The notes beneath the pieces were generated by a model. The model was given only the letters and a program-made list of their open reading frames with translations, was not told the DNA's origin and made no database searches. From contig JAIUOH010000019.1 of NCBI GenBank assembly GCA_020161315.1, positions 1 through 59,675 on the forward strand: a stretch of DNA of 59,675 nt, given 5' to 3'. The DNA is from Actinomycetota bacterium. GTDB taxonomy: Bacteria; Actinomycetota; Actinomycetes; Actinomycetales; Microbacteriaceae. This document shows positions 1 through 59,675 of this stretch, in pieces. Numbering within the stretch: the first letter of the stretch is position 1; every line of letters starts with the position of its first letter. A program made the position numbers and the translations under genes.

Positions 1-128
1 TCGCGCAGAGACTGAACGGTCGGCCACGCAAAACGCTGGACTGGGAAACCCCAGCCCAGCGCCTCACTAAGCTCATCCTTACGAACTGATCTATACCCCG
101 GTGTTGCGACGACTCCTAGAATCCGCCA
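1..128 (+). mobile_element. Right end of an IS30-type insertion sequence
   Basis: The transposase tail ends at 89, and the sequence at about 99-128 (cggtgttgcgacgactccta and following bases) resembles the GTTGCGACGA-type inverted ends of actinobacterial IS30 elements. The left end and the target duplication are outside the window, so the exact boundary is an estimate. Confidence 0.55.
3..89 (+). CDS. IS30-family transposase, C-terminal end (5' part outside window)
   Basis: The frame is open from the window edge to TGA at 87-89 and encodes about 28 residues including RLNGRPRKTLDWETPA, which matches the characteristic C-terminal end of IS30-family DDE transposases (LNxRPRKTLxWxTPAE). The rest of the gene lies upstream of the window. 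It is followed within about 15 bases by what looks like the right end of the element. Whether the complete transposase is intact cannot be judged from here. Confidence 0.8.
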   Translation, partial: AQRLNGRPRKTLDWETPAQRLTKLILTN

Positions 129-172
129 CCGTATTTAAGGGGCACATTCGCTAGCCCTATGTACATTCGAAG
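129..172 (+). repeat. Half copy of a GGGGCACATTCGC stem-loop repeat
   Basis: The segment cgtatttaaggggcacattc and following bases closely matches the right half of the complete stem-loop at 56709-56779, including the trailing TGTACA-like end. Only one arm is present here, directly next to the IS30 end, so the element may have interrupted or truncated the repeat. Confidence 0.6.
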
Positions 173-457
173 ATCAGGTGAGACGGTGGGGTTGAGAGCG
201 GGTGTGCAGAGAGGGCAGGCAGAGAGGGCGGGCAGACGGGCAGGCAGAGGGGCTGGCTTCCTGTCCACTCGATGATTGCTGGCCGCACAGCCAGCAAGAT
301 AGCCACGCAGCGGGCTCGCTGAAGTCGGCCGGGCTGTCTTGTTGCGAATCATTCCCAAGAAGGGATAGAGTGATACTCGTTCTCATTAAGCATTGTTTCG
401 GCTGACATGCTTGACCCGCACCACGCGGTCAAGCGCGCCGAGTTAGAAAGTTCACCC
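173..457. other. Non-coding leader region before the zinc operon
   Basis: No convincing gene. It holds three imperfect G-rich tandem units of 12-13 bases (GGGCAGGCAGAG-like, about 213-251), a small hairpin TTGCTGGC/GCCAGCAA at 276-297 and the Zur-like box at 371-385. Short open frames here have repetitive composition and no ribosome binding site. Confidence 0.5.
371..385 (+). promoter_or_regulatory. Putative Zur box upstream of the zinc importer operon
   Basis: TGATACTCGTTCTCA is an interrupted palindrome of the form TGAnAnnnnnTnTCA, the outer pattern of known Zur/Fur boxes (TGAAAATGATTTTCA type). It lies 72 bases ahead of the zinc-binding lipoprotein gene, and the operon carries its own Fur-family regulator. 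The match is partial, so binding is inferred. Confidence 0.5.
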
Positions 458-1615
458 GTGAAGACCCCAGGGTTTCTCAAAGCACTCACCATCGGCGCAG
501 CGGCAGCGCTCGCCCTCACCTCGTGCTCGGCGGCTGGTGCCGCCGGCAACGGCACGCCAGACACTTCGCAGGCAGGCCGCCTCAGCGTGGTCGTCACGAC
601 CACGCAGCTCGCAGATTTCACCGCTCAGATCGGCGGTGATGATATCGAGCTCACCAGCCTGCTCACCCCCGGCGCCTCGGCGCATCACTTCGATCCAACG
701 CCCCGCGACTTGCTGAGCCTTGGGCATGCAGACGTGCTCGTCATCAACGGTGCTGGGCTCGATGAGTTTGTTGACGCCGCAATCGAAGCATCAGGTTTTG
801 CGGGCACGGTGATCGATGCAAGCGCTGGCATTGATCTTGCGACCGCGCGCGAGATTACCGCAGAGGGCGGCGAGGATCAGCACGCAGCCGAGGGTCATGG
901 CCACGAGGGCGAAGAGCACGCGGAAGAGCATGGGCACGCGCATGACTCGCACCCTTCGACAGGCTCAGGGGTCGGGAGTGAAGGCTCAGCGGGTGAAGCT
1001 GTGCACGAGGCAGGCGACGATCACGACCACGATCACGGCGATCTGAACCCGCACCTGTGGACCTCCCCGCGCATGGCGCAGGGAATGGTCACCGAAATCG
1101 CCGAGGGGCTCGCGGCGAAAGACCGGGTGCATGGCGGCGCCTACCTCGAACGAGCGAGCGCCTACAACGAGCAGCTTGGGGCACTCGATGAGTGGATCCT
1201 CGCCCAGTATGCGCGAGTGCCAGCCGAAGCCCGCGTGCTCGTGACCGGCCACGATTCTCTGCGCTACTACCTGCACGACTACGACATCGCGTTTGCCGGT
1301 TCGTTGCTGCCGAGCTTTGAAGACAACGCTGAGCCGAGCGCGGCCGAGATTGATGCGCTGGTCGCGGCGATCAAGCAGCGCGGGGTGAAGGCCATCTTCG
1401 TGGAGTCTTCGCTCAGCCCGAAGCTCGCGCAAACCGTGGCTCGCGAGGCCGGGGTGACTGTTGTAGATGCCGAGTCACTCTATGCCGACTCGCTCGGCCC
1501 GAAAGGCAGCGGTGCCGAGACCTACATCAGCGCAACCGCGCACAACACGAGGGTGATTCTCGAGGCATGGGGTGCCGCGGTCGACCCGCTGCCGAGTCAG
1601 CTGGAGGGGCAATGA
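458..1615 (+). CDS. Zinc/manganese ABC transporter substrate-binding lipoprotein (ZnuA/AztC-like)
   Basis: Binds zinc outside the membrane and passes it to the ABC permeases. The GTG at 458 begins a clean lipoprotein signal ending LALTSC (Cys about 23); an upstream in-frame ATG at 407 would add a charged extension and lacks a ribosome site. The cluster A-I fold is indicated by AHHFDPTP, NPHLWTSP, VTGHDSLRYY and DAESLYADSL, which supply the metal-ligand His and acidic residues. A His/Asp/Glu-rich loop spans about residues 140-202, as in zinc-specific members. Inside it, a stretch encoding HPSTGSGVGSEG derives from a GTCGAAGGG-family repeat (953-972) and splits the His-rich loop. It overlaps the next gene by ATGA. 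The downstream Zur gene supports zinc as substrate. Confidence 0.9.
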   Translation: MKTPGFLKALTIGAAAALALTSCSAAGAAGNGTPDTSQAGRLSVVVTTTQLADFTAQIGGDDIELTSLLTPGASAHHFDPTPRDLLSLGHADVLVINGAGLDEFVDAAIEASGFAGTVIDASAGIDLATAREITAEGGEDQHAAEGHGHEGEEHAEEHGHAHDSHPSTGSGVGSEGSAGEAVHEAGDDHDHDHGDLNPHLWTSPRMAQGMVTEIAEGLAAKDRVHGGAYLERASAYNEQLGALDEWILAQYARVPAEARVLVTGHDSLRYYLHDYDIAFAGSLLPSFEDNAEPSAAEIDALVAAIKQRGVKAIFVESSLSPKLAQTVAREAGVTVVDAESLYADSLGPKGSGAETYISATAHNTRVILEAWGAAVDPLPSQLEGQ

Positions 1616-2481
1616 GCAACAGCATGTTTCCCGTGAAACAGGGTTCCCCGGCACTCGCCGTTTCGCTGCAAGACGCGTCGTTCGGCTACGACGGCCGCAG
1701 CCGCGTCGCGCGCCTGACCCTCGATATCGAGGTGGGCAGCGCGGTCGCGCTGATCGGCCCGAACGGCTCGGGCAAGTCGACACTGTTGCAGGGCCTGATC
1801 GGCCTCGCAGAACTCACTGGCGGCAGCGCCACCGTGCTTGGCGCAAAGCCAGCTCTGGCGCGCAGACAGGTTGCCACGTTGCCGCAGGCAGACTCGCGCA
1901 GCACCGAGCTGCCGGTCACCCTGCGCCAGGTGGTGGCGATGGGGCTTTATCGAAAGCTCGGCCCGTTGCGGCCACTGGGCCGGGGGCACCGTCGCGTCAT
2001 CGATGAGGCACTCGAGCGGGTTGGTCTCGCGGCGTTTGCGGGCAGGCTGTTCGGCGAACTCTCTGGCGGCCAGCAGCAGCGCGGCATTCTTGCGCGTGCC
2101 CTCGTCTCTGACCCCAAACTGTTGCTGCTCGACGAGCCCTTCAACGGCCTCGATCGCGAAAACCGCGACACCCTGCTCGAGCTCGTGCGCGAGCTTCGTG
2201 CCGAGGGGCGCACGGTGATCGTGAGCACGCACGACCTTGAAATTGCGCAGCAAGCCTGCACGCACGCACTGCTGCTCTCGGCGGGCCACAGCGCCGAGCA
2301 ACCGGGTCACCCGGCGAGCTTTGGCCCCGTTGCAGAGGCTCTCACGCTCGAGGCGGTGGAGCACGCCGCCGGCCGATTCAGCAGAACCGACGATGATTGC
2401 GCCGACGATGCCGAGCGTACGCTCGCGCTCGGCATCGCGCAGCTCGAACTCGAAGACCATCACACCGACGGGCCGAGGTAG
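1612..2481 (+). CDS. Metal (zinc) ABC transporter ATP-binding protein
   Basis: Cytoplasmic ATPase of the zinc importer, 289 residues. Walker A GPNGSGKST lies near residue 50, the signature LSGGQQQR near 150, Walker B LLLLDEP near 172 and the H-loop STHD near 205. The ATG at 1612 overlaps the previous stop codon (ATGA) and has GGAGGGG just upstream, so translation is probably coupled. A tail of about 60 residues after the H-loop is acidic and variable. Its position between a metal-binding lipoprotein and two metal permeases, rather than motifs of its own, assigns the substrate. Confidence 0.92.
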   Translation: MSNSMFPVKQGSPALAVSLQDASFGYDGRSRVARLTLDIEVGSAVALIGPNGSGKSTLLQGLIGLAELTGGSATVLGAKPALARRQVATLPQADSRSTELPVTLRQVVAMGLYRKLGPLRPLGRGHRRVIDEALERVGLAAFAGRLFGELSGGQQQRGILARALVSDPKLLLLDEPFNGLDRENRDTLLELVRELRAEGRTVIVSTHDLEIAQQACTHALLLSAGHSAEQPGHPASFGPVAEALTLEAVEHAAGRFSRTDDDCADDAERTLALGIAQLELEDHHTDGPR

Positions 2482-2484
2482 CCG

Positions 2485-3348
2485 GTGGAAGTCACGCTGC
2501 TCGAAGCGCTGCAGCTGCCCTTCATGGCTCGCGCTTTCGCCACGATCGCGGTGCTCGCGGTCGCGGCTGGCGTCGTCGGTCTCGGCATCAGCTTTCGCGA
2601 GATGGAGTTCGTGAGCGACGGCATGGTGCACGCCGTGTTTCCGGGCCTCGTGATCGGCGCCGCGATTGGCGGCAGCGCGGGCCTCCTGCCCGGCGCGGTG
2701 GTGGCGGCTCTCGCCGCGGCCGTGATCTTCACCCTGCTCGACCGCCGCGGCGGTGCAGGCAGTGATGCCGCAATTGCGGTCGGCCTCACGGGGCTCTTCA
2801 GCCTCGGTGTGGTGCTGGTCTCAAAGCAACAGGGCTATGCCGCGCAGCTGCAAGATCTGCTCTTCGGGCACCTGCTCACGGTGACCTCGGCTCAGCTCTG
2901 GCAGATCATCGCGGTCGCCGCGATTGCGGTCGGCATCATGCTCGTGACGGGCCGCACCCAGTTGTTTCGTGCGTTTGACCCCGCCGGCTTCGAGGCGGTC
3001 GGCTTTCACCCGCTGCGCACCGACCTCGCGCTCGCCGCGGCGACCGCGCTGCTTGTGGTGGCTGGCGTGCAGGCACTCGGGGTGCTGATGGTGGTCGCGT
3101 TGCTGACCGTGCCGATGGCCGTGTCGCGCCTGCTCACCAGGCGACTCGGCCTGCTCGTGCCGTTTGCCATCGCGGTGCCGCTCGCCACCGGTGGGCTTGG
3201 CCTTTGGTGGTCGTTCATGTGGTCGATCGAGCGTAACCTTTCGGTGTCGCCCGGTGCGCTGGTGGTGTTGCTGCTCGTGGCCGCGTATCTGTTTGCGGTC
3301 GCGGCGCGATTCGTGTGGCAGCGGCGAGGATCGGCGGCCGCCGCATGA
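2485..3348 (+). CDS. Metal ABC transporter permease (first copy)
   Basis: Integral membrane permease of the ABC-3 (ZnuB/MntB) family, 287 residues with about eight to nine hydrophobic helices. It starts at GTG 2485, three bases after the ATPase stop. Near the N terminus it has the family segment FREMEFVSDGMVHAVFPGLV. The next gene is a paralogue of the same family, so the importer probably uses a heterodimeric membrane core. Last codons overlap the start of the next gene (ATGA at 3345). Confidence 0.9.
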   Translation: MEVTLLEALQLPFMARAFATIAVLAVAAGVVGLGISFREMEFVSDGMVHAVFPGLVIGAAIGGSAGLLPGAVVAALAAAVIFTLLDRRGGAGSDAAIAVGLTGLFSLGVVLVSKQQGYAAQLQDLLFGHLLTVTSAQLWQIIAVAAIAVGIMLVTGRTQLFRAFDPAGFEAVGFHPLRTDLALAAATALLVVAGVQALGVLMVVALLTVPMAVSRLLTRRLGLLVPFAIAVPLATGGLGLWWSFMWSIERNLSVSPGALVVLLLVAAYLFAVAARFVWQRRGSAAAA

Positions 3349-4181
3349 GTTACTTCGCAATGGCCGCGCTCGAGGTCACCCTGCTCGGCCTGCTAGGTGG
3401 CATCGCGGGCACGCTGATTGTGGTGCGGCGCAGATCGTTCTTTGCGGTGGCGTTGAGCCACGCCACCTTCCCGGGGGGCGTGATCTTTGCGGTGCTCGGC
3501 TACAACCTGTTGCTCGGGCAGGCGCTTTTTGCGGCGCTGCTTGTGCTCATCATGACACTGCTGTCGAGGGTGCCGGGTCAGGGTAGGCAGGTCGCGAGCG
3601 GGGTGGTGCTCGCGCTCGGCTTTGCGCTCGGCACGCTGCTCACGAGCCTGAACCCGGGCCTCGGGGTGCCGGTCGAGGCGCTACTGGTGGGTTCGCCGCT
3701 CTCGGTGAGCGCGGCAGATATCGCAGCGACCGCGGTCGTGCTCGTGGCGTCGCTCATTGTCACCGCGTACTTCGCCAGGCGCGTGCTCTTTCACACCTTC
3801 GACCCGGTGGGCTTCGCGGCCGCAGGCTTTCGAGCCTGGCCAGTCGAGCTCGTGGTGGTTGGCATTGCCTCCGCCGCGGTGGTGGTTGCGATGCCCGCGG
3901 TGGGGGCGATCCTCGGGGTGGCAATACTGATTGCCCCCGCGGCCGCAGCCCGACTTATTGCGCCTCGCATCGAGTGGGTGCCGCCCCTCGCCGCGGTGCT
4001 GGGCGTTGCCTCGGGCCTTGCGGGCCTGTGGGCCTCGCGGCAATTCGACCTCGCCGCCGGGGGAGCGATTGGGCTTGCGACTACGCTGGTGTTCATCGCC
4101 GCTCTGCTGTGGCGGCGGCTGGCGCGCGGGCCGATCCAGCGCGTAAAAGAAGTGGTGAAGGCGAAGGAGGCGACCGCATGA
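3345..4181 (+). CDS. Metal ABC transporter permease (second copy)
   Basis: Second ABC-3 family permease, 278 residues, with a similar helix pattern and the equivalent motif ALSHATFPGGVIFAVLGYN near the N terminus. ATG 3345 overlaps the stop of the preceding permease, and its own stop overlaps the ATG of the Zur gene, so five genes are translationally chained. Divergence between the two permeases suggests a heterodimer rather than a recent duplication. Confidence 0.9.
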   Translation: MSYFAMAALEVTLLGLLGGIAGTLIVVRRRSFFAVALSHATFPGGVIFAVLGYNLLLGQALFAALLVLIMTLLSRVPGQGRQVASGVVLALGFALGTLLTSLNPGLGVPVEALLVGSPLSVSAADIAATAVVLVASLIVTAYFARRVLFHTFDPVGFAAAGFRAWPVELVVVGIASAAVVVAMPAVGAILGVAILIAPAAAARLIAPRIEWVPPLAAVLGVASGLAGLWASRQFDLAAGGAIGLATTLVFIAALLWRRLARGPIQRVKEVVKAKEATA

Positions 4182-4582
4182 GCGCACCAAAACGTAACAC
4201 CTGGCAGCGCGAGGCGGTTCGCGCGCGGCTCGCCGAGGCGCAGGGTTTCGTGAGCGCGCAGCAGCTGTTCGCGGTGCTGCGCGACGAGGGCTCGACCATC
4301 GGGCTCGCCACCGTCTATCGCAACCTGGCGCAGCTTGCCGAGGCTGGAGAGGCCGATTCGCTGCAGTCGCCTGAGGGCGAGAACCTGTTTCGCTCGTGTT
4401 CTACTGGGCACCATCACCACCTGATCTGCCGCAGCTGCGGCGATACCCGCGAGCTTGAGGCGAGCGTCGTCGAGCAGTGGGCGTCGAATGTCGGCGCCGA
4501 GCACGGCTATTCCGACATCGACCACGTCGTCGATCTCTTTGGTATTTGCGGGCGCTGCCGGGCGCTGTCAGGCGACAAGTAA
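4178..4582 (+). CDS. zur: Fur-family transcriptional regulator, probable zinc uptake repressor Zur
   Basis: Metal-sensing repressor of 134 residues. A winged helix with the Fur family segment TIGLATVYRNLAQLAEAGE is followed by a dimerisation domain with the metal-ligand region HHHHLICRSCG (near residues 78-90), and a second structural-zinc pair CGRC near 125-128. It is the fifth gene of the zinc importer operon and overlaps it by ATGA; this location favours Zur over Fur or PerR. It would be expected to act on the box at 371-385 and so to repress its own operon when zinc is ample. Confidence 0.87.
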   Translation: MSAPKRNTWQREAVRARLAEAQGFVSAQQLFAVLRDEGSTIGLATVYRNLAQLAEAGEADSLQSPEGENLFRSCSTGHHHHLICRSCGDTRELEASVVEQWASNVGAEHGYSDIDHVVDLFGICGRCRALSGDK

Positions 4583-4583
4583 C

Positions 4584-5378
4584 GTGGTGCCCCTGCTGCC
4601 CGAGGGGCTCGATTGGGGCGTGATCGCGCTGCTCGTGGCGGCCGCGTTTGCCGCCGGGTGGATCGACGCGGTGGTCGGCGGGGGTGGCCTGCTGCAACTA
4701 CCGGCGCTGCTGCTCGTGCCGGGCATCACCCCACTGCAAGCGCTCGCGACAAATAAACTCGCCTCGATCTTTGGCACCGCGACGAGCAGCGTGAGCTATT
4801 ACCGGCGGGTGCGGCCGAGCCTGCGAACAGCGCTGCCAATGGCGGGTGTTGCGCTCGTCGGCGCGTTTGCGGGGGCATCGGTCGCCTCACTGCTGCCGGC
4901 GCAGCTCTTTAAGCCGATCATCGTGGGTGCACTCATTGTGGTCGCGCTGATCACGCTGTTCAAGCCCGCGCTCGGTGCGGTCACGAGGGTAAAGCACGCG
5001 GGATCGCGCCACCTCATTCTCGGTCTTGCCATCGGCGCGAGCATCGGCTTTTATGACGGGGTGCTCGGGCCGGGCACGGGCACGTTCTTGGTGTTCGCAC
5101 TTGTCGGGCTGCTCGGCTACGACTTTCTGCGGGCGAGCGCCAAGGCGAAGATCGTGAACTTTGCGACGAACCTCGGCGCGCTGCTGTTCTTCATTCCGCT
5201 GGGCGCGGTGCTGTGGCCGCTTGGGCTGCTTATGGGTGTGGCGAATGTCGCGGGCAGTCTGCTCGGATCGCGCATGGCGATCGCCAGGGGCACCCGATTT
5301 ATCAGGGTGCTGTTTCTTGTGGTGGTGGCAGCGCTCATCGTGAAGCTCGGCTTTGACATCTGGGCAGAGTGGGCCTGA
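4584..5378 (+). CDS. TSUP (TauE/SafE) family membrane permease
   Basis: Predicted eight-helix transporter of 264 residues, starting at GTG 4584 one base after the Zur stop. The N-terminal segment WIDAVVGGGGLLQLP and the second-half counterpart IGFYDGVLGPGTGTFLVF are the paired family motifs of the internally duplicated TSUP fold. Members export or import sulfur oxyanions and organosulfonates; the substrate here is unknown. It is probably transcribed with the zinc operon, although a functional link to zinc is not evident. It ends just before a strong hairpin. Confidence 0.82.
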   Translation: MVPLLPEGLDWGVIALLVAAAFAAGWIDAVVGGGGLLQLPALLLVPGITPLQALATNKLASIFGTATSSVSYYRRVRPSLRTALPMAGVALVGAFAGASVASLLPAQLFKPIIVGALIVVALITLFKPALGAVTRVKHAGSRHLILGLAIGASIGFYDGVLGPGTGTFLVFALVGLLGYDFLRASAKAKIVNFATNLGALLFFIPLGAVLWPLGLLMGVANVAGSLLGSRMAIARGTRFIRVLFLVVVAALIVKLGFDIWAEWA

Positions 5379-5384
5379 GCACTG

Positions 5385-5437
5385 GATGCCCCATTCCTTG
5401 GTTATCGGAATTTCCAATAACCAAGGAAGGGGGCATC
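5385..5437. terminator. Bidirectional hairpin terminator between convergent genes
   Basis: Arms GATGCCCC-TTCCTTGGTTAT and ATAACCAAGGAA-GGGGCATC form about 20 base pairs with a short loop, placed exactly between the convergent TSUP gene (ends 5378) and RND gene (ends 5441). Confidence 0.8.
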
Positions 5438-5440
5438 GTA

Positions 5441-8400
5441 CTACGCCTCGTCGATCAGGTCTTCGAGCGTGGTGGACGGCTGACCCGGCTGAGTAGCGCC
5501 CGCGGCTCCGGCAACCCCAGCCGCTACCGGCAGACCCGCGGCCTTCGCCGCACGCTTCTCTTCGCGACGCTCCCGTCGCGCAGCCCGCTTCTGCTGCTTG
5601 CGTGTGTAGCGTCGCTCAACCCAGGTGTAGAGAATCGGCACGAGCACCAGCGTCAGCAAGGTCGATGACACCAGGCCACCAATCACCACGATCGCGAGCG
5701 GTTTCGAGATAAACACGCCACCACCCGTGAGGCCGAGTGACATTGGCACGAGCGCGAAGATTGTCGCCGCGGCGGTCATCAGAATCGGGCGCAGCCTCAG
5801 TCTGGTGCCGTGCTCGACCGCCTCATCGAGCGGGGCACCGGCCTCGCGCAGGCGGTTGATGAGATCCATCAGCACGATCGCGTTCGTTACCACGATGCCG
5901 ATCAGCATGAGCAGGCCGATCATCGCGGGCAGACCCAACGGAGTGCCGGTGAGCAGCAGGCCGAGCAGCGCACCGGTCGCGGCGAACGGAATCGACACGA
6001 GCAGCACGAACGGCCCACGGAAGCTGCGGAACGTCGCGACCATCACCAACAGCACCAGCAGGATCGCGGCGAACATCGCCGCAAACAGCTGCGTGAAGGC
6101 CTCGTTTTGTTCTGCGCTCACGCCGCCGAGCTCGAAGCTGACGCCGGCGGGTAGTTCGACGGTGGCGATCGCGTTCTGCACGGCGAGATTTGCCCGGTCG
6201 AGCTGACCCTTCTTCGGGGTCACGGTGAGTGCCACCTGGCGGTCGCCGTCGGCGCGGGTGATCATTGGCGCGGTCAGCTCTTCGGTGACCTCGGCGATTG
6301 CCGAGAGCGGCACGGCGGTGCCGTTGACCTCCATCGCGGCCTTCTGCTCGGCCTCGGCCTTCTGCTGCTCGGCGAGCGCATTCGCGGCATCGCCCTGGGC
6401 GGTGCGCAAGGCAGAGATCTGCTGGTCGATGCCTTCGATGCCCGCCTGTGCTCCCATCAGCGCCGACTGCACCGCGGCGATCTGCTCGGCGCGCTCCTGC
6501 TCAGCCTTCGCCATCGCGGCACCGTCGGGGTCGAGCGAAGGGCCGGGTTCGACGGGGGTGCTGTAGAGCACCTGTAGCTGTGCGTTGAGCTCGGCGATCT
6601 GCGCAACCATCTCGGCGCGCTGGGAAGTTGCTTCGGCGATCTGCGAGCGCATCTCGGCGCTGGCTTCGTCTCGCGCTTTCTCGGCGGCTGCCTCCGCGTC
6701 GGCGGTGAGTTTGTCGCTCGCAATCTTTCGCGCCTCGGCGGTCTGTTGCTGCGTCACCGGCAGCATGAGAGAGCCGAGTTCTTCTGCGGTCTTACCCGAG
6801 CCGGGGGTGCGCAGCACGATTGAGCGGTCGCTGCCGTCGATCAGTAGTTTGCCGATCGTCTGACCCTCAAGTGCGCTTCGAATGGCCTGGGCCACAGAAG
6901 TGGGATCGTAGCCGATCTTTGCGGCGGTCAGCTCGTTGAGCTTGACGCGTACGACGGGCTGCTCGCCGGCAAGCTCGCTGCGCACGGCCTGCACGCCCTT
7001 TGCGCCCTTGAGCTTCTTCTCAAGCAGCTCGCTCGCTTCGCGCAGCGCCTTCGGGTCGTTGCCGCGAATCTGCAGTGAGATGCCGCCGCCGGCCGAACCC
7101 GTGAACGCGTCTTGCGTGAGCAGTTGCACCTCGCCAATATTGCGAACGCGCTCCATCGCCTTCTCAATGCGGTCGCCGGTTGCCTCGGCATCGGCGCCCT
7201 TCTGCAGCATGACGTCATAGGTGATCTGCGTGGGTGTGCCCGAGCCGCCGGGTGAGGCGAGGGGAATGTTCGTGACGACGTCTTGCACGCCCTCGACGTC
7301 TTCGAGCGCGCGCTCCACGGGTTCTGCAGCCTTGATGAGGTCGTCGGTCTTCTTCGGCGGGGTCTGCACGAGCTGCAGGCTCTCGGCGCCAGACGATCCG
7401 AGAAAGTCGGTGCGAATGAACGAGCTCATACCGAGCGTCGCGATCAGCAGCACGATTGACACGGAGATCGTGATCACGGGATGGCGGCGAGTCGCTGAGA
7501 GCGCGGGCATGATCGCGCGCTGCAGACGGTCTGGCTGAGTGTGAATCTCTGCCAGGTCGTCTTCGTGGTGCGCCTCGACGGCAGGCATGGCCACCGGCTT
7601 CGCGACCGCGGGATCGAGGATTGCAGTTGGGGTGGTAGCCTCGTCGAGCACCCCAGTCGAATGCTCGGCTGCGGGGGCGGCGGAGGGGTCGGCGCTGGCT
7701 GCCGGTGCGGCCGTGGCGGCAGCTGCCTTGGCTGATCCTTTTCGGGTCTTCTGCATGAACCAGTACGCGAGCACAGGCACCACAGTGAGGGCGACCACAA
7801 GCGACGCAAGCAGAGCGATCGTCACGGTGATGGCGAACGGGCGAAACAGCTGACCCGCGGTGCCAGACACAAACGCGATCGGCGCGAACACCGCGACCGT
7901 GGTGAGCGTCGAGGCTGTGATCGCGCCAGCGACCTGACGCACCGAGGCGACAACACCCTCGACGGTGAGCGGGCCGTCGCCCCGCCTGCGGCTGATGTTC
8001 TCGATGACCACGATGGAGTCGTCGACCACGCGACCGATCGCGATCGTGAGCGCGCCGAGCGTCAGAATGTTGAGCGTGTTGCCGCTCCAGAGCAAACCGA
8101 TCAACGTGATCAGCAGCGACATCGGAATCGATACGGCCGCGATTACTGTCGAGCGCCAGGAGCCGAGGAACGCGAGAATCACGATTACTGCGAAGAACAA
8201 GCCGAGGCCGCCCTCGACCGAGAGATCATGAATCGATTGCTCGATGTAGGGCGCCTGGTCGAAGAGGCTCACGAATTCGGCGTGCACCGTCGGGGCGAGC
8301 CGGTCGAGCTCGGCGTTCACACCGTGCGAGATGTCGACCACGTTTGCGCCCTGAGCAGGCATGACCTGCAGCGTGAGCGCCGACTTGCCGTTTACGCGCG

Positions 8401-9211
8401 ACACACTGCCCTGCGGCACCGTCTCCATGTGCACATCGGCGAAGTCGGCAACGCGAACGACGTTGCCCTCGGAGTTTGTGACGGGCAGGTTCTGCAGATC
8501 CTCGATCGAAGACAGACCTGCGCCAACCGTGACCGCAAGTTTTCCCTCTGCGCTCGTGGCCTCACCCGCGGGCATCGCGGAGCCGTAGCTCTGCAGCAGC
8601 GCCTGAATTGCTGCGGGCTCAACCTTTAGGCGCTCGACGTCTGCCGGGCGCAGGTCGATCATGATGCGCTGCTCTTCACGACCGGCGAGCTCAACCTTCT
8701 GCACCCCACTCACGCCCTTGAGCGCTGGCACCACGGTCTGCGCGATGCGCTCGCCGAAATCGGCGTCGTTCTTGGTGCTGCCCGCGCTGATCATCATTGC
8801 GGGAATGCCCTCGGTGCCACCCGAGAACACCTGGCTGTTCGCATCGGCCGGCAGTATTGGTTTCAAACCCTCGATCGCACCCTTCACCTGACGCAGGGTT
8901 TCTTCGTCGTCACCGCCAAAATCCCACTCAACCTGCAGCTGCGACGAGCCGCTCGACGTGGTCGAGGTAACCCGCTTGACCCCAGATATCGCCATGAGCG
9001 ACTGCTCTGCCGGCTCGGTCACGGTGCGCGACATCTCTTCGGGGGCGAGGCCCTGCGCGTCGATTGACACGTATGCCATTGGCACCTGCATTGATGGCAT
9101 GAGCTCTTGTTTGAGCGAGCCCATCGAGATGATGCCGAAGACGGCGATTGCGGCTGTGATCAGGCCAACGACGAGTCGGTTCTTGAGGCTGGTGCGGGTG
9201 AGGAATGTCAT
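5441..9211 (-). CDS. RND-family (HAE1/SwrC-like) multidrug efflux permease with coiled-coil insertion
   Basis: Proton-driven exporter of 1256 residues. The ATG at 9211 gives the canonical amphipathic start MTFLTRTSLKNRLVV before TM1; upstream codons in the frame lack family similarity. Two RND halves with large extracytoplasmic loops follow, including SVDAQGL-like porter segments, the TM4 motif GRVVDDSIVVIENI and its second-half counterpart GIVVTNAIVLMDLINR. Two unusual insertions occur: an Ala/Pro-rich cytoplasmic linker between TM6 and TM7 (about residues 495-575) and a long Ala/Glu/Gln coiled coil in the second extracytoplasmic loop (about 820-955). No membrane fusion protein or outer-membrane channel gene is adjacent, as in other Gram-positive RND exporters. 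It is monocistronic on the minus strand. Confidence 0.92.
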   Translation of the reverse strand: MTFLTRTSLKNRLVVGLITAAIAVFGIISMGSLKQELMPSMQVPMAYVSIDAQGLAPEEMSRTVTEPAEQSLMAISGVKRVTSTTSSGSSQLQVEWDFGGDDEETLRQVKGAIEGLKPILPADANSQVFSGGTEGIPAMMISAGSTKNDADFGERIAQTVVPALKGVSGVQKVELAGREEQRIMIDLRPADVERLKVEPAAIQALLQSYGSAMPAGEATSAEGKLAVTVGAGLSSIEDLQNLPVTNSEGNVVRVADFADVHMETVPQGSVSRVNGKSALTLQVMPAQGANVVDISHGVNAELDRLAPTVHAEFVSLFDQAPYIEQSIHDLSVEGGLGLFFAVIVILAFLGSWRSTVIAAVSIPMSLLITLIGLLWSGNTLNILTLGALTIAIGRVVDDSIVVIENISRRRGDGPLTVEGVVASVRQVAGAITASTLTTVAVFAPIAFVSGTAGQLFRPFAITVTIALLASLVVALTVVPVLAYWFMQKTRKGSAKAAAATAAPAASADPSAAPAAEHSTGVLDEATTPTAILDPAVAKPVAMPAVEAHHEDDLAEIHTQPDRLQRAIMPALSATRRHPVITISVSIVLLIATLGMSSFIRTDFLGSSGAESLQLVQTPPKKTDDLIKAAEPVERALEDVEGVQDVVTNIPLASPGGSGTPTQITYDVMLQKGADAEATGDRIEKAMERVRNIGEVQLLTQDAFTGSAGGGISLQIRGNDPKALREASELLEKKLKGAKGVQAVRSELAGEQPVVRVKLNELTAAKIGYDPTSVAQAIRSALEGQTIGKLLIDGSDRSIVLRTPGSGKTAEELGSLMLPVTQQQTAEARKIASDKLTADAEAAAEKARDEASAEMRSQIAEATSQRAEMVAQIAELNAQLQVLYSTPVEPGPSLDPDGAAMAKAEQERAEQIAAVQSALMGAQAGIEGIDQQISALRTAQGDAANALAEQQKAEAEQKAAMEVNGTAVPLSAIAEVTEELTAPMITRADGDRQVALTVTPKKGQLDRANLAVQNAIATVELPAGVSFELGGVSAEQNEAFTQLFAAMFAAILLVLLVMVATFRSFRGPFVLLVSIPFAATGALLGLLLTGTPLGLPAMIGLLMLIGIVVTNAIVLMDLINRLREAGAPLDEAVEHGTRLRLRPILMTAAATIFALVPMSLGLTGGGVFISKPLAIVVIGGLVSSTLLTLVLVPILYTWVERRYTRKQQKRAARRERREEKRAAKAAGLPVAAGVAGAAGATQPGQPSTTLEDLIDEA

Positions 9212-9434
9212 GGGGCCTTTAAGACTTTGCGGGTAGGGCGACGCGGGTCGCGGAGCAAACATGAGCAAATATGCAGCCCAGGGTCGTCCCTCTTGCAGAA
9301 CTCGGGGGCGGTTCTGAGAGGGGCAATCTGGGCCGATGATTCCATGATTGCCTCGTGCCGGGCGCGCCGCATCGGCCCGGAGTACCATCTCGGGTCATCC
9401 CGAAGGATGAATTTGCTCGAGCACAAACTACCAA

Positions 9435-9449
9435 AACTGTTATACAGTT
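9435..9449. promoter_or_regulatory. GntR-type operator (AACTGT-TAT-ACAGTT) at the FAD/Fe-S dehydrogenase promoter
   Basis: A palindrome with 6-base arms and a 3-base spacer that overlaps a TATACA sequence, a likely -10 element, 57 bases upstream of the GTG at 9506. The same core recurs at 23839-23851 and 23900-23912 and, degenerate, at 16295-16309, all beside genes of the same catabolic block, so it is assigned to the GntR regulator at 16356. Confidence 0.65.
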
Positions 9450-9505
9450 AGTCGATATGGGAGCCGGGATCTCGCCCGCGCCGCACCGCCAATGAGGAGG
9501 AACCC

Positions 9506-12373
9506 GTGGGAGTCACGCAGCTAATCGATGAGTTGCAGGCCAGCGGGGTCGAGGTGGACGCGTCGCCGCGCCGCCTCATGGAGTACTCCTACGACGCCTC
9601 GAACTACCGACTGCAGCCCGGGGCCGTGGTGTTTCCGCGCACCGCAGACCACTGCCGAGAGGTGTTGCGCGCCGCCCGTGATGCAGGCATGCCTGTGACG
9701 TTTCGTGGCGGCGGCACCTCGATGGCGGGCAACGCGGTGGGCGAGGGCGTCATCGTTGACCTGTCGAGGCGCCTGCGCGCGGTCGACGGGATCGATCGCG
9801 AGTCGCGCACCGTCTGGGTAGACGCAGGCGTCGTCATGAGCGAGCTGCGCAGCACTGTCGAGAAGCTCACCGCGGGCGAGCTGACCTTCGCGCCCGACCC
9901 ATCATCGATGACCCGTGCAACCATCGGCGGCTCGATCGGCAACGATGCCTGCGGCAACCACTCGGTCGAATACGGTCGCACCTCGCATCACGTGCACGAG
10001 ATCGAGCTGCTGACCGCCGACGGTGCCCACCTGATCGCGGCGCCGGGCGGGCTGCGCGCCTTCGACCTGAGCGATACGTATGCGCTCGACAGGGCCGAGC
10101 GCCTGAACGAGGCGCTCGGGGTGCTGCGCGGCACGCACCTCGCGGCCCTACGAACCGAGCTCGACACCATCCCGCGCCAGGTCTCGGGCTATCACCTCGC
10201 CAACCTGCTCCCCGAAAACGGTTTCAACGTGGCCCGCGCGCTCGCCGGCAGCGAGGGCACCTGTGCGCTGATCCTGCGCGCAAAAATGGGCCTGGTGCCG
10301 AAGCCGGGGCCAACCGCCCTGCTCTGCGTCGGCTATGGCAACACCGTCGATTCGGCGCGAGACGTTATGACGATGCTCGAGGCAAAACCCAGTGCGATCG
10401 AGGGCCTGAACTCGACGATCGTTGAGATTATGCGGCACCGCCGCGGCGCCGAAAGCGTTGCCGGCCTGCCCCAGGGCGTCGCCTACGTGATGGTCGAGTT
10501 CTCGGCAGACACCATCGAAGCTGCGGCAGACCGCTGCCGCGCGCTCGTCGAGCGGTTGCGCGAAGCGGGGCGCATGAGCGATTTCGTGATTGCGACAAGC
10601 GACGAGGATCGCGCCAAGCTGTGGCGGGTGCGCGAAGATGGGGCGGGCCTCACCTCAAAGCAGCTCGACGGCAGACAGACCTGGCCAGGCTGGGAAGACT
10701 CGGCAGTGGCACCCGAGCGCCTGGCCGACTATCTCGCAGAGCTACTGCCCGTGATCGAGGAGCACGGCTACCAAGCGTCGATGTACGGACACTTCGGTGC
10801 CGGCTGCGTGCACATGCGACTCGATTTTGAGTTTCGAAGCGAAGAAGGGCGCGCAAACTTCGAGTCGTTCATGCGCCGGGCGGCAGAGATTGTGGTGCGT
10901 CACGGAGGTTCGCTCTCTGGCGAGCACGGCGACGGCCGGGCCCGCGGTGAACTGCTTGAGCTCATGTACTCGTCCGAGCTGCTCGGCATGTTTCGCGAGT
11001 TCAAGAATATTTGGGACCCGCAGGGAATGCTGAACCCGGGCATCATTGTCGATCCCGCGCCCTTCACCGAAGCGCTCGCACTCGTCGACCTGCCAGACCC
11101 CGTGGTTGCAATAGGTGACCACGCGAGCGGCATCCTCGGTGCGTTTGTCGGTAACTCGCACGCCTGCATTGGTGTGGGGCGCTGTCGCGCGACCTCGGGC
11201 GGCTTCATGTGCCCGAGTTACCGCGCGACAAAAGACGAGAAAGACTCGACGCGCGGCCGCGCGCGCGTGCTGCAAGAGCTCGCTCGCGGCAACGGGACAG
11301 TTGCCGGCGGCTGGGCCGTGCCAGAGGTGCGCGAGGCGCTTGATCTTTGCCTGTCGTGCAAGGCGTGCTCGACCGACTGCCCGACCGGGGTCGACATGGC
11401 CGAGGCGAAGTCTGAGCTGATCAACGACCACTACCGCGGCAAGCTGCGCCCGTTTACCCATTACTCGATCGGGTGGCTGCCGCGTTGGCTGCCGCTGCTC
11501 ACCCGGGTCAGCACGCTCGCGAACTGGGGGGCAAAGCTCGCTCCCGCTCGCTGGGTCGCAGACAAGCTCGGCATCAGCGCTCGCCGCAAGCTGCCGGCCT
11601 TCAAACCACACCGCGACTACGCTGCGCAGGTGCGCGAGGCCGAGTTCTCGGCAGAGGGTGACACGCTGCTCTTCGTCGACAGCTTTACCAAGGCGTTTCG
11701 ACCAGAGGTGGTTTCGGCCGCCGCGCGCGTGCTGCGAGACACGGGCGCAGAAGTCGGCTGCACGCCCGATGCCTGCTGCGGGCTGACCTGGGTCTCGACA
11801 GGGCAGCGTGACGGCGCCGCCAAGCGCCTCTCGAATCTTGTCGAGAAGCTTGATGACGGCACCGACCGCAGCATTGTGGTGCTCGAGCCGAGTTGTGCCG
11901 CGACCATTCGCGACGATGGGCCGAAGCTCGTGCCTGGTGAAGCCTCGAAGCGCGTGGCGGCGCGCGTGCGCAGCTTCTCGGTTGCGGTTGATGAGGCCAT
12001 TGGCAAGGGGTGGCGCCCCACCGCACCGGCGCCCCCCGAAGCGGTGCTGCAGACGCACTGTCACGAGCACGCCGCGTTTGGCCCTGCGGCACAGCGCCGG
12101 GTGCTGCGCGCCTGGGGCGTGCCGAAGGTGAGCGAATCGTCGTCGTGCTACGGAGTTGCGGGCAACTTCGGGTTTGAATCCGAACACTTCGATACCTCGA
12201 TGCAGGTGGCCGAGCACTCGATCATTCCCGCGATTGCGGCGGGAGGCGACGACGCGCTGATCTTGACCGACGGCTTCAGCTGCGCCATGCAGGTCTCGCA
12301 GGTTGCCCCACTGCGGGCAAGCGAGCACCTCGCCATCGCGCTTGACCCGGAGCGCGAGAAGCCCGCTGAGTAG
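9506..12373 (+). CDS. FAD-binding / 4Fe-4S D-2-hydroxyacid dehydrogenase (D-lactate/D-2-hydroxyglutarate type)
   Basis: Single-chain flavo-iron-sulfur dehydrogenase of 955 residues. Domains in order: PCMH-type FAD binding (about 35-215, with FRGGGTSMAGNAVGEG and GGSIGNDACGNHSVEYG), FAD-oxidase C-terminal domain (about 250-535, with YGHFGAGCVHMRLDF and GSLSGEHGDG), ferredoxin-like clusters (CIGVGRC and CLSCKACSTDCP, Cys 615-625) and a CCG-type C-terminal domain (DACCGLTW, SSCYGVAG). This is the YdiJ/Dld-II-like layout, which oxidises D-2-hydroxyacids and passes electrons to the respiratory chain. GTG start is fixed by GAGGAGG at 9492-9500. The substrate is not determined by sequence; the GntR-type operator upstream links it to the kinase/phospho-lyase and TRAP genes. 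Confidence 0.9.
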   Translation: MGVTQLIDELQASGVEVDASPRRLMEYSYDASNYRLQPGAVVFPRTADHCREVLRAARDAGMPVTFRGGGTSMAGNAVGEGVIVDLSRRLRAVDGIDRESRTVWVDAGVVMSELRSTVEKLTAGELTFAPDPSSMTRATIGGSIGNDACGNHSVEYGRTSHHVHEIELLTADGAHLIAAPGGLRAFDLSDTYALDRAERLNEALGVLRGTHLAALRTELDTIPRQVSGYHLANLLPENGFNVARALAGSEGTCALILRAKMGLVPKPGPTALLCVGYGNTVDSARDVMTMLEAKPSAIEGLNSTIVEIMRHRRGAESVAGLPQGVAYVMVEFSADTIEAAADRCRALVERLREAGRMSDFVIATSDEDRAKLWRVREDGAGLTSKQLDGRQTWPGWEDSAVAPERLADYLAELLPVIEEHGYQASMYGHFGAGCVHMRLDFEFRSEEGRANFESFMRRAAEIVVRHGGSLSGEHGDGRARGELLELMYSSELLGMFREFKNIWDPQGMLNPGIIVDPAPFTEALALVDLPDPVVAIGDHASGILGAFVGNSHACIGVGRCRATSGGFMCPSYRATKDEKDSTRGRARVLQELARGNGTVAGGWAVPEVREALDLCLSCKACSTDCPTGVDMAEAKSELINDHYRGKLRPFTHYSIGWLPRWLPLLTRVSTLANWGAKLAPARWVADKLGISARRKLPAFKPHRDYAAQVREAEFSAEGDTLLFVDSFTKAFRPEVVSAAARVLRDTGAEVGCTPDACCGLTWVSTGQRDGAAKRLSNLVEKLDDGTDRSIVVLEPSCAATIRDDGPKLVPGEASKRVAARVRSFSVAVDEAIGKGWRPTAPAPPEAVLQTHCHEHAAFGPAAQRRVLRAWGVPKVSESSSCYGVAGNFGFESEHFDTSMQVAEHSIIPAIAAGGDDALILTDGFSCAMQVSQVAPLRASEHLAIALDPEREKPAE

Positions 12374-12424
12374 CGCGGTGTGGGCCAGCTCGCTCGCGTG
12401 TGCGCGAACTGGAATGATGGGTAC

Positions 12425-13621
12425 ATGACCAATGCCGCCGCACGCCCGCGCAATCTCGCGCTAACGCTCGAGCGGCTGCTTGAGGCAGGTCAACTCACTC
12501 GGAGCGAGCTCATCTCTGAGACCGGTCTGAGCAAGGCGAGCGTCGCAAGGCTGGTCACCGAGCTTGAGCAGGCGGGGCTTGTCGAAACGCGCGGCACCGA
12601 CGCGTCGGCTGGGCCGGGTCGGCGCTCGAACGGGCTGGGGGTGCCGAGTTCTCTCGGGCACGTCATTGGTCTGAGCTTCGGCCTGCGCAGTAGCCACGCC
12701 ATTGCGCTCGATCTCTCTGGCCGTACGCTTGGCACGCGGCTTGAGCCGACACCCACGTTCGCCAGTGGAGGCGTCGCGATCGAGTGGGCCGCGGGGTTGC
12801 TTCGCGAGTTTGCCGTGTCGCTCGAAGGCGGTGGCGACACCCTTGGGGTCTGCGTCGCACTGCCCGGCCGGGTGCGAAGCGGCGACTCGATCTCGACCCT
12901 GCCAGCACCGCTCGATGGCCTGCCAGAGCACGGGTTTGCGGCGACGCTCGAGGCCGAGAGGGGTGTGCCGGTATCGCTTGCAACCGACGCCGACATGGCA
13001 CTCACCGGTGTCACCGCGCTAGGGCACCTCGAAGCCGACACCTCGGCCGTGCTGTTCACGCTGAGCACCGCGCTTACCGTCGCAACGCGCACGCGACTCG
13101 GTGTGGTGAGGCCGCGCTCGGCTGCCCTCGGCGACTTTGCGGCGCTGCCGTTTGCCGGGGCCGGGGTCGAGGCTGGGGCTGTCGGGCGAGACGCCGACGC
13201 CGCCGAGCGCTTGGGCACGATGACACTCGGCTCGGTGCTGTCTGTGCGCGGGCTTCTGGGTGTGATGGCATCGCTCGGCATCGAGATCGGCGATACCAAC
13301 GAGCTATGGCTGGGCGAGTCGGCCGAGCTCGATCGCGTGAGACGACTATTCACCGAGGCACTCGTGGCGGCCATCTTTGTCGCCGCCGTCACGACCGACC
13401 CTCATGCCTGCGTGATTACGGGCCGGCTCGCCCCGCTCGCCGCGCGTGTGCTGCCCGAGCTGCGTGAGTTGCTCGCCGAGCGACTCGATGACGCGCCAAG
13501 GCTGATTGTGCCCGGTACCGATGACAACGGGCTCACCACGGCCCTCGGCGCGGCACAGACCGCGCGCGGGCGCGAGTGCGAGCGGCTGGTTGCCCGAGTG
13601 CGTGCCGGCCTGCTGCCGTAG
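12425..13621 (+). CDS. ROK-family transcriptional regulator with degenerate kinase domain
   Basis: 398 residues. An N-terminal winged helix-turn-helix (LTRSELISETGLSKASVARLV-like region, about residues 22-75) precedes a sugar-kinase-like ROK domain. The ROK domain is eroded: the usual GxGxG phosphate loop reads STALTVATRT, the GEIGH segment reads GDFAALPF and the CxCGxxGC zinc motif is absent, so kinase activity is unlikely. ATG 12425 is preferred over upstream codons because it starts the usual short tail before the HTH. It follows the dehydrogenase by 51 bases on the same strand and may be cotranscribed. Ligand unknown. Confidence 0.8.
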   Translation: MTNAAARPRNLALTLERLLEAGQLTRSELISETGLSKASVARLVTELEQAGLVETRGTDASAGPGRRSNGLGVPSSLGHVIGLSFGLRSSHAIALDLSGRTLGTRLEPTPTFASGGVAIEWAAGLLREFAVSLEGGGDTLGVCVALPGRVRSGDSISTLPAPLDGLPEHGFAATLEAERGVPVSLATDADMALTGVTALGHLEADTSAVLFTLSTALTVATRTRLGVVRPRSAALGDFAALPFAGAGVEAGAVGRDADAAERLGTMTLGSVLSVRGLLGVMASLGIEIGDTNELWLGESAELDRVRRLFTEALVAAIFVAAVTTDPHACVITGRLAPLAARVLPELRELLAERLDDAPRLIVPGTDDNGLTTALGAAQTARGRECERLVARVRAGLLP

Positions 13622-13711
13622 CAACGAGAAGGCCGCCGCCCCATCGCGAGCGCGACGGTGGCGACGGCCGATACCTTGCCGCCGGTAGTATCGGCAGCGG
13701 CATCACTGGGC

Positions 13712-15055
13712 TCAGCTCAGGTGCAGTTTCGCAACCTCTGCGAGCGTCTCGACCATGCGGGTCACGTCAGCCTCGTCGAAGGCGAGCGGCGGGCGCACCT
13801 TCAGCACATTGACGTCTTTCGCGGCACCGCTGATCAGCACGCGGCGCTCGCGCATGGCGTTGATGATCCTGCTTGTGCGCTCTCGGTCTGGGGTGCGGGT
13901 GTCTAGGTTTTCGACGATCTCGACGGCGAGCACCAGGCCGTCTCCGCGCACGTCGGCCACGTGGGGTGAGCCTGCGAGCACCTCGCGCACGCCCTCGCGC
14001 AGCAGCCCACCGATGCGGTCAACCCGCTCGGGCACACCCTCTGACTCGAGCACGTCGAGCACCGCCGCGCCGGCCGCAATCGGCACCGAGGAGCCGCCAA
14101 ATGTGTTGAAGTAGCGCACCTTTTCGCCGAAGTCTCGTGCGACTTCGGGGCGAAACACGACGCCCGAGAGCGGAATGCCGTTGCCCATCGGCTTGCCGAG
14201 GGTGACGATGTCGGGCACCACGCCCTGGTACTGGAAGCCCCACATCTTCGAGCCGAGGCGGGCGAGGCCGGCCTGCACCTCGTCAGCAATGAAGACGCCG
14301 CCGGCCGCGTGTACCTCGTCAATAACTGCCTGAAGCCAGCCGGTCTCGTTGACGAAGATACCGTCGCTCATGAACGAGAGGTCAAAGATCAGGCCCGCAA
14401 GCCCGAAGCCGTGACGGCGCAGCTCGCCGATCGCGCGGCGCACCTCGCCAACCATGTGCTGTTCGAGGGTGAGGCCAGCGGGCACGAGCGCGGGGTTTGG
14501 TGGATCCATCGTGCGCACGTTTGCTCCGAGGGGCGAGCCCTCGCCGAGCGTGGGCGAGATCGAAGAAACCTCGCGGGTCAGCCCGTGGTAGGCGTGCTTC
14601 GAAACGATGAAGCCCTCGTTGCCGGTGTGGTGCCTGGCGACGCGCATTGCGAGGTCGTTGGCCTCAGAGCCGCTGCACGCGAAGGTGACGCGCTGCAGCT
14701 CGTCTGGAAAGTACGAGATAAGGCGCTCTGCGTAATCGACAAGAGCGGTCTGCGCGTAGCGGGTATTGGTATTGAGGGTGGCGGCCTGCTTCGCGATGGC
14801 GTCGGCCACGTGCGGGTGGCAGTGGCCCATCGACGGCACGTTGTTGTACGCGTCGAGGTAGTCGTTGCCATCGGCGTCGAAGAGGTGAGCGCCGCGGCCA
14901 CGCACGAAACCGACCGGCTCGTTGTACAGCAGCATGTAGCCGGGGCCGAGCACGTTCATGCGGCGCTCAACGGTGGCGCGCAGGGCTGGGTCGAGCGAGC
15001 CGAGGCTGTCGGGGTCGAAGCGGCCGGGAACGTCTTTTGCGCCGAGTGAAACCAT
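13712..15055 (-). CDS. Class III PLP enzyme of the phospho-lyase type (ETNPPL/PHYKPL-like)
   Basis: 447-residue PLP enzyme. Fold-type I features are ACSGSEAND (about 126-133), IADEVQAG (Asp258/Glu259) and TLGKPMGNG with the Schiff-base Lys288. The C-terminal segment VLISGAAKDVNVLKVRPPL is typical of the ethanolamine-phosphate / 5-phosphohydroxylysine phospho-lyase subgroup, which removes ammonia and phosphate from O-phosphorylated amino alcohols to give an aldehyde, rather than of true transaminases. It lies 23 bases downstream of an APH-type kinase on the same strand, which is the gene pairing expected for phosphorylate-then-eliminate catabolism. An ordinary omega-aminotransferase cannot be excluded. 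Confidence 0.82.
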   Translation of the reverse strand: MVSLGAKDVPGRFDPDSLGSLDPALRATVERRMNVLGPGYMLLYNEPVGFVRGRGAHLFDADGNDYLDAYNNVPSMGHCHPHVADAIAKQAATLNTNTRYAQTALVDYAERLISYFPDELQRVTFACSGSEANDLAMRVARHHTGNEGFIVSKHAYHGLTREVSSISPTLGEGSPLGANVRTMDPPNPALVPAGLTLEQHMVGEVRRAIGELRRHGFGLAGLIFDLSFMSDGIFVNETGWLQAVIDEVHAAGGVFIADEVQAGLARLGSKMWGFQYQGVVPDIVTLGKPMGNGIPLSGVVFRPEVARDFGEKVRYFNTFGGSSVPIAAGAAVLDVLESEGVPERVDRIGGLLREGVREVLAGSPHVADVRGDGLVLAVEIVENLDTRTPDRERTSRIINAMRERRVLISGAAKDVNVLKVRPPLAFDEADVTRMVETLAEVAKLHLS

Positions 15056-15078
15056 GGTGCTGCTGCCTTTCGTGGGGG

Positions 15079-16164
15079 TTAGATGTTGGTCGAAGCGGGC
15101 TTCGCGAGATCGCGCGCCGTGAGCAGGTGTGCAGCGCCCGCGTCGATGCCGTAGTTCAGGGTGTTCTCGATGCGCGCCCAGTCTTCGCGGGCGTGTGAGC
15201 GCAAGTATTCGGCGCGCTCTGGCACGTGCACGATGCGCCAGTTCGTGACGAGGGCGCGCAGCGCGACCCGGGCGAGGCTCGCGATCGCCAGCAGGCGAAT
15301 CTCGTCTTCGCTGAGCGCAAAGACCTCGAGATAGCCGACGAGCATGTCGCGCGAGGTCTGCCAGGGGTTTGCCGGGGCGGGCAACAGGTGGTTTGCAAAG
15401 AGCACGGCCGGGTCAAAGATCACCGGGTTTACCTGCACATCACCGAAGTCGATTACGCCGGTGAGGAATTGCGACGAGTCGGGGTCGACGACTGCGTTGA
15501 ACGCGCTGAGATCGCCGTGCAGCACCTGGGTGCGCAGTTCGTGGCGAACCGGTTCGAGGCGCTCACGATAGAGGGCGAAGATCTCTTCGGCCATCGCGCG
15601 GCGCTCCGGGTCGGCTTCGTAGTCGAGCAGCGGCTCAAGCGTCATGAACTCGGCAATGTTCCAGACAAGGGATCGCTCGAGACCCTCGTGCGCAAACCCC
15701 TGTAGGGCGAGGTCAACCCTGCCGAGCATTGCGCCGACCTGCACGAGCTGGCTCGGTGAGGGGGTGGCCTCGCCGAGCATGGTGCCTGGAATGAACTCGA
15801 GTACTCGAAGTGCGCCGAGGTAGTCACCTGATTCATGGTGCAGGATGCGATGATTTGCGCCGTCACGGGTGCGCAGCACCGATTGCACGGGAATGCCCGG
15901 GTCGCGGCTTTGCACCCAGTCGATCACATCGGTCTGGCAGAGTACGACTGGGAGCGGCTCGTCTTTCGGCGATACTTTCACGAGGTAGTCGCCAGTGTCG
16001 CGGCGCAGGCGAAAGGTGCTGTCTTTTTCGGTGTCGATGCGCTGCAGCTCGCCGTCGAGCCCGTAGTGCTCGCGGAGCGCGGCATAGACGAGCGATTCGT
16101 CGATCGGCTCGTGGCGGCTGGTGAGGCCGCTCTCTTCAAATAGCTGCTGCATCTGCTGCGACAT
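15079..16164 (-). CDS. APH-family phosphotransferase, candidate amino-alcohol/hydroxylysine kinase
   Basis: 361 residues with ATG at 16164 behind AAGGAG; the longer frame starting at 16233 has no ribosome site. Aminoglycoside phosphotransferase-like kinase fold: nucleotide-binding strands with DYLVKVSPK, catalytic loop HGDLSAFN and metal site GVIDFGD. The family includes choline, homoserine, ethanolamine and hydroxylysine kinases. The very next gene encodes a phospho-lyase-type PLP enzyme, so the likely product is an O-phospho amino alcohol. It is divergent from the GntR regulator across 191 bases that contain the degenerate operator at 16295-16309. Confidence 0.82.
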   Translation of the reverse strand: MSQQMQQLFEESGLTSRHEPIDESLVYAALREHYGLDGELQRIDTEKDSTFRLRRDTGDYLVKVSPKDEPLPVVLCQTDVIDWVQSRDPGIPVQSVLRTRDGANHRILHHESGDYLGALRVLEFIPGTMLGEATPSPSQLVQVGAMLGRVDLALQGFAHEGLERSLVWNIAEFMTLEPLLDYEADPERRAMAEEIFALYRERLEPVRHELRTQVLHGDLSAFNAVVDPDSSQFLTGVIDFGDVQVNPVIFDPAVLFANHLLPAPANPWQTSRDMLVGYLEVFALSEDEIRLLAIASLARVALRALVTNWRIVHVPERAEYLRSHAREDWARIENTLNYGIDAGAAHLLTARDLAKPASTNI

Positions 16165-16294
16165 GGGGCTCCTTGGTGCGCACTGGCTTCGGGTTGAGGT
16201 CGGGCGACAGCCCAACTCTACAATTAGTCTCATAATGAGTCAATCACCCTGGGGTGATTTGTCTCAAACGCGCGCCGATCCTCGAAAAATGACT

Positions 16295-16309
16295 TACTGT
16301 AATACAAGA
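16295..16309. promoter_or_regulatory. Degenerate GntR-type operator (TACTGT-AAT-ACAAGA)
   Basis: The left arm and spacer match the perfect copies at 23839 and 23900; the right arm deviates. It sits 47 bases upstream of the GntR start and between the divergent kinase and regulator genes, a typical autoregulatory position. Confidence 0.5.
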
Positions 16310-16355
16310 TGACACTTAAGTTGATACGCTTGAGCTGTTCATAGAAGGAGGAGAA

Positions 16356-17015
16356 GTGGCAACGAGGCAATCCCTTCAGACAATTTCTGTCGCAGAGGCC
16401 GCGACGACGCGCTTGCGCGAGAGCCTCTTTGCGGGCGCTTTTGAGGCGGGCGAAGAGATCAAAGACACCCGCGTCGCAGACGACTACGGCATAGCCCGCC
16501 CCACCGCGCGCATTGCGGTGCAGCAGCTCATCAACGAGGGCATGCTGGTTCGCGAGCCGGGCTACAGCGCGCGGGTGCGCACATTTGACCCCGATCAGGT
16601 GCGTGACATTTTTCGCGTGCGCAAGATCATTGAGCTCGATGCGGTGCGAGCGGCCAAGGCAAGCGGTGCGCCGCTGGATGCCGTTCGTGCGGCCATGGAG
16701 CACTTCACCGACCTCGGTGAGGCGCCGGCTTGGTCGCGGGTTGCCGAGGCTGACGCCGCCTTTCACCAGGCGGTCGTGGAGGCAGGTGGCTCGGAGCGAC
16801 TACAGTCGTACTTCGAAGGGCTGACCAACGAGATTCGCTTGCTGCTCGCGCTGCCGGCAACGCACTTCGGCCGCGGCGAATCACCGTATGAAGAGCACGA
16901 AGAGCTGTTTTTGCTGCTGCAGGGTGATGCCTCGATGAAGCAGCTTGAAAAAGCGTGGGAGTACCACCTCGACGAGTCGCGCGACTTTCTCGTGCGCCAT
17001 CTTTCAGAGGCATGA
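16356..17015 (+). CDS. GntR-family (FCD domain) transcriptional regulator
   Basis: 219 residues; GTG start behind the strong site AAGGAGGAG. The N-terminal winged helix (about residues 10-75) has DTRVADDYGIARPTARIAVQ as helix-turn-helix. The C-terminal all-helical FCD domain (about 85-210) includes FRVRKIIELDAVRAA and paired His residues (AAFHQAV and a later EEHEELFLLL), the usual metal- and acid-binding pocket of FadR-subfamily regulators. Its ligand is presumably an organic acid intermediate. It probably binds the ACTGTnnnACAGT sites at 9435, 16295, 23839 and 23900. The stop codon overlaps the ATG of the SDR gene. Confidence 0.88.
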   Translation: MATRQSLQTISVAEAATTRLRESLFAGAFEAGEEIKDTRVADDYGIARPTARIAVQQLINEGMLVREPGYSARVRTFDPDQVRDIFRVRKIIELDAVRAAKASGAPLDAVRAAMEHFTDLGEAPAWSRVAEADAAFHQAVVEAGGSERLQSYFEGLTNEIRLLLALPATHFGRGESPYEEHEELFLLLQGDASMKQLEKAWEYHLDESRDFLVRHLSEA

Positions 17016-17794
17016 GTGGGGGCAGTTGCGTGAGCAGCGCAAACGAGAACGCCCCGGTCGCGCTGGTGACGGGTGCCACATCTGGCATCGGTATCGATAT
17101 TGCGCGGCGACTTGTGAGCGATGGGTTTCGAGTGGCGGTCAGCGGGCGCTCCCGGGCGCGCGGGGCGCAGGTTGTTGCGGAGCTTGGCGCGGCCACGAGC
17201 TTCGTACAGGCCGACCTGCTGCTGCCGGGGGCGGCAACGGGGTTGATTGATCAGACCCTGGCTGAGTTTGGTCGCATCGACGTGCTCGTGAATAACGCCG
17301 CGATTGACCACACAAACGACCTGCTCGAAGTGGGTGAGGCTGAGATTCGCCAGACGTTCGAGTCAAACACTTTTGCCCCGATGAACCTGCTGATCGCGGC
17401 GGCCCGGGCGATGCGCGCGCAGGGCGAGGGTGGCGCCATCATCAACGTCACCTCGCGACTCGCGAGCATCGGTGTGCCCACCATGGGCATCTACAGCGCG
17501 AGCAAGGGTGCGCTGCTGGCGTTCACCAAGGCGGCCGCGATCGACCTCGCCCAGTACGGCATTCGCGTGAACGCGGTGGCCCCGGGCATGACCCGCACGC
17601 CGCTCTACGAGGAGTGGCTTGAGGGCCTGGCCGATCCCGCAGCCGAGGCAGAAAAGGTGGCCGCGGCTATTCCGCTCGGACGAATCGCGACACCCGGTGA
17701 CGTAGCGGCAACTGTGGCGTTTCTCGCGAGCCCCGGTGCTGCGTACCTCACCGGTGTATCGATTCCTGTTGACGGCGGCTATCTCGCCAAGTAG
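17012..17794 (+). CDS. Short-chain dehydrogenase/reductase (SDR)
   Basis: Classical SDR of 260 residues. Nucleotide-binding TGATSGIG lies at about 20-27, NNAA follows strand 4, and the catalytic Tyr161 and Lys165 sit in YSASKGALL with an upstream Ser in NVTSR. The C-terminal segment GAAYLTGVSIPVDGGY is the standard SDR end. ATG 17012 overlaps the GntR stop (ATGA); GTG 17030 is an alternative start. Cotranscription with the regulator implies a role in the same pathway, for instance oxidising or reducing a hydroxy intermediate, but the substrate cannot be read from the sequence. Confidence 0.87.
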   Translation: MSGGSCVSSANENAPVALVTGATSGIGIDIARRLVSDGFRVAVSGRSRARGAQVVAELGAATSFVQADLLLPGAATGLIDQTLAEFGRIDVLVNNAAIDHTNDLLEVGEAEIRQTFESNTFAPMNLLIAAARAMRAQGEGGAIINVTSRLASIGVPTMGIYSASKGALLAFTKAAAIDLAQYGIRVNAVAPGMTRTPLYEEWLEGLADPAAEAEKVAAAIPLGRIATPGDVAATVAFLASPGAAYLTGVSIPVDGGYLAK

Positions 17795-17836
17795 TTCGCC
17801 GGTTCATGTTCGAGAGCGCGAAGAAAGCTAGAAGTG

Positions 17837-19126
17837 ATGGGTCAGGGTAGCAATTCGGCCGCGAAAAAGCGGGCCGCTCCGCGCACGGGCAGAATTATGC
17901 TCTACGTGAGCAAGCGAGAGCGAAACCGTTTGAAGCGGTTGCTGCGTGTTGAGATGGTCGGCGGCATTCTTGTGATGATTGCCGCGGTGATTGGGTTTGC
18001 GCTCGCGAACAGCCCGGCAAGTGAGTGGTACTTTTCGCTTCGCGACACGAGGATCGGTCCCGAGGCCCTGCACCTCAACCTGACGTTGGGGCAGTGGGCG
18101 TCTGACGGGCTGCTTGCGGTCTTCTTCTTTCTTGTGGGACTCGAACTGAAACGCGAGTTCGTCGAGGGGGCACTGAGTCGTTTCTCGACCGCAATCGTGC
18201 CCGTGGTTGCCGCCGCCGGCGGCGTCATCACACCCGCACTGATTTACCTCGCGGTGAATGCGGGGCGTGAGTCGGTACATGGTTGGGCGATCCCGACGGC
18301 AACCGACATCGCGTTCGCGGTTGCCGTGCTCGGATTGATCGCGCCGCGGGTTCCGCTCGCGCTGCGCATTTTCTTGCTGACGCTCGCGGTGGTCGATGAC
18401 TTCATTGCGATCGGCATCATCGCGTTCTTCTATACGAACGGCATTCAGTTCTTGCCTCTCATCGCGGCTATCGTGCTTGTGGGTCTGTACGCGCTGCTCA
18501 CCCGCCGGTTTGCTGGCTGGTATCACTCGCGTGCCTGGGCGGCGTGGCTCACGCTGCTGCCCATCGGCATTGTCGTGTGGACGCTGATGCACGCCTCTGG
18601 TGTGCACGCGACCATTGCGGGCGTTCTGCTCGCGTTTACCGTGCCGGTCGCGATGATGCCTCGCGGCGTCGACGAGCACGACCCCAGCGACCCGAGCACG
18701 CGGCCGCACCACCTGGCGGAGCATTTTGGCTACAGGTTTGGCCCGATTTCGACGGGCATTGCCGTGCCGGTGTTCGCGTTCTTCGCCGCCGGGGTCGCGA
18801 TTAAGGGTTCATCAGGGTTCATGACTGACCCCGTGACAATCGGCATTGTGCTCGGCCTGGTACTCGGCAAGCCTATTGGCATCGTGCTGACCACGCTCGC
18901 GCTCACAAAGTGGACCGGCGCAGAGCTCGACCCAGGGGTAAAGCTGCGCGAGCTCATCGGTGTTGGCGCGCTTGCCGGCGTCGGTTTCACGGTTGCGATG
19001 CTCGTTGCGGAGTTGAGCTTCGATGACGTGGCAACTGCCGACACGGCGAGGCTCGCGGTGATGACTGGGTCGGTGATCGCGGTTGTCGTTGCGGCACTGT
19101 TTCTGGTGCGGCCGCGACGGGGCTGA
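17837..19126 (+). CDS. nhaA: Na+/H+ antiporter NhaA
   Basis: About 429 residues with eleven to twelve predicted helices. Diagnostic NhaA segments are present: FFFLVGLELKREF, ATDIAFAVAVLGL and VVDDFIAIGIIAFFY with the ion-binding Asp pair, and a C-terminal GVGFTVAMLVAELSF. ATG 17837 is spaced nine bases from AGAAAG; GTG 17834 is an equally framed alternative. It exchanges external protons for cytoplasmic sodium across the cell membrane. It follows the SDR by 42 bases on the same strand; the TRAP transporter in this block is of a type that usually imports with sodium, so an energetic link is conceivable but inferred. Confidence 0.92.
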   Translation: MGQGSNSAAKKRAAPRTGRIMLYVSKRERNRLKRLLRVEMVGGILVMIAAVIGFALANSPASEWYFSLRDTRIGPEALHLNLTLGQWASDGLLAVFFFLVGLELKREFVEGALSRFSTAIVPVVAAAGGVITPALIYLAVNAGRESVHGWAIPTATDIAFAVAVLGLIAPRVPLALRIFLLTLAVVDDFIAIGIIAFFYTNGIQFLPLIAAIVLVGLYALLTRRFAGWYHSRAWAAWLTLLPIGIVVWTLMHASGVHATIAGVLLAFTVPVAMMPRGVDEHDPSDPSTRPHHLAEHFGYRFGPISTGIAVPVFAFFAAGVAIKGSSGFMTDPVTIGIVLGLVLGKPIGIVLTTLALTKWTGAELDPGVKLRELIGVGALAGVGFTVAMLVAELSFDDVATADTARLAVMTGSVIAVVVAALFLVRPRRG

Positions 19127-19507
19127 GCCTCGGTTCACGCACTCCCCATCACTGGACATCAGTGACGTCCACTCAGGGCCTTCTTAAAGTTGTGTCGCAC
19201 ACGCGCACGGTGTGGGATCCCGCTGAGCGGACGGGGCTCCTGTAAATCGGTGATTGTTTCTATCATTTGGCCACAGAAGACCTACATGCCATCACTGCAT
19301 TACGTGCGAGATAGGCGTTCCGTGCGTCAAATTTGCTGAAAATCTCGCACGCAATGCATTTCTCGCACGCAGTGAAGCTCACACGAACAGTATGTCTTTT
19401 GACATCGTCGTTGCGAACAGCGTCGCGCGGCTCGGGGTGCGTGACCCTCAACATTCCAGCCCCACCGGACTGCAAGAAGACCCTGACGTGCGCTGATGTT
19501 GGAATGA
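19127..19507. other. Low-GC non-coding stretch before a decayed gene
   Basis: About 380 bases with visibly lower GC than its surroundings. It contains two direct copies of TCTCGCACGCA (near 19343 and 19361) and an opposed TGCGAGAT near 19306, which could be an operator array of the neighbouring decayed gene. No frame here carries recognisable protein similarity. Confidence 0.4.
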
Positions 19508-19827
19508 ATGCGAGGCAGCGAGTTGAGCGAATTTCTCGACGGCATTGTGCGCTGCCTGCGTGATCAAGGTACCGATGACGCGGGGGTTGAAGTCAAAGAA
19601 AGCGCAACAAAGCTCTGATTTCTGAACATCGTAAGTGGATACGCGACCTGACTGATCGTGGTCTTGATGCTCACGAAGACGCTGCGCTCATCATCGTGCG
19701 GCGTGAGGGACGCATCTCGGTTGAAGGTTTGCGCGAAACTCTTCGTATCGATTCTGACGAAGCCAGGGGTATTCTTGTTCGATTCCGAGATGAGGGTGTG
19801 CTGAAACGTGGGGCTGAGAACACGTAG
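19508..19827 (+). pseudogene. Remnant of an AlbA_2/Schlafen-type ATP-binding protein gene
   Basis: Two fragments of one gene remain. The first (ATG 19508 to TGA 19618, 36 residues) reads SEFLDGIVRCLRDQGTDDAG then VEVKESATKL, the N terminus expected of putative DNA-binding AlbA_2/AAA_4 proteins. The second, in a different frame (19621 to TAG 19827, 68 residues), reads as a helical C-terminal winged-helix end with HEDAALIIVRREGRISVEGL. Members are usually 450-550 residues, so an internal deletion has removed most of the gene and shifted the frame. Such genes are often accessory. The assignment rests on remembered family style, so it is moderate. Confidence 0.55.
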
Positions 19828-19852
19828 GAATAGCAAAGGGGCAAGCTCGACT

Positions 19853-20725
19853 TCACCAGCGTGCCCGCGGCGCCCAGTTCGCCGGGTCGATGCTGCCGTT
19901 ATACATGGGCAGATGGATCGGCGCATCGCCGTCGACAAACTGGCCCCACAGGCGGTTGAGCCCTGCCGTGCCGAAGGTGCGCACCTGCTCAACTCGCGCG
20001 TCGGCGATCGTTGCAACGATAGTCGCCTCTTCGGTGCCCGCGTCGGCGAGCACCTCGCCCTCAGCGTCGATGATGAGGCTTCGCCCCCGACCGAAGGGGG
20101 CCGCGCAGTTGACCGAGACAAACATGCACTGATTCGTGATTGCGTGCGCGCGTGCGAGCACGAGCTCTTGCGCGCGATCGGCGGCCCGCGACTGCGCGAT
20201 GTTCAGAATAACCTCGGCGCCGAGCCAGGCGAGTTGCCTCGAGTGCTCTGGAAACCAGGTGTCGTAGCAGTTCGAGAGGCCGATGTGCCCGAGCCCCTCT
20301 GCAGCGAGCACCTCAAACTGTGTGCCCGGCGCAACCTTTTCGTAGGGGCGCCACGGAAACATCTTGCGGTAGCTCGCCCTGAGCGAGCCGCCCGGGTCAA
20401 AGATGAGCTGGGTGTTGTAGTGCGCGCCGGATTCGTCGACCTCGATGATGCTGCCGGGGCACAACCAGATGCCGTGGTGTGCGGCGATGGTGCCAAGCGC
20501 CGCTACGAAGGGTGAGTCGAGCCGCTGCGCAGATGACCGCAGCGCGGCCTCGCGATCCTCAAGAGGCAGGTGCTCAAGCCCAACGAGGTGCAGTTCGGGG
20601 TAGCTGAGCAGCGAGATCTCTGGAAAGCAGGCGAGGGTGGCCGCAACGTCTGCGGCAAAGGCGGTGAGTGGTGTCTCGAACGGCAACGGAATCCGCTGGG
20701 CAACCCCAATGGTGAGATCTGACAC
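19853..20725 (-). CDS. Carbon-nitrogen hydrolase (nitrilase superfamily amidase)
   Basis: Thiol amidohydrolase of about 290 residues. The catalytic triad is visible: Glu44 in LSYPELHLVG, Lys121 in ASYRKMFPW and Cys153 in GLSNCYDTWFPE. GTG 20725 is chosen because AAGGGCGG lies at proper distance; ATG 20749 would add eight residues without a ribosome site. It is 90 bases downstream of the TRAP transporter genes on the same strand, separated by a hairpin, so it may be expressed by read-through and act on an imported amide or an amide intermediate. The substrate class (aliphatic amide, N-carbamoyl or omega-amide) is undetermined. Confidence 0.85.
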   Translation of the reverse strand: MSDLTIGVAQRIPLPFETPLTAFAADVAATLACFPEISLLSYPELHLVGLEHLPLEDREAALRSSAQRLDSPFVAALGTIAAHHGIWLCPGSIIEVDESGAHYNTQLIFDPGGSLRASYRKMFPWRPYEKVAPGTQFEVLAAEGLGHIGLSNCYDTWFPEHSRQLAWLGAEVILNIAQSRAADRAQELVLARAHAITNQCMFVSVNCAAPFGRGRSLIIDAEGEVLADAGTEEATIVATIADARVEQVRTFGTAGLNRLWGQFVDGDAPIHLPMYNGSIDPANWAPRARW

Positions 20726-20765
20726 GTGCAACCGCCCTTCTTGCAGCATGATAGCTGCAGATACG

Positions 20766-20802
20766 ACGGGGCCCTCCGTGCCGTTGGCGCGGAGGGCCCC
20801 GT
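20766..20802 (-). terminator. Hairpin downstream of the TRAP transporter genes
   Basis: Perfect 13-base arms ACGGGGCCCTCCG / CGGAGGGCCCCGT with an 11-base loop, 14 bases after the DctM stop. No T-run follows on the minus strand, so it may be a partial terminator or RNA stabiliser before the hydrolase gene. Confidence 0.6.
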
Positions 20803-20815
20803 GATCCTCTTCGAG

Positions 20816-22093
20816 CTACTTCATAAGGCTCGGTAGGAACGTGCTGATCTGCGGCACAAACGTGATGACCACCAGCACCGCGATGAGCGCAATCACGTAC
20901 GGAAGCGCCGCGAGGCTGACCTTCTCGATTGACAGGCCGCTGATCGCCGAGGCGACGTTGAGATTGTCACCAACCGGCGGCGTCGCAAAGCCGATCATGG
21001 AAGCCATGATCATGATGATGCCGAAGTGCACCGGATCCATGCCAAAGCCCGTGACGACGGGCACGAGAATCGGGGCCATCAAGATGATGCCGGCCAGTGT
21101 CTCCATGAACATGCCCATGAAGAGCAGCAGCACGAGAATCACGAGCAGGATCACCCAGAACGGCACCGCGAGCGAACCGAGCCAGCCTGACACGAGCATC
21201 GGTACGCGCTCCACCGTGAGGATGCGCGCGTAGGTCGATGCGGTTGCGATGATCACGAGGATCATGCCCGAGATGAGCAGGGTCGACTTGAACATCGTCG
21301 GAATATCGCTGCGCTTCGCCTCGCGGTAGACGAGGGTGAGTACGACGCTGTAGGCAACCGCGATGCCCGCGGCCTCGGTCGGGGTGAAGACGCCACCGTA
21401 GATGCCGCCAAGCACGACGATCGGCATGAGCAGGGTCCACTTGGCTCGCCACACGGCGGTCCAGCGTTCCTTCCAAGTGGCCTTTGGCACGCCGGTACCG
21501 AAGCCGCCCTTCTTGGCGTAGTAGCGGCTCACAAAGTAGAGCACGACCACAATGATCAGGCCGGGAATGAAGCCAGCCATGAACAGGTCACCGATTGAGG
21601 TGTTGGTGGTGATGCCGTAGATCACGAGCGGGATGCTCGGGGGGATCACGATGCCAACGCCACCCGCGGTCGCGAGCACGCCCGCGCTGTAGCCCTTGCT
21701 GTAGCCCTCGCGAATCATCGAGGGGATCATGATGCCGCCGATTGCCGCAACGGTCGCGGGGCCAGAGCCGCTGAGCATCGCGAACACCGTGGTTGCGAGC
21801 AGCGCGACGGCAGCGAGGCCGCCGGTGATGTGGCCGACGAATGCCTTTGCTACCTCGATGAGGCGGCGAGAGAGGCCGCCGTATTCCATGATCACGCCCG
21901 AGAGCACGAACAGGGGCACCGCGAGCAGCGGGTACGAGTCAACCGCGCCGAACATGGTTTGGGTGAGGTAGCTCACTGGGATCACGTTGGTGACGAGTAC
22001 CGCGAGCACCGAAGAGATGCCGAGCGCGAAGGCGATCGGCATGCCGATGATCAGCAGGATCGCGAAAACAATAAAGAGGAGTGCAATACCCAT
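20816..22093 (-). CDS. TRAP transporter large permease (DctM family)
   Basis: 425 residues with about twelve hydrophobic helices; typical DctM length. Family segments include GAVDSYPLLAVPLFVLSG near residue 50, SGSGPATVAAIGGIMIPSM near 110 and the C-terminal GFATPPVGDNLNVASAI. It forms the main ion-coupled translocation channel of a TRAP importer, usually driven by sodium. Starts at ATG 22093, two bases after the DctQ stop, so the two permease subunits are tightly coupled. Confidence 0.93.
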   Translation of the reverse strand: MGIALLFIVFAILLIIGMPIAFALGISSVLAVLVTNVIPVSYLTQTMFGAVDSYPLLAVPLFVLSGVIMEYGGLSRRLIEVAKAFVGHITGGLAAVALLATTVFAMLSGSGPATVAAIGGIMIPSMIREGYSKGYSAGVLATAGGVGIVIPPSIPLVIYGITTNTSIGDLFMAGFIPGLIIVVVLYFVSRYYAKKGGFGTGVPKATWKERWTAVWRAKWTLLMPIVVLGGIYGGVFTPTEAAGIAVAYSVVLTLVYREAKRSDIPTMFKSTLLISGMILVIIATASTYARILTVERVPMLVSGWLGSLAVPFWVILLVILVLLLFMGMFMETLAGIILMAPILVPVVTGFGMDPVHFGIIMIMASMIGFATPPVGDNLNVASAISGLSIEKVSLAALPYVIALIAVLVVITFVPQISTFLPSLMK

Positions 22094-22095
22094 GA

Positions 22096-22629
22096 TCAGT
22101 CGACCTCCAGCGGAGCCTTGGGAATAGGGGCATTGGGCTGCTTGATGATGTCAGCGAAGGCGAGCACTGTGTGCTGTGCGACGCGGAATGACATCAGCAG
22201 CATGCCGAGGGTCAGGCCGAAGTAGACGAACGACATCGGAATACGCGACGCGGCAGAGACCTGGCCGCTTGCTACTTGCTGCATGACCTGCTGCCACGAC
22301 AGCACGAGCATGAGCAGCAAGAACGCGAGCCAAAGCACAAACACCACGATGCGAATGACACGCTGAGCGATCGGTAGCTTCGACCCGATCAGATCGACGA
22401 TGACGTTGAACTTGACGTGGCGCAGGTACTTTACTGCGTAACTGCCGGCGATCCAGACGAACCACACGAGCGCGAAGCGGGCGATCTCTTCAGACCACAC
22501 GAGGGGCGCGCCCATGACGTAGCGCATGATGACCTGAGCTACGACAAGCACCGAGAAGATCACGAGCGCTGCCGAGGCGAGGTAGACCTCGACGTACTCG
22601 TCGAGGTGCCTGAGAATGCGTTTGAGCAT
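22096..22629 (-). CDS. TRAP transporter small permease (DctQ family)
   Basis: 177 residues, four predicted helices; the segment MRYVMGAPLVWSEEIARFAL is the DctQ hallmark between helices 1 and 2. Partner of DctM in the membrane. It starts at ATG 22629, 73 bases downstream of the binding-protein gene. Confidence 0.92.
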   Translation of the reverse strand: MLKRILRHLDEYVEVYLASAALVIFSVLVVAQVIMRYVMGAPLVWSEEIARFALVWFVWIAGSYAVKYLRHVKFNVIVDLIGSKLPIAQRVIRIVVFVLWLAFLLLMLVLSWQQVMQQVASGQVSAASRIPMSFVYFGLTLGMLLMSFRVAQHTVLAFADIIKQPNAPIPKAPLEVD

Positions 22630-22702
22630 AAGTGGACTTTCTAAAAGACGAAAAAGAAGTGCGGGCCCGCGCCTGGAAAGGCGAGAGCCCGCACGAAAGT
22701 GG

Positions 22703-23749
22703 CTACTTGATAGCGTCGAGGAAGGTGGTGTTGCCAGCTGCCTCGAGGATCGCCTTCAGCTTCTCGGTGTCGACCTTAGACGCGTTCTGCTCGTAGAACG
22801 GAACGGTTGCTTCGACCCATGCCTTGCGCTGTGCGGGCGAGACATCAGCAACGCTGCCGCCGGCCTCTTCGATCTTGGTGCGCACCTCATCGTTGATGCC
22901 AGCCTTCAGCTCGCGCAGCTTTACGATCATGTCGTCAGCGGCGGTCGTGATAATCTCCTGGTCCTCCTTGGGCAGGCCCTCGAGGAAGCTCTTGCTGATC
23001 AGGATGACCTCGGGGTCGTAGATCCAACGCAGCTCGGTGAGCTTCGAAGCGGGTTCGGTGAACTTGGCCGAGTAGAGCAGCTCGAAGGGGTTCTCAACGC
23101 CATCGACCACGCCCTGCTGCAGAGCGGTGAAGACCTCGGGGAACGCCATCGGGGTGGGTGCTGCGCCCATGCTCTCCCAGTACGCAATGTGCATCGGCAC
23201 CTGCATGGTGCGCAACTTTTTGCCCTTGATGTCTGCGGGCTCGACCACGGTGTCGGTGGTCATCGCGAGGTTGCGGAAGCCGTTCTCGCCCCAGCCGAGA
23301 GCGGTAAGGCCGCTCTCTTCGATGCCCGAGAGCATCTCGTCGCCGATCTCGCTGTCGAGCACCTTGTAGGCGGTCTCGGCATCTTCAAAGATGAAGGGGA
23401 AGTCGAAGACCTGCAGCGAATCGTCGAAGTTTGCGAGCACGCCCACCGAGGGGGCAGTCATCTCAAGGTTGCCGGCCTGAACTGCCTCAACCATTTCGCG
23501 CTCGCCACCGAGCTGGCTGTCCGGGTAGACCTCAACGGTGATGCGACCGTCTGAACGCTCGTTCACCAGCTCAGCGAAGTAGTCGTAGGCCTGGTTCTGC
23601 GTATCGCCAGCAGAAATCACGTTGCCGAACTTGATGGTGTAGCTCGAGCCTTCGGCAGCGCCGCCGCCGTTTCCGCCGGCGGGAGCGCATGCGCTGAGCC
23701 CCAGTGCGGCAATGGCTCCGAGCACAATCGCAGTCTTGCGCTTGAACAT
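22703..23749 (-). CDS. TRAP transporter substrate-binding lipoprotein (DctP family)
   Basis: 348 residues. The lipoprotein signal ends LGLSACAPAGG (Cys about 21), so it is anchored outside the membrane. DctP features: SAGDTQNQAYDYFAELVNER in the first lobe, GGEREMVEAVQAGNLEMT, and KKLRTMQVPMHIAYWESMG with the arginine that commonly binds the substrate carboxylate, followed by PMAFPEVFTALQQGVVDGVE. This indicates an organic acid or amino acid ligand. It is the first gene of the TRAP operon and is divergent from the semialdehyde dehydrogenase; two operator copies lie between them. Confidence 0.93.
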   Translation of the reverse strand: MFKRKTAIVLGAIAALGLSACAPAGGNGGGAAEGSSYTIKFGNVISAGDTQNQAYDYFAELVNERSDGRITVEVYPDSQLGGEREMVEAVQAGNLEMTAPSVGVLANFDDSLQVFDFPFIFEDAETAYKVLDSEIGDEMLSGIEESGLTALGWGENGFRNLAMTTDTVVEPADIKGKKLRTMQVPMHIAYWESMGAAPTPMAFPEVFTALQQGVVDGVENPFELLYSAKFTEPASKLTELRWIYDPEVILISKSFLEGLPKEDQEIITTAADDMIVKLRELKAGINDEVRTKIEEAGGSVADVSPAQRKAWVEATVPFYEQNASKVDTEKLKAILEAAGNTTFLDAIK

Positions 23750-23838
23750 TGAGAAACCTCCATTGGTTACGACTGGCCGACTGTCGGCCAGATAGCCAGA
23801 GGTGGTTGGCGAGGATCGTCAACCGGCTATGAGGCTTA

Positions 23839-23851
23839 CTGTAATACAGTT
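23839..23851. promoter_or_regulatory. GntR-type operator ACTGTAATACAGT (TRAP side)
   Basis: Perfect palindrome apart from the AAT spacer, 90 bases upstream of the DctP start, in the divergent promoter region. Identical in core to the copy at 23900. Confidence 0.7.
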
Positions 23852-23899
23852 TCACCGACAGTCGGACCATATTCTGGTATCGATTCGATAAACAGTGTT

Positions 23900-23912
23900 A
23901 CTGTAATACAGT
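23900..23912. promoter_or_regulatory. GntR-type operator ACTGTAATACAGT (dehydrogenase side)
   Basis: Second identical 13-base copy, 61 bases from the first, about six helical turns, which would allow a looped or cooperative complex controlling both divergent operons. Confidence 0.7.
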
Positions 23913-24024
23913 TGGAGAGGCGCAGTGAGGCTCCGGTGCTAATCGCTTGGCGATCCTTGGCCGAAGCTGAACGAAGCTGTGCTCTTACGCAGTTTCTGTA
24001 CTAATTCACGTATAAGGAGTCACC

Positions 24025-25506
24025 ATGACACTGCTCAGCCCCTCAGCCGAGCGCCTTGCCGCCTCAGACGCGGCTATCGCAAGCCTGCCAAACTTTGCGA
24101 ACCACGAGCCCGGTGCGAACGAGTTCGCTGTGCTCGACCCCTCTACCGAGCAGCGCATTGCGACCCTGCCGAGCTACTCGACCGACTACGCAATCGAGCA
24201 GGTTGCGATCGCTGACGAGGCAGGCCGCGCTTGGGCCGCCACGACCCCGCGCCACCGCTCTGACGTGCTGCACAATGTGTACGCGCACCTCATCGCAAAC
24301 CGTGAGCGCCTTGCGTTCGTCATTAGCCGCGAGATGGGCAAGACCCTGGCAGAGGCTACCGGTGAGGTGCAGTACGCCGCCGACTACGTGCGCTGGAATG
24401 CCGACTCGCTGCTGAGCCCGGCCGGTGGCTACCGCGAGAATCCGGTCGGTGGGTCGACGATTCTCACGAAGCGCGCGCCCGTTGGCCTTGCGCTGCTCAT
24501 CGCCCCCTGGAACTTTCCGATGGCCATGATTACCCGCAAGATCGCTCCCGCAATTGCGGCTGGCTGCGGTTCGGTTATCAAGCCCGCGGGCCTGACCCCG
24601 CTCACCACACTGCTGACCGTAGAGCTGATGGCAGAGGCTGGCGTGCCACGCGAGTTGATGCGTGTGGTCACCACCACGCAGTCGGGTGCGTTCAGCGAGG
24701 CCGTGCTCGGCGACCCCCGCGTGCGCAAGATCTCGTTCACGGGTTCGACCGAGGTCGGCTCGACGCTGATGGGTCTCGCCGCTAAGAACATCGTCAAGAG
24801 CTCGATGGAGCTCGGTGGCAACGCACCCTGCATCGTCTTCGACGACGCAGACCTCGACCGCGCTGTCGAGGGTGTGTTCCTCGCGAAGATGCGCAACGGT
24901 GGCCAGTCGTGCGTCGCAGCCAACCGCATCTACGTGCAAGACGGCATCGCTGACGCGTTCGTCGAGGCATTCTCAGAGAAGATGGCGTCGGTGAAGCTCG
25001 GCGCAGCAATCGCTGAGGGTGCAGACCTCGGCCCGGTCATCGATCGCCGCGCGGTCGATCGCCTCTCGGCACTCGTCGAAGACGCGACTGGCAAGGGCGC
25101 CGAACTGCGCGCCGGCGGCAGCGCACCTGACGCTCCGGGCTACTTCTTCGAGGCCACCGTGCTCGACAAGGTCTCGGCAGACACCGACATCGCAAACACC
25201 GAGATCTTCGGCCCAGTCGCTGCGATCAGCCGCTTCTCGACTCAGGCCGAGGTGCTGCAGCGCTCGAACGATACCCCGTTCGGTCTCGCAAGCTACGTCT
25301 TCACCGAGAATCTCGATCGCGCGCTCAACGTCGCTGACCAGCTCGAGACCGGCCTCGTCGGTATCAACAACGGCGTGCCCTCAAACGTGGCGGCACCGTT
25401 CGGTGGCATGAAGCAGTCGGGTCTCGGCCGCGAGGGCAGCCACGAGGGCCTCGAGGAATACCAGGAGATTCGTTTCTACAACATCGCACGTCGCGACACC
25501 GTTTAA
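24025..25506 (+). CDS. NAD(P)-dependent succinate-semialdehyde-type aldehyde dehydrogenase
   Basis: 493 residues. Catalytic features: PWNFP at 161-165, FTGSTEVGS at 239-246, Glu262 in MELGGNAP and nucleophile Cys296 in GGQSCVAANR. The family resemblance is to GabD-type dehydrogenases that oxidise short acidic semialdehydes to diacids in the cytoplasm. ATG 24025 follows AAGGAG. Next is a GABA-type aminotransferase 97 bases on, giving the aminotransferase/dehydrogenase pair used for omega-amino acids. Two GntR operators precede it. Aspartate or 2-aminoadipate semialdehyde are possible alternative substrates. Confidence 0.9.
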   Translation: MTLLSPSAERLAASDAAIASLPNFANHEPGANEFAVLDPSTEQRIATLPSYSTDYAIEQVAIADEAGRAWAATTPRHRSDVLHNVYAHLIANRERLAFVISREMGKTLAEATGEVQYAADYVRWNADSLLSPAGGYRENPVGGSTILTKRAPVGLALLIAPWNFPMAMITRKIAPAIAAGCGSVIKPAGLTPLTTLLTVELMAEAGVPRELMRVVTTTQSGAFSEAVLGDPRVRKISFTGSTEVGSTLMGLAAKNIVKSSMELGGNAPCIVFDDADLDRAVEGVFLAKMRNGGQSCVAANRIYVQDGIADAFVEAFSEKMASVKLGAAIAEGADLGPVIDRRAVDRLSALVEDATGKGAELRAGGSAPDAPGYFFEATVLDKVSADTDIANTEIFGPVAAISRFSTQAEVLQRSNDTPFGLASYVFTENLDRALNVADQLETGLVGINNGVPSNVAAPFGGMKQSGLGREGSHEGLEEYQEIRFYNIARRDTV

Positions 25507-25518
25507 GTTGGATCACGG

Positions 25519-25549
25519 CTGGGGGGTGCCGCGAAGCGGCACCCCCCAG
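25519..25549. terminator. Intercistronic hairpin
   Basis: Perfect 14-base arms CTGGGGGGTGCCGC / GCGGCACCCCCCAG around a GAA loop, between the dehydrogenase and aminotransferase genes. No adjacent T-run, so it may set relative mRNA levels rather than end transcription fully. Confidence 0.65.
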
Positions 25550-25603
25550 CGATCCTCGCCATAGCTTTTTACAACACTCATCACAGCAACACAGGAGCAT
25601 CAC

Positions 25604-26923
25604 ATGTCAACTGTCACCTTTCCACAGCGCGTGCACACCGCAGTGCCCGGCCCCCGCTCGGTAGCGGCTCACGAGCGTCGCCAGCAGTTTGTTTCGGCTT
25701 CGGTCGCCTCGTACATGCCCGTCTACATTGATCGTGCAGAGGGATCGGTGCTGACCGATCTCGACGGCAACGAGTTCATTGATTTCGGTTGCGGCATCGG
25801 CGTCACCTCGCTTGGCCATGGCAACACCGCTGCGGTCGACGCGATGCGCGCGCAGCTCGATCGCTTCTCGCACACCCTCTTCACCGTGACTCCCTACGAG
25901 CTCTACACCGAGGTTGCGCGTCTGCTGAACGAGCTGACCCCCGGCGACTTCCCCAAGAAATCAGCAATGAGCACCACAGGTGCTGAGGCAATTGAGAACG
26001 CAGTGAAGGTTGCGCGCTCGTTCACTCGTCGCAACGGCATCGCGGTTGTTGATCACGGCTACCACGGCCGCACCAACCTGACCCTCGGCATGAACTACAA
26101 GGCACAGCCCTACTCGACCGGTGCCGGCCCCCGCCAGGGTGAGATCTACCGCGTGCCCACCTCGTACCCCTTCCGCGACGGCGGCAAGGATGGCGCGCAG
26201 GTTGCTCGTGAGGCGATCGCGTACCTCGAGAAGGTATCGGGCGCTGACAACCTGGCATGCTTCGTCATCGAGCCCATCCAGGGCGAGGGCGGCGTGATTG
26301 TGCCCGCAGCTGGCTACCTCGAGACCATTCAGGCATGGTGCAACGAGAACGGCATCGTCGTGATCGCTGATGAGATCCAGGTGGGCCTCGGCCGCACCGG
26401 CAAGGTCTTCGCGAGCGAGCACTTCGGCTTCGTGCCCGACATCGTCGTCACCGCTAAGGCGATTGGTGCGGGCATTCCGCTCTCGGCGATCACCGGCCGC
26501 GCAGACATCATGGACGCGATGCCAGCTGGTGCCCTCAGCGGCACCTACAGCGGCAACCCCGTTGCCGCCGCTGCTTCGGTCGAGGTACTGCGTCAGCTCG
26601 CTGAGCCCGGTGCCATGGAGCGCACCACCGAGATCGGCGACCGCCTGCGCGCCGGCCTCGAGGCGCTCAAGGCAAAGCACTCGGTGATCGGCGACGTGCG
26701 CGGCATGGGCGCGTTCTTTGGTGTCGAGCTGGTCGACGCGGCCGGTGCGCCGAACGTCGACGCGTTCAAGGCCGTCAGCAAGGCTGCCATGGATCGCGGC
26801 CTGCTCATTATGGCGGGCGGCAGCGACGGCCACGTGCTGCGCCTGCTGCCGCAGGTCAACATCACTAACGAGCTGATCGACGAGGCAATCAACATTCTCG
26901 ATGAGGCGTTCTCGACGCTCTAA
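25604..26923 (+). CDS. gabT: 4-aminobutyrate-type class III aminotransferase
   Basis: 439-residue PLP transaminase. STTGAEAIENAVKVARSFTR (about 123-142) binds the cofactor phosphate, IADEIQVGLGRTG includes Asp256/Glu257, and Lys285 in VVTAKAIGAGIPLSA forms the Schiff base. Transfers the terminal amine of GABA or a similar omega-amino acid to 2-oxoglutarate, giving a semialdehyde for the upstream dehydrogenase. AGGAG lies eight bases before ATG. It ends at a strong terminator, closing the divergent regulon. Related DoeD (diaminobutyrate transaminase) enzymes are similar, but no ectoine hydrolase gene is in the window. Confidence 0.88.
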   Translation: MSTVTFPQRVHTAVPGPRSVAAHERRQQFVSASVASYMPVYIDRAEGSVLTDLDGNEFIDFGCGIGVTSLGHGNTAAVDAMRAQLDRFSHTLFTVTPYELYTEVARLLNELTPGDFPKKSAMSTTGAEAIENAVKVARSFTRRNGIAVVDHGYHGRTNLTLGMNYKAQPYSTGAGPRQGEIYRVPTSYPFRDGGKDGAQVAREAIAYLEKVSGADNLACFVIEPIQGEGGVIVPAAGYLETIQAWCNENGIVVIADEIQVGLGRTGKVFASEHFGFVPDIVVTAKAIGAGIPLSAITGRADIMDAMPAGALSGTYSGNPVAAAASVEVLRQLAEPGAMERTTEIGDRLRAGLEALKAKHSVIGDVRGMGAFFGVELVDAAGAPNVDAFKAVSKAAMDRGLLIMAGGSDGHVLRLLPQVNITNELIDEAINILDEAFSTL

Positions 26924-26933
26924 GCGAGTGTGA

Positions 26934-26978
26934 GGGGGGTGGTGCGTTCTTGGTGAACGCACCACCCCCCTTTTTTTT
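26934..26978 (+). terminator. Rho-independent terminator of the dehydrogenase/aminotransferase operon
   Basis: GGGGGGTGGTGCGTTC / GAACGCACCACCCCCC with a five-base loop followed by eight T residues, ten bases after the stop codon. Confidence 0.95.
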
Positions 26979-26993
26979 GCTTTCTCTACGCAG

Positions 26994-27141
26994 CGCGAGG
27001 ATCGACCCACACGAACTGGGGACCAAGGCGCTTGGGGCAAAGCGTCGCTTTGCGCGCCGTATGTCCTGAGCCCGTCTCGGGCTCAGCCGAAGGTCTGAAT
27101 CCCGTGATTTTTTACCCGCGAGGATCGACCCACACGAACTG
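26994..27141. repeat. 25-base direct repeat duplicating the end of the SGNH hydrolase gene
   Basis: The 25 bases at 26994-27018 recur exactly at 27117-27141 (cgcgaggatcgacccacacg then aactg). The second copy encodes the final residues of the hydrolase (FVWVDPRG and stop). About 98 bases lie between, including a GTCTCGGGCTCAGCCGAAGG segment like other repeats in this genome, suggesting insertion with duplication of the gene end. Confidence 0.75.
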
Positions 27142-27897
27142 TGGGTGTTTCGCCGTGCGACCGTCGCCGCTTGAGCGGCCGGTGAGGCGGCGCCCGATCC
27201 AGGGCAGCACGTGTTCGCGCGTGTAGCGTAGCTGGTCGCGAGCGCCCGGTGCACTTTGCGGCGCTGCGTCTAGCGCCCAGTCGGTGGGGTGCGCGTAGCC
27301 GAGCGCGCGCAGCACGTTCGACGCGACCCGGTGGTGGCCGACAGGGGCGAGGTGCAGGCGATCGCCCGACCAGTACTCGCGACGGGCGAGCGTTGGGTCG
27401 TTCCAGTTATCGCAGACGCGCACCCCCAGCCCCGCAGCCATCACGGTTGCGCCAGCAGTGAGCTCGTCGCCCTTTGCCTTGAACGCCCCGCCGCGCGGCA
27501 GGCCGGCCGTTGGGTTCGCGCCGGCGAGCAGCAAGGGCTCTGCGTCGGTCTCGAGGATGCGGCGCATCGCCTTCTCGGTCTGCTCAAGCACCCACGGCAT
27601 ATCAGTGCCGGGGCGCAGCATGTCGTTGCCGCCGCCATTGAAGGTAATGAGTGTGGGCCCGAGCGCCAGCGCAGGCTCGAGCTGCTCGGCGATGATCGGC
27701 GCCAGCAGGCGGCCACGAATCGCGAGGTTTGCGTATTGCACCGGTCGACCGGTCGCGTCTGCGAGGCCCTGCGCAACGAGGTCTGCCCAGCCGCGCACCG
27801 AGCCGTCGGGCTGCTCGTCGCCCACGCCCTCGGTAAAACTATCGCCTATCGCAACGTACCTGATCGCCGCGAGACCATCGCGCTGCTCACTATTCAC
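27112..27897 (-). CDS. SGNH/GDSL-family hydrolase
   Basis: 261-residue esterase/lipase-like hydrolase. Block I GDSFTEG holds the nucleophile Ser near residue 19, ANLAIRG contributes the oxyanion Gly, FNGGGNDML the Asn, and DRLHLAPVGHH the catalytic Asp-His pair. GTG start at 27897. No signal peptide, so probably cytoplasmic. Acyl-ester substrate unknown. It stands alone on the minus strand, with its 3' end flanked by a short direct duplication. Confidence 0.85.
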   Translation of the reverse strand: MNSEQRDGLAAIRYVAIGDSFTEGVGDEQPDGSVRGWADLVAQGLADATGRPVQYANLAIRGRLLAPIIAEQLEPALALGPTLITFNGGGNDMLRPGTDMPWVLEQTEKAMRRILETDAEPLLLAGANPTAGLPRGGAFKAKGDELTAGATVMAAGLGVRVCDNWNDPTLARREYWSGDRLHLAPVGHHRVASNVLRALGYAHPTDWALDAAPQSAPGARDQLRYTREHVLPWIGRRLTGRSSGDGRTAKHPQFVWVDPRG

Positions 27898-27940
27898 CCG
27901 ACAAGCCTACGCCCGCAAGGCCCGGCAAAACCAGCGTCGT

Positions 27941-27991
27941 GTGCTCTCATCTGTGCCACCGACGCGACCAGAGTGGCACAGATGAGAGCAC
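27941..27991. repeat. Perfect 19-base inverted repeat
   Basis: GTGCTCTCATCTGTGCCAC and its exact complement at 27973-27991 around a 13-base loop. Immediately after it, AGAGCACnCGTGAGGGGT-type sequence is repeated in tandem at about 27985-28016 and 28022-28053. No T-run follows; it lies between divergently oriented neighbours and looks like a mobile palindromic unit. Confidence 0.7.
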
Positions 27992-28095
27992 CCGTGAGGG
28001 GTGGGGCCGGGCGAGGAGGCAAGAGCACACGTGAGGGGTCGGGCCGGGGTGCGGCCGGGTGATCCCGCGCACCTAAACGCACAATCGAACGCAAC

Positions 28096-28132
28096 AAAAA
28101 GAGGCCAGCCGCAAACGCGACTGACCTCTTTT
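28096..28132 (-). terminator. Terminator of the rpmB-rpmG-rpsN operon
   Basis: On the minus strand, AAAAGAGGTCAGTCGC pairs (with two wobbles) with GCGGCTGGCCTCTTTTT, ending in a T-run, about 25 bases after the rpsN stop. Confidence 0.85.
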
Positions 28133-28157
28133 CTAAACGCTAGTTAAGCGGTAGTGA

Positions 28158-28463
28158 TTACCAGCTCGACTTGGTGATGCCGGGCAGCTCGCCACGGTGC
28201 GCCATGTCGCGGAAGCGAACACGGCTGATGCCGTACTTCGACAGGACGCCACGGGGGCGGCCGTCGATGACGTCGCGCGAACGAACGCGAACCGGCGAAG
28301 CGTTGCGGGGCAGCTTCTGCAGGCCCACGCGAGCAGCCTCGCGGCTCTCGTCGGTGCCGTTGGGGTCAACGAGAGCCTTCTTGAGCTCAAGACGCTTCTC
28401 GGCGTAGCGCGCAACGACTTCCTGGCGCTGCTTGTTCTTCGCAATCATGCTCTTCTTAGCCAT
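28158..28463 (-). CDS. rpsN: 30S ribosomal protein S14, zinc-independent form
   Basis: 101 residues, the long S14 type without any CxxC zinc ribbon. It begins [14 protein letters not shown] and ends [17 protein letters not shown], the standard S14 signature near the C terminus. Third gene of an rpmB-rpmG-rpsN operon on the minus strand; two bases separate it from the rpmG stop. In other actinobacteria this cysteine-free set is induced by zinc starvation through Zur. Confidence 0.95.
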
Positions 28464-28465
28464 GT

Positions 28466-28633
28466 TTAGCGCTCCTCTCGGAATTCGACGTGCTTACGGA
28501 TAACCGGATCGTACTTCTTGAGCACGAGGCGGTCAGGGGTGTTGCGACGGTTCTTCTTCGTCACGTAGGTGAACCCGGTGCCCGCGGTTGAGCGGAGCTT
28601 GATGATCGGGCGTACGTCCTGCTGCTTAGCCAT
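28466..28633 (-). CDS. rpmG: 50S ribosomal protein L33, zinc-independent form
   Basis: 55 residues read directly from the minus strand: it begins [20 protein letters not shown] and ends [12 protein letters not shown], an L33 protein lacking the CxxC pairs of the zinc-binding form. Its ATG overlaps the rpmB stop codon (TAATG), so translation is coupled. Confidence 0.95.
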
Positions 28634-28869
28634 TAGATCTTCACCCCACGCTTCTTCAGGTCAGCGACCACTGCCTCGATGCCACGTGCATCGACTACCT
28701 TGATGCCCTTAGCCGACAGGGTGAGAGTCACCTTGCGGCCGAGTGAAGGCACGAAGTAGGTCTTCTTCTGGATGTTCGGATCGAACCGACGCTTGGTGCG
28801 ACGGTGCGAGTGTGAGATGTTGTGACCAAAGCCGGGAACGGCGCCGGTCACCTGGCACACTGCTGCCAT
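28633..28869 (-). CDS. rpmB: 50S ribosomal protein L28
   Basis: 78 residues. ATG 28869 follows GGAGGAAAC; the N terminus [20 protein letters not shown] and [14 protein letters not shown] are L28 hallmarks. It has one Cys and no zinc ribbon. First gene of the operon with rpmG and rpsN; upstream in-frame codons toward 29034 do not resemble L28. Confidence 0.95.
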
Positions 28870-28888
28870 GGTGTTTCCTCCAATACCG

Positions 28889-28909
28889 TGAGGCCGAGAT
28901 GACCTCACC
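28889..28909 (-). other. Inverted repeat in the rpmB leader
   Basis: GTGAGG-CCGAGATGA-CCTCAC lies 20-40 bases upstream of the rpmB start, between the proposed promoter and the ribosome site. It could form a small leader hairpin or be a regulator site. It does not match the Zur box pattern. Confidence 0.35.
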
Positions 28910-29005
28910 CAAGATCTCTTGTCTGCATCAGCCTCTGCCACGACGGGTGCCGAGGTTTCGCGCTGAAGCGGCCTGTGTGATGGGACTTCGCACAGCCAAA
29001 GATCA

Positions 29006-29034
29006 AGCTTACGTGCAAAGCGACGTACTTGCAA
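29006..29034 (-). promoter_or_regulatory. Probable promoter of the rpmB operon
   Basis: On the minus strand TTGCAA (29034-29029) and TAAGCT (29011-29006) are separated by 17 bases, a standard vegetative arrangement, about 140 bases upstream of rpmB. Confidence 0.45.
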
Positions 29035-29039
29035 GGCGA

Positions 29040-29482
29040 ACGCTGGAATCTGCGCGACGGCGAGGCCCCAGAATGCTTCAGGCGCCGGAATTACATAGTG
29101 AAATCCTCACCAACGCGTTCACGGTGCTGAATCTCGGTGGTGACGCGGCACTCCTGCGGCAGGTGGCCATCGATCGCCCTGAGTATCTCATCACTGAAGA
29201 AGCGAATCAGCTGGCGCAGGGCATTCACCACAGTGGCATATGTTCAGTAGTGCCAGAGGGGTCGCAGCACCATCGTGCGGCCATTTGTTCGCATTCTTGT
29301 GCGCCGAGAGCGCAATTTCGGGTGCCCAGCGGGGCAATTCTTGGGAAAATTCGCGAAATCCCGCAGGATTCTAGGCATTGTGGGGTAGATTCGTACGCGA
29401 TCAACCGATCTCCCCATTCCCCCGGGGGTAAATCTATGTCAGGGTTTGTGCGTCGCGCAGGCCTGAGAGGAAGACGAAAACT
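29040..29482. other. Gene-free stretch with a possible protein remnant
   Basis: No gene is convincing. On the plus strand, about 29073-29230 reads as an amphipathic segment beginning [20 protein letters not shown] and continuing through LLRQVAIDRPEYLITEEANQ. Its composition looks like real helical-repeat protein, but it has no proper start and the downstream frame becomes low-quality. It may be the decayed end of an accessory gene. The last 80 bases hold the HU leader and its ribosome site. Confidence 0.35.
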
Positions 29483-29761
29483 ATGTCGCTGAACAAGACT
29501 GAGCTCGTTGCAAAGATCGCTGCTGAGACCGGCCAGAGCCAGGCTGCAGTTTCGAACGTGCTTGATGGCCTCTTCGCCGCTGTTTCTGAGACCGTTGCTG
29601 CGGGTGGCAAGGTCGCTATCCCCGGCTGGCTCTCGTTCGAGACCGCAACCACCGCTGCTCGCACCGGTCGCAACCCGCGCACCGGTGAGACCATCGAGAT
29701 CCCCGCTGGCAAGCGCGTCAAGGTTTCGGTTGGCTCGAAGCTCAAGGCTGCAGTGAAGTAA
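29483..29761 (+). CDS. hup: HU-family DNA-binding protein
   Basis: 92-residue nucleoid protein, standard HU length without the long basic tail of mycobacterial HupB. MSLNKTELVAKIAAETGQSQ begins the dimerisation helices; TGRNPRTGETIEIPAGKRV is the DNA-binding arm with the conserved Arg-Asn-Pro tip. The gene uses highly biased codons and ends at a strong terminator, consistent with high expression. Preceded by GAGAGGAAGACG as ribosome site. Confidence 0.96.
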   Translation: MSLNKTELVAKIAAETGQSQAAVSNVLDGLFAAVSETVAAGGKVAIPGWLSFETATTAARTGRNPRTGETIEIPAGKRVKVSVGSKLKAAVK

Positions 29762-29779
29762 GTTCTTCACCTTCAACGG

Positions 29780-29815
29780 GACCCTCGGCTTCGGCCGGGG
29801 GTCTTGTTGTTTTTG
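29780..29815 (+). terminator. Terminator of the HU gene
   Basis: GACCCTCGGC-TTCG-GCCGGGGGTC followed by TTGTTGTTTTT, 19 bases after the stop. Confidence 0.92.
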
Positions 29816-29863
29816 GGGCGCGGGATCACCCTGCTCCCTCAGATCTGTTCGTTCAGACGGATG

Positions 29864-29914
29864 ACGCACATAACAGCGGATGGATTCTCTGTTTTCATCC
29901 GCTGTTATGTGCGT
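29864..29914. repeat. Perfect 19-base inverted repeat
   Basis: ACGCACATAACAGCGGATG and its exact complement at 29896-29914 around a 13-base loop; AT-richer than its surroundings. It lies between the HU terminator and the CopD-CtaG gene and resembles a palindromic mobile unit rather than a terminator. Confidence 0.7.
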
Positions 29915-30059
29915 GAGCCGGTTTTGCGAACGCAGAGCGTGGGATCGGCCACGCCAGTGGCTCGCCTGTGCTTGTGGGCAGGCTTGCGGGCAGGCATGCG
30001 AGCACCCACCGCATACTCGCACTCAGCGGGCGTCAGGCCGCATCACTTAGGCTTGATGG

Positions 30060-32054
30060 GTGCCTCGATCTCTGCGTGTTCTTGCCCCCGCGGTGCTGGT
30101 GGCCCTCACTCTGATCGCCACCTTCGTGGCTCTCGCGATCGGCGGCGGCGCGGCCGAGCGCACCGTGCTCGACCCGGGTGACATCGTGCGCTACGGCGTG
30201 CCCATCTCGCGCGCCCTCATGAACGTCGGCATGGCGGGCATGATCGGCGCCCTCGTGATGGCGGTCTGGGCGCTGTCGAGCGAGAAGCAAGAGGCGCGCG
30301 TCGCGATGGATCTCGCCTCGGGCAGCGCCGGTCTTGTCACAGTCGCGGCAACCGCCGCCACGATTTTCACCTTCGCTGATGTGACAGGCATGCCGCTCTC
30401 TGGCGATGCGAAGTTTGGTGCGGGGCTCGCGCAGTTCGTCACCGAGTTTGAGCTTGGCCGCTACTGGTTGTTGCAGATTTTGCTTGCGGCAACGGTGACG
30501 GTGCTGTGTTTTGCTGCGCGGGATCGCCGCCTCGTGTTGGCAACGCTCGTTGTGGCGCTCGTGACCACCTACCCGATCGCCTCGCAGGGGCATACCGCCG
30601 GTGCTTCGAATCACTCGCAGGGCGTCAACTCTTTGCTCGTGCACCTGGTCGGCGCCGCGGTGTGGCTCGGTGGCCTGATGACGCTCGTGTTTGTGGCGAA
30701 GGTTGTCGATAGGGCACGCCTCGCGGTGCTCGTGTCTCGATACAGCTCGCTCGCGTTCTTCGCGTTTATTGGCGTCGCCGCCTCGGGCGTGGTGAGTGCT
30801 TGGATTCGCGTCGGTGGCTGGGATCAGCTCTTCGCGACGGGATACGGCCAGATCGTGCTGTTGAAGACCGCGGCTCTTGTGATGCTTGGCGGCTTCGGTG
30901 CGCTGTGGCGTCGCCGCGCGATTCAGCGGATTCCGGGTGCGGGCGGCGGCCGGGTGTTCGCTTGGCTGGTCATCGCTGAGCTTGCCGTTATGGGCGCCGC
31001 GAGCGGCCTCGCTGCAGCGCTCGGTCGCACTGCCACGCCGGTGGCGATTGTCTCTGCGCGCGAGTCAGGCAACACCGCGATGCCGCCGGCAGAGGTGCTG
31101 ACGGGCGACCCGCTGCCGCCCGAGCTCACGCTGCAGAGCTACTTCACCGAGTGGAAGTTTGACCTCGCATGGACGCTCGTCTGCGTCTTCGGAGCGCTGA
31201 TGTACCTCGCTGGGGTCTGGCGTCTGCACCGTCGCGGAGACAAGTGGCCCATCGGCCGCACTGTCGCGTGGCTGGCGGGCCTCGCGCTGCTTTTCTACAC
31301 GACCAACGGTGCGCTCAACGCCTACGAGCAGTACCTGTTTAGCGTGCACATGCTCGGCCACATGATGTTGACCATGCTGATCCCACTCGTGCTCGTGCTT
31401 GGCGCCCCGATCACCCTTGCCCTGCGCGCGGTGCAAAAACGTGACGACGGGTCGTGGGGCGGCCGTGAGTGGATTCTGTGGATGGTGCAGACCCCATACT
31501 CGAAGTTCATCACCCACCCCGCTGTCGCCGCGGTGATCTTTGCGGGCTCGCTCTGGGTGTTCTACTTCACGCCCGTCGCGCGATGGGCGGCCGAAGAACA
31601 CCTCGGTCACCAGTGGATGATCATCCACTTCTTGATCTCGGGCTACCTCTTCAACCTGTCGATGGTCGGCGTTGATCCGGTGCCGTATCGCTTCCCGTAC
31701 CCGCTGCGCATCGTGACGCTGTTTGCGACGATGGCATCGCACGCGTTCTTTGGTGTCACGATCATGACGGGCAACGGCCTGCTGCTCGCCGACTGGTATG
31801 GCGCGATGGGCCGCACCTGGGGTGCGACGCCGCTCGAAGACCAGAACATGGGCGGCGGCATAGCGTGGGGCATCGGCGAGCTGCCGACGCTCACGCTCGC
31901 GTTGATCGTCGCGATTCAGTGGTCGCGCAGCGACGAGAAAGAGCAAAAACGCAAGGATCGCGCGGCTGACAGGTCGGGCGAGGCTGAATTGCGCGCGTAC
32001 AACGAGATGCTGCAGCAGCAGGCTGCGCGCGACGAGAAGCAGGCCCGGCGGTAG
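30060..32054 (+). CDS. Fused CopD copper-resistance / CtaG cytochrome c oxidase assembly membrane protein
   Basis: 664 residues with about fifteen hydrophobic helices. The first half (to about 340) is CopD-like, with ASNHSQGVNSLLVHLVGAAV containing the helix His residues. The second half (about 360-640) is a caa3-type CtaG domain with HMLGHMMLTMLIPLVLVLGA and HQWMIIHFLISGYLFNLSMV. Such fusions are common in actinobacteria and are thought to move copper into or across the membrane for oxidase maturation. The hydrophilic tail is Glu/Lys/Gln-rich. GTG start at 30060; no operon partner. Confidence 0.9.
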   Translation: MPRSLRVLAPAVLVALTLIATFVALAIGGGAAERTVLDPGDIVRYGVPISRALMNVGMAGMIGALVMAVWALSSEKQEARVAMDLASGSAGLVTVAATAATIFTFADVTGMPLSGDAKFGAGLAQFVTEFELGRYWLLQILLAATVTVLCFAARDRRLVLATLVVALVTTYPIASQGHTAGASNHSQGVNSLLVHLVGAAVWLGGLMTLVFVAKVVDRARLAVLVSRYSSLAFFAFIGVAASGVVSAWIRVGGWDQLFATGYGQIVLLKTAALVMLGGFGALWRRRAIQRIPGAGGGRVFAWLVIAELAVMGAASGLAAALGRTATPVAIVSARESGNTAMPPAEVLTGDPLPPELTLQSYFTEWKFDLAWTLVCVFGALMYLAGVWRLHRRGDKWPIGRTVAWLAGLALLFYTTNGALNAYEQYLFSVHMLGHMMLTMLIPLVLVLGAPITLALRAVQKRDDGSWGGREWILWMVQTPYSKFITHPAVAAVIFAGSLWVFYFTPVARWAAEEHLGHQWMIIHFLISGYLFNLSMVGVDPVPYRFPYPLRIVTLFATMASHAFFGVTIMTGNGLLLADWYGAMGRTWGATPLEDQNMGGGIAWGIGELPTLTLALIVAIQWSRSDEKEQKRKDRAADRSGEAELRAYNEMLQQQAARDEKQARR

Positions 32055-32069
32055 GTGATCGCTCACTCA

Positions 32070-32165
32070 TCTCGACAAGCGGTTCGCCGGTCGAGCTTGT
32101 CGAGACCCAGAACGCTGCTCATCTCGACGGGGGTCACCGAGCCTGTCGAAGGGCTCGATGAGCGG
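32070..32165. repeat. GTCGAAGGG/CTCGACAAGC palindromic repeat pair
   Basis: TCTCGACAAGC and its complement (32070-32105) form a hairpin, followed by GCTCATCTCGAC ... GTCGAAGGGCTCGATGAGC (about 32112-32163). These belong to the same repeat family as 42517-42579 and the intragenic copies at 953-972 and 55476-55528. They lie between convergent genes. Confidence 0.7.
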
Positions 32166-32171
32166 TAGCGC

Positions 32172-32777
32172 TTAACCGCCGAGTGCGCCCTCTTCGGTGA
32201 CGGTCACGTCAGCGCGGTGAAAGTTCTGGTGCGAGCGCGATGCGGTCGGACCGCGCTGACCAAGGTAGCGCGAGAAGGTGGCGCCCGAACCGTAGGGGCG
32301 CTCAGCGGGCGACGACAGCTTGAAGAAGCAGAGCTGGCCAATCTTCATGCCGGGCCACAGTCGAATCGGCAACGTGGCAACGTTCGAGAGCTCAAGCGTG
32401 ACGTGACCCTCGAAGCCTGGGTCGATGAAGCCAGCGGTCGAGTGCGTGAGCAGACCGAGCCTGCCGAGCGAACTCTTCCCCTCGAGGCGCGCCGCGATGT
32501 CGTCGGGCAGTGACACCTTCTCGTACGTCGAGCCGAGCACAAACTCACCCGGATGCAGAATGAAGCCCTCGCTCGGGTCGACCTCGATCAGGCGGGTCAG
32601 CTCTGGCTGCTCTTCAGCCGGGTCAATGACCGCGTACTTGTGGTTGTCGAAGAGCCGAAAATAGCGGTCGAGGCGCACGTCGACGCTCGACGGCTGCACC
32701 ATTTCGGCTTCGCTCGGGGTGAGCCCGATGCGTCCCGATTCGAGTTCGGCCTTGATATCGCGGTCTGAAAGCAGCAC
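32172..32777 (-). CDS. dcd: dCTP deaminase, probably bifunctional with dUTPase activity
   Basis: 201 residues. GTG start at 32777 gives the normal N terminus [18 protein letters not shown]. The active-site region [20 protein letters not shown] carries the catalytic Glu a few residues on, in [14 protein letters not shown], and the C-terminal lid has [14 protein letters not shown]. The [11 protein letters not shown] sequence matches mycobacterial enzymes that both deaminate dCTP and hydrolyse the dUTP formed to dUMP, so dUMP for thymidylate synthesis is the likely product. Confidence 0.95.
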
Positions 32778-32781
32778 ACGT

Positions 32782-34788
32782 TTATTCTAGTGAGCGCGCT
32801 TGATCCTGCGCCGCAGCAGTGGCGAGCGGCAGCCGCACGGTGGCGGTAGTGCCGTTCTTGCCGTCAGAATCTAGCCACACGCTGCCGCTCATTCGTGTCA
32901 TCAGCTCGCGAACGATGGGCAGCCCGAGACCCGTGCCGGCGCGATGCCCGCTTTCGGCGTCGACGATGCGGTAGAAGCGGTCGAAGACCCTGCCGATCTC
33001 TTGAGGATCAATGCCCGGCCCGGTATCAACGATCGTAGCCACTGCTTCGCTGCCGATTGTTTCGACCCGTACTGTCACCGAATCTCCGGGGCGCGAGAAC
33101 TTGATTGCGTTTGAAACGAGGTTGGTCATGACGCTGTGAAGCAGCAAAGGATCCGCAAGCACCATGAGGGGTGCAGCCGAAACTGCGTTGAGAGAGACGT
33201 GTTTGGTCGCGGCGGCGTGGGCCTGGTCAGACACTGCCTCGCGCGCGGCATGGCCAAGGTCAATTGCGCTCGGTGAGTATGGAGTTGCCGCACTCATCTG
33301 AGACAGCGTGAGCAGGTCGTCAATGAGATGGGCGAGGCGGCGCGCGTTTCTTGTCACCACCTCGAGTAACTCTCGATCCTCTTCGCTCAAATCTGAGTGC
33401 TCGAGCTCTTCGGCGTAGCCCAGAATGCTGGTCACCGGAGTGCGCAGTTCGTGGCTCACCGAGGCGACAAATTCGTCTTTCTGCACGCTCAACTTGCGCA
33501 TGTCGCTTGTGAGTTCGCGCTCGTGCCGCAGCGCCTGCTCCATCGCGGTTTTCGCTCGCCGTTCCTCGGTGACGTCGAGCGCCTGCACCAGCAGGGTGGA
33601 TCGCTCGTCGCCGACCGGCGCCACGAGTAGCTCGAGCTGGTGCGTGCCCCACCACATGCTGCCGCTCCAACGTTCGTCGCTCGGCTTGGTCACCCCAGGC
33701 AGCTCGGCGAGATCCTGTGCGAGCGTGCGTGTGCCGTCGTCGTGCGTCTGGGCAGACCACCCCTTGAGCAGCCGCTCGAACGCGGGGTTCGCCTCGAGCA
33801 CCGTGAACCGGTTTCCGTCTTCTCGCCCGAGCAGCAGAAACCCGGCGTTGGCCGATACGAGCGAACCCTGCAGGAGCTCGGCGCGAGCGCGCAGGTGCTG
33901 CAACATTGCCTGGTGATCGTCCCGCAGCGTCGCGAGCAGCAGCATCGAGATGCTGAGCGAAAGCGTGAAGAGCTGGTTTAAGCCAACGAAGAGCGAGGGG
34001 GCGTCCTCGGCCGCCGTCGTGAAGGATCCGCCGCCCAGCGCACCGAGCACCACCGCGATCACGCTGACCAGGGCGACCTGAATGAGCACGACCCCGACGC
34101 CGAGCCGCAATGCGGCCCACGCCAGCACAGGAAACACGAGGAAGGCAACGGGGTGATCCTGGCCCGGAATAAACACGACTGCGAGCGTGACCAGCAGTAG
34201 TAGGAACTGGATGCACAGTTCACCCACGCGGCGCACCCGGTACGAATTCAGCGGCACGATGCCAAAGCTACCGATCAAAATAATGGCGCTCATGTGTGAG
34301 GCAGACACAGAGAGTAGGTGCGGCAAGAATTGGTCGCCGACCAGCACAAGAGTGCCCGCGGCAATGGTGCCGCCGACGAGCCCGCCGAGCACCGTCGCGA
34401 GCACAAAGCGAACGATCCACCCCGACCGCGAGCTCCACTCGGCGCTGTGATACCGGCGCATGATGGCATACACCACGAAGGTTTCGGCGGCACCGGCGAC
34501 GCCGAAGAGCAGGGAGATCCACCATTCCGTGCCCGAAATGATGTTTGCGATGGCGGTCAGAAACGTCACTCCGCCAAGAATGAGCCAGTGCAGGCGGCGT
34601 GCGCTGAGCATCGCGAGCACAGAGAGCCCGCTTGCGGGCCACCAGGGTGCGGTCGAGGATCCCGGAAACCTGAGCTGGCTCATCAAAATAGCGAGTACGA
34701 ACGCTAGGGCGAGCAGTATCGCGACAAAGAGTACGCGGCGAGAGTCGGCGGAATTGCGAACGAGCACCGTCAAACTTTCGCGACGCAT
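32782..34788 (-). CDS. MASE1-type membrane sensor histidine kinase
   Basis: 668 residues starting at ATG 34788 behind GGGAGGG; upstream in-frame codons overlap the divergent receiver gene and look random. An eight-helix MASE1-like sensor (about 20-310, with [21 protein letters not shown]) is followed by a PAS-like segment (about 345-440), a HisKA domain with phospho-acceptor in [20 protein letters not shown], and a HATPase_c domain with [18 protein letters not shown] and [13 protein letters not shown]. It autophosphorylates and presumably signals to the receiver protein encoded divergently 63 bases away. The signal is unknown. Confidence 0.92.
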
Positions 34789-34851
34789 GTATCCCTCCCA
34801 TATGCTGTGATAGGGAGACTCTATCGAGCGTAGGGACGAGCGGAGAATACT

Positions 34852-35226
34852 TTGGCTAGGATCGCGGTAATCGAAGACGACGCAGACCTGAACCGTCTGC
34901 TCTGCCGCAGGCTGACTCGCGCTGACTACGAGGTGCACTCGGCCTCCGACGGCGTTGCCGGGCTTGCGATGATGAAGGAGCACCCGCCAGAGATCGCAGT
35001 AATCGACTGGATGATGCCGAAGATGAGCGGCATCGAGCTGATTCAGCGAGTGCGGCAAGACCCTGAGCTGAAGTCGATCAAAATCTTGATGCTTACCGCG
35101 CGGTCGCAAGAGGGCGATCGAATTCGCGCGTTCACATCGGGCGCAGATGACTATCTGGTCAAGCCCTTTGCAGCGAGCGATCTGATCGCGAGTATCGAGG
35201 CCCTCGAGCGACAAATCGATCGGTAA
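34852..35226 (+). CDS. Stand-alone response regulator receiver protein
   Basis: 124 residues, a single REC domain with no output domain. Acidic pocket Asp9/Asp10 (VIEDDADL), phospho-acceptor Asp52 (VIDWMMPKMSG), Thr82 and Lys104 (DDYLVKPF) are all present. TTG start at 34852 behind GGAGAA. It is divergent from the MASE1 kinase and heads an operon with a HEAT-repeat membrane protein and a glycosyltransferase, so it probably acts by protein contact on polysaccharide synthesis rather than on DNA. Confidence 0.88.
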   Translation: MARIAVIEDDADLNRLLCRRLTRADYEVHSASDGVAGLAMMKEHPPEIAVIDWMMPKMSGIELIQRVRQDPELKSIKILMLTARSQEGDRIRAFTSGADDYLVKPFAASDLIASIEALERQIDR

Positions 35227-35230
35227 CCGC

Positions 35231-35659
35231 GTGTTCGCTGCGCGGCTGAACGAGTTCGTAGTGATCACCGTGCTCGTTTGTGCGCTGGTGTTTGTGTTGG
35301 CAGTGATCTTGATGCTGGTCGCCGTGGCATATTCGCGCTGGCAATCGAGAAAAGATGCCGCCAACCGAGAGAGATACCTCGACCTGCTGCTTTCGGCTTC
35401 AGAGGGGGCGTTGGATCAGCCGCCTTCGCGGCGTAAATCGCGTTTGGAGCTGTCTGATCTTGCGGTGCACCTGCTGTCAAACACGATCGGTGAAGAACGT
35501 GAACAGCTTGCCGGGTGGTTGTTGCGCGGAGGGTTTGACAGTGACGCAGAGCGGTGGATGAGTAGCGGCTCGCCCGCTCAGAGGCTGCGGGGCGCTGTGC
35601 TGCTGCTGCTCGCGACGGGCGAGCCGGCAGTGCCCACCGCACTTACCATTGCTGCGTGA
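35231..35659 (+). CDS. N-terminal part of a HEAT-repeat membrane protein (frameshifted)
   Basis: 142 residues: one N-terminal membrane helix (about 8-34), a basic stop-transfer segment (RWQSRKDAANRERY) and the start of an alpha-helical repeat region (RLRGAVLLLLATGEPAVPTA). At about 35640 the reading changes: the family-like continuation LPLLRDPHARVRAGLARALG is found one base out of phase in the next entry. Removing one base near 35642-35644 would join both into a protein of about 300 residues. GTG start at 35231 is four bases after the receiver stop. Confidence 0.7.
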   Translation: MFAARLNEFVVITVLVCALVFVLAVILMLVAVAYSRWQSRKDAANRERYLDLLLSASEGALDQPPSRRKSRLELSDLAVHLLSNTIGEEREQLAGWLLRGGFDSDAERWMSSGSPAQRLRGAVLLLLATGEPAVPTALTIAA

Positions 35660-36143
35660 CCCCCACGCGCGCGTGCGCGCAGGGCTGGCGCGTGCGCTTG
35701 GCTACGTTGGCACCCGAGAGGCGATTCCGGCGGTCTTGCAGGGGATCGAAGATGGCCTGCTGCCACCGAGCGTTGGCATGATGACGATCTTGCGCATCTA
35801 CCCGAGGCGAGCCGAAGACCTCGAGTACGGGTTTCGCTCGGAGGCGGCAGCGCTGCGAAGAGTGGCTGCCGCAAGCGCCGGCATTCTTGAGATTCGCGAT
35901 CTGAGAGAACCGCTCGAAGAATTGCTTACCGACGCTGACCCGGGTGTGCGATATGCGGCGATCGAGGCGATCGGCCGGCTTGCCGACCCGCGCTCAATCG
36001 AGGTGCTCGGGCAGCATCCGCTGCTCGTGCGAGACCAAGAGGAATGGGCGCTGATTGAGGCCGCGCTAGAAAACTGCCGCGTGGCGAATGAGGCGCGACA
36101 GCGCATGATTGACGATTTCGATGAGGAGGGTGAACTCGCGTGA
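35649..36143 (+). CDS. C-terminal part of the HEAT-repeat protein
   Basis: 164 residues from a TTG at 35649 that has no ribosome site. Tandem helical HEAT/PBS-lyase-like repeats are evident: DPHARVRAGLARALGYVGTR, EAIPAVLQGI, and DADPGVRYAAIEAIGRLADP. It continues the frame lost at 35640 and ends by GTGA overlap with the glycosyltransferase. Unless ribosomes shift frame, it is probably not made, or only as a separate C-terminal fragment. Confidence 0.7.
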   Translation: MLRDPHARVRAGLARALGYVGTREAIPAVLQGIEDGLLPPSVGMMTILRIYPRRAEDLEYGFRSEAAALRRVAAASAGILEIRDLREPLEELLTDADPGVRYAAIEAIGRLADPRSIEVLGQHPLLVRDQEEWALIEAALENCRVANEARQRMIDDFDEEGELA

Positions 36144-37564
36144 CTGGGCTGATGACTACGCTCACGGTGATCACTCTTGTGCTTGCCGTTTACTACCTGG
36201 TGTATCACCTCGGCACTATCTGGATAGTGATGATCGCCGCCCGCGAAATCGGTCGTGAGACTCGTTGGCCGCACAAGTTCGAAGAGATCGAGACCTTCTC
36301 AAACCCGCTCGCCCCGACTGTGTCGGTGATTGTGCCCGCGCACAACGAAGAGATGGGTATTCTCGCGGCCGTTGATTCGCTGCGACATCTGCGATACCCG
36401 GCGCTTGAGATCCTTGTCATTGATGACGGATCAACCGATCGCACGCTCGATGTGCTCATGAACCGGTACGAGCTGCGACAGCGCAGACCATCGCACCCGG
36501 ACGATCGCGTTCTGCAGCTTGGAGAGACGCTGAGCGAGTTTGAGACCCCTGACGGTGTGCTGCGAGTGGTGCAGAAGCGCAGCATGGGTCGCCGCGCCGA
36601 CGCGGTGAACGCAGGATTGCGGGTGGCCAGGGGCGAATTGGTGTGCATGATTGATGCCGACTCGATGCTTGCCCCCGACTCACTCTTGCGCCTCGTGGTT
36701 CCGTTCATGGACGACCCGAGCATCGTGGCCTCGGGTGGCACCGTGCTGCCCGAAAACGGCATCAGCTTTCGCGGGGGCAACCCGACGAAGACTCGGCTGC
36801 CGAAGAAGTGGATCGAACGGTTTCAGGTCGTTGAATACCTGCGGGCATTTATTCTGGGCCGCTCTGGCTGGGCGAGGCGAAACGGACTCACGATCATCTC
36901 TGGCGCATTCGGTCTCTGCCGGCGCGAGGCGGTGTTGCGTATCGGTGGGCTCGAGGGGGAGTCACTTGCCGAAGATGCCGATCTGCTGCTCGGCGTGCAC
37001 GCCGATCACGTCGAGCGTGCGGTGCCATACCGGGTGGTCTTCGACGCCCGAGCCCTGTGCTGGACCGAAGCGCCAGCTGAGCTGAGCCAGCTGCGGTCGC
37101 AACGCATTCGATGGGCGCACGGTCTTGATGAGATTCTCTCGAAGTACCGGCGCATGCTTTTCAACCCCAAATATCGAGTGCTTGGTATGTTCGCGATGCC
37201 GTGGCTGTTGGCCTACGAGTATGCGGCCCCCTTTCTCGCGATCTTTGGGTTTGCGATATCGGTGCTCGGCGTTGCGACTGGCTGGGTTGCGCTTGACGCG
37301 GTGCTGCTGCTCGGCATCACCGGAATCGGGCTCGCGACGATTGTCGGCATCTTTGCGATTACCGTGCAGGTCATGTGGCTGCGCCTCTACGTCTCGCTTG
37401 GGCAGGTGCTGCTGCTATTTCTGACGAGCCTCATTGAGCCGCTTGTTTATCGCCCGCTGACGTTCATCTGGCAGATTCGAGGCATCTGGCGGGGTCGACG
37501 TGGGATAGAAAGCCAGTGGGGCGTGATGCAGCGAAAGGGAGCGCTTGAGGCGGATGGGGACTGA
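36140..37564 (+). CDS. Membrane glycosyltransferase family 2 (poly-GlcNAc/cellulose synthase-like)
   Basis: 474 residues. One N-terminal helix, a GT2 catalytic domain (about 55-330) with VIVPAHNEEMG, DDGSTDRTLDV, MIDADSM, the acceptor-site ESLAEDADLL and QRIRWAHG (the QxxRW motif of processive synthases), then three to four C-terminal helices. Such enzymes polymerise a beta-linked sugar and extrude it. GTG 36140 overlaps the preceding stop. Last gene of the receiver-HEAT-glycosyltransferase operon, so a two-component-controlled surface polysaccharide is implied. Confidence 0.88.
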   Translation: MTGLMTTLTVITLVLAVYYLVYHLGTIWIVMIAAREIGRETRWPHKFEEIETFSNPLAPTVSVIVPAHNEEMGILAAVDSLRHLRYPALEILVIDDGSTDRTLDVLMNRYELRQRRPSHPDDRVLQLGETLSEFETPDGVLRVVQKRSMGRRADAVNAGLRVARGELVCMIDADSMLAPDSLLRLVVPFMDDPSIVASGGTVLPENGISFRGGNPTKTRLPKKWIERFQVVEYLRAFILGRSGWARRNGLTIISGAFGLCRREAVLRIGGLEGESLAEDADLLLGVHADHVERAVPYRVVFDARALCWTEAPAELSQLRSQRIRWAHGLDEILSKYRRMLFNPKYRVLGMFAMPWLLAYEYAAPFLAIFGFAISVLGVATGWVALDAVLLLGITGIGLATIVGIFAITVQVMWLRLYVSLGQVLLLFLTSLIEPLVYRPLTFIWQIRGIWRGRRGIESQWGVMQRKGALEADGD

Positions 37565-37688
37565 GCGCCCGGCGACAGGCCGCAGTATTTTGGCGTCGAG
37601 TGTCTATTTCGCCGGTTATATTTGTAATCGGAGGCCCGATACGAACCAGCGCGTGAGGGCCGTCGCGCACGACTGACCGGAGTCATAG

Positions 37689-38624
37689 ATGTCACAGTAC
37701 GACCCGCAACAGGTTCCGCCTTGGGCGCCGCAACAGTCTCCGCCAGCGCAGCCCGCAGGCCAGCTTTTTGGGCAGCAGGGCCAGCCACAGTTCGGGGCAC
37801 CGCAGCAGGGGGGCGTGCCGATGCCGCCCGTTCCCGTGCCGATGCCGCCCACCTTCGGGACGCCGCCGATGCCCCCTCGTCCGGATGGTATACCTCCAAT
37901 GCCGCAGGCCGCTCCGCCGATGCCCCCAGCTCCACCTATGTCGTTGCCGCAGCCGCCGCCGATGCCGCCGGCTGCGATGCCGCCGATGCCTCCGACCCCG
38001 ACAACGCCTCCGGCGCCGCCAACCATGCAGCCGCAGCCGGTAATGCCGACGAACTTCGCGCCGACGCCTGGTGTTCCGAATGGATTTGCGCCTCCGATGC
38101 AGGCTCCACCGGCACAGGCCCCTCCGTTGCAGGCACAGCCCGCGGTGCAGGCTCCGCCACCGGTAGCACCCCCGGTCGCGATGCCCGCCGCGCAGCAGGC
38201 CCCTGCGGTGTCGGTAGTGCCATCGCTCGACGACGATGATTACGACGATCTTTTTGAATCGACCGTGGTCGTGGTGCGCAGCACACAAACCACACCCTGG
38301 TTGCTGATTGATATTGATGAGACCCCGTTTGTGCTTTACCGCTCGAACGTGCTCGGCAGAAAGCCATCAGGCAAGGGAGCGCCTGACGATGCGCAGCTCG
38401 TGTCGCTTTCTGATCAGAGCAAGGTGCTCTCTCGTACACACGCTCTCCTCGAGGTCGACGGCGACCGCCTGTGGGTGACCGACCTCGGCTCCACCAACGG
38501 TACCGAGGTGCTCGACGCACGAGGCCGCGGCACCGAGATCGCCGCAGACAAGCGCACCGAAGTGCCGAAGGACGGTTCGATTAGCCTCGGCGGGCGCATC
38601 GTGTCGTTCAAGTTCCAGGCGTAA
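37689..38624 (+). CDS. FHA-domain protein with long proline-rich N terminus
   Basis: 311 residues. About 180 N-terminal residues are disordered and rich in Pro, Gln, Met and Ala (repeated PPMPP units). The C-terminal FHA domain (about 215-305) has LGRKPSG, SRTHALLEVDG and TDLGSTNGTEV, the phosphothreonine-binding residues. No membrane segment. A soluble adaptor that would bind Ser/Thr-kinase-phosphorylated partners; no kinase gene is in the window. Followed on the same strand by two LRV-containing membrane proteins. Confidence 0.9.
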   Translation: MSQYDPQQVPPWAPQQSPPAQPAGQLFGQQGQPQFGAPQQGGVPMPPVPVPMPPTFGTPPMPPRPDGIPPMPQAAPPMPPAPPMSLPQPPPMPPAAMPPMPPTPTTPPAPPTMQPQPVMPTNFAPTPGVPNGFAPPMQAPPAQAPPLQAQPAVQAPPPVAPPVAMPAAQQAPAVSVVPSLDDDDYDDLFESTVVVVRSTQTTPWLLIDIDETPFVLYRSNVLGRKPSGKGAPDDAQLVSLSDQSKVLSRTHALLEVDGDRLWVTDLGSTNGTEVLDARGRGTEIAADKRTEVPKDGSISLGGRIVSFKFQA

Positions 38625-38721
38625 CAGCTGCCCGGTGTCAGCGCACTAAACCCGCACGCCGACCTTCGTCCGGCTACACCCATTTCACCCCCGAATCACC
38701 CCCCGAAACAAATAAAGAGAA

Positions 38722-40545
38722 ATGAAGATGTCCGACCCGAGAATCGAACTGAACGACCCGTCGACGACACCCGAGCGGCTTGCGGCGCTTGCCCAAGCGC
38801 ACCCCGAGCTCGGATCACTCATCGCGGCCCATCCAAATGCTTACCCGGAACTGCAGGCGTGGATTGCGCAGTATGCGTCTGCCGCTGAGGCGATGCAGGC
38901 AAACAACCAAGCGGTCGGTGCGCAGCCTGATCAGCAGTTCGCGGCGCAGCAGTTTCAGACTCAGCAGTTTCAGACCCAAGAGTTTGCGACCCAGCAGTTT
39001 CAGGCTCAGCAGTTCGATACGCAGCAGTTTCAAACCCAGCAGTGGGCGTCGCAGGGTCAGCCGCAGGGGTACGACCCTGTGCAGCCCATGGCCTTCGGGC
39101 AGCAGCCGGGGCAGGGTGTGCAGAAGAAGTCGAAGAAGGTGCTGCTGTTCTCGCTGATCGGCTTGCTGGTGTTGCTGCTCGCAGGCGGCGGCGTCGCCTG
39201 GTGGCTACTCGCGGGCAAGATCGGCGGATCCTCGTCGCCAGAAGCAGCGGCAAAGAAGCTCGTAACGGGCGTCGCGAACCTCGACCCACTCGCTCTCTAC
39301 GGCTCGTTTGCGCCGAGCGAGTTCGCCGCGTTCGAACCAGCCTCGAAGCAGGCGCTTGAGACGCGAACCGACAAAGAGACCAAGTCGGCAGAAGAGCTTC
39401 TCTTGCAGCTCAAGAGCGAGGTCAAGGTTGAAATCACCGAGCCGCTCGAGACCGAGAACACCGAACTCGTTGAGGGTGAGGTTGAGCGCGTGGTGTTTAC
39501 CAGCGGCGAGATCAAGCTTGATGGCGACCCCACGAAGGTGGCAGACGCGATCTTCGGCTTCTACGGGCCAATTCTTGAGGCTCAGGCCGAGTCTTACGAC
39601 TACTCGCTGAGCAAGCGAGACATCGCTGACATGCGCGACGATCTAGAAGACGAACTGAAAGACCAGCTTCCGTTCACACTTGATTTTTCTGATCTCTCTG
39701 ACCTCGGCGCCCCTCGCGATTTTGAGCTCTCGGTGGTTTCAGTGAGAGAAGGCGGCTCGTGGTTCGTGAGCCCCGTGCTGACCTTCGCCGACTACGCTCA
39801 CCTGCAGAGCGGCAACTCTGATCGCGAGCTTGGCGACAGCATCATCGAACCAGCGAAGAACGGTGCCAAGAGCGCTGCGGAGGCGGCTGACCTGCTCACG
39901 CAGGCGGTCTTCGATGCTGACTATGATGCGATCGTTGAACAGATGCCGCTGCCAGAGCGCCGGTTCTTCTCGATCTATGGCAAGACCTTCATGATTGAAG
40001 ATGCCTTCGCGTCAATGAGCGAAGACTCCGAGCTCTCGCTCGAAGAGTCGAAGTTCAAGCAGAAGGGCGACGACCCCTCACGCGTCACTATTGACCAATT
40101 GAGCTTCAGCACGAGCGCCTACAGCTGGGAAACCGGAGAAGACTACAAGCAGAACCTCTCATTCGAAGACGGCAAGAAGGGCTTCTGCATGACGATGGAG
40201 GGCAAGCGCCCGACCTATGTCGACATCTATGACGAGTACGGCGACCTCTTCGACGCGTGGCTAGACGACAGCACCACCCGTCTCGGTTTCGAAGAGTGGC
40301 TCGAGAGTAAGGGGTATGGGGTTGAAGAGATGGAGGAATTCTCTGAGACCACCTGCCTGCGCGATGTTCCCGGCATCAATCTTGATGCGCTCGGCGTTGA
40401 TGAGTGGGCTGTGATCGCCATTGAAGAGGGCGGCGCGTGGAAGATTACCCCGCTTGGCACCGTCGCAGACATCTCGGCGATTATCACGAAGAAGATTGCG
40501 GAGGCGGCTGAGAAGGGCAAGCTCGATTCGCTCTTCGCGGCCTAA
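38722..40545 (+). CDS. Single-pass membrane protein with variant leucine-rich repeat and QQFQT repeats
   Basis: 607 residues. Order: N-terminal variant leucine-rich repeat (LRV) module (about 8-52, with TTPERLAALAQAHPELGSLI), a glutamine-rich linker with seven to eight imperfect copies of a five-residue unit (QQFQT/QQFAT/QQFDT, about 74-109), a basic segment, one transmembrane helix (about 138-163), then a large acidic extracytoplasmic domain to the end with no family I can name. Start MKMSD; the second ATG at 38728 is equally possible. The cytoplasmic LRV suggests contact with the neighbouring FHA protein, but this is inference. Confidence 0.8.
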   Translation: MKMSDPRIELNDPSTTPERLAALAQAHPELGSLIAAHPNAYPELQAWIAQYASAAEAMQANNQAVGAQPDQQFAAQQFQTQQFQTQEFATQQFQAQQFDTQQFQTQQWASQGQPQGYDPVQPMAFGQQPGQGVQKKSKKVLLFSLIGLLVLLLAGGGVAWWLLAGKIGGSSSPEAAAKKLVTGVANLDPLALYGSFAPSEFAAFEPASKQALETRTDKETKSAEELLLQLKSEVKVEITEPLETENTELVEGEVERVVFTSGEIKLDGDPTKVADAIFGFYGPILEAQAESYDYSLSKRDIADMRDDLEDELKDQLPFTLDFSDLSDLGAPRDFELSVVSVREGGSWFVSPVLTFADYAHLQSGNSDRELGDSIIEPAKNGAKSAAEAADLLTQAVFDADYDAIVEQMPLPERRFFSIYGKTFMIEDAFASMSEDSELSLEESKFKQKGDDPSRVTIDQLSFSTSAYSWETGEDYKQNLSFEDGKKGFCMTMEGKRPTYVDIYDEYGDLFDAWLDDSTTRLGFEEWLESKGYGVEEMEEFSETTCLRDVPGINLDALGVDEWAVIAIEEGGAWKITPLGTVADISAIITKKIAEAAEKGKLDSLFAA

Positions 40546-40630
40546 GAGTCGCCCAAGCGCCGCGGCCGACTTTTGACGCCGATATACAGCACGACTAACT
40601 TGACTGAGAAATAAGAACGGGAAGTGAGCG

Positions 40631-42454
40631 ATGAGCTACCCACAGCAACCTGGTAACTGGCAGCAGCAACCTCAGGGGCAGGCTTCGGCCTACCAGGGAG
40701 CACAGGGGCAGGCCGCGCAGCCCGGATACCCCCAGCAGGCTGCGTACGGACAACAGGGGCACACACCCGGCTACCCGCAGCCGGGATACGGCGCGGCAGC
40801 ACCCGCAGTGGTACGACCGAACCCCTTTGCTGGAGTGCCCGTGTCTGACTGGGTGCGAGACGGGGCTGCGGCAACTCTGCTGCTCGTCTCGCTTGCATTG
40901 CCTTGGTCGTTTGCGGTGTTTGCTGAAGGAGACCACGGATTCACTATTGCGGCTACTCGCGTTGAGGTGCTGCTGATCACTCTGCTTTCGGTGCTTTCGA
41001 TCGCGGTGGGTTATCTCGCGAAGTTCGGTGTGTTTGGCCAGGGCATGCCGGCGCAGAACACGGCAATCATTCGCGCGCTCGTCAACGTGCCTTACCTGCT
41101 GCTCGTGGTGCTCTACGTCGTATTTGATGCGATTCAGGCCGGAGACTACGCGGGAGAGGTTGGCGGCGGCCTCGGCCCGGCGGTAGGCATCGGCCTTGCC
41201 GGTGTGTTGATCGCCGCAAGCCCACGCAAGCATGAGGTGTTTTCGGCGGGCTTCAGCCAAAACGCCGCGAAGTTTTCGTTCAACTTTGTGCTTGTGTACT
41301 TCGTGGTAGTTGCGCTCACCACCGTGCTGGGCGTGATCATGAGCATCCTGCTTTTCAGCGATAGCTTCTCTGGTAGCCCCGCAACCTTTGTGATTGGCTA
41401 CTTCCTCTCTCACCTCATTCCGGCGCTCGTGGTGCCTGCGCTCTTCTTCATTGTGGTGCGCCGCTCGGGTGCGTGGCGGGTGCTCGCGCTCGGCATTGGT
41501 TACGTTGCGCTGTTCGCACTCTTCATTCGAGCCTTTAGCTTCAAATCAGATAGCGCCGCCGTGCAATCTGCCGTTGTGGAAACCGTGCACTTCTCGTTTG
41601 GCTATCCGCTGCTCTGGCTCGGGGCAAGCGTTGGTTTGCTGGCCTCGCCGGCCCTCGCCTACGCGATGCGCCAGCCGCAGCAGCAGATGGAGCTGTGGCA
41701 CCGATCAACAAAGCTCGCCCCGATCGTGATTGTCGTGGTGGGTGGCCTGCTCACCGTGACCTCGATTCTGCAGATCATCGCTTCGGAAGGTGAGGGCATC
41801 GGCCTTGCCATCGGCATCCTGATCTGCGCGGTGCTTTCGATCGCCGCTGCGCTCGTGCTGCGCATGCAGATTGTGAGCAACTACCAGCAGGGCCGCATTG
41901 TGATCGCCGGTATCGCTAGCGGCATTGCGATTCTCGGTCTTATCGCAACCATTCTGCAGGGCGTCGATGACTCGATGTTTGCGATGATGAACCTGAACTA
42001 CGCGTGGATCATGGTTGGTTACTTTGGTGCGATGGGCGCGCTTTTGTACGTGCTCTTCACGCCCAAAGAGGTACGCGCGTACTTCTCGAGCCTGCAGCCG
42101 CAGATGCCCGCGCAGCAGGCACAGTACGACACGGGTGCGTACCAGACATCGCAGTTTGCGGGCATGCAGCAGGGGCAGCAGATGCCCCAGCCGCCGATGC
42201 CCCAGCCGCCGCTGCCTCAGGTGCAGCCCGCACCGCAGCCCGCTGCTGCTCCTCAGGTTGACCCCGACCTCGCGAGGCGTGCGATGGATCCGCAGACCTC
42301 ACCGCAGGAGCAGCACGAGCTCTCGCAGCGCAGAGAGCTGTGGCCATACCTCGCTCAAAACCCGGCGCTCTATGGCGAACTGGCGCAGTGGCTTGCGCAG
42401 ACCGGTGACCCGCAGGTGGTTGCGATCTTGAATTCGCGCACTAACGGGGCCTAA
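40631..42454 (+). CDS. Multi-pass membrane protein with Gln/Pro-rich ends and C-terminal LRV module
   Basis: 607 residues. A Tyr/Gln/Pro-rich N-terminal tail (about 1-65), about ten to twelve hydrophobic helices (about 75-470), a second Gln/Pro-rich linker (about 475-535), then a C-terminal variant leucine-rich repeat module (about 537-600) with TSPQEQHELSQRRELWPYLA. The same module is at the N terminus of the preceding protein, suggesting both dock on a common partner. Helical core not assigned to a known transporter family. GTG/ATG choice: ATG 40631 follows GGGAAG. Confidence 0.78.
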   Translation: MSYPQQPGNWQQQPQGQASAYQGAQGQAAQPGYPQQAAYGQQGHTPGYPQPGYGAAAPAVVRPNPFAGVPVSDWVRDGAAATLLLVSLALPWSFAVFAEGDHGFTIAATRVEVLLITLLSVLSIAVGYLAKFGVFGQGMPAQNTAIIRALVNVPYLLLVVLYVVFDAIQAGDYAGEVGGGLGPAVGIGLAGVLIAASPRKHEVFSAGFSQNAAKFSFNFVLVYFVVVALTTVLGVIMSILLFSDSFSGSPATFVIGYFLSHLIPALVVPALFFIVVRRSGAWRVLALGIGYVALFALFIRAFSFKSDSAAVQSAVVETVHFSFGYPLLWLGASVGLLASPALAYAMRQPQQQMELWHRSTKLAPIVIVVVGGLLTVTSILQIIASEGEGIGLAIGILICAVLSIAAALVLRMQIVSNYQQGRIVIAGIASGIAILGLIATILQGVDDSMFAMMNLNYAWIMVGYFGAMGALLYVLFTPKEVRAYFSSLQPQMPAQQAQYDTGAYQTSQFAGMQQGQQMPQPPMPQPPLPQVQPAPQPAAAPQVDPDLARRAMDPQTSPQEQHELSQRRELWPYLAQNPALYGELAQWLAQTGDPQVVAILNSRTNGA

Positions 42455-42516
42455 GCGCAGTCAGCCGGCCCCAGCGCCCTGAGTCTGATCCCCGACCCCT
42501 GGGCTTGACCCCCGAT

Positions 42517-42579
42517 CCCTGAGCTTGTCGAAGGGCGAGGGGGTCGGCCTGTTTTGTGCTCCCTTCGACAGGCTAAGCG
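42517..42579. repeat. GTCGAAGGG-family inverted repeat
   Basis: AGCTTGTCGAAGGG (42523-42536 region) and its near-complement CCCTTCGACAGGCT (42561-42574) flank a G-rich loop, between convergent genes. Same family as 32070-32165. Confidence 0.7.
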
Positions 42580-42594
42580 TGCGGGAAAACAGGC

Positions 42595-43287
42595 TCAGGG
42601 TGCGGGCAGTGGCTCGGTGATCGCAAACAGCAGCTCAGCGAGCTGGTGGCCGAGACCCTCATAGCTGCCAATTGTGGGGTTGCCCGACAGTGCTGCTGCC
42701 TTGATCTCGCGCTCGTAAACGCCGCTCAGCACGAAGGTCGCGTGCTCGGGTGGTAATACGAAGCGCCGATTCGCGGCACCAATAATGTGGGTGATCGCCT
42801 CGGCGATCTCGGCATAGAAGCGCTGCATGAAGTCTCGGTAGCCGCTCGCGATAGCCGGGTCTCGCATGGCGAGCAGCAAAAACTCGGTCTCGAGCACGAT
42901 CCAGGTGGTGGCATCGGTCTCTGGCATAAAGAACTCGACAATGTAGTTCGCAACCGTCGGGGGTTCGAGTGAGGGCCCGCGTTCGCGCAGCTCGGGCTCA
43001 AGCGTGGCCGCCTGCTCGTGAAGGTGCCTGGTGCGCCGCTCGAACTCGCGCTCAAGCAGGGTGAGAAAGAGCTGCTCTTTGCTCTCGAAGTTCGAATAAA
43101 ACGCGCCTCGGGTAAAGCCCGCGCGACTGCAGACGGCCTCGACCGAAGCGCCCTGCAGGCCGGCCTCTCTGAACACGTCTGCGGCGGCCTCGAGTAGGCG
43201 ATCTCGGGTCGCCTGACGCCTGATGCTCGGAGCAAGTGCGTGCGCGCTTGCGTCGCGAACGTTCAGTCGTTCATCAGCTACAGACAT
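42595..43287 (-). CDS. TetR/AcrR-family transcriptional repressor
   Basis: 230 residues with ATG 43287 preferred over the extended frame to 43365, which overlaps the operator. TetR N-terminal DNA-binding domain at about 22-70 (TRDRLLEAAADVFREAGLQG, then VCSRAGFTRGAFYSNFESKE as helix-turn-helix); the ligand domain is divergent. Divergent from the MMPL exporter operon with 68 bases between starts, containing an inverted repeat. It probably represses the exporter and itself until a substrate binds. Confidence 0.9.
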   Translation of the reverse strand: MSVADERLNVRDASAHALAPSIRRQATRDRLLEAAADVFREAGLQGASVEAVCSRAGFTRGAFYSNFESKEQLFLTLLEREFERRTRHLHEQAATLEPELRERGPSLEPPTVANYIVEFFMPETDATTWIVLETEFLLLAMRDPAIASGYRDFMQRFYAEIAEAITHIIGAANRRFVLPPEHATFVLSGVYEREIKAAALSGNPTIGSYEGLGHQLAELLFAITEPLPAP

Positions 43288-43290
43288 GTT

Positions 43291-43330
43291 CGATACATTA
43301 CTGTATTGAACTGGATACACAAATGTATCG
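43291..43330. promoter_or_regulatory. TetR operator candidate in the divergent promoter
   Basis: CGATACATT (43291-43299) and its exact complement AATGTATCG (43322-43330) bracket an AT-rich core with further GATACA/TGTATT half-sites. It lies between the TetR and MMPL starts. Confidence 0.6.
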
Positions 43331-43355
43331 AGAATTTCGCGCCGAAAGGTCACGC

Positions 43356-46187
43356 ATGTCGTCAATGCTCTACGCTCTCGGGCTCCGAGCGACCCGCGCC
43401 AAGGTGCTTGTGCTCGTCATCTGGTTGGCGATCCTCGCCCTGCTCGGCGCTGGCGCAGTGTTTCTGTCGAAGGGTGCCAACGCGCCCATCACGATTCCCG
43501 GCACCGAATCGCAGGCCGCGATCGATACTCTTGGCCGCACGTTTCCAGAGGTCAGCGGCACGAGCGGGCGCATCATCGTGGTTGCTCCCGAGGGCGCAGA
43601 TGTGCACGGTGACCCCTACAAGAGTGAAATCGAGCAGGTCGCAACCGGGCTCGAGAAGCTCGACAAGGTCACCGGCGTCTCGACCCCGTTCTCTGAGGTC
43701 GCCGCGAGCGAGATCAGCAAAGACGACCGCGCCGCGCTAATCACCATTCAAATGAAGGTGTCAACGGGCGACGTGCCTGCCGTCGTCACTGAGGGCGTGC
43801 AAGACGCAGTCACCCAGCTGACCGAGGCGCTGCCCGAGGGCACCCAGGTTTCGTATGGTGGCGATGCGTTCTCGACCGCGATACCCGGCTTCTCGGCCGC
43901 CGAATCGGTCGGCGTGATTATTGCGTTCTTCGTGTTGCTGCTGACGCTGGGGTCGCTCGCGGCCGCGGGCATGCCGCTGCTCATCGCCATGCTCGGCGTC
44001 GGCGTCTCGGTTGCTGGCATCTACTTCACGACCGCATTCATAGACATGACCTCGACCACGCCAATGCTCGCGCTGATGCTGGGGCTCGCGGTCGGCATCG
44101 ATTACACCCTCTTCATCGTGAGTCGCCACCAAGAGCAGCTGCGCGCGGGCGTCGAAATACGCGAGAGCATCGCCCGAGCCACCGCGACGAGCGGCTCGGC
44201 GGTGGTGTTTGCGGGTCTCACCGTGATCATCGCGTTGGTCGGTCTATCTGTTGCGGGCATTCCGTTCTTGACCTCGCTCGGTGTCGCGGCGGCGGCCGGC
44301 GTCGCGATCGCCGTGCTTATCGCGGTGACGTTGACCCCCGCAGTGCTTGCGATGGCGGGCATGAAGATTCTGTCCCGAAAGCAGCGGCGTCTGCTGCAGC
44401 AGGGCGAGGGATCGGTCACCTCGACAAGCTCGACGACCGGCTCGAAGGCAGACCGCTTCTTCGGCGGCTGGGTCAAGGCGGTCACTGCGAAGCCGCTCAT
44501 CACGGTTGTCACGGTGCTCGTTGCGCTGGGTATCGCCACAATTCCGGCGTTCGATCTGCGCCTCGCGCTGCCCGGAGCCGAAACGCTCGAGGCCGACAAC
44601 CCGGCTCGAGTGACCTACGAGCTCACGGGCAAGCACTTCGGCGAGGGCACAAACGGCCCGCTGCTGCTGACCGGATCGATCATCTCAAGCACCGACCCAC
44701 TCGGCCTCATGGACGATCTCGCAGACGAGATTCGTCAGATTCCGGGCGTTGCCGAGGTGCCGTTGGCCACACCCAACCAGGGTGCAGACACCGGCATTAT
44801 TCAGGTGGTGCCAGAGGAGGGGCCGCAGTCAGAGAGCACTGCCGCGCTCGTCGCCGAACTGCGCTCGCACCACGATGAGTGGCTCGACAAGTACGGCGTC
44901 AGCCTCGCGGTCACCGGCTTCACCGCGGTCGGCATCGACGTGTCGCAGCTGTTGCTCGAGGCGCTTGTGCCCTTCGGCGTGCTGGTGGTCGGCCTCTCGC
45001 TGATCCTGCTCGCCATGGTATTTCGTTCGGTCTGGGTGCCGATCAAGGCGACCCTCGGCTACGTGCTTTCGGTCGGCGCCGCATTCGGTGCGGTCGTCGC
45101 GGTGTTTCAGTGGGGGTGGCTCGCCGACGCGTTCAACGTGCACCACGCGGGTCCCGTGCTGAGCTTCATGCCGATCATCTTGATGGGGGTGCTCTTCGGT
45201 CTCGCCATGGACTACGAAGTCTTTCTCGTTTCGCGCATTCGCGAAGAGGTGGTGCACGGCTCAGACAGCAGCTCTGCTATTAGGCGCGGCTTCGTCGGCT
45301 CGGGCCGCGTGGTTACCGCCGCCGCCATCATTATGTTCGCGGTGTTTGCAGCCTTCGTGCCAGAGGGCGACCCCTCGATTAAGGTCATCGCGCTGGGCCT
45401 CGCCGTCGGTGTGTTCGTCGACGCGTTCATTGTGCGCATGACCCTCGTGCCAGCGGTGCTGCAGTTGCTCGGCGATCGCGCGTGGCGCATGCCGCGCTGG
45501 CTCGACAAGCTGCTGCCCGCGTTCGATGTTGAGGGTGAGGGTTTGGCGCGTGAACTCGCGCACGCTGCTTGGCCCGCCGACGCACCTGCGGCGACGGTCG
45601 CCAGCGCTGATCTCACGCTTCCCAGCCTGGGCAGGGTGCCTAGCTTGCGGGTTGCCGCGGGTGAGGCGCTCGTGCTCGACCCGGCAGATGCGCGCTCTAC
45701 CGCGCTTGCCGCGGTGCTCACCGGTCGAGGCGCAATAAAGGCAGGCACGCTGAAGGTTGCTGGCCTGCTGCTGCCCGAGCGTGCGGCCTCGCTGCGCACT
45801 CGCTCGGCCTGGGCGGTTCCGGCCGACCTCGAAGAGGCGCTCAGCGATCGGCCCGCGCTTGTGGTGCTCGATCTTCGCGGTGTCGGCGCAGACCTGCGAA
45901 GCCGCGAGCAGCTTGACTTCGCGAAGCGCGCGTTCGCTGCGCGAGCACTTCGCGCCGAGCAGGGCGAGGATCAGCCGCTCACCATCGTGCTGCTCGCATC
46001 CGCTGCGCTCGCCGCGGCGGTGTTGCCGATGGGCACCGCCCTTGTGAGCCCCTTCGACGCCTCCGACACCTCCCGCGAGGGCGACTCCCCCGTCATTCTG
46101 CGCGAGCGAAGCGAATCGCAGGATCCACCGTACGGATCCCACGCAGCAGCGGTACCTCAGAACAATGACCAGGAGGGCGCACTATGA
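43356..46187 (+). CDS. MMPL-family exporter with degenerate NBD-like C-terminal domain
   Basis: 943 residues; ATG 43356 is behind GAAAGG. Two MMPL halves with large extracytoplasmic loops and about twelve helices, with the duplicated GLAVGIDYTLFIVSRHQE and GLAMDYEVFLVSRIREE motifs, whose Asp/Tyr pairs carry protons. After the last helix, about residues 745-900 form an unusual cytoplasmic domain resembling an ABC ATPase without a Walker A loop: LDPADARSTALAAVLTGR where GxxGxGKST is expected, then a Walker B-like PALVVLDLRGVG. The final 30 residues come from an inserted palindromic repeat. Overlaps the YhgE gene by ATGA. Confidence 0.9.
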   Translation: MSSMLYALGLRATRAKVLVLVIWLAILALLGAGAVFLSKGANAPITIPGTESQAAIDTLGRTFPEVSGTSGRIIVVAPEGADVHGDPYKSEIEQVATGLEKLDKVTGVSTPFSEVAASEISKDDRAALITIQMKVSTGDVPAVVTEGVQDAVTQLTEALPEGTQVSYGGDAFSTAIPGFSAAESVGVIIAFFVLLLTLGSLAAAGMPLLIAMLGVGVSVAGIYFTTAFIDMTSTTPMLALMLGLAVGIDYTLFIVSRHQEQLRAGVEIRESIARATATSGSAVVFAGLTVIIALVGLSVAGIPFLTSLGVAAAAGVAIAVLIAVTLTPAVLAMAGMKILSRKQRRLLQQGEGSVTSTSSTTGSKADRFFGGWVKAVTAKPLITVVTVLVALGIATIPAFDLRLALPGAETLEADNPARVTYELTGKHFGEGTNGPLLLTGSIISSTDPLGLMDDLADEIRQIPGVAEVPLATPNQGADTGIIQVVPEEGPQSESTAALVAELRSHHDEWLDKYGVSLAVTGFTAVGIDVSQLLLEALVPFGVLVVGLSLILLAMVFRSVWVPIKATLGYVLSVGAAFGAVVAVFQWGWLADAFNVHHAGPVLSFMPIILMGVLFGLAMDYEVFLVSRIREEVVHGSDSSSAIRRGFVGSGRVVTAAAIIMFAVFAAFVPEGDPSIKVIALGLAVGVFVDAFIVRMTLVPAVLQLLGDRAWRMPRWLDKLLPAFDVEGEGLARELAHAAWPADAPAATVASADLTLPSLGRVPSLRVAAGEALVLDPADARSTALAAVLTGRGAIKAGTLKVAGLLLPERAASLRTRSAWAVPADLEEALSDRPALVVLDLRGVGADLRSREQLDFAKRAFAARALRAEQGEDQPLTIVLLASAALAAAVLPMGTALVSPFDASDTSREGDSPVILRERSESQDPPYGSHAAAVPQNNDQEGAL
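46091..46137. repeat. Palindromic repeat inside the MMPL coding end
   Basis: ATTCTGCG ... CGCAGGAT inverted repeat encoding VILRERSESQDP in the C-terminal tail of the exporter. This sequence type is normally intergenic in bacterial genomes; here it has become coding sequence. Confidence 0.6.
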
Positions 46188-48109
46188 GCGCGCAAATGAA
46201 CCGGCTGCGCGGTGGCCGCGCCGTGAACTGGCGCACGATTCTCGGCCTGCTACTGGTGCCGCTGACCGCGGCCGGCGTCTTACTGTGGGGTCTCTGGAAC
46301 CCGACCGAGCGTCTCGACACCGTAACCGCCGCCGTGGTGAACCTCGACGAACCCGTAAAACTTGACGGCCAGCTCGTGCCGCTCGGGCGCGTGCTCGCCG
46401 CAGAGCTGATTGACGGCGACGCTGAAACAAACTTCACCTGGCAACTCACCGACGAGAAAGACGCGGCAGCTGGCCTGCGCGATGGCCGATATGCGACCGT
46501 CGTCACGATTCCGAAGAGCTTCTCGGCGGCTGCCACCTCGTCTTCGAAAGCGGCGGCGGGTGATGTGTCGAAGGCGCAGACCGCCACTATTGACATTCAG
46601 ACCAGCGAGCGTGGGCGCCTGCTCGACGCGGCGCTCTCGGGCATTGTGACGTCTACCGCGACGAGCGTGCTGAATGAACAGCTTGGCTCGCAGTTTGTCG
46701 GTGGAATCTTTGTCGGCATGACCGAGATTGGCAAGGGTGTTGGCCAGGCTGCCGACGGTGCCGTGCAGCTTGCGAACGGTGGCCAAGCGCTCGCCACGGG
46801 TGCGGACCAGCTCGCGAGCGGCGCGACCGAGCTTGCGAACGGCACGCAGCAGCTTGCCGTGGGCACGCGGGAGTTATCGAACGGTGCCGCTGGAATTGCT
46901 TCTGGCGTTGCTGGGCTCGCGAGCGGAGCTCACCTGATTGTGAATGGCGATGGGACCCCTCAGAACCCCGGGCTTGCCGCAGTATCTGGCCAGCTCGCGC
47001 AGTACACCGCCGGCGTGAGTGGCGCGATTGGCCAGTTGCAGACTGGCCTCGCTGGCGCGGTCGATTCTCTGGTGCAGCTGCGCGACGCAATTGATGCTGG
47101 GCTTATCCCTGTTGACGATCCAGCGCAGGCAGTGGAGCAGTTGGATCAGCTCATTGACAGTTTGCAAGACCCGGCGGCCGCAGCTCAGCTTGAGTCTTTG
47201 AAGGCGGCGGGCCCCCTCCTCTCGAGCGCCGTGCAGGGCTACACAGGTGGCGTGAACGATCTTGCTGGTGGTGCGGACAAGCTTGCGGCTGGTGCCTCGC
47301 AGTTTGCCGGAGGCGCGGCCGCGCTCGCCGAGGGTACGCCGAGCCTCGCTGCCGGCACCTCGCAGCTTGCTGGTGGTATTACCGAGCTCGCGAGCGGCGC
47401 GCACCAGGCCGCAGACGGCACCGCGTCACTTGCCGAGGGCTTGAACGAGGCCGCAGACGGCATTCCGAGTTTCACGAAGGGCGAGCGGGATCGCCTGGGC
47501 GAGATTGCAACCCGACCCGTTGAGGCAAAGGGCGCGAGCGACGAACTCTTTAACGCCTCGGGCGTGCCGCTCTTCGCGGGCATCGCCCTGTGGGCGGGCG
47601 CGTTCGCCTCGTTCCTCGTGCTCGCGCCGCTGTGGCGCCGCACCCGCGAGGCCGCCCGCGGCGTCGGCTATGTGACGCTGCGCAGCGCGCTGCCGGCGGT
47701 CGGTCTCGGCGCGCTGCAGGGCGGCATCGTCGGCGCAATTCTGCCTGTGCTGCTCGGCTACAGCTTCACGCAGGGCCTCGGCTTCTTCGGTCTCGCGTTG
47801 CTCGCCGGTGTGGCGTTCTCGCTCGTGAACCAGGGCCTCTCGGCGTTCTTTGGTGGCCTCGGGCGCTTCGTGTCGTTCGCGTTGCTTGTGGTGGCGTTTG
47901 CGATCGGCGTGATCTCGACGGCTCCGCCACTCTTGCAGAAGATCGGCGACGGCAGCCCGATCGGCGCGCTCTTTGAAGGCTTCCAGGCTGTCGCCATGGG
48001 CGCTGCCGGAGCCGGTGGTGCGGCGTTTGCCCTCGTGATGTGGGGCCTCGGCGGCATCGCGCTCACCGGGTTCGCGGTGGCCCGCGACCGCAAGCGCTCG
48101 CTCGCGTAG
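46184..48109 (+). CDS. YhgE/Pip-family membrane protein
   Basis: 641 residues. One N-terminal helix (about 15-38), a first extracytoplasmic part beginning AAVVNLDEPVKLDGQ, and a long region (about 185-425) of alanine/glycine-rich repeats of the form LANGxxxLAxGAxxLAxG, predicted to form rod-like helices; then about five C-terminal helices (about 460-635). This is the YhgE/Pip layout found beside MMPL and ABC-2 exporters, in phage receptor Pip and type VII secretion accessory EsaA. It probably forms the extracellular extension of the MMPL exporter encoded just upstream with ATGA overlap. Confidence 0.88.
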   Translation: MSAQMNRLRGGRAVNWRTILGLLLVPLTAAGVLLWGLWNPTERLDTVTAAVVNLDEPVKLDGQLVPLGRVLAAELIDGDAETNFTWQLTDEKDAAAGLRDGRYATVVTIPKSFSAAATSSSKAAAGDVSKAQTATIDIQTSERGRLLDAALSGIVTSTATSVLNEQLGSQFVGGIFVGMTEIGKGVGQAADGAVQLANGGQALATGADQLASGATELANGTQQLAVGTRELSNGAAGIASGVAGLASGAHLIVNGDGTPQNPGLAAVSGQLAQYTAGVSGAIGQLQTGLAGAVDSLVQLRDAIDAGLIPVDDPAQAVEQLDQLIDSLQDPAAAAQLESLKAAGPLLSSAVQGYTGGVNDLAGGADKLAAGASQFAGGAAALAEGTPSLAAGTSQLAGGITELASGAHQAADGTASLAEGLNEAADGIPSFTKGERDRLGEIATRPVEAKGASDELFNASGVPLFAGIALWAGAFASFLVLAPLWRRTREAARGVGYVTLRSALPAVGLGALQGGIVGAILPVLLGYSFTQGLGFFGLALLAGVAFSLVNQGLSAFFGGLGRFVSFALLVVAFAIGVISTAPPLLQKIGDGSPIGALFEGFQAVAMGAAGAGGAAFALVMWGLGGIALTGFAVARDRKRSLA

Positions 48110-48146
48110 GCGATCCCCGCCCCGCACTGCCCCGCCCGCAATCCCT

Positions 48147-48224
48147 CAAACTCGGTGCCGTTTACCGAACTCGGTGCCATTCTGGGCAAAAATGGGCCGA
48201 GTTCGGTAAACGGCACCGAGTTTG
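48147..48224. repeat. Long palindromic element, copy 1
   Basis: Perfect 28-base arms (48147-48174 and 48197-48224), beginning CAAACTCGGTGCCGTTTACC and ending with its complement, with a 22-base centre that is itself partly paired. It recurs in reverse orientation at 49473-49552. No T-run. Confidence 0.9.
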
Positions 48225-48353
48225 GTGGTGGTGGCGATGGGGGCGGGGTGGAATCATGGTGGAACCGTGGCGAGGTGGTGAAGCGCTGGTGAACAGTGGG
48301 GGCGAAACCCGCAGTGCGTGGGGGATCGCGCACCCCCTGGTGCTAGCTTGGTG

Positions 48354-48480
48354 AGCGATAGCGCCTAGGGTTCCGGGGCGCGGCCATCACGCTAGTGGGC
48401 CGCACTCGACTGGTCCGAGCGGCGCCACGGCAGACCACACGATCGGCCGTCATCTGACAGGACAAAAGCCCGGAGGAGCC
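48354..48480 (+). promoter_or_regulatory. ykkC-class / guanidine-I riboswitch
   Basis: Leader RNA with the conserved ykkC core in order: CTAGGGTTCCG (48365-48375), CTGGTCCGAGCG (48410-48421), an ACGG element and AGGACAAAAGCCCGGAGGA (48459-48477), with a GCGGCC/GGCCGC stem between the first two. These match the guanidine-I riboswitch consensus closely. It ends about 40 bases before the EamA transporter ATG. The short spacing and AAGG ribosome site suggest translational or read-through control. Subtypes of the ykkC class that bind ppGpp, PRPP or nucleotides share this core, so the ligand needs testing. Confidence 0.88.
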
Positions 48481-48519
48481 GCGCTCGCCACCCCAAAAAC
48501 AGGCGGGCAGAAGGTCTCC

Positions 48520-49458
48520 ATGTCGCTCGAAGCCCTCATTCTGGTCATCATTGCCGCGTTTGCGCACGCCGCCTGGAACATCATTGCGCACGGCTCGAGC
48601 CGCAGTGGCCCGCCGTTTCTGGTCTGGGGCGCGATCGCGAGCACGCTCATCTGGCTGCCCGTAGTGCCGCTCACCGGAGGCCTCGGCCCGGGCGGCTGGC
48701 GTGGAGTGCTCTTGGGGGCTGGAGTTTCGGCAGTGTTGCATGTCGGATACATGGTGCTGCTGCAGCGCGGCTACGCGCTCGGCGACCTCTCGACGGTCTA
48801 CGCGACCGCGCGCGGCACAGGCCCCATTCTCACCGTGATCATCGCGATTGTGTTGCTCGGTGAGCGGCCTTCACCGCTCGCGCTCGTTGGCGTCGCGGTG
48901 GTGATCGCGGGTGTTGTAGCGATGGGGGTGATCGGGCGACGCTACGGCGCAGGCCCGACGGCGATGTCGCAGCCCGCAGGCGGTAAATCGAAAGCGCCGG
49001 GGGCCGATCCCACGCAACATATCAAACGCAAGCGGCGCATCGACCCCGCGATTCTGTTCGGGCTCGCAACCGGGGTCTCGATCGCGATCTATACGATCTG
49101 GGATACGCACGCGCTGCGCGAGTGGCAGGTGTCGCCCGTGGCGCTCATGGTGGGGTGCGGGCTGTTTGAGGTGCCGATGCTCGCCGTACTCGCGTGGCGC
49201 CGCCGCGACGAACTGCTGCCGACCCTGCGCGAGCAGTGGGGGCGTCTGCTGATCTTTGGTGTGCTCTCGCCGCTGTCATACATTTTGGTGCTCGTGGCTG
49301 TCACGATCGCGCCGGTGTCGCTCGTGGCCCCCGTGCGTGAGATGAGCGTGGTGCTGGTCAGCCTGTTTGGGGCGTTTGCGCTTGGCGAGCAGCGGCCGGT
49401 GCAGCGCGTGATTGCGTCGATTGCTGTTGTGGGTGGGGTTGTGCTGCTGAGCGTGTGA
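48520..49458 (+). CDS. EamA/DMT-family transporter under ykkC riboswitch control
   Basis: 312 residues with ten predicted helices in two EamA repeats (about 5-140 and 175-310). The first repeat has FAHAAWNIIAHGSSRSG near the N terminus and LGERPSPLALVGVAVVIAGV; the second has SIAIYTIWDTHALREW and LGEQRPVQRVIASIAVVGGV. A basic cytoplasmic linker joins the halves. The riboswitch upstream suggests it exports guanidinium or a related nitrogenous compound; DMT-superfamily SMR proteins (Gdx) perform this role elsewhere. It is not cotranscribed with the phosphonate genes. Confidence 0.88.
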   Translation: MSLEALILVIIAAFAHAAWNIIAHGSSRSGPPFLVWGAIASTLIWLPVVPLTGGLGPGGWRGVLLGAGVSAVLHVGYMVLLQRGYALGDLSTVYATARGTGPILTVIIAIVLLGERPSPLALVGVAVVIAGVVAMGVIGRRYGAGPTAMSQPAGGKSKAPGADPTQHIKRKRRIDPAILFGLATGVSIAIYTIWDTHALREWQVSPVALMVGCGLFEVPMLAVLAWRRRDELLPTLREQWGRLLIFGVLSPLSYILVLVAVTIAPVSLVAPVREMSVVLVSLFGAFALGEQRPVQRVIASIAVVGGVVLLSV

Positions 49459-49472
49459 GCGCGTCAGCTTCG

Positions 49473-49552
49473 CCGAACTCGGCCCCGTTTACCGAACTCG
49501 GCCCAATTTTGCCCAGAATGGCACCGAGTTCGGTAAACGCCACCGAGTTTGG
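49473..49552. repeat. Long palindromic element, copy 2 (inverted relative to copy 1)
   Basis: Arms at 49473-49501 and 49524-49552 match at about 25 of 29 positions. Its centre GGCCCAATTTTGCCCAGAAT is the reverse complement of the centre of copy 1 with one base difference, so the two elements flank the riboswitch-transporter unit in opposite orientations. Confidence 0.88.
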
Positions 49553-49739
49553 CGCGGGCGCGGGCGCGGGGGCGGGGGAGGGGGCGAGGCAGACTTCCCT
49601 GGCAACCGGCCAACTCTCGTACACCTGGGCAAAGCTTCGGTGAACGGGCGGGGAACAGTCGAGAAAATCAGCCGTTTCGCCCCAAACCGGGTGCGAAGGT
49701 TAGTGCGGTTCGATTTCACATACACCTCGAAAGGTCATT

Positions 49740-50669
49740 ATGAACCTCCGTAAGTTCGTCACCGTCGGAGCCCTCGCGGCTACGGCACTGCTCGGTCTCT
49801 CAGCCTGCTCGGGCGCTGCAAATGCAACCCCCTCCGCAGAAACCGGAGCAGCTGACGCCACCGGCTTCGCCGTGAACGCTGACACCCTCGTCTTTGGCGT
49901 GGTGCCAGACTCGGTCGACACCGAGACCAACTACCAGCCGCTGATGGACTACATCGCGCAGGAGACCGGCAAGACCGTCGAGTACCACGAGTCGACCGAC
50001 TACGCGGCGCTCATCGAGGCATCAATCGCGGGCAAGGTCGACATCGCCTCGTTCTCGGGCTTCACCTACATCACCGCCACCAACAACGGCGCAAACCTGA
50101 TTCCGATCTCGTCGATCGTCACCGAAGAGGGCCAGGAGCCCGGCTACTACTCGCAGGCCATCGTGCCCTCGTCGAGCTCGATCAAGTCGCTCGACGAGTT
50201 CAAGAGCAAGAAGGTTTGCTTCGTCGACCCGTCGTCGACCTCGGGCTACCTCTTCCCGAGCTACAACCTGCTCGAGCTCGGCATCAACCCCGAGACCGAC
50301 GTCACCCCGGTATTCGCGGGCAAGCACGACGTGAGCGTGGCAAAGGTTGGCGAGGGCGTTGAGTGCGAGGCTGGCTTCGCAGAAGACAGCGAGGTCGAGA
50401 AGTCGGACAAGGTCAAGGTCATCGACCAGGTCATGGTTCCGGGTGCTCCCATTGTGATGTCGGGCACCCTGCCCGCTGACCTGCAGAAGCAGCTCACCGA
50501 CCTCCTGCACCAGGTTGATATCAACCAGATCATCGACAGCGGTGTGAAGAGCGCAGACAGCGACGCTTTCCGCTCGATCTTCTTCGCAACCGAGCCCGTT
50601 GATGACGCCTACTACGACGTCATTCGCGACATCTGCAAGAAGACCAACGCGACTCAGTGCCAGGCGTAA
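49740..50669 (+). CDS. phnD: Phosphonate/phosphite ABC transporter substrate-binding lipoprotein (PhnD-like)
   Basis: 309 residues. Lipoprotein signal ends LLGLSACSG (Cys about 22). PhnD features: TLVFGVVPDSVDTETNYQPL, EYHESTDYAALIEASIAGKV, a Ser/Thr-rich phosphonate-binding loop VDPSSTSGYLFPSY and VMVPGAPIVMSGTLP. It captures the phosphonate outside the membrane. First gene of the phosphonate cluster, 281 bases after the EamA stop, separated from phnC by 143 bases with a hairpin. Confidence 0.92.
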   Translation: MNLRKFVTVGALAATALLGLSACSGAANATPSAETGAADATGFAVNADTLVFGVVPDSVDTETNYQPLMDYIAQETGKTVEYHESTDYAALIEASIAGKVDIASFSGFTYITATNNGANLIPISSIVTEEGQEPGYYSQAIVPSSSSIKSLDEFKSKKVCFVDPSSTSGYLFPSYNLLELGINPETDVTPVFAGKHDVSVAKVGEGVECEAGFAEDSEVEKSDKVKVIDQVMVPGAPIVMSGTLPADLQKQLTDLLHQVDINQIIDSGVKSADSDAFRSIFFATEPVDDAYYDVIRDICKKTNATQCQA

Positions 50670-50699
50670 GCCCCGCACCGTAACGCAAGTTTCGACCGT

Positions 50700-50756
50700 G
50701 GCCGGTCTGCGTTCTTGGGGCGAGGATCACCCGCTCCCCGAGCACTCAGACCGGCC
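50700..50756 (+). other. phnD-phnC intergenic stem-loop
   Basis: GGCCGGTCTG (50700-50709) pairs with CAGACCGGCC (50747-50756) around a loop containing a nested GGGGCG/CGCTCCCC pairing. No T-run. Such structures can stabilise the upstream mRNA so that binding protein exceeds transporter. Confidence 0.5.
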
Positions 50757-50812
50757 CGGTTTGCACACCCACAAGCACATCACCCGCCCGAACTCCGAAG
50801 AGGCCCCGCACC

Positions 50813-51652
50813 ATGCATGAAGCACCGAACCTGAGTGCGCTCCCCGAAACCAGCGCACCCGCACCAGTCATCACCGTTGACGGGCTCACCAAGCGCTTCG
50901 ACGAGACCGTCGCACTCGACAACGTTTCGCTGAGCGTGAACCGCGGCGAGGTGCTCGTGCTGCTCGGTCTCTCGGGCTCGGGCAAGTCGACGCTGCTGCG
51001 TCACTTCAACGGCCTCGAAACCCCGACGAGCGGCGAGGTCAGCGTGCTCGGCGAGCGCGTCAATCGCCTCTCGGGCCGTAACCTGCGAGGCCTTCGCAGC
51101 CGCGTCGGCTTCATTTTTCAGCAGTTCGAGCTCGTGGGTGCGCTCACCGTGCTCGAGAACGTCTTGAGTGGTGCCCTTGGCTCGCTGCGCGGCCCCCGCC
51201 TCGGCCTCTTCGGCTACTCACGCGAACTGAAGCTGCGCGCGCTCGGCCACCTCGACCGCGTCGGCCTGCTCGACCGTGCCTACCAGCGCGCTGACACGCT
51301 CTCGGGTGGTCAGCAGCAGCGCGTCGCCATCGCCCGCGCGCTCATGCAGAACCCTGAGGTGCTGCTCGCCGACGAGCCGGTCGCCTCGCTCGACCCCGAG
51401 TCGAGCACTCAGGTGATGGCGCTCATTCGCGAGATCGCTGCGGCAGACGGCCTCACCGTCGTGTGCAGTCTGCACCAGGTCGATCTCGCGATCTCGTGGG
51501 CCGACCGCATCGTCGGCCTGCGCCACGGCGCGCTCGTGCTCGACACCCCCGCTGAGGGCCTCAGCAAGGCTGAGGTCATGGAGATCTACGGCCGCGTGGC
51601 AACTCCCACCGATGAGCTTGAGGCCGTCAACCGCGAGCTGGTCGGCGCATGA
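50813..51652 (+). CDS. phnC: Phosphonate ABC transporter ATP-binding protein
   Basis: 279-residue ATPase. Walker A GLSGSGKST near residue 56, the Q-loop FIFQQFELVGALTVLENVL, signature LSGGQQQR near 163, Walker B VLLADEPVASLDP near 183 and H-loop CSLHQVDLAI near 222; the spacing and the LVGALTVLENVLSGALG segment are characteristic of PhnC. Energises the fused permease downstream, with which it overlaps by ATGA. Confidence 0.93.
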   Translation: MHEAPNLSALPETSAPAPVITVDGLTKRFDETVALDNVSLSVNRGEVLVLLGLSGSGKSTLLRHFNGLETPTSGEVSVLGERVNRLSGRNLRGLRSRVGFIFQQFELVGALTVLENVLSGALGSLRGPRLGLFGYSRELKLRALGHLDRVGLLDRAYQRADTLSGGQQQRVAIARALMQNPEVLLADEPVASLDPESSTQVMALIREIAAADGLTVVCSLHQVDLAISWADRIVGLRHGALVLDTPAEGLSKAEVMEIYGRVATPTDELEAVNRELVGA

Positions 51653-53484
51653 CCGCGACCCTCGTGACGGGTGGCGGGCGACCGCGCGGCCCGCAGGGCG
51701 GCAGCACGCAACACACGCCGGGCGATCCCGCGCGCGAAAGCCTCGAAACCCGCGCCCCAACGCGAAAACTTGACCCGCAGCGCATCGCCGCCGGCGTCTC
51801 GCTCGGCGTCATCGCGGTGCTCGCACTTATCGCCCTCGCGCGTATTGACATCTCTATTCCCGGCATGTTCGAGAGCGTCGGCAACGCGCAGCGCTTCTTC
51901 GAGCGCGTGGGTGGGCTTTCGTTTCCTGAACCCGCGAAGCTGCTGCAGCTCACCGTGTTGACGGTTGGCCTCGTGCTGACGGGCACCGTGTTTGCCGCGA
52001 TTCTTTCGGTGCCGATCGCCTACCTTGCGGCGGCGAACACCACCCCGAGCCACACGGCCCGCGCGATCGCCCGCTTCATCGGCGTCTTCACGCGTGCGCT
52101 GCCCGATGTCGTGCTCGCGATGGTCTTCGTACTGCTGTTCTCGCTCGGCGCGCTGCCCGGTATTCTCGCAATCGGCATTCACTCGATCGGCATGATCTCG
52201 AAGATGTTCGCTGACGCGATTGAGCAGATTGACGAGGGCCCGCGGCTTGCGATTCGCGCGGCGGGTGGCACGAAGCTGCAAGAGTTCACGGTCGGCATTC
52301 TGCCGCAGGTCACCCCGTCGTGGGTCGCGACAGTGCTGCACCGCAACGACATTAACCTTCGCGGATCGGTGATTCTCGGCTACGTCGGTGTCGCTGGCCT
52401 CGGCCTCGAGATGTCGTACGCGTTCAAATCGCTGAATTACGGCCTCGGCCTCGGTATTGCGCTGGTCATCTTCGTGCTCTGCGTCGCGATGGAGATGATC
52501 TCGGGCGCGGTGCGCGTGACCATGCTCGGCGAGAACGCGGGCAAGGGCGTGTTTGTGCGTTTGTTTTCGCGACGCGGATCGCGCCCCGGAGCTCGTGCGA
52601 GTGTCGCCGGTGGCGCGGCCGTCGGCGCTGGTTCTGCTCTTGCCGGCGAGGCTTCGGTGGCACCGGTATTCGCTTCGCCCGTTTTCGCCTCACCCGAGGC
52701 CGCGCTTCGCCGCCCCTGGACGGGCGCGCGTGTGCGCGGCGTCTTCTTCGGCTGGCTCGCCTTCGCGGTGGTAGTCGCCGGCGTCGTGGTGAGCGAGATC
52801 AACTGGGGCGACTTCTTCACCTTCTGGGCCAAGCTGCCGCCCGTGCTCGCCTCGTTCTGGCCGCCAAACTTTGGCAGCTACGGTTTCGAGCGCATCTTCT
52901 TCGCGATGATCGAGACCGTTGAGATCGCGCTCGCCGCGGCACTCATCACCTTTGTGGTGTCGATGGTGCTCGGTTCGTTCGCAGCCCGCAATGTGGCCCC
53001 GAACCGCGCGGTCAGCGGCGGTGCTCGTCTGCTGCTCGTTGGCATTCGCGGCATTCCCGAGCTGATTCTCGCGATCGTGCTGATTGTGATCACAGGCCTC
53101 GGCGCGCAGGCAGGCACAATCGCCCTCGCGGTCGGTGGAGTCGGTCTGCTCGGCAAGCTCATCGCCGATTCGCTCGAAGAGGTGCCGCGCGGCCCCGAGC
53201 GCGCGCTCATCGCGGTCGGTTCGAGCCGCACGCAGATGTTTTTCGGTGCGACGCTGCCGCAGGGCTCGCAGGCACTTATCGGCCACACCTTCTACCTGAT
53301 CGACACAAACATTCGCGCGGCGACCCTGCTCGGCATCGTCGGTGGTGGCGGCGTGGGCTACTACCTGCTGAACGCGGGTCAGGGCTCGAACTACCAGCTC
53401 GTCGGGTCAATCGTGATCATGATTCTCGTGACCGTGCTGCTCGTCGAGGGCCTCGCGATGTGGATGCGAAAGGCGCTGCGCTAA
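51649..53484 (+). CDS. phnE: Phosphonate ABC transporter permease, fused PhnE-PhnE
   Basis: 611 residues, twice the usual PhnE length. Two complete permease domains lie in tandem: about 40-285 and about 345-610, each with about six helices and the coupling-loop region (FTRALPDVVLAMVFVLLFSL with EQIDEGPRLAIRAAGG in the first; GIRGIPELILAIVLIVITGL with EEVPRGPERALIAVGS in the second). An Ala/Val-rich low-complexity linker joins them at about 300-345. One chain thus forms the whole membrane dimer. Confidence 0.92.
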   Translation: MTATLVTGGGRPRGPQGGSTQHTPGDPARESLETRAPTRKLDPQRIAAGVSLGVIAVLALIALARIDISIPGMFESVGNAQRFFERVGGLSFPEPAKLLQLTVLTVGLVLTGTVFAAILSVPIAYLAAANTTPSHTARAIARFIGVFTRALPDVVLAMVFVLLFSLGALPGILAIGIHSIGMISKMFADAIEQIDEGPRLAIRAAGGTKLQEFTVGILPQVTPSWVATVLHRNDINLRGSVILGYVGVAGLGLEMSYAFKSLNYGLGLGIALVIFVLCVAMEMISGAVRVTMLGENAGKGVFVRLFSRRGSRPGARASVAGGAAVGAGSALAGEASVAPVFASPVFASPEAALRRPWTGARVRGVFFGWLAFAVVVAGVVVSEINWGDFFTFWAKLPPVLASFWPPNFGSYGFERIFFAMIETVEIALAAALITFVVSMVLGSFAARNVAPNRAVSGGARLLLVGIRGIPELILAIVLIVITGLGAQAGTIALAVGGVGLLGKLIADSLEEVPRGPERALIAVGSSRTQMFFGATLPQGSQALIGHTFYLIDTNIRAATLLGIVGGGGVGYYLLNAGQGSNYQLVGSIVIMILVTVLLVEGLAMWMRKALR

Positions 53485-54713
53485 TGGGTGAGATTGACCC
53501 GCAGTTCTCGACAAGCTCGACGGGTGAAGGTGCGAGCTACGACCTCGTCGTCGTCGGCTCGGGCATCATCGGGCTCGGCGCGGCCTACGCTGCCGTGCGC
53601 AGCGGGCTAAGCGTCTGCGTGATCGAGCAGGGCACCCGACCCACCGGGTCGAGCATTCGCAACTTCGGACACCTCTGCATCGGCGCCCAGACCGGTGAAG
53701 CTCGCGAACTCGCCGAGGCTGGCCGCGAGACCTGGCTTAGGCTCTCACGCGACGCCGACTTCTGGTTGCGCGAGTCGGGCACCCTGATTGCGGCGCGCCA
53801 CAACGACGAGCTCGCGCTCATCGAGGCGGCGGCGCAGACGGGCGGCATCGAGATCTTCGACACCGATGACTTCGCGGCTCTCGCCCCGGTCAACCGCCAC
53901 GTGGTGGTCGGCGGCGCTCGCATCGCGGGCGATCTGCAGGCCAACCCGCGCACCGCGGCAGAGAAGATCGTCGCGCACCTCGTGTCGCTTGGCGTCACCT
54001 TCATCTCGCGCACCACCGCAACCGCGGTCGAGTCGGGCGTGGTGCACACCACCCGGGGCTCGGTGCGTGGTGGTCGGGTGATCCTCGCCGTGAATCATGA
54101 CATCGATCGCTTGCTGCCAGCCATCGCTGAAGAGGCACGGGTGCAACGCTGCGTGCTCGACATGGTGCGCGTGCAGATGCCGCTCTCGGCGCCGCTTGAC
54201 GCACCCCTGCTGACCGGCTGGTCGCTGCTGCGCTACGGTCGTTTCGAGTCGCTCGCTGAGGTGGTGCCTGTGCGCGAGCGGCTGCACGCGGCGCGGCCCG
54301 ATCTTGCGGCGATCGACCTGAATCAGATGTACACACAGCTACCTGATGGCAGCATGATCGTCGGCGACACGCATCACCGCGACCCCTCGCCACTGCCGTT
54401 TCAGGCCGAAGACTCGCAGCAGGCGCTCATCGACGAGGCGCTCGAGCTGTTTGGCGTGCCGTCGCTTCGCGTCATCGAGCGCTGGCAGGGCGTCTACGCG
54501 AGCGGCGCGGGCGAGTTTCTCGACCGCGAGGTGCTGCCGGGCGTGCGCGCCATCGCTGCCACCACAGGGATCGGCATGACCTGCGGCTTCGGCCTCGCCC
54601 AGCGGGCGGTTGCTGCCCTGTTTGGCGCCGATGCTCCCGTTTCTGCCGCCGCGCTCGCCGCCGCACCCAACAACTTCACCCACACCGAGCTCTCGAAGGA
54701 GACCACGCCATGA
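53484..54713 (+). CDS. FAD-dependent aminophosphonate oxidoreductase (TIGR03364-like)
   Basis: 409 residues, DAO fold. Dinucleotide site VVVGSGIIGLGAAYAAVRSG at about 20-39, followed by SSIRNFGHLCIGAQTGEARE; C-terminal FAD contact TTGIGMTCGFGLAQ. The family (proposed phosphonate catabolism FAD oxidoreductase) is recognised by association with PhnX-like hydrolases and phosphonate importers, exactly as here, and is thought to deaminate or demethylate aminoethylphosphonate-like compounds to phosphonoacetaldehyde. ATG 53484 overlaps the phnE stop (TAATG). Exact substrate undetermined. Confidence 0.85.
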   Translation: MGEIDPQFSTSSTGEGASYDLVVVGSGIIGLGAAYAAVRSGLSVCVIEQGTRPTGSSIRNFGHLCIGAQTGEARELAEAGRETWLRLSRDADFWLRESGTLIAARHNDELALIEAAAQTGGIEIFDTDDFAALAPVNRHVVVGGARIAGDLQANPRTAAEKIVAHLVSLGVTFISRTTATAVESGVVHTTRGSVRGGRVILAVNHDIDRLLPAIAEEARVQRCVLDMVRVQMPLSAPLDAPLLTGWSLLRYGRFESLAEVVPVRERLHAARPDLAAIDLNQMYTQLPDGSMIVGDTHHRDPSPLPFQAEDSQQALIDEALELFGVPSLRVIERWQGVYASGAGEFLDREVLPGVRAIAATTGIGMTCGFGLAQRAVAALFGADAPVSAAALAAAPNNFTHTELSKETTP

Positions 54714-55411
54714 CTCTTGCCACACCCCAGACCCCGATCGAACTCGTCGTATTTGACATGGCAGGCACCACCGTGCGAGATGACGGGGTGGTTGAGCAGG
54801 CGTTTGCTCGCGCCGCCGAGCGCACCGGTGTGGCCGAGCGCATGCCGTGGGAAGAAGCGCTTGGCTACGTGCGCGACACCATGGGGCAGTCGAAGATCGA
54901 CGTGTTCACGCACCTCTCGGGCGGCAACACTGAACTTGCCGAGCGCGCGACCGCCGCCTTCGAGGGCGCGTACGCCGAGATCGTAGAAGAGTCGGGCGTC
55001 GAGGCGATCGACGGCGTGGCCGAGCTCTTCGGTGAGCTGCGCGAGCGCGGGCTGAAGGTGGCGCTTACCACGGGCTTTGCTCCCGTCACTCGCGATGCCA
55101 TTCTCGACGCGCTCGGCTGGCGCTCGCTCGTCGACGTGGCGCTCTCGCCCGTCGATGCCGGCCGTGGCCGCCCCGCACCCGACCTCGTGCTCACGGCGCT
55201 GCTGCGCACCGGCGCGTGCTGCGTGCAGTCGGTCGCGGTGCTAGGCGACACTGAGAGCGACGTGCGTTCGGGCCGCCGCGCCGGTGCCGGCCTCGTCGCG
55301 GGTGTGCTCAGCGGGGCTCACAACCGTGCGACCCTTGAGGCAGCCGGTGCCGACTATGTGCTTGATACGGTCGTCGGGCTGCTCGAGCTGCCCGCGTTTC
55401 GGGTCGGTTGA
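54710..55411 (+). CDS. HAD-family phosphonatase-like hydrolase (PhnX-like)
   Basis: 233 residues. HAD motif I is FDMAGTTVRDDG, motif II TTGF, motif III region GRGRPAPDLVL and motif IV GDTESDVRSGRRAGAG. The MAGTT form with a nearby cap domain resembles phosphonoacetaldehyde hydrolase; this subgroup (TIGR03351 type) lacks an obvious cap lysine equivalent that I can place with certainty. It probably cleaves the C-P bond of the aldehyde made by the preceding FAD enzyme. ATGA overlap with that gene. Confidence 0.85.
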   Translation: MTLATPQTPIELVVFDMAGTTVRDDGVVEQAFARAAERTGVAERMPWEEALGYVRDTMGQSKIDVFTHLSGGNTELAERATAAFEGAYAEIVEESGVEAIDGVAELFGELRERGLKVALTTGFAPVTRDAILDALGWRSLVDVALSPVDAGRGRPAPDLVLTALLRTGACCVQSVAVLGDTESDVRSGRRAGAGLVAGVLSGAHNRATLEAAGADYVLDTVVGLLELPAFRVG

Positions 55412-56664
55412 TCGTGCGATTGCTCCCCCCGCGTCGCGCGCGTAGCGTCACCCTTGAACACCCGCCGCCCCCCGAGCTCGTCGAAGGGCCAGACACCTCC
55501 TCTCCTTCTGAGCTTGTCGAAGGGTCAGGCGAGGAGACCTCCACCGAGGCGTCCATCGCCCCGCCAAAAACCCGCGCATTGCCAGAAGCAACGGCGATGC
55601 TTTTCATGCGCCCCGGGCAACCGCACGAGCCGGTTGCCGTGCCACAGGTGATGCTCGCGCCCGGTGAGGTGCTGGTCGAGGCCGAGTTCGCCACCGTCTG
55701 CGGGTCAGACGTGCACACCGTACTGGGGCACCGCAGTGAGGCCACCCCGCTCGTGCTTGGCCATGAGGCTGTCGGTCGCGTCACCGCGCTCGGCACCGAC
55801 GCCCCGCTCGCGCTCGACGGCACACCCGTGCAGATCGGCGATCGCGTGGTCTGGTCTGTCGCGGTGCACTGCGGTGCGTGCGATCGTTGCCGGCGCGGTC
55901 TACCGCAGAAGTGCCGCACGCTGCGTAAGTACGGACACGAGCGCATCGGTCAGGGCTGGGAGCTCACTGGTGGCTTCGCCACGCACGTGCACTTGCGCGC
56001 GGGCACCGCGATCCTGCGCGTGCCAGAAGAACTACCCGCGAAGGTGCTGGCCCCCGCGAGCTGTGGCATCGCGACGGCATGGGCGGCGCTCGCCGCGGCT
56101 GAGCGCACGGTGCGGTTCGACGGCGCAACCGTGCTGATCACGGGTGGCGGGCTCATCGGGCTTGCGGCAGCGGCTATGGCGAGCGAGCGCGGGGCGCACG
56201 TTGTCGTGTCTGATCCTGAGCCCGGGCGGCGCGCGCTGGCTGCGCAATTCGGGGCCGATGCCGTGATCGACCCCGTGATGGGGGAGCCTGCGGCGGCCGA
56301 CCCCCGCTACGGCGCGGTCGACGTGGTCATTGAAGCGTCGGGTGCGCCGCGGGCGCTCGTGACCGGCATCGAATCTGCCGGGGTAGGGGCGGCGGTCGTG
56401 CTGGTCGGCAGCGTGTTTCCGAGTGACCCGGTGGCGCTCTCGCCCGAGCGCGTCGTGCGCAGGCAGCTCAGCATCTCGGGCGTGCACAACTACACGCCCG
56501 CAGACCTCGTCGGCGCGGTCGATTTTCTCGCGCGTGCGTGGCAACGCTTTTCGTTCGAGTCGCTCGTGGGTGAGTGCTTTGCGCTTGGCGAGCTCGACGC
56601 GGCACTCGTGCGTGCGGCGCGGCGGCGCGAGGTGCGCGTGGGGGTTGACCCGCGGGCTTCGTAG
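55408..56664 (+). CDS. Phosphonate catabolism-associated zinc-type alcohol dehydrogenase
   Basis: Up to 418 residues. Medium-chain dehydrogenase: CGSDVHTVLGHR and GHEAVGRV bind catalytic zinc, CGACDRCRRGLPQKCR is the structural zinc lobe, and ITGGGLIGLAAAAMASERG is the nucleotide-binding turn. The TIGR03366-type association with phosphonate genes matches this position after the HAD gene. The start is uncertain: TTG 55408 or GTG 55414 both keep an N-terminal region holding two ELVEG units from repeat insertions; ATG 55597 would omit it but may trim the first strand. Redox partner unknown; it may act on a hydroxyphosphonate or detoxify an aldehyde. Confidence 0.82.
   Translation: MIVRLLPPRRARSVTLEHPPPPELVEGPDTSSPSELVEGSGEETSTEASIAPPKTRALPEATAMLFMRPGQPHEPVAVPQVMLAPGEVLVEAEFATVCGSDVHTVLGHRSEATPLVLGHEAVGRVTALGTDAPLALDGTPVQIGDRVVWSVAVHCGACDRCRRGLPQKCRTLRKYGHERIGQGWELTGGFATHVHLRAGTAILRVPEELPAKVLAPASCGIATAWAALAAAERTVRFDGATVLITGGGLIGLAAAAMASERGAHVVVSDPEPGRRALAAQFGADAVIDPVMGEPAAADPRYGAVDVVIEASGAPRALVTGIESAGVGAAVVLVGSVFPSDPVALSPERVVRRQLSISGVHNYTPADLVGAVDFLARAWQRFSFESLVGECFALGELDAALVRAARRREVRVGVDPRAS
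55476..55528. repeat. Two GTCGAAGGG-family repeats inside the alcohol dehydrogenase N terminus
   Basis: GAGCTCGTCGAAGGG (about 55476-55490) and GAGCTTGTCGAAGGG (about 55509-55523) are direct copies of the genome's short repeat, each encoding ELVEG in frame. Confidence 0.75.
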
Positions 56665-56708
56665 GTGCCTGTAGGGGCGGGCGCGATCCTCGCCGCTGAC
56701 CCCTCGAA

Positions 56709-56779
56709 TGTACATATCGCTCGCGAATGTGCCCCTTACAAACGGTATTTATGGGGCACATTCGCAAGCGGCATATACA
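56709..56779. repeat. GGGGCACATTCGC stem-loop repeat (complete copy)
   Basis: GCGAATGTGCCCC (56723-56735) and GGGGCACATTCGC (56753-56765) are exact complements around a 17-base loop, with imperfect outer arms TGTACATATCGC / GCGGCATATACA. Its right half recurs at 129-172 at the other end of the window. It lies between convergent genes. Confidence 0.8.
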
Positions 56780-56821
56780 GTCGACGGCCTGCGCACGGTC
56801 GTGCTGCGAGGCCAGCCGTTA

Positions 56822-57913
56822 TCAGCGCGCGAGGTCGGCAGCGGTGAGTCGGCAGGCCGCGGCGATGTCGAGTTCGCCACGGTCGTCACGCGGCACCCAG
56901 ATAAGAGGCCTGCTTGGATCGCGCGGATCCCCGGGCGTGAGCGCGGCGAGCTGCTGTTCGGGGGTGAGGCCCGCGGCGGCGAGCGCCGCCAGCTCGCGCG
57001 GGTTTAGCCCGATGGGGGTGGGTCCGTTGCCCATGTCGGTGCCGTAGAAGAGGCGCCCACCGAGGCGCACGAAGCCGGCGACGTTCGCCACGGCGATCTC
57101 GTGTTCTGGGGTGGGGTCGCCCCAGCCGTGAATGTCGAGGGTTGAGCACCACTCGGTGGTCGCAGCAAGCTCGGCGAGCTCGTCGTCGCCTAGCCGCTCT
57201 GAGAACGGAGCGTGCGCGAGGCGGGTCGCCCCGAGATGGGCGGCACGCAGGGCTTCGCCCGGACCCTCGGCGTGCGCGACCACGGGTAGCCCAGCGGCGC
57301 GGGCGGCGGTGACGATCGCGCTGAAGAGCTCGTCTGAGAAGACCGGGCCGGCCTCACTGTTGCTCGCAACCTTGATGGCCGAGGCCCCGGCCGCTGCCAT
57401 CTCGCGTACTGCTGCCGTCGCCTCGCCTGGGTGCGCCACCTCGCGGTAACTCGCTGCGGGTGCCCACGACCGGTCTGAGGGGTAGCCGCCCGGAGGGGTG
57501 AGAAACGCGCCGGCGTAGAGCAGCTCTGGTGCGAGCCTGTCCTCGGCAGATTCTGCGAGAGCCGCGAGTGCTGCCGGGTCGCCGCCGAGGTCGTGCACGC
57601 GGGCGATGGGTGACCCCGCGAGCCCAGCCCAGTCGATGAGGTGCAGGTGCACGTGCCAGTCGGTGAATCCCCCGGTGACGACTCCCGCGTCGAGGGGTGT
57701 GGCCGATCCTCTTTGTGAATCATCAAGAAACTCGACCTGCAATCCCGCTCCCGCCAGGTTCTTGGAAACTCCAATAACGAGAGAGGGGGAGGGCGCATCG
57801 GCTTTCGCAGGTGTGTCAGTTTCTGCTGGAGCGTCAGCAACGAACACACGCGCAAGCCGCCACCGCCCCGACGCGTCGAGGCAGGTGACGACCGTGCGAT
57901 CCTCGCCGCTCAT
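56822..57913 (-). CDS. Amidohydrolase-family protein
   Basis: 363 residues. TIM-barrel metal hydrolase signature TGGFTDWHVHLHLIDW carries the metal-binding HxH; the later VAHAEGPGEALRAAHLGATR and FYGTDMGNGPTPIGLN give the His and Asp ligands expected of imidazolonepropionase-like amidohydrolases. The lysine bridging the metals is not obvious (KVASNSEAGP is a candidate). 34 bases downstream of tryptophan dioxygenase on the same strand, so a role in tryptophan/kynurenine breakdown is possible, although it is not the usual formamidase. Confidence 0.78.
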   Translation of the reverse strand: MSGEDRTVVTCLDASGRWRLARVFVADAPAETDTPAKADAPSPSLVIGVSKNLAGAGLQVEFLDDSQRGSATPLDAGVVTGGFTDWHVHLHLIDWAGLAGSPIARVHDLGGDPAALAALAESAEDRLAPELLYAGAFLTPPGGYPSDRSWAPAASYREVAHPGEATAAVREMAAAGASAIKVASNSEAGPVFSDELFSAIVTAARAAGLPVVAHAEGPGEALRAAHLGATRLAHAPFSERLGDDELAELAATTEWCSTLDIHGWGDPTPEHEIAVANVAGFVRLGGRLFYGTDMGNGPTPIGLNPRELAALAAAGLTPEQQLAALTPGDPRDPSRPLIWVPRDDRGELDIAAACRLTAADLAR

Positions 57914-57947
57914 CGCGATGCAACCAACACCGAAGCTGCGCCCGAAA

Positions 57948-58805
57948 CTATGCCGCGCCGATCTCGGTGCGCACCGCGAACAGCTCAGGAAAGAACGTGA
58001 GCTCGAGCGCGCGCTGCAAGAAGTTCACGCCGCTTGACCCTCCGGTGCCGATCTTCATGCCGATGGTGCGGGTCACGACGCGCAGGTGCCTGAACCGCCA
58101 GAACTGAAAGTTGTCTTCGAGGTCGACGAGCTCTTCGCAGGCCTCGTAGAGATCCCAGTGATCGCCGGGGTTTTCGTAGACCTCTTTGAAGACAGCCACG
58201 AGCGCCTCGTTCATCTCGTATGCTTTCGTCACGTCGCGGTGCAGCACCTCGTCAGGAACGGGCAGCCCGCGGCGGGCCATCAAACGCAGAAACTCGTCGT
58301 ACAGTGTCGGTTCGGCGAGTTCGGCGGCGAGCATCGCATGGTTCTCTGGCTCGGCCTCGAAGACGCGCAGCATGCGCTCGTTCTTGTTGCCGAGCGCGAA
58401 CTCGATCGCCCGGTATTGCACCGATTGAAAGCCCGAGGAGTTGCCGAGGGATCCGCGAAACTGCGCGTACTCGGTGGGCGTGAGCGTCGCGAGCACTGAC
58501 CACTGCTGCGTCAGTACCTCTTGAATGTGCTTGACACGGGCGATCTGCTTGAGCGCCGTGCCGAGGTCATCGGCGCGCAGGCGCTCGCGGGCGCTGCGCA
58601 ACTCGTGAATGGCGAGCTTCATCCACAGCTCAGAGGTCTGGTGCTGAATGATGAACAGCATCTCGTCGTGGTGCTCGGGGCGACTGACCGGGTGCTGTGC
58701 CGAAAACAGTGTCTCGAGATCGAGGTAGCTGCCGTAGGTCATCTTCTCGCGCAGGTCGGTGACGACGCCGTCTTCGATCTGGCGGGTGTTGTGTTCGACG
58801 CTCAT
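57948..58805 (-). CDS. kynA: Tryptophan 2,3-dioxygenase
   Basis: 285 residues. Heme enzyme that opens the indole ring of tryptophan to N-formylkynurenine. Diagnostic blocks: TYGSYLDLETLFSAQHPVS, HHDEMLFIIQHQTSELWMKL, FRGSLGNSSGFQSVQYRAIE (substrate pocket) and FRHLRVVTRTIGMKIGTGGS with the proximal heme His. ATG 58805 is chosen because GGAGG lies eight bases upstream; the frame extends to 58820 without support. Followed by an amidohydrolase rather than kynB or kynU. Confidence 0.95.
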   Translation of the reverse strand: MSVEHNTRQIEDGVVTDLREKMTYGSYLDLETLFSAQHPVSRPEHHDEMLFIIQHQTSELWMKLAIHELRSARERLRADDLGTALKQIARVKHIQEVLTQQWSVLATLTPTEYAQFRGSLGNSSGFQSVQYRAIEFALGNKNERMLRVFEAEPENHAMLAAELAEPTLYDEFLRLMARRGLPVPDEVLHRDVTKAYEMNEALVAVFKEVYENPGDHWDLYEACEELVDLEDNFQFWRFRHLRVVTRTIGMKIGTGGSSGVNFLQRALELTFFPELFAVRTEIGAA

Positions 58806-59193
58806 GTTGGGTGCCTCCATTGGCGTGCTGCGCGATTCGCTCGCGCAGCCTGGGTTGCGGTTGTGAATTCGCAGACCCGGTTGCCGGTTTGGCCCTTGAG
58901 GAGCTTGCCGACCGCGTCAACTGCGTTGAGGCTTACAGTGTACATCGCCCTTCGGCATGCTCGTTCCGCTGGGCACACCTGCCTCATTCGGGGCCGCCGA
59001 CCCTAGCACCGGCGGCTAGCCGTCCGCCGCAACAGGCACAATCTGCCGTCGCTATGCCCGGTGCCTCGGCATCGGCGATAACGACGGCAGGTCGCATATC
59101 TTGCGCAGGCGGGTGGTGACGCGCCGAGTTCGGGGCGAGGATCAGCCCGGCCGCCCGCCGTGGTGATCCTTTTCGCGTGAAATAAACGAAGCC
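58806..59193. other. Gene-free stretch upstream of kynA
   Basis: About 390 bases with no credible gene. It holds a near-palindrome at 59044-59089 with outer arms TGCCGTCG/CGACGGCA and inner mismatched pairing, and a small CTAGC/GCTAG hairpin near 59003-59020. The kynA promoter presumably lies in 58820-58960 but I cannot identify it. Confidence 0.4.
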
Positions 59194-59675
59194 CTAAGGC
59201 ACCCGCCGAATCCACGCCTCGGTCGAGAACTTCTCCGCGACGAGTCGCTCAGCCTCGGCATACTCTGCCGGCGCCACCGCATCGGCGACCCCGCCATAGC
59301 GTCCGCCAAATACCTCAAGCATGTGCTCGATGATCGCCTCGCGCGACAGCCCGGTCTGGCTGCGCAGCGGGTCGACCCGCTTCTGAGCGCTCGTCGTGCC
59401 CTTGTCACTGAGCTTTTCGCGGCCGATGCGCAGCACCTGCGTCATCGCCTCGGCATCCATGTCATACGCCATGGTCACGTGGTGCAGCACGGCTCCGCTC
59501 GCGATGCGCTTCTGCGCCGCCCCGCCGATCTTGCCGGCCGGGCTCGTGATGTCGTTGAGCGGCTTGTACACGGCATCGATGCCGAGCGAGCGCAGCGCCT
59601 CGAGCACCCAGTCGTCGAGAAACGCATACGAATCGGCGAAGCTCATGCCGCGCACGAGCTCCTCGGGCACGTACA
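59194..59675 (-). CDS. Lipoate-protein ligase family protein (5' end outside window)
   Basis: C-terminal 160 residues of a gene that continues past the window edge. GIDAVYKPLNDI, KIGGAAQKRIASGAVLHHVT and the following MAYDMD match the BPL_LplA_LipB catalytic core, where the Lys of GKIGGxAQ contacts the lipoyl adenylate; the C-terminal helix region EAIIEHMLEVFGGRYG is also typical. It would attach lipoate or octanoate to E2 or GcvH proteins. The start cannot be seen. Confidence 0.82.
   Translation of the reverse strand, partial: YVPEELVRGMSFADSYAFLDDWVLEALRSLGIDAVYKPLNDITSPAGKIGGAAQKRIASGAVLHHVTMAYDMDAEAMTQVLRIGREKLSDKGTTSAQKRVDPLRSQTGLSREAIIEHMLEVFGGRYGGVADAVAPAEYAEAERLVAEKFSTEAWIRRVP

What the first reader, a model, noticed from the sequence alone, without database searches (positions are those of the whole stretch)
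9435..23912. A shared ACTGTnnnACAGT operator defines a probable GntR regulon across 14 kb
Two perfect 13-base copies (23839, 23900) lie between the divergent TRAP and semialdehyde dehydrogenase operons, a 15-base palindrome of the same core sits at the FAD/Fe-S dehydrogenase promoter (9435), and a degenerate copy lies in front of the GntR gene (16295). No copy was noticed elsewhere in the window. This ties a dehydrogenase, kinase, phospho-lyase, SDR, importer, semialdehyde dehydrogenase and aminotransferase into one unit.
Basis: partly seen in the sequence, partly recalled or inferred. Interest (0 to 1): 0.75.

Follow-up and report, generated by a model that had tools for sequence, protein, structure and literature searches.

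The report
GntR repressor's operator unites catabolic cluster
A short DNA switch sequence found at the promoters of one gene cluster in a relative of Leucobacter is very probably the docking site of a neighbouring repressor protein, because related bacteria carry the switch together with that repressor beside similar catabolic genes; the nutrient it controls is still unknown.

Summary
ACTGTNNNACAGT occurs exactly three times in the window (9436, 23838, 23900; 0.03 expected). The own 3.01 Mb genome has one further copy, inside a reading frame. A two-mismatch copy (16296) precedes the GntR gene and is conserved in Leucobacter UBA1945.

In 299 family genomes, ACTGTWATACAGT occurs in all four genomes with a close GntR orthologue (nine of eleven sites, all in the GntR locus) and in two of 295 others (Fisher p 4.6e-8, not corrected for kinship). 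In eight GntR-bearing genomes, 12 of 12 copies of TGTWATACAGTT lie at promoters of the cluster. The recognition-helix segment is conserved in the nine GntR sequences aligned.

The likeliest reading is an FCD/FadR-type repressor regulon. GntR and an FAD/Fe-S (R)-2-hydroxyacid-type dehydrogenase occur in all eight genomes; a class III aminotransferase was found in seven, a semialdehyde dehydrogenase in five (fetched stretches only). Uptake genes differ.

The substrate is unresolved; a hydroxylated GABA-like amino acid is my best guess. The hydroxylysine/HglS route fails because HglS was not found. A new regulon of a known kind; binding is untested.

The parts
9436..9448 (.). operator 1 (ACTGTTATACAGT), 64 bp (centre) upstream of the FAD/Fe-S dehydrogenase GTG
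   Evidence: same position in UBA1945 with one side degenerate
16296..16308 (.). operator 2, degenerate (ACTGTAATACAAG), between divergent kinase and GntR genes
   Evidence: conserved with the right half also degenerate in UBA1945
23838..23850 (.). operator 3 (ACTGTAATACAGT), dctP side of the divergent promoter region
   Evidence: conserved in UBA1945 L048
23900..23912 (.). operator 4 (ACTGTAATACAGT), semialdehyde dehydrogenase side, 62 bp from operator 3
   Evidence: UBA1945 has one exact site in this gap, not two
9506..12373 (+). FAD-linked oxidase + Fe-S (CCG) fusion, (R)-2-hydroxyacid dehydrogenase type
   Evidence: Pfam FAD_binding_4, FAD-oxidase_C, Fer4, CCG; nearest NCBIfam YdiJ 404.9 bits, below its cut-off of 1350
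12380..13621 (+). ROK-family regulator downstream of the dehydrogenase
   Evidence: partial copy also next to the dehydrogenase in UBA1945
13712..15055 (-). class III PLP enzyme, phospho-lyase type
   Evidence: best PDB match 5g4i phospholyase, 334.9 bits; then 6tor ethanolamine-phosphate phospho-lyase, 292.8
15079..16233 (-). APH-family small-molecule kinase
   Evidence: PF01636; best NCBIfam match is the N-terminal part of NF004799 (PRK06148), whose C-terminal part matches the neighbouring lyase
16356..17015 (+). GntR, FCD/FadR-type regulator, proposed repressor
   Evidence: PF00392 + PF07729; model pLDDT 85.7; FCD relatives by fold
17012..17794 (+). SDR oxidoreductase; an in-frame ATG at 17012 overlaps the GntR stop (ATGA), so probably co-transcribed
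   Evidence: sequence; PF13561 on 17030-17791
17834..19126 (+). NhaA-type Na+/H+ antiporter reading frame (name given from sequence, no family scan), same strand after SDR
   Evidence: 88% identical neighbour in UBA1945
19853..20749 (-). carbon-nitrogen hydrolase (amidase-like), last gene of the proposed TRAP operon
   Evidence: PF00795
20816..22093 (-). TRAP large membrane subunit (DctM; name given from sequence and position)
   Evidence: UBA1945 homologue
22096..22629 (-). TRAP small membrane subunit (DctQ; name given from sequence and position)
22703..23749 (-). TRAP substrate-binding protein DctP
   Evidence: PF03480; nearest PDB 4p9k/4pak, 4nq8, 4pdh, 4pdd
24025..25506 (+). succinate-semialdehyde dehydrogenase-like ALDH
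   Evidence: TIGR01780 494.7 bits, cut-off 646.35
25604..26923 (+). GABA-aminotransferase-like class III enzyme
   Evidence: PRK06058 540.1 bits, cut-off 639
23773..23791 (.). second, different palindrome (CTGGCCGACTGTCGGCCAG) just upstream of dctP; second operator or leader hairpin
   Evidence: exact GGYCGACYGTCGRCC once per genome in G000 and G678, both at this place

Best explanation
The FCD-family GntR protein encoded at 16356-17015 is the cognate regulator of ACTGTWATACAGT. As a dimer it probably sits on four operators at the cluster's promoters and represses: FAD/Fe-S dehydrogenase (+ROK); kinase + phospho-lyase; its own gene with SDR (+NhaA); TRAP importer + amidase; and semialdehyde dehydrogenase + aminotransferase. 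A small carboxylate from the pathway, coordinated by the FCD metal site (D133, H137, H181, H204), would release it. Shown: the sites, their near-confinement to this cluster, and their co-inheritance with this GntR in eight genomes. Inferred: binding, repression, operon extents, ligand. Biochemical meaning (inferred): the genes found in most of the loci are an (R)-2-hydroxyacid-type FAD/Fe-S dehydrogenase, a class III aminotransferase and, in five of eight, a semialdehyde dehydrogenase. Together they would turn a hydroxylated omega-amino acid into a hydroxydicarboxylate and then a 2-oxoacid. My best single guess is a hydroxylated GABA (such as 3-hydroxy-GABA), giving malate or succinate; about 25% for that substrate class.
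For: Site counts vs chance. Co-occurrence: exact sites in 4 of 4 orthologue genomes vs 2 of 295 others (Fisher 4.6e-8). 12 of 12 TGTWATACAGTT copies in eight GntR genomes lie at cluster promoters; reversed-pattern control 1 copy. Specificity: in nine loci (180,038 bp) ACTGT gives 13 palindromes with 3-nt spacing, the 59 other orderings of the same letters give 0 or 1 each; spacings 0-2 and 4-11 give none. Segments GIARPTAR and VQQLINEG identical in all 9 GntR sequences aligned. GT-N3-AC spacing is the typical one of the FadR subfamily (PMC4494728 passages). FCD fold. D133/H137/H181/H204 invariant in 27 FCD sequences.
Against: No binding, expression or ligand data. The operator's outer bases (C..G) differ from the published FadR-subfamily consensus TKGT/ACMA. 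Two genomes without a close orthologue carry one exact site each; one (G268) is in front of an ABC operon followed by a different FCD GntR gene, so the core may not be unique to this regulator; the other (G052) showed no match to the window's genes nearby. At three mismatches the own genome has as many control matches (15) as matches (13). G679 has only degenerate full sites. Genomes are related (two of the four share a genus), so the Fisher value overstates independence. The window assembly has 5.29% estimated contamination.
Confidence: 0.8

Rival explanations
1. The operator belongs to another regulator, for example the ROK protein at 12380 or another FCD GntR of the genome.
For: A ROK gene lies in the cluster in the window and UBA1945; a different FCD GntR in G268 lies near one copy of the core.
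Against: A ROK match was seen only in those two; the GntR is the only regulator gene known to me to be in all the orthologue loci (their other genes were not scanned exhaustively), and sites accompany it in eight of eight genomes. The loci were chosen by GntR, so this alone is not independent; the 299-genome scan is.
Confidence: 0.06
2. The regulon degrades 5-hydroxylysine: kinase and phospho-lyase give aminoadipate semialdehyde, then aminoadipate, 2-oxoadipate, D-2-hydroxyglutarate (HglS) and 2-oxoglutarate via the FAD/Fe-S dehydrogenase.
For: Kinase and phospho-lyase match the two ends of PRK06148/PRK06149; the dehydrogenase is nearest to the D-2-hydroxyglutarate dehydrogenase YdiJ model.
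Against: HglS (PF07063) was not found in any of 4 genomes searched; the control rang in 2 of 14 genomes. No kinase homologue was found in the stretches of the other six genomes. YdiJ score is far below its cut-off.
Confidence: 0.07
3. The regulon degrades ethanolamine or 1-amino-2-propanol through phosphorylation and phospho-lyase to an aldehyde.
For: Lyase is closest in the PDB to a phospholyase (5g4i) and to ethanolamine-phosphate phospho-lyase (6tor).
Against: Does not explain the 2-hydroxyacid dehydrogenase, the GABA-type aminotransferase, or a TRAP binding protein whose relatives bind carboxylates; kinase and lyase were not found outside the window and UBA1945.
Confidence: 0.15
4. The regulon takes up and degrades a pantoate-, erythronate- or pantothenate-like hydroxyacid or its amide: TRAP import, amidase, dehydrogenase on the (R)-hydroxyacid, aminotransferase on beta-alanine.
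For: DctP is closest to 4p9k/4pak, 4nq8, 4pdh, 4pdd, which I recall as pantoate/erythronate complexes; PMC11668362 section 5 says that structures near the TRAP protein IseP hold pantoate or erythronate. An amidase follows the importer.
Against: [quoted passage not shown] Does not explain kinase/phospho-lyase; other loci have GABA-permease-, ProP- or amino-acid-ABC-type transporters.
Confidence: 0.1
5. The sites are chance palindromes or promoter elements without a dedicated regulator.
For: Two-mismatch copies in the window and three-mismatch copies in the genome are at chance level.
Against:: exact copies far above every control and tied to one gene cluster across genera.
Confidence: 0.01

Closest known systems
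FadR-subfamily (FCD) GntR regulons (LldR, GlcC, DgoR, PdhR type)
   Same: FCD domain, palindrome with GT-3 nt-AC, divergent operons with single or double sites (PMC4494728 passages)
   Different: Outer half-site base is C/G (ACTGT...ACAGT) instead of the TKGT/ACMA consensus; gene content matches none of the regulons in the passages I read
DhdR, D-2-hydroxyglutarate repressor of Achromobacter denitrificans
   Same: GntR repressor next to a D-2-hydroxyacid dehydrogenase gene; 13-bp inverted repeat (PMC8651671 passages); fold match to 9jpj
   Different: Operator is GTTATCAGATAAC; [quoted passage not shown] here a multi-operon catabolic cluster
HypR, hydroxyproline regulon of Streptomyces coelicolor
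   Same: Actinobacterial FCD repressor with histidine metal site controlling a catabolic regulon (PMC6608401 passages)
   Different: Motif CTNTGC(A/C)ATGTCAC, symmetry unclear
PhnR-type (TIGR03338) phosphonate-associated GntR
   Same: Best NCBIfam match of the window GntR (49.7 bits); the G268 site lies in front of an operon followed by such a GntR (89.4 bits)
   Different: Both far below the family cut-off of 271.5 bits

Membership tests
FadR subfamily of GntR regulators (FCD) | GntR winged-helix N-terminus plus FCD C-terminal domain | tested here: met
   PF00392 32.4 bits (cut-off 27) and PF07729 53.6 bits (cut-off 24.3)
FadR subfamily of GntR regulators (FCD) | All-helical effector domain of 6-7 helices | tested here: met
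   Six helices after residue 78 in the model, pLDDT 85.7; top fold matches include several FCD regulators
FadR subfamily of GntR regulators (FCD) | Palindromic operator with GT-3 nt-AC | tested here: met
   All 19 listed sites have TGT-N3-ACA (the search pattern itself requires it); independent spacing control
FadR subfamily of GntR regulators (FCD) | TKGT/ACMA boxes | tested here: not met
   K (T) and M (A) fit, but the outer base is C in 18 of 19 left and G in 16 of 19 right halves; the paper describes a common consensus and names exceptions
FadR subfamily of GntR regulators (FCD) | DNA binding and release by a carboxylate effector | not testable with these tools
   Metal-site residues D133, H137, H181, H204 invariant, no binding data
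DhdR-type D-2-hydroxyglutarate regulon | Operator GTTATCAGATAAC | tested here: not met
   Sites are ACTGTWATACAGT
DhdR-type D-2-hydroxyglutarate regulon | Adjacent FAD 2-hydroxyacid dehydrogenase | tested here: inconclusive
   Present, but a YdiJ-like Fe-S fusion; substrate unknown
HglS lysine/hydroxylysine route | 2-hydroxyglutarate synthase HglS (PF07063) | tested here: not met
   0 of 4 genomes (G000, G100, G274, G255), control positive in 2 of 14
Phospho-lyase (ethanolamine-phosphate type) | Sequence closer to characterised phospho-lyases than to aminotransferases | tested here: met
   5g4i 334.9 and 6tor 292.8 bits vs next 161.5 bits; activity not tested
YdiJ D-2-hydroxyglutarate dehydrogenase | NF049975 curated cut-off 1350 bits | tested here: not met
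   404.9 bits

The most novel reading that the evidence does not exclude
The cluster encodes an undescribed catabolic route for a hydroxylated C4 omega-amino acid (3-hydroxy-GABA or 4-amino-2-hydroxybutyrate). Two branches, aminotransferase/semialdehyde dehydrogenase/(R)-hydroxyacid dehydrogenase via malate and (for 3-hydroxy-GABA) kinase/phospho-lyase via succinate semialdehyde, would be held together by one GntR and its operator. This regulator-operator-dehydrogenase core is shared by Leucobacter, Gulosibacter and Pseudoclavibacter while uptake systems are exchanged: TRAP, GABA-permease-like, ProP-like and periplasmic-binding-protein ABC genes each have an operator copy or near copy at their promoter; an amino-acid ABC in G255 lies in the cluster without an exact site of its own.
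Probability: 0.2. Interest if true: 0.55.

Novelty: new member of a known kind. Interest (0 to 1): 0.4.

Why it matters
It gives a precise regulator-operator pair with near-exclusive genomic confinement in the genomes sampled, so the pathway's members can be read off promoters and the unknown nutrient can be sought by ligand screening of one 219-residue protein. It also offers a case of uptake systems being exchanged beside a conserved operator.

Tried and rejected
Hydroxylysine/HglS route: HglS searched and not found in 4 genomes. D-2-hydroxyglutarate (DhdR) regulon: operator differs. Search for the operator core in print (four 11-base spellings: 28 papers, 20 listed): none of the 20 listed titles is about a GntR operator; I opened none, and 8 were not shown. 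A search for GntR orthologues across the order (396 genomes, E <= 1e-35) found only the window's own; the sample evidently did not include the three orthologue genomes. Plasmid search: 2 distant matches under 40% identity. The structure model of DctP was poor (pLDDT 40.7) and was not used for a fold search. Consensus promoter and terminator scan gave chance-level hits. Paper searches on the phospholyase (no paper) and on 4-amino-3-hydroxybutyrate (one unrelated paper listed) gave nothing useful; the hydroxylysine search listed one review and the PmiR search three papers, none of which I opened. One search was a mistaken alignment (a 10-base reference) and is not used.
Full report
Observation. 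The pattern ACTGTNNNACAGT is in the window three times without mismatch, at 9436, 23838 and 23900, against 0.03 expected. The fourth site of the finding is 16296-16308 with two mismatches; two-mismatch copies as such are at chance level in the window (11 found, 10.8 expected), so that site needs outside support. The whole genome of the window (3,012,743 bases, 74 contigs) has one further exact copy, C23:31050, inside a 301-aa reading frame and with a GC centre. With the longer pattern TACTGTAATACAGTW and up to three mismatches, the genome has 13 listed matches, 9 of them in the window (both strands counted) and 4 elsewhere with three mismatches each; the reversed control gives 15. So only the well-preserved copies carry signal.

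Conservation of the sites with the regulator. The GntR (16356-17015) has close orthologues in 3 other genomes of 299 sampled from the family (61%, 60% plus a 53% paralogue, and 48% identity; the next matches by E-value are 33% and 34%). The same family sample of 299 genomes was scanned for ACTGTWATACAGT: 11 sites in 6 genomes. All 4 genomes with the orthologue have sites (9 of the 11), each on the GntR's contig within 15 kb of it; 2 of the 295 others have one site each. Fisher's exact test gives 4.6e-8, not corrected for relatedness (two of the four share a genus). That makes eight distinct genomes. A shorter pattern, TGTWATACAGTT, occurs 12 times in those eight genomes, at least once in each, and all 12 copies lie at promoters of this cluster (positions read; the reversed pattern has 1 copy). 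G679 (the 74% MAG) has only degenerate full sites.

Controls for specificity. In nine fetched loci of 180,038 bases, the half-site ACTGT in a palindrome with a 3-nt centre occurs 13 times, while the other 59 orderings of the same five letters occur 0 times (56 orderings) or once (3). Spacings of 0-2 and 4-11 give none. Two of the nine loci (L049, L052) have no exact copy, but near copies. In seven of the loci my crude gene calls cover 88-95% of the sequence, yet 19 listed sites have centres 9-133 bp from the nearest start that I entered (starts entered by hand, some of them BLAST boundaries; one site in L052 missed). That list was restricted to sites within 260 bp upstream of an entered start, so it shows distances, not that no site lies elsewhere; searches show the latter for exact copies.

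The degenerate site. UBA1945 has TGACTTACTGTTATACAAAGTCAC in the same kinase-GntR gap where the window has TGACTTACTGTAATACAAGATGACAC. The left half is kept and the right half is degenerate in both, which argues for a genuine, weaker autoregulatory site. UBA1945 also has a perfect site in front of its SDR gene, where the window has none. In the window an SDR ATG (17012) overlaps the GntR stop, so the SDR probably shares the GntR transcript.

The regulator. It has GntR and FCD domains. The AlphaFold model (7-sequence alignment, pLDDT 85.7) matches FCD regulators by Foldseek, among them a Rhodococcus GntR (2hs5), PmiR, TM0439 and, lower down, DhdR. D133, H137, H181 and H204 are invariant among 27 sequences; three histidines in this fold form the metal site described for TM0439 and HypR (PMC6608401 passages), and the correspondence is my inference. 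The segments GIARPTAR and VQQLINEG are identical in all nine close sequences. The GT-3 nt-AC spacing is typical of the FadR subfamily, while the flanking C/G departs from its TKGT/ACMA consensus (PMC4494728 passages).

What is regulated. In the window: FAD/Fe-S dehydrogenase (then ROK); kinase and phospho-lyase; GntR with SDR and NhaA-type gene; TRAP importer with a carbon-nitrogen hydrolase; semialdehyde dehydrogenase with a GABA-aminotransferase-like enzyme. UBA1945 has the same neighbours on two contigs. In the other six genomes the shared part is smaller. Next to GntR stands an FAD/Fe-S dehydrogenase of 66-78% identity (matched in two pieces in different frames, 72% and 81%, in G. sediminis). 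A class III aminotransferase opens the operon in five of the six (G100, G274, G255, G. sediminis, and RM46 on a contig end); none was found in the 8.9-kb contig of G679. An SSADH-like enzyme was found in G100, G274 and G. sediminis, not in the stretches of G255, G679 and RM46. A HAD hydrolase was found in four. Uptake genes differ: a GABA-permease-like gene divergent from pdxS and a ProP-like gene in G274, each with an exact site in front; an amino-acid ABC in G255, upstream of the site and without an exact one of its own; a periplasmic-binding-protein ABC behind a near copy, with biotin-carboxylase and CT_C_D genes, in RM46.

Mechanism. Shown: the sites, their near-confinement and their co-inheritance with this GntR. 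Inferred: binding, repression by promoter occlusion, release by a carboxylate. The two sites 62 bp apart at 23844 and 23906 could each serve one divergent operon or act together; UBA1945 has only one exact site there, so looping is not required.

Substrate. The phospho-lyase is nearest to a phospholyase (5g4i) and to ethanolamine-phosphate phospho-lyase (6tor). The dehydrogenase resembles YdiJ, D-lactate and D-2-hydroxyglutarate dehydrogenases at low similarity. DctP is nearest to four TRAP proteins that I recall as erythronate/pantoate complexes; the paper on IseP states that structures related to IseP hold pantoate or erythronate, with the warning that most of these ligands were co-purified. 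A hydroxylated GABA would use most of the enzymes: aminotransferase and semialdehyde dehydrogenase to malate, the FAD enzyme on (R)-malate, and kinase plus phospho-lyase to succinate semialdehyde; SDR, amidase, HAD hydrolase and NhaA stay unexplained. This is chemistry by inference; no call tests it. The hydroxylysine route that I first favoured needs HglS, which was not found.

Novelty. The listing of papers that hold the core letters (28 papers, 20 shown) has no title about a GntR operator; the library holds only open-licence papers, so this does not prove absence from print. I rate it a new regulon of a known kind, well supported by comparative genomics and with an unidentified nutrient.

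Noticed in passing
window 23773-23791; L048 about 9596-9613: A second, unrelated palindrome (CTGGCCGACTGTCGGCCAG; CGGTCGACCGTCGACCG in UBA1945) just upstream of dctP, with symmetric base changes; the pattern GGYCGACYGTCGRCC is exact only once per genome in both, at this place. With one mismatch allowed there are 10 and 15 matches in the two genomes against 4 and 5 in the control, and looser copies in the window are below expectation (2 vs 4.88). A second operator or a leader hairpin.
   Followed up: partly
G268:C44:6378 (L062 6378): Exact ACTGTAATACAGT in front of an ABC-permease operon followed by a different FCD-like GntR gene (TIGR03338 89.4 bits) and decarboxylase-like genes (the latter named from sequence); the operator core may be shared by a wider FCD clade.
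   Followed up: partly
L045 14272: One operator lies between pdxS and a GABA-permease-like gene, as if cofactor (PLP) supply were co-regulated with the aminotransferase pathway.
   Followed up: no
L045 10892-11611 and 8364-10836: A second GntR copy (53% identical) beside tartrate/D-malate dehydrogenase-like and N-methyltryptophan-oxidase-like genes in the Pseudoclavibacter locus.
   Followed up: partly
L048 3486: The SDR gene has its own perfect operator in UBA1945 but none in the window, where an ATG overlaps the GntR stop: gain or loss of an operator between close relatives.
   Followed up: yes
window 22703-23749: DctP-type binding proteins are sparse in the class: 9 of 246 sampled genomes at E <= 1e-30, own included.
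   Followed up: no
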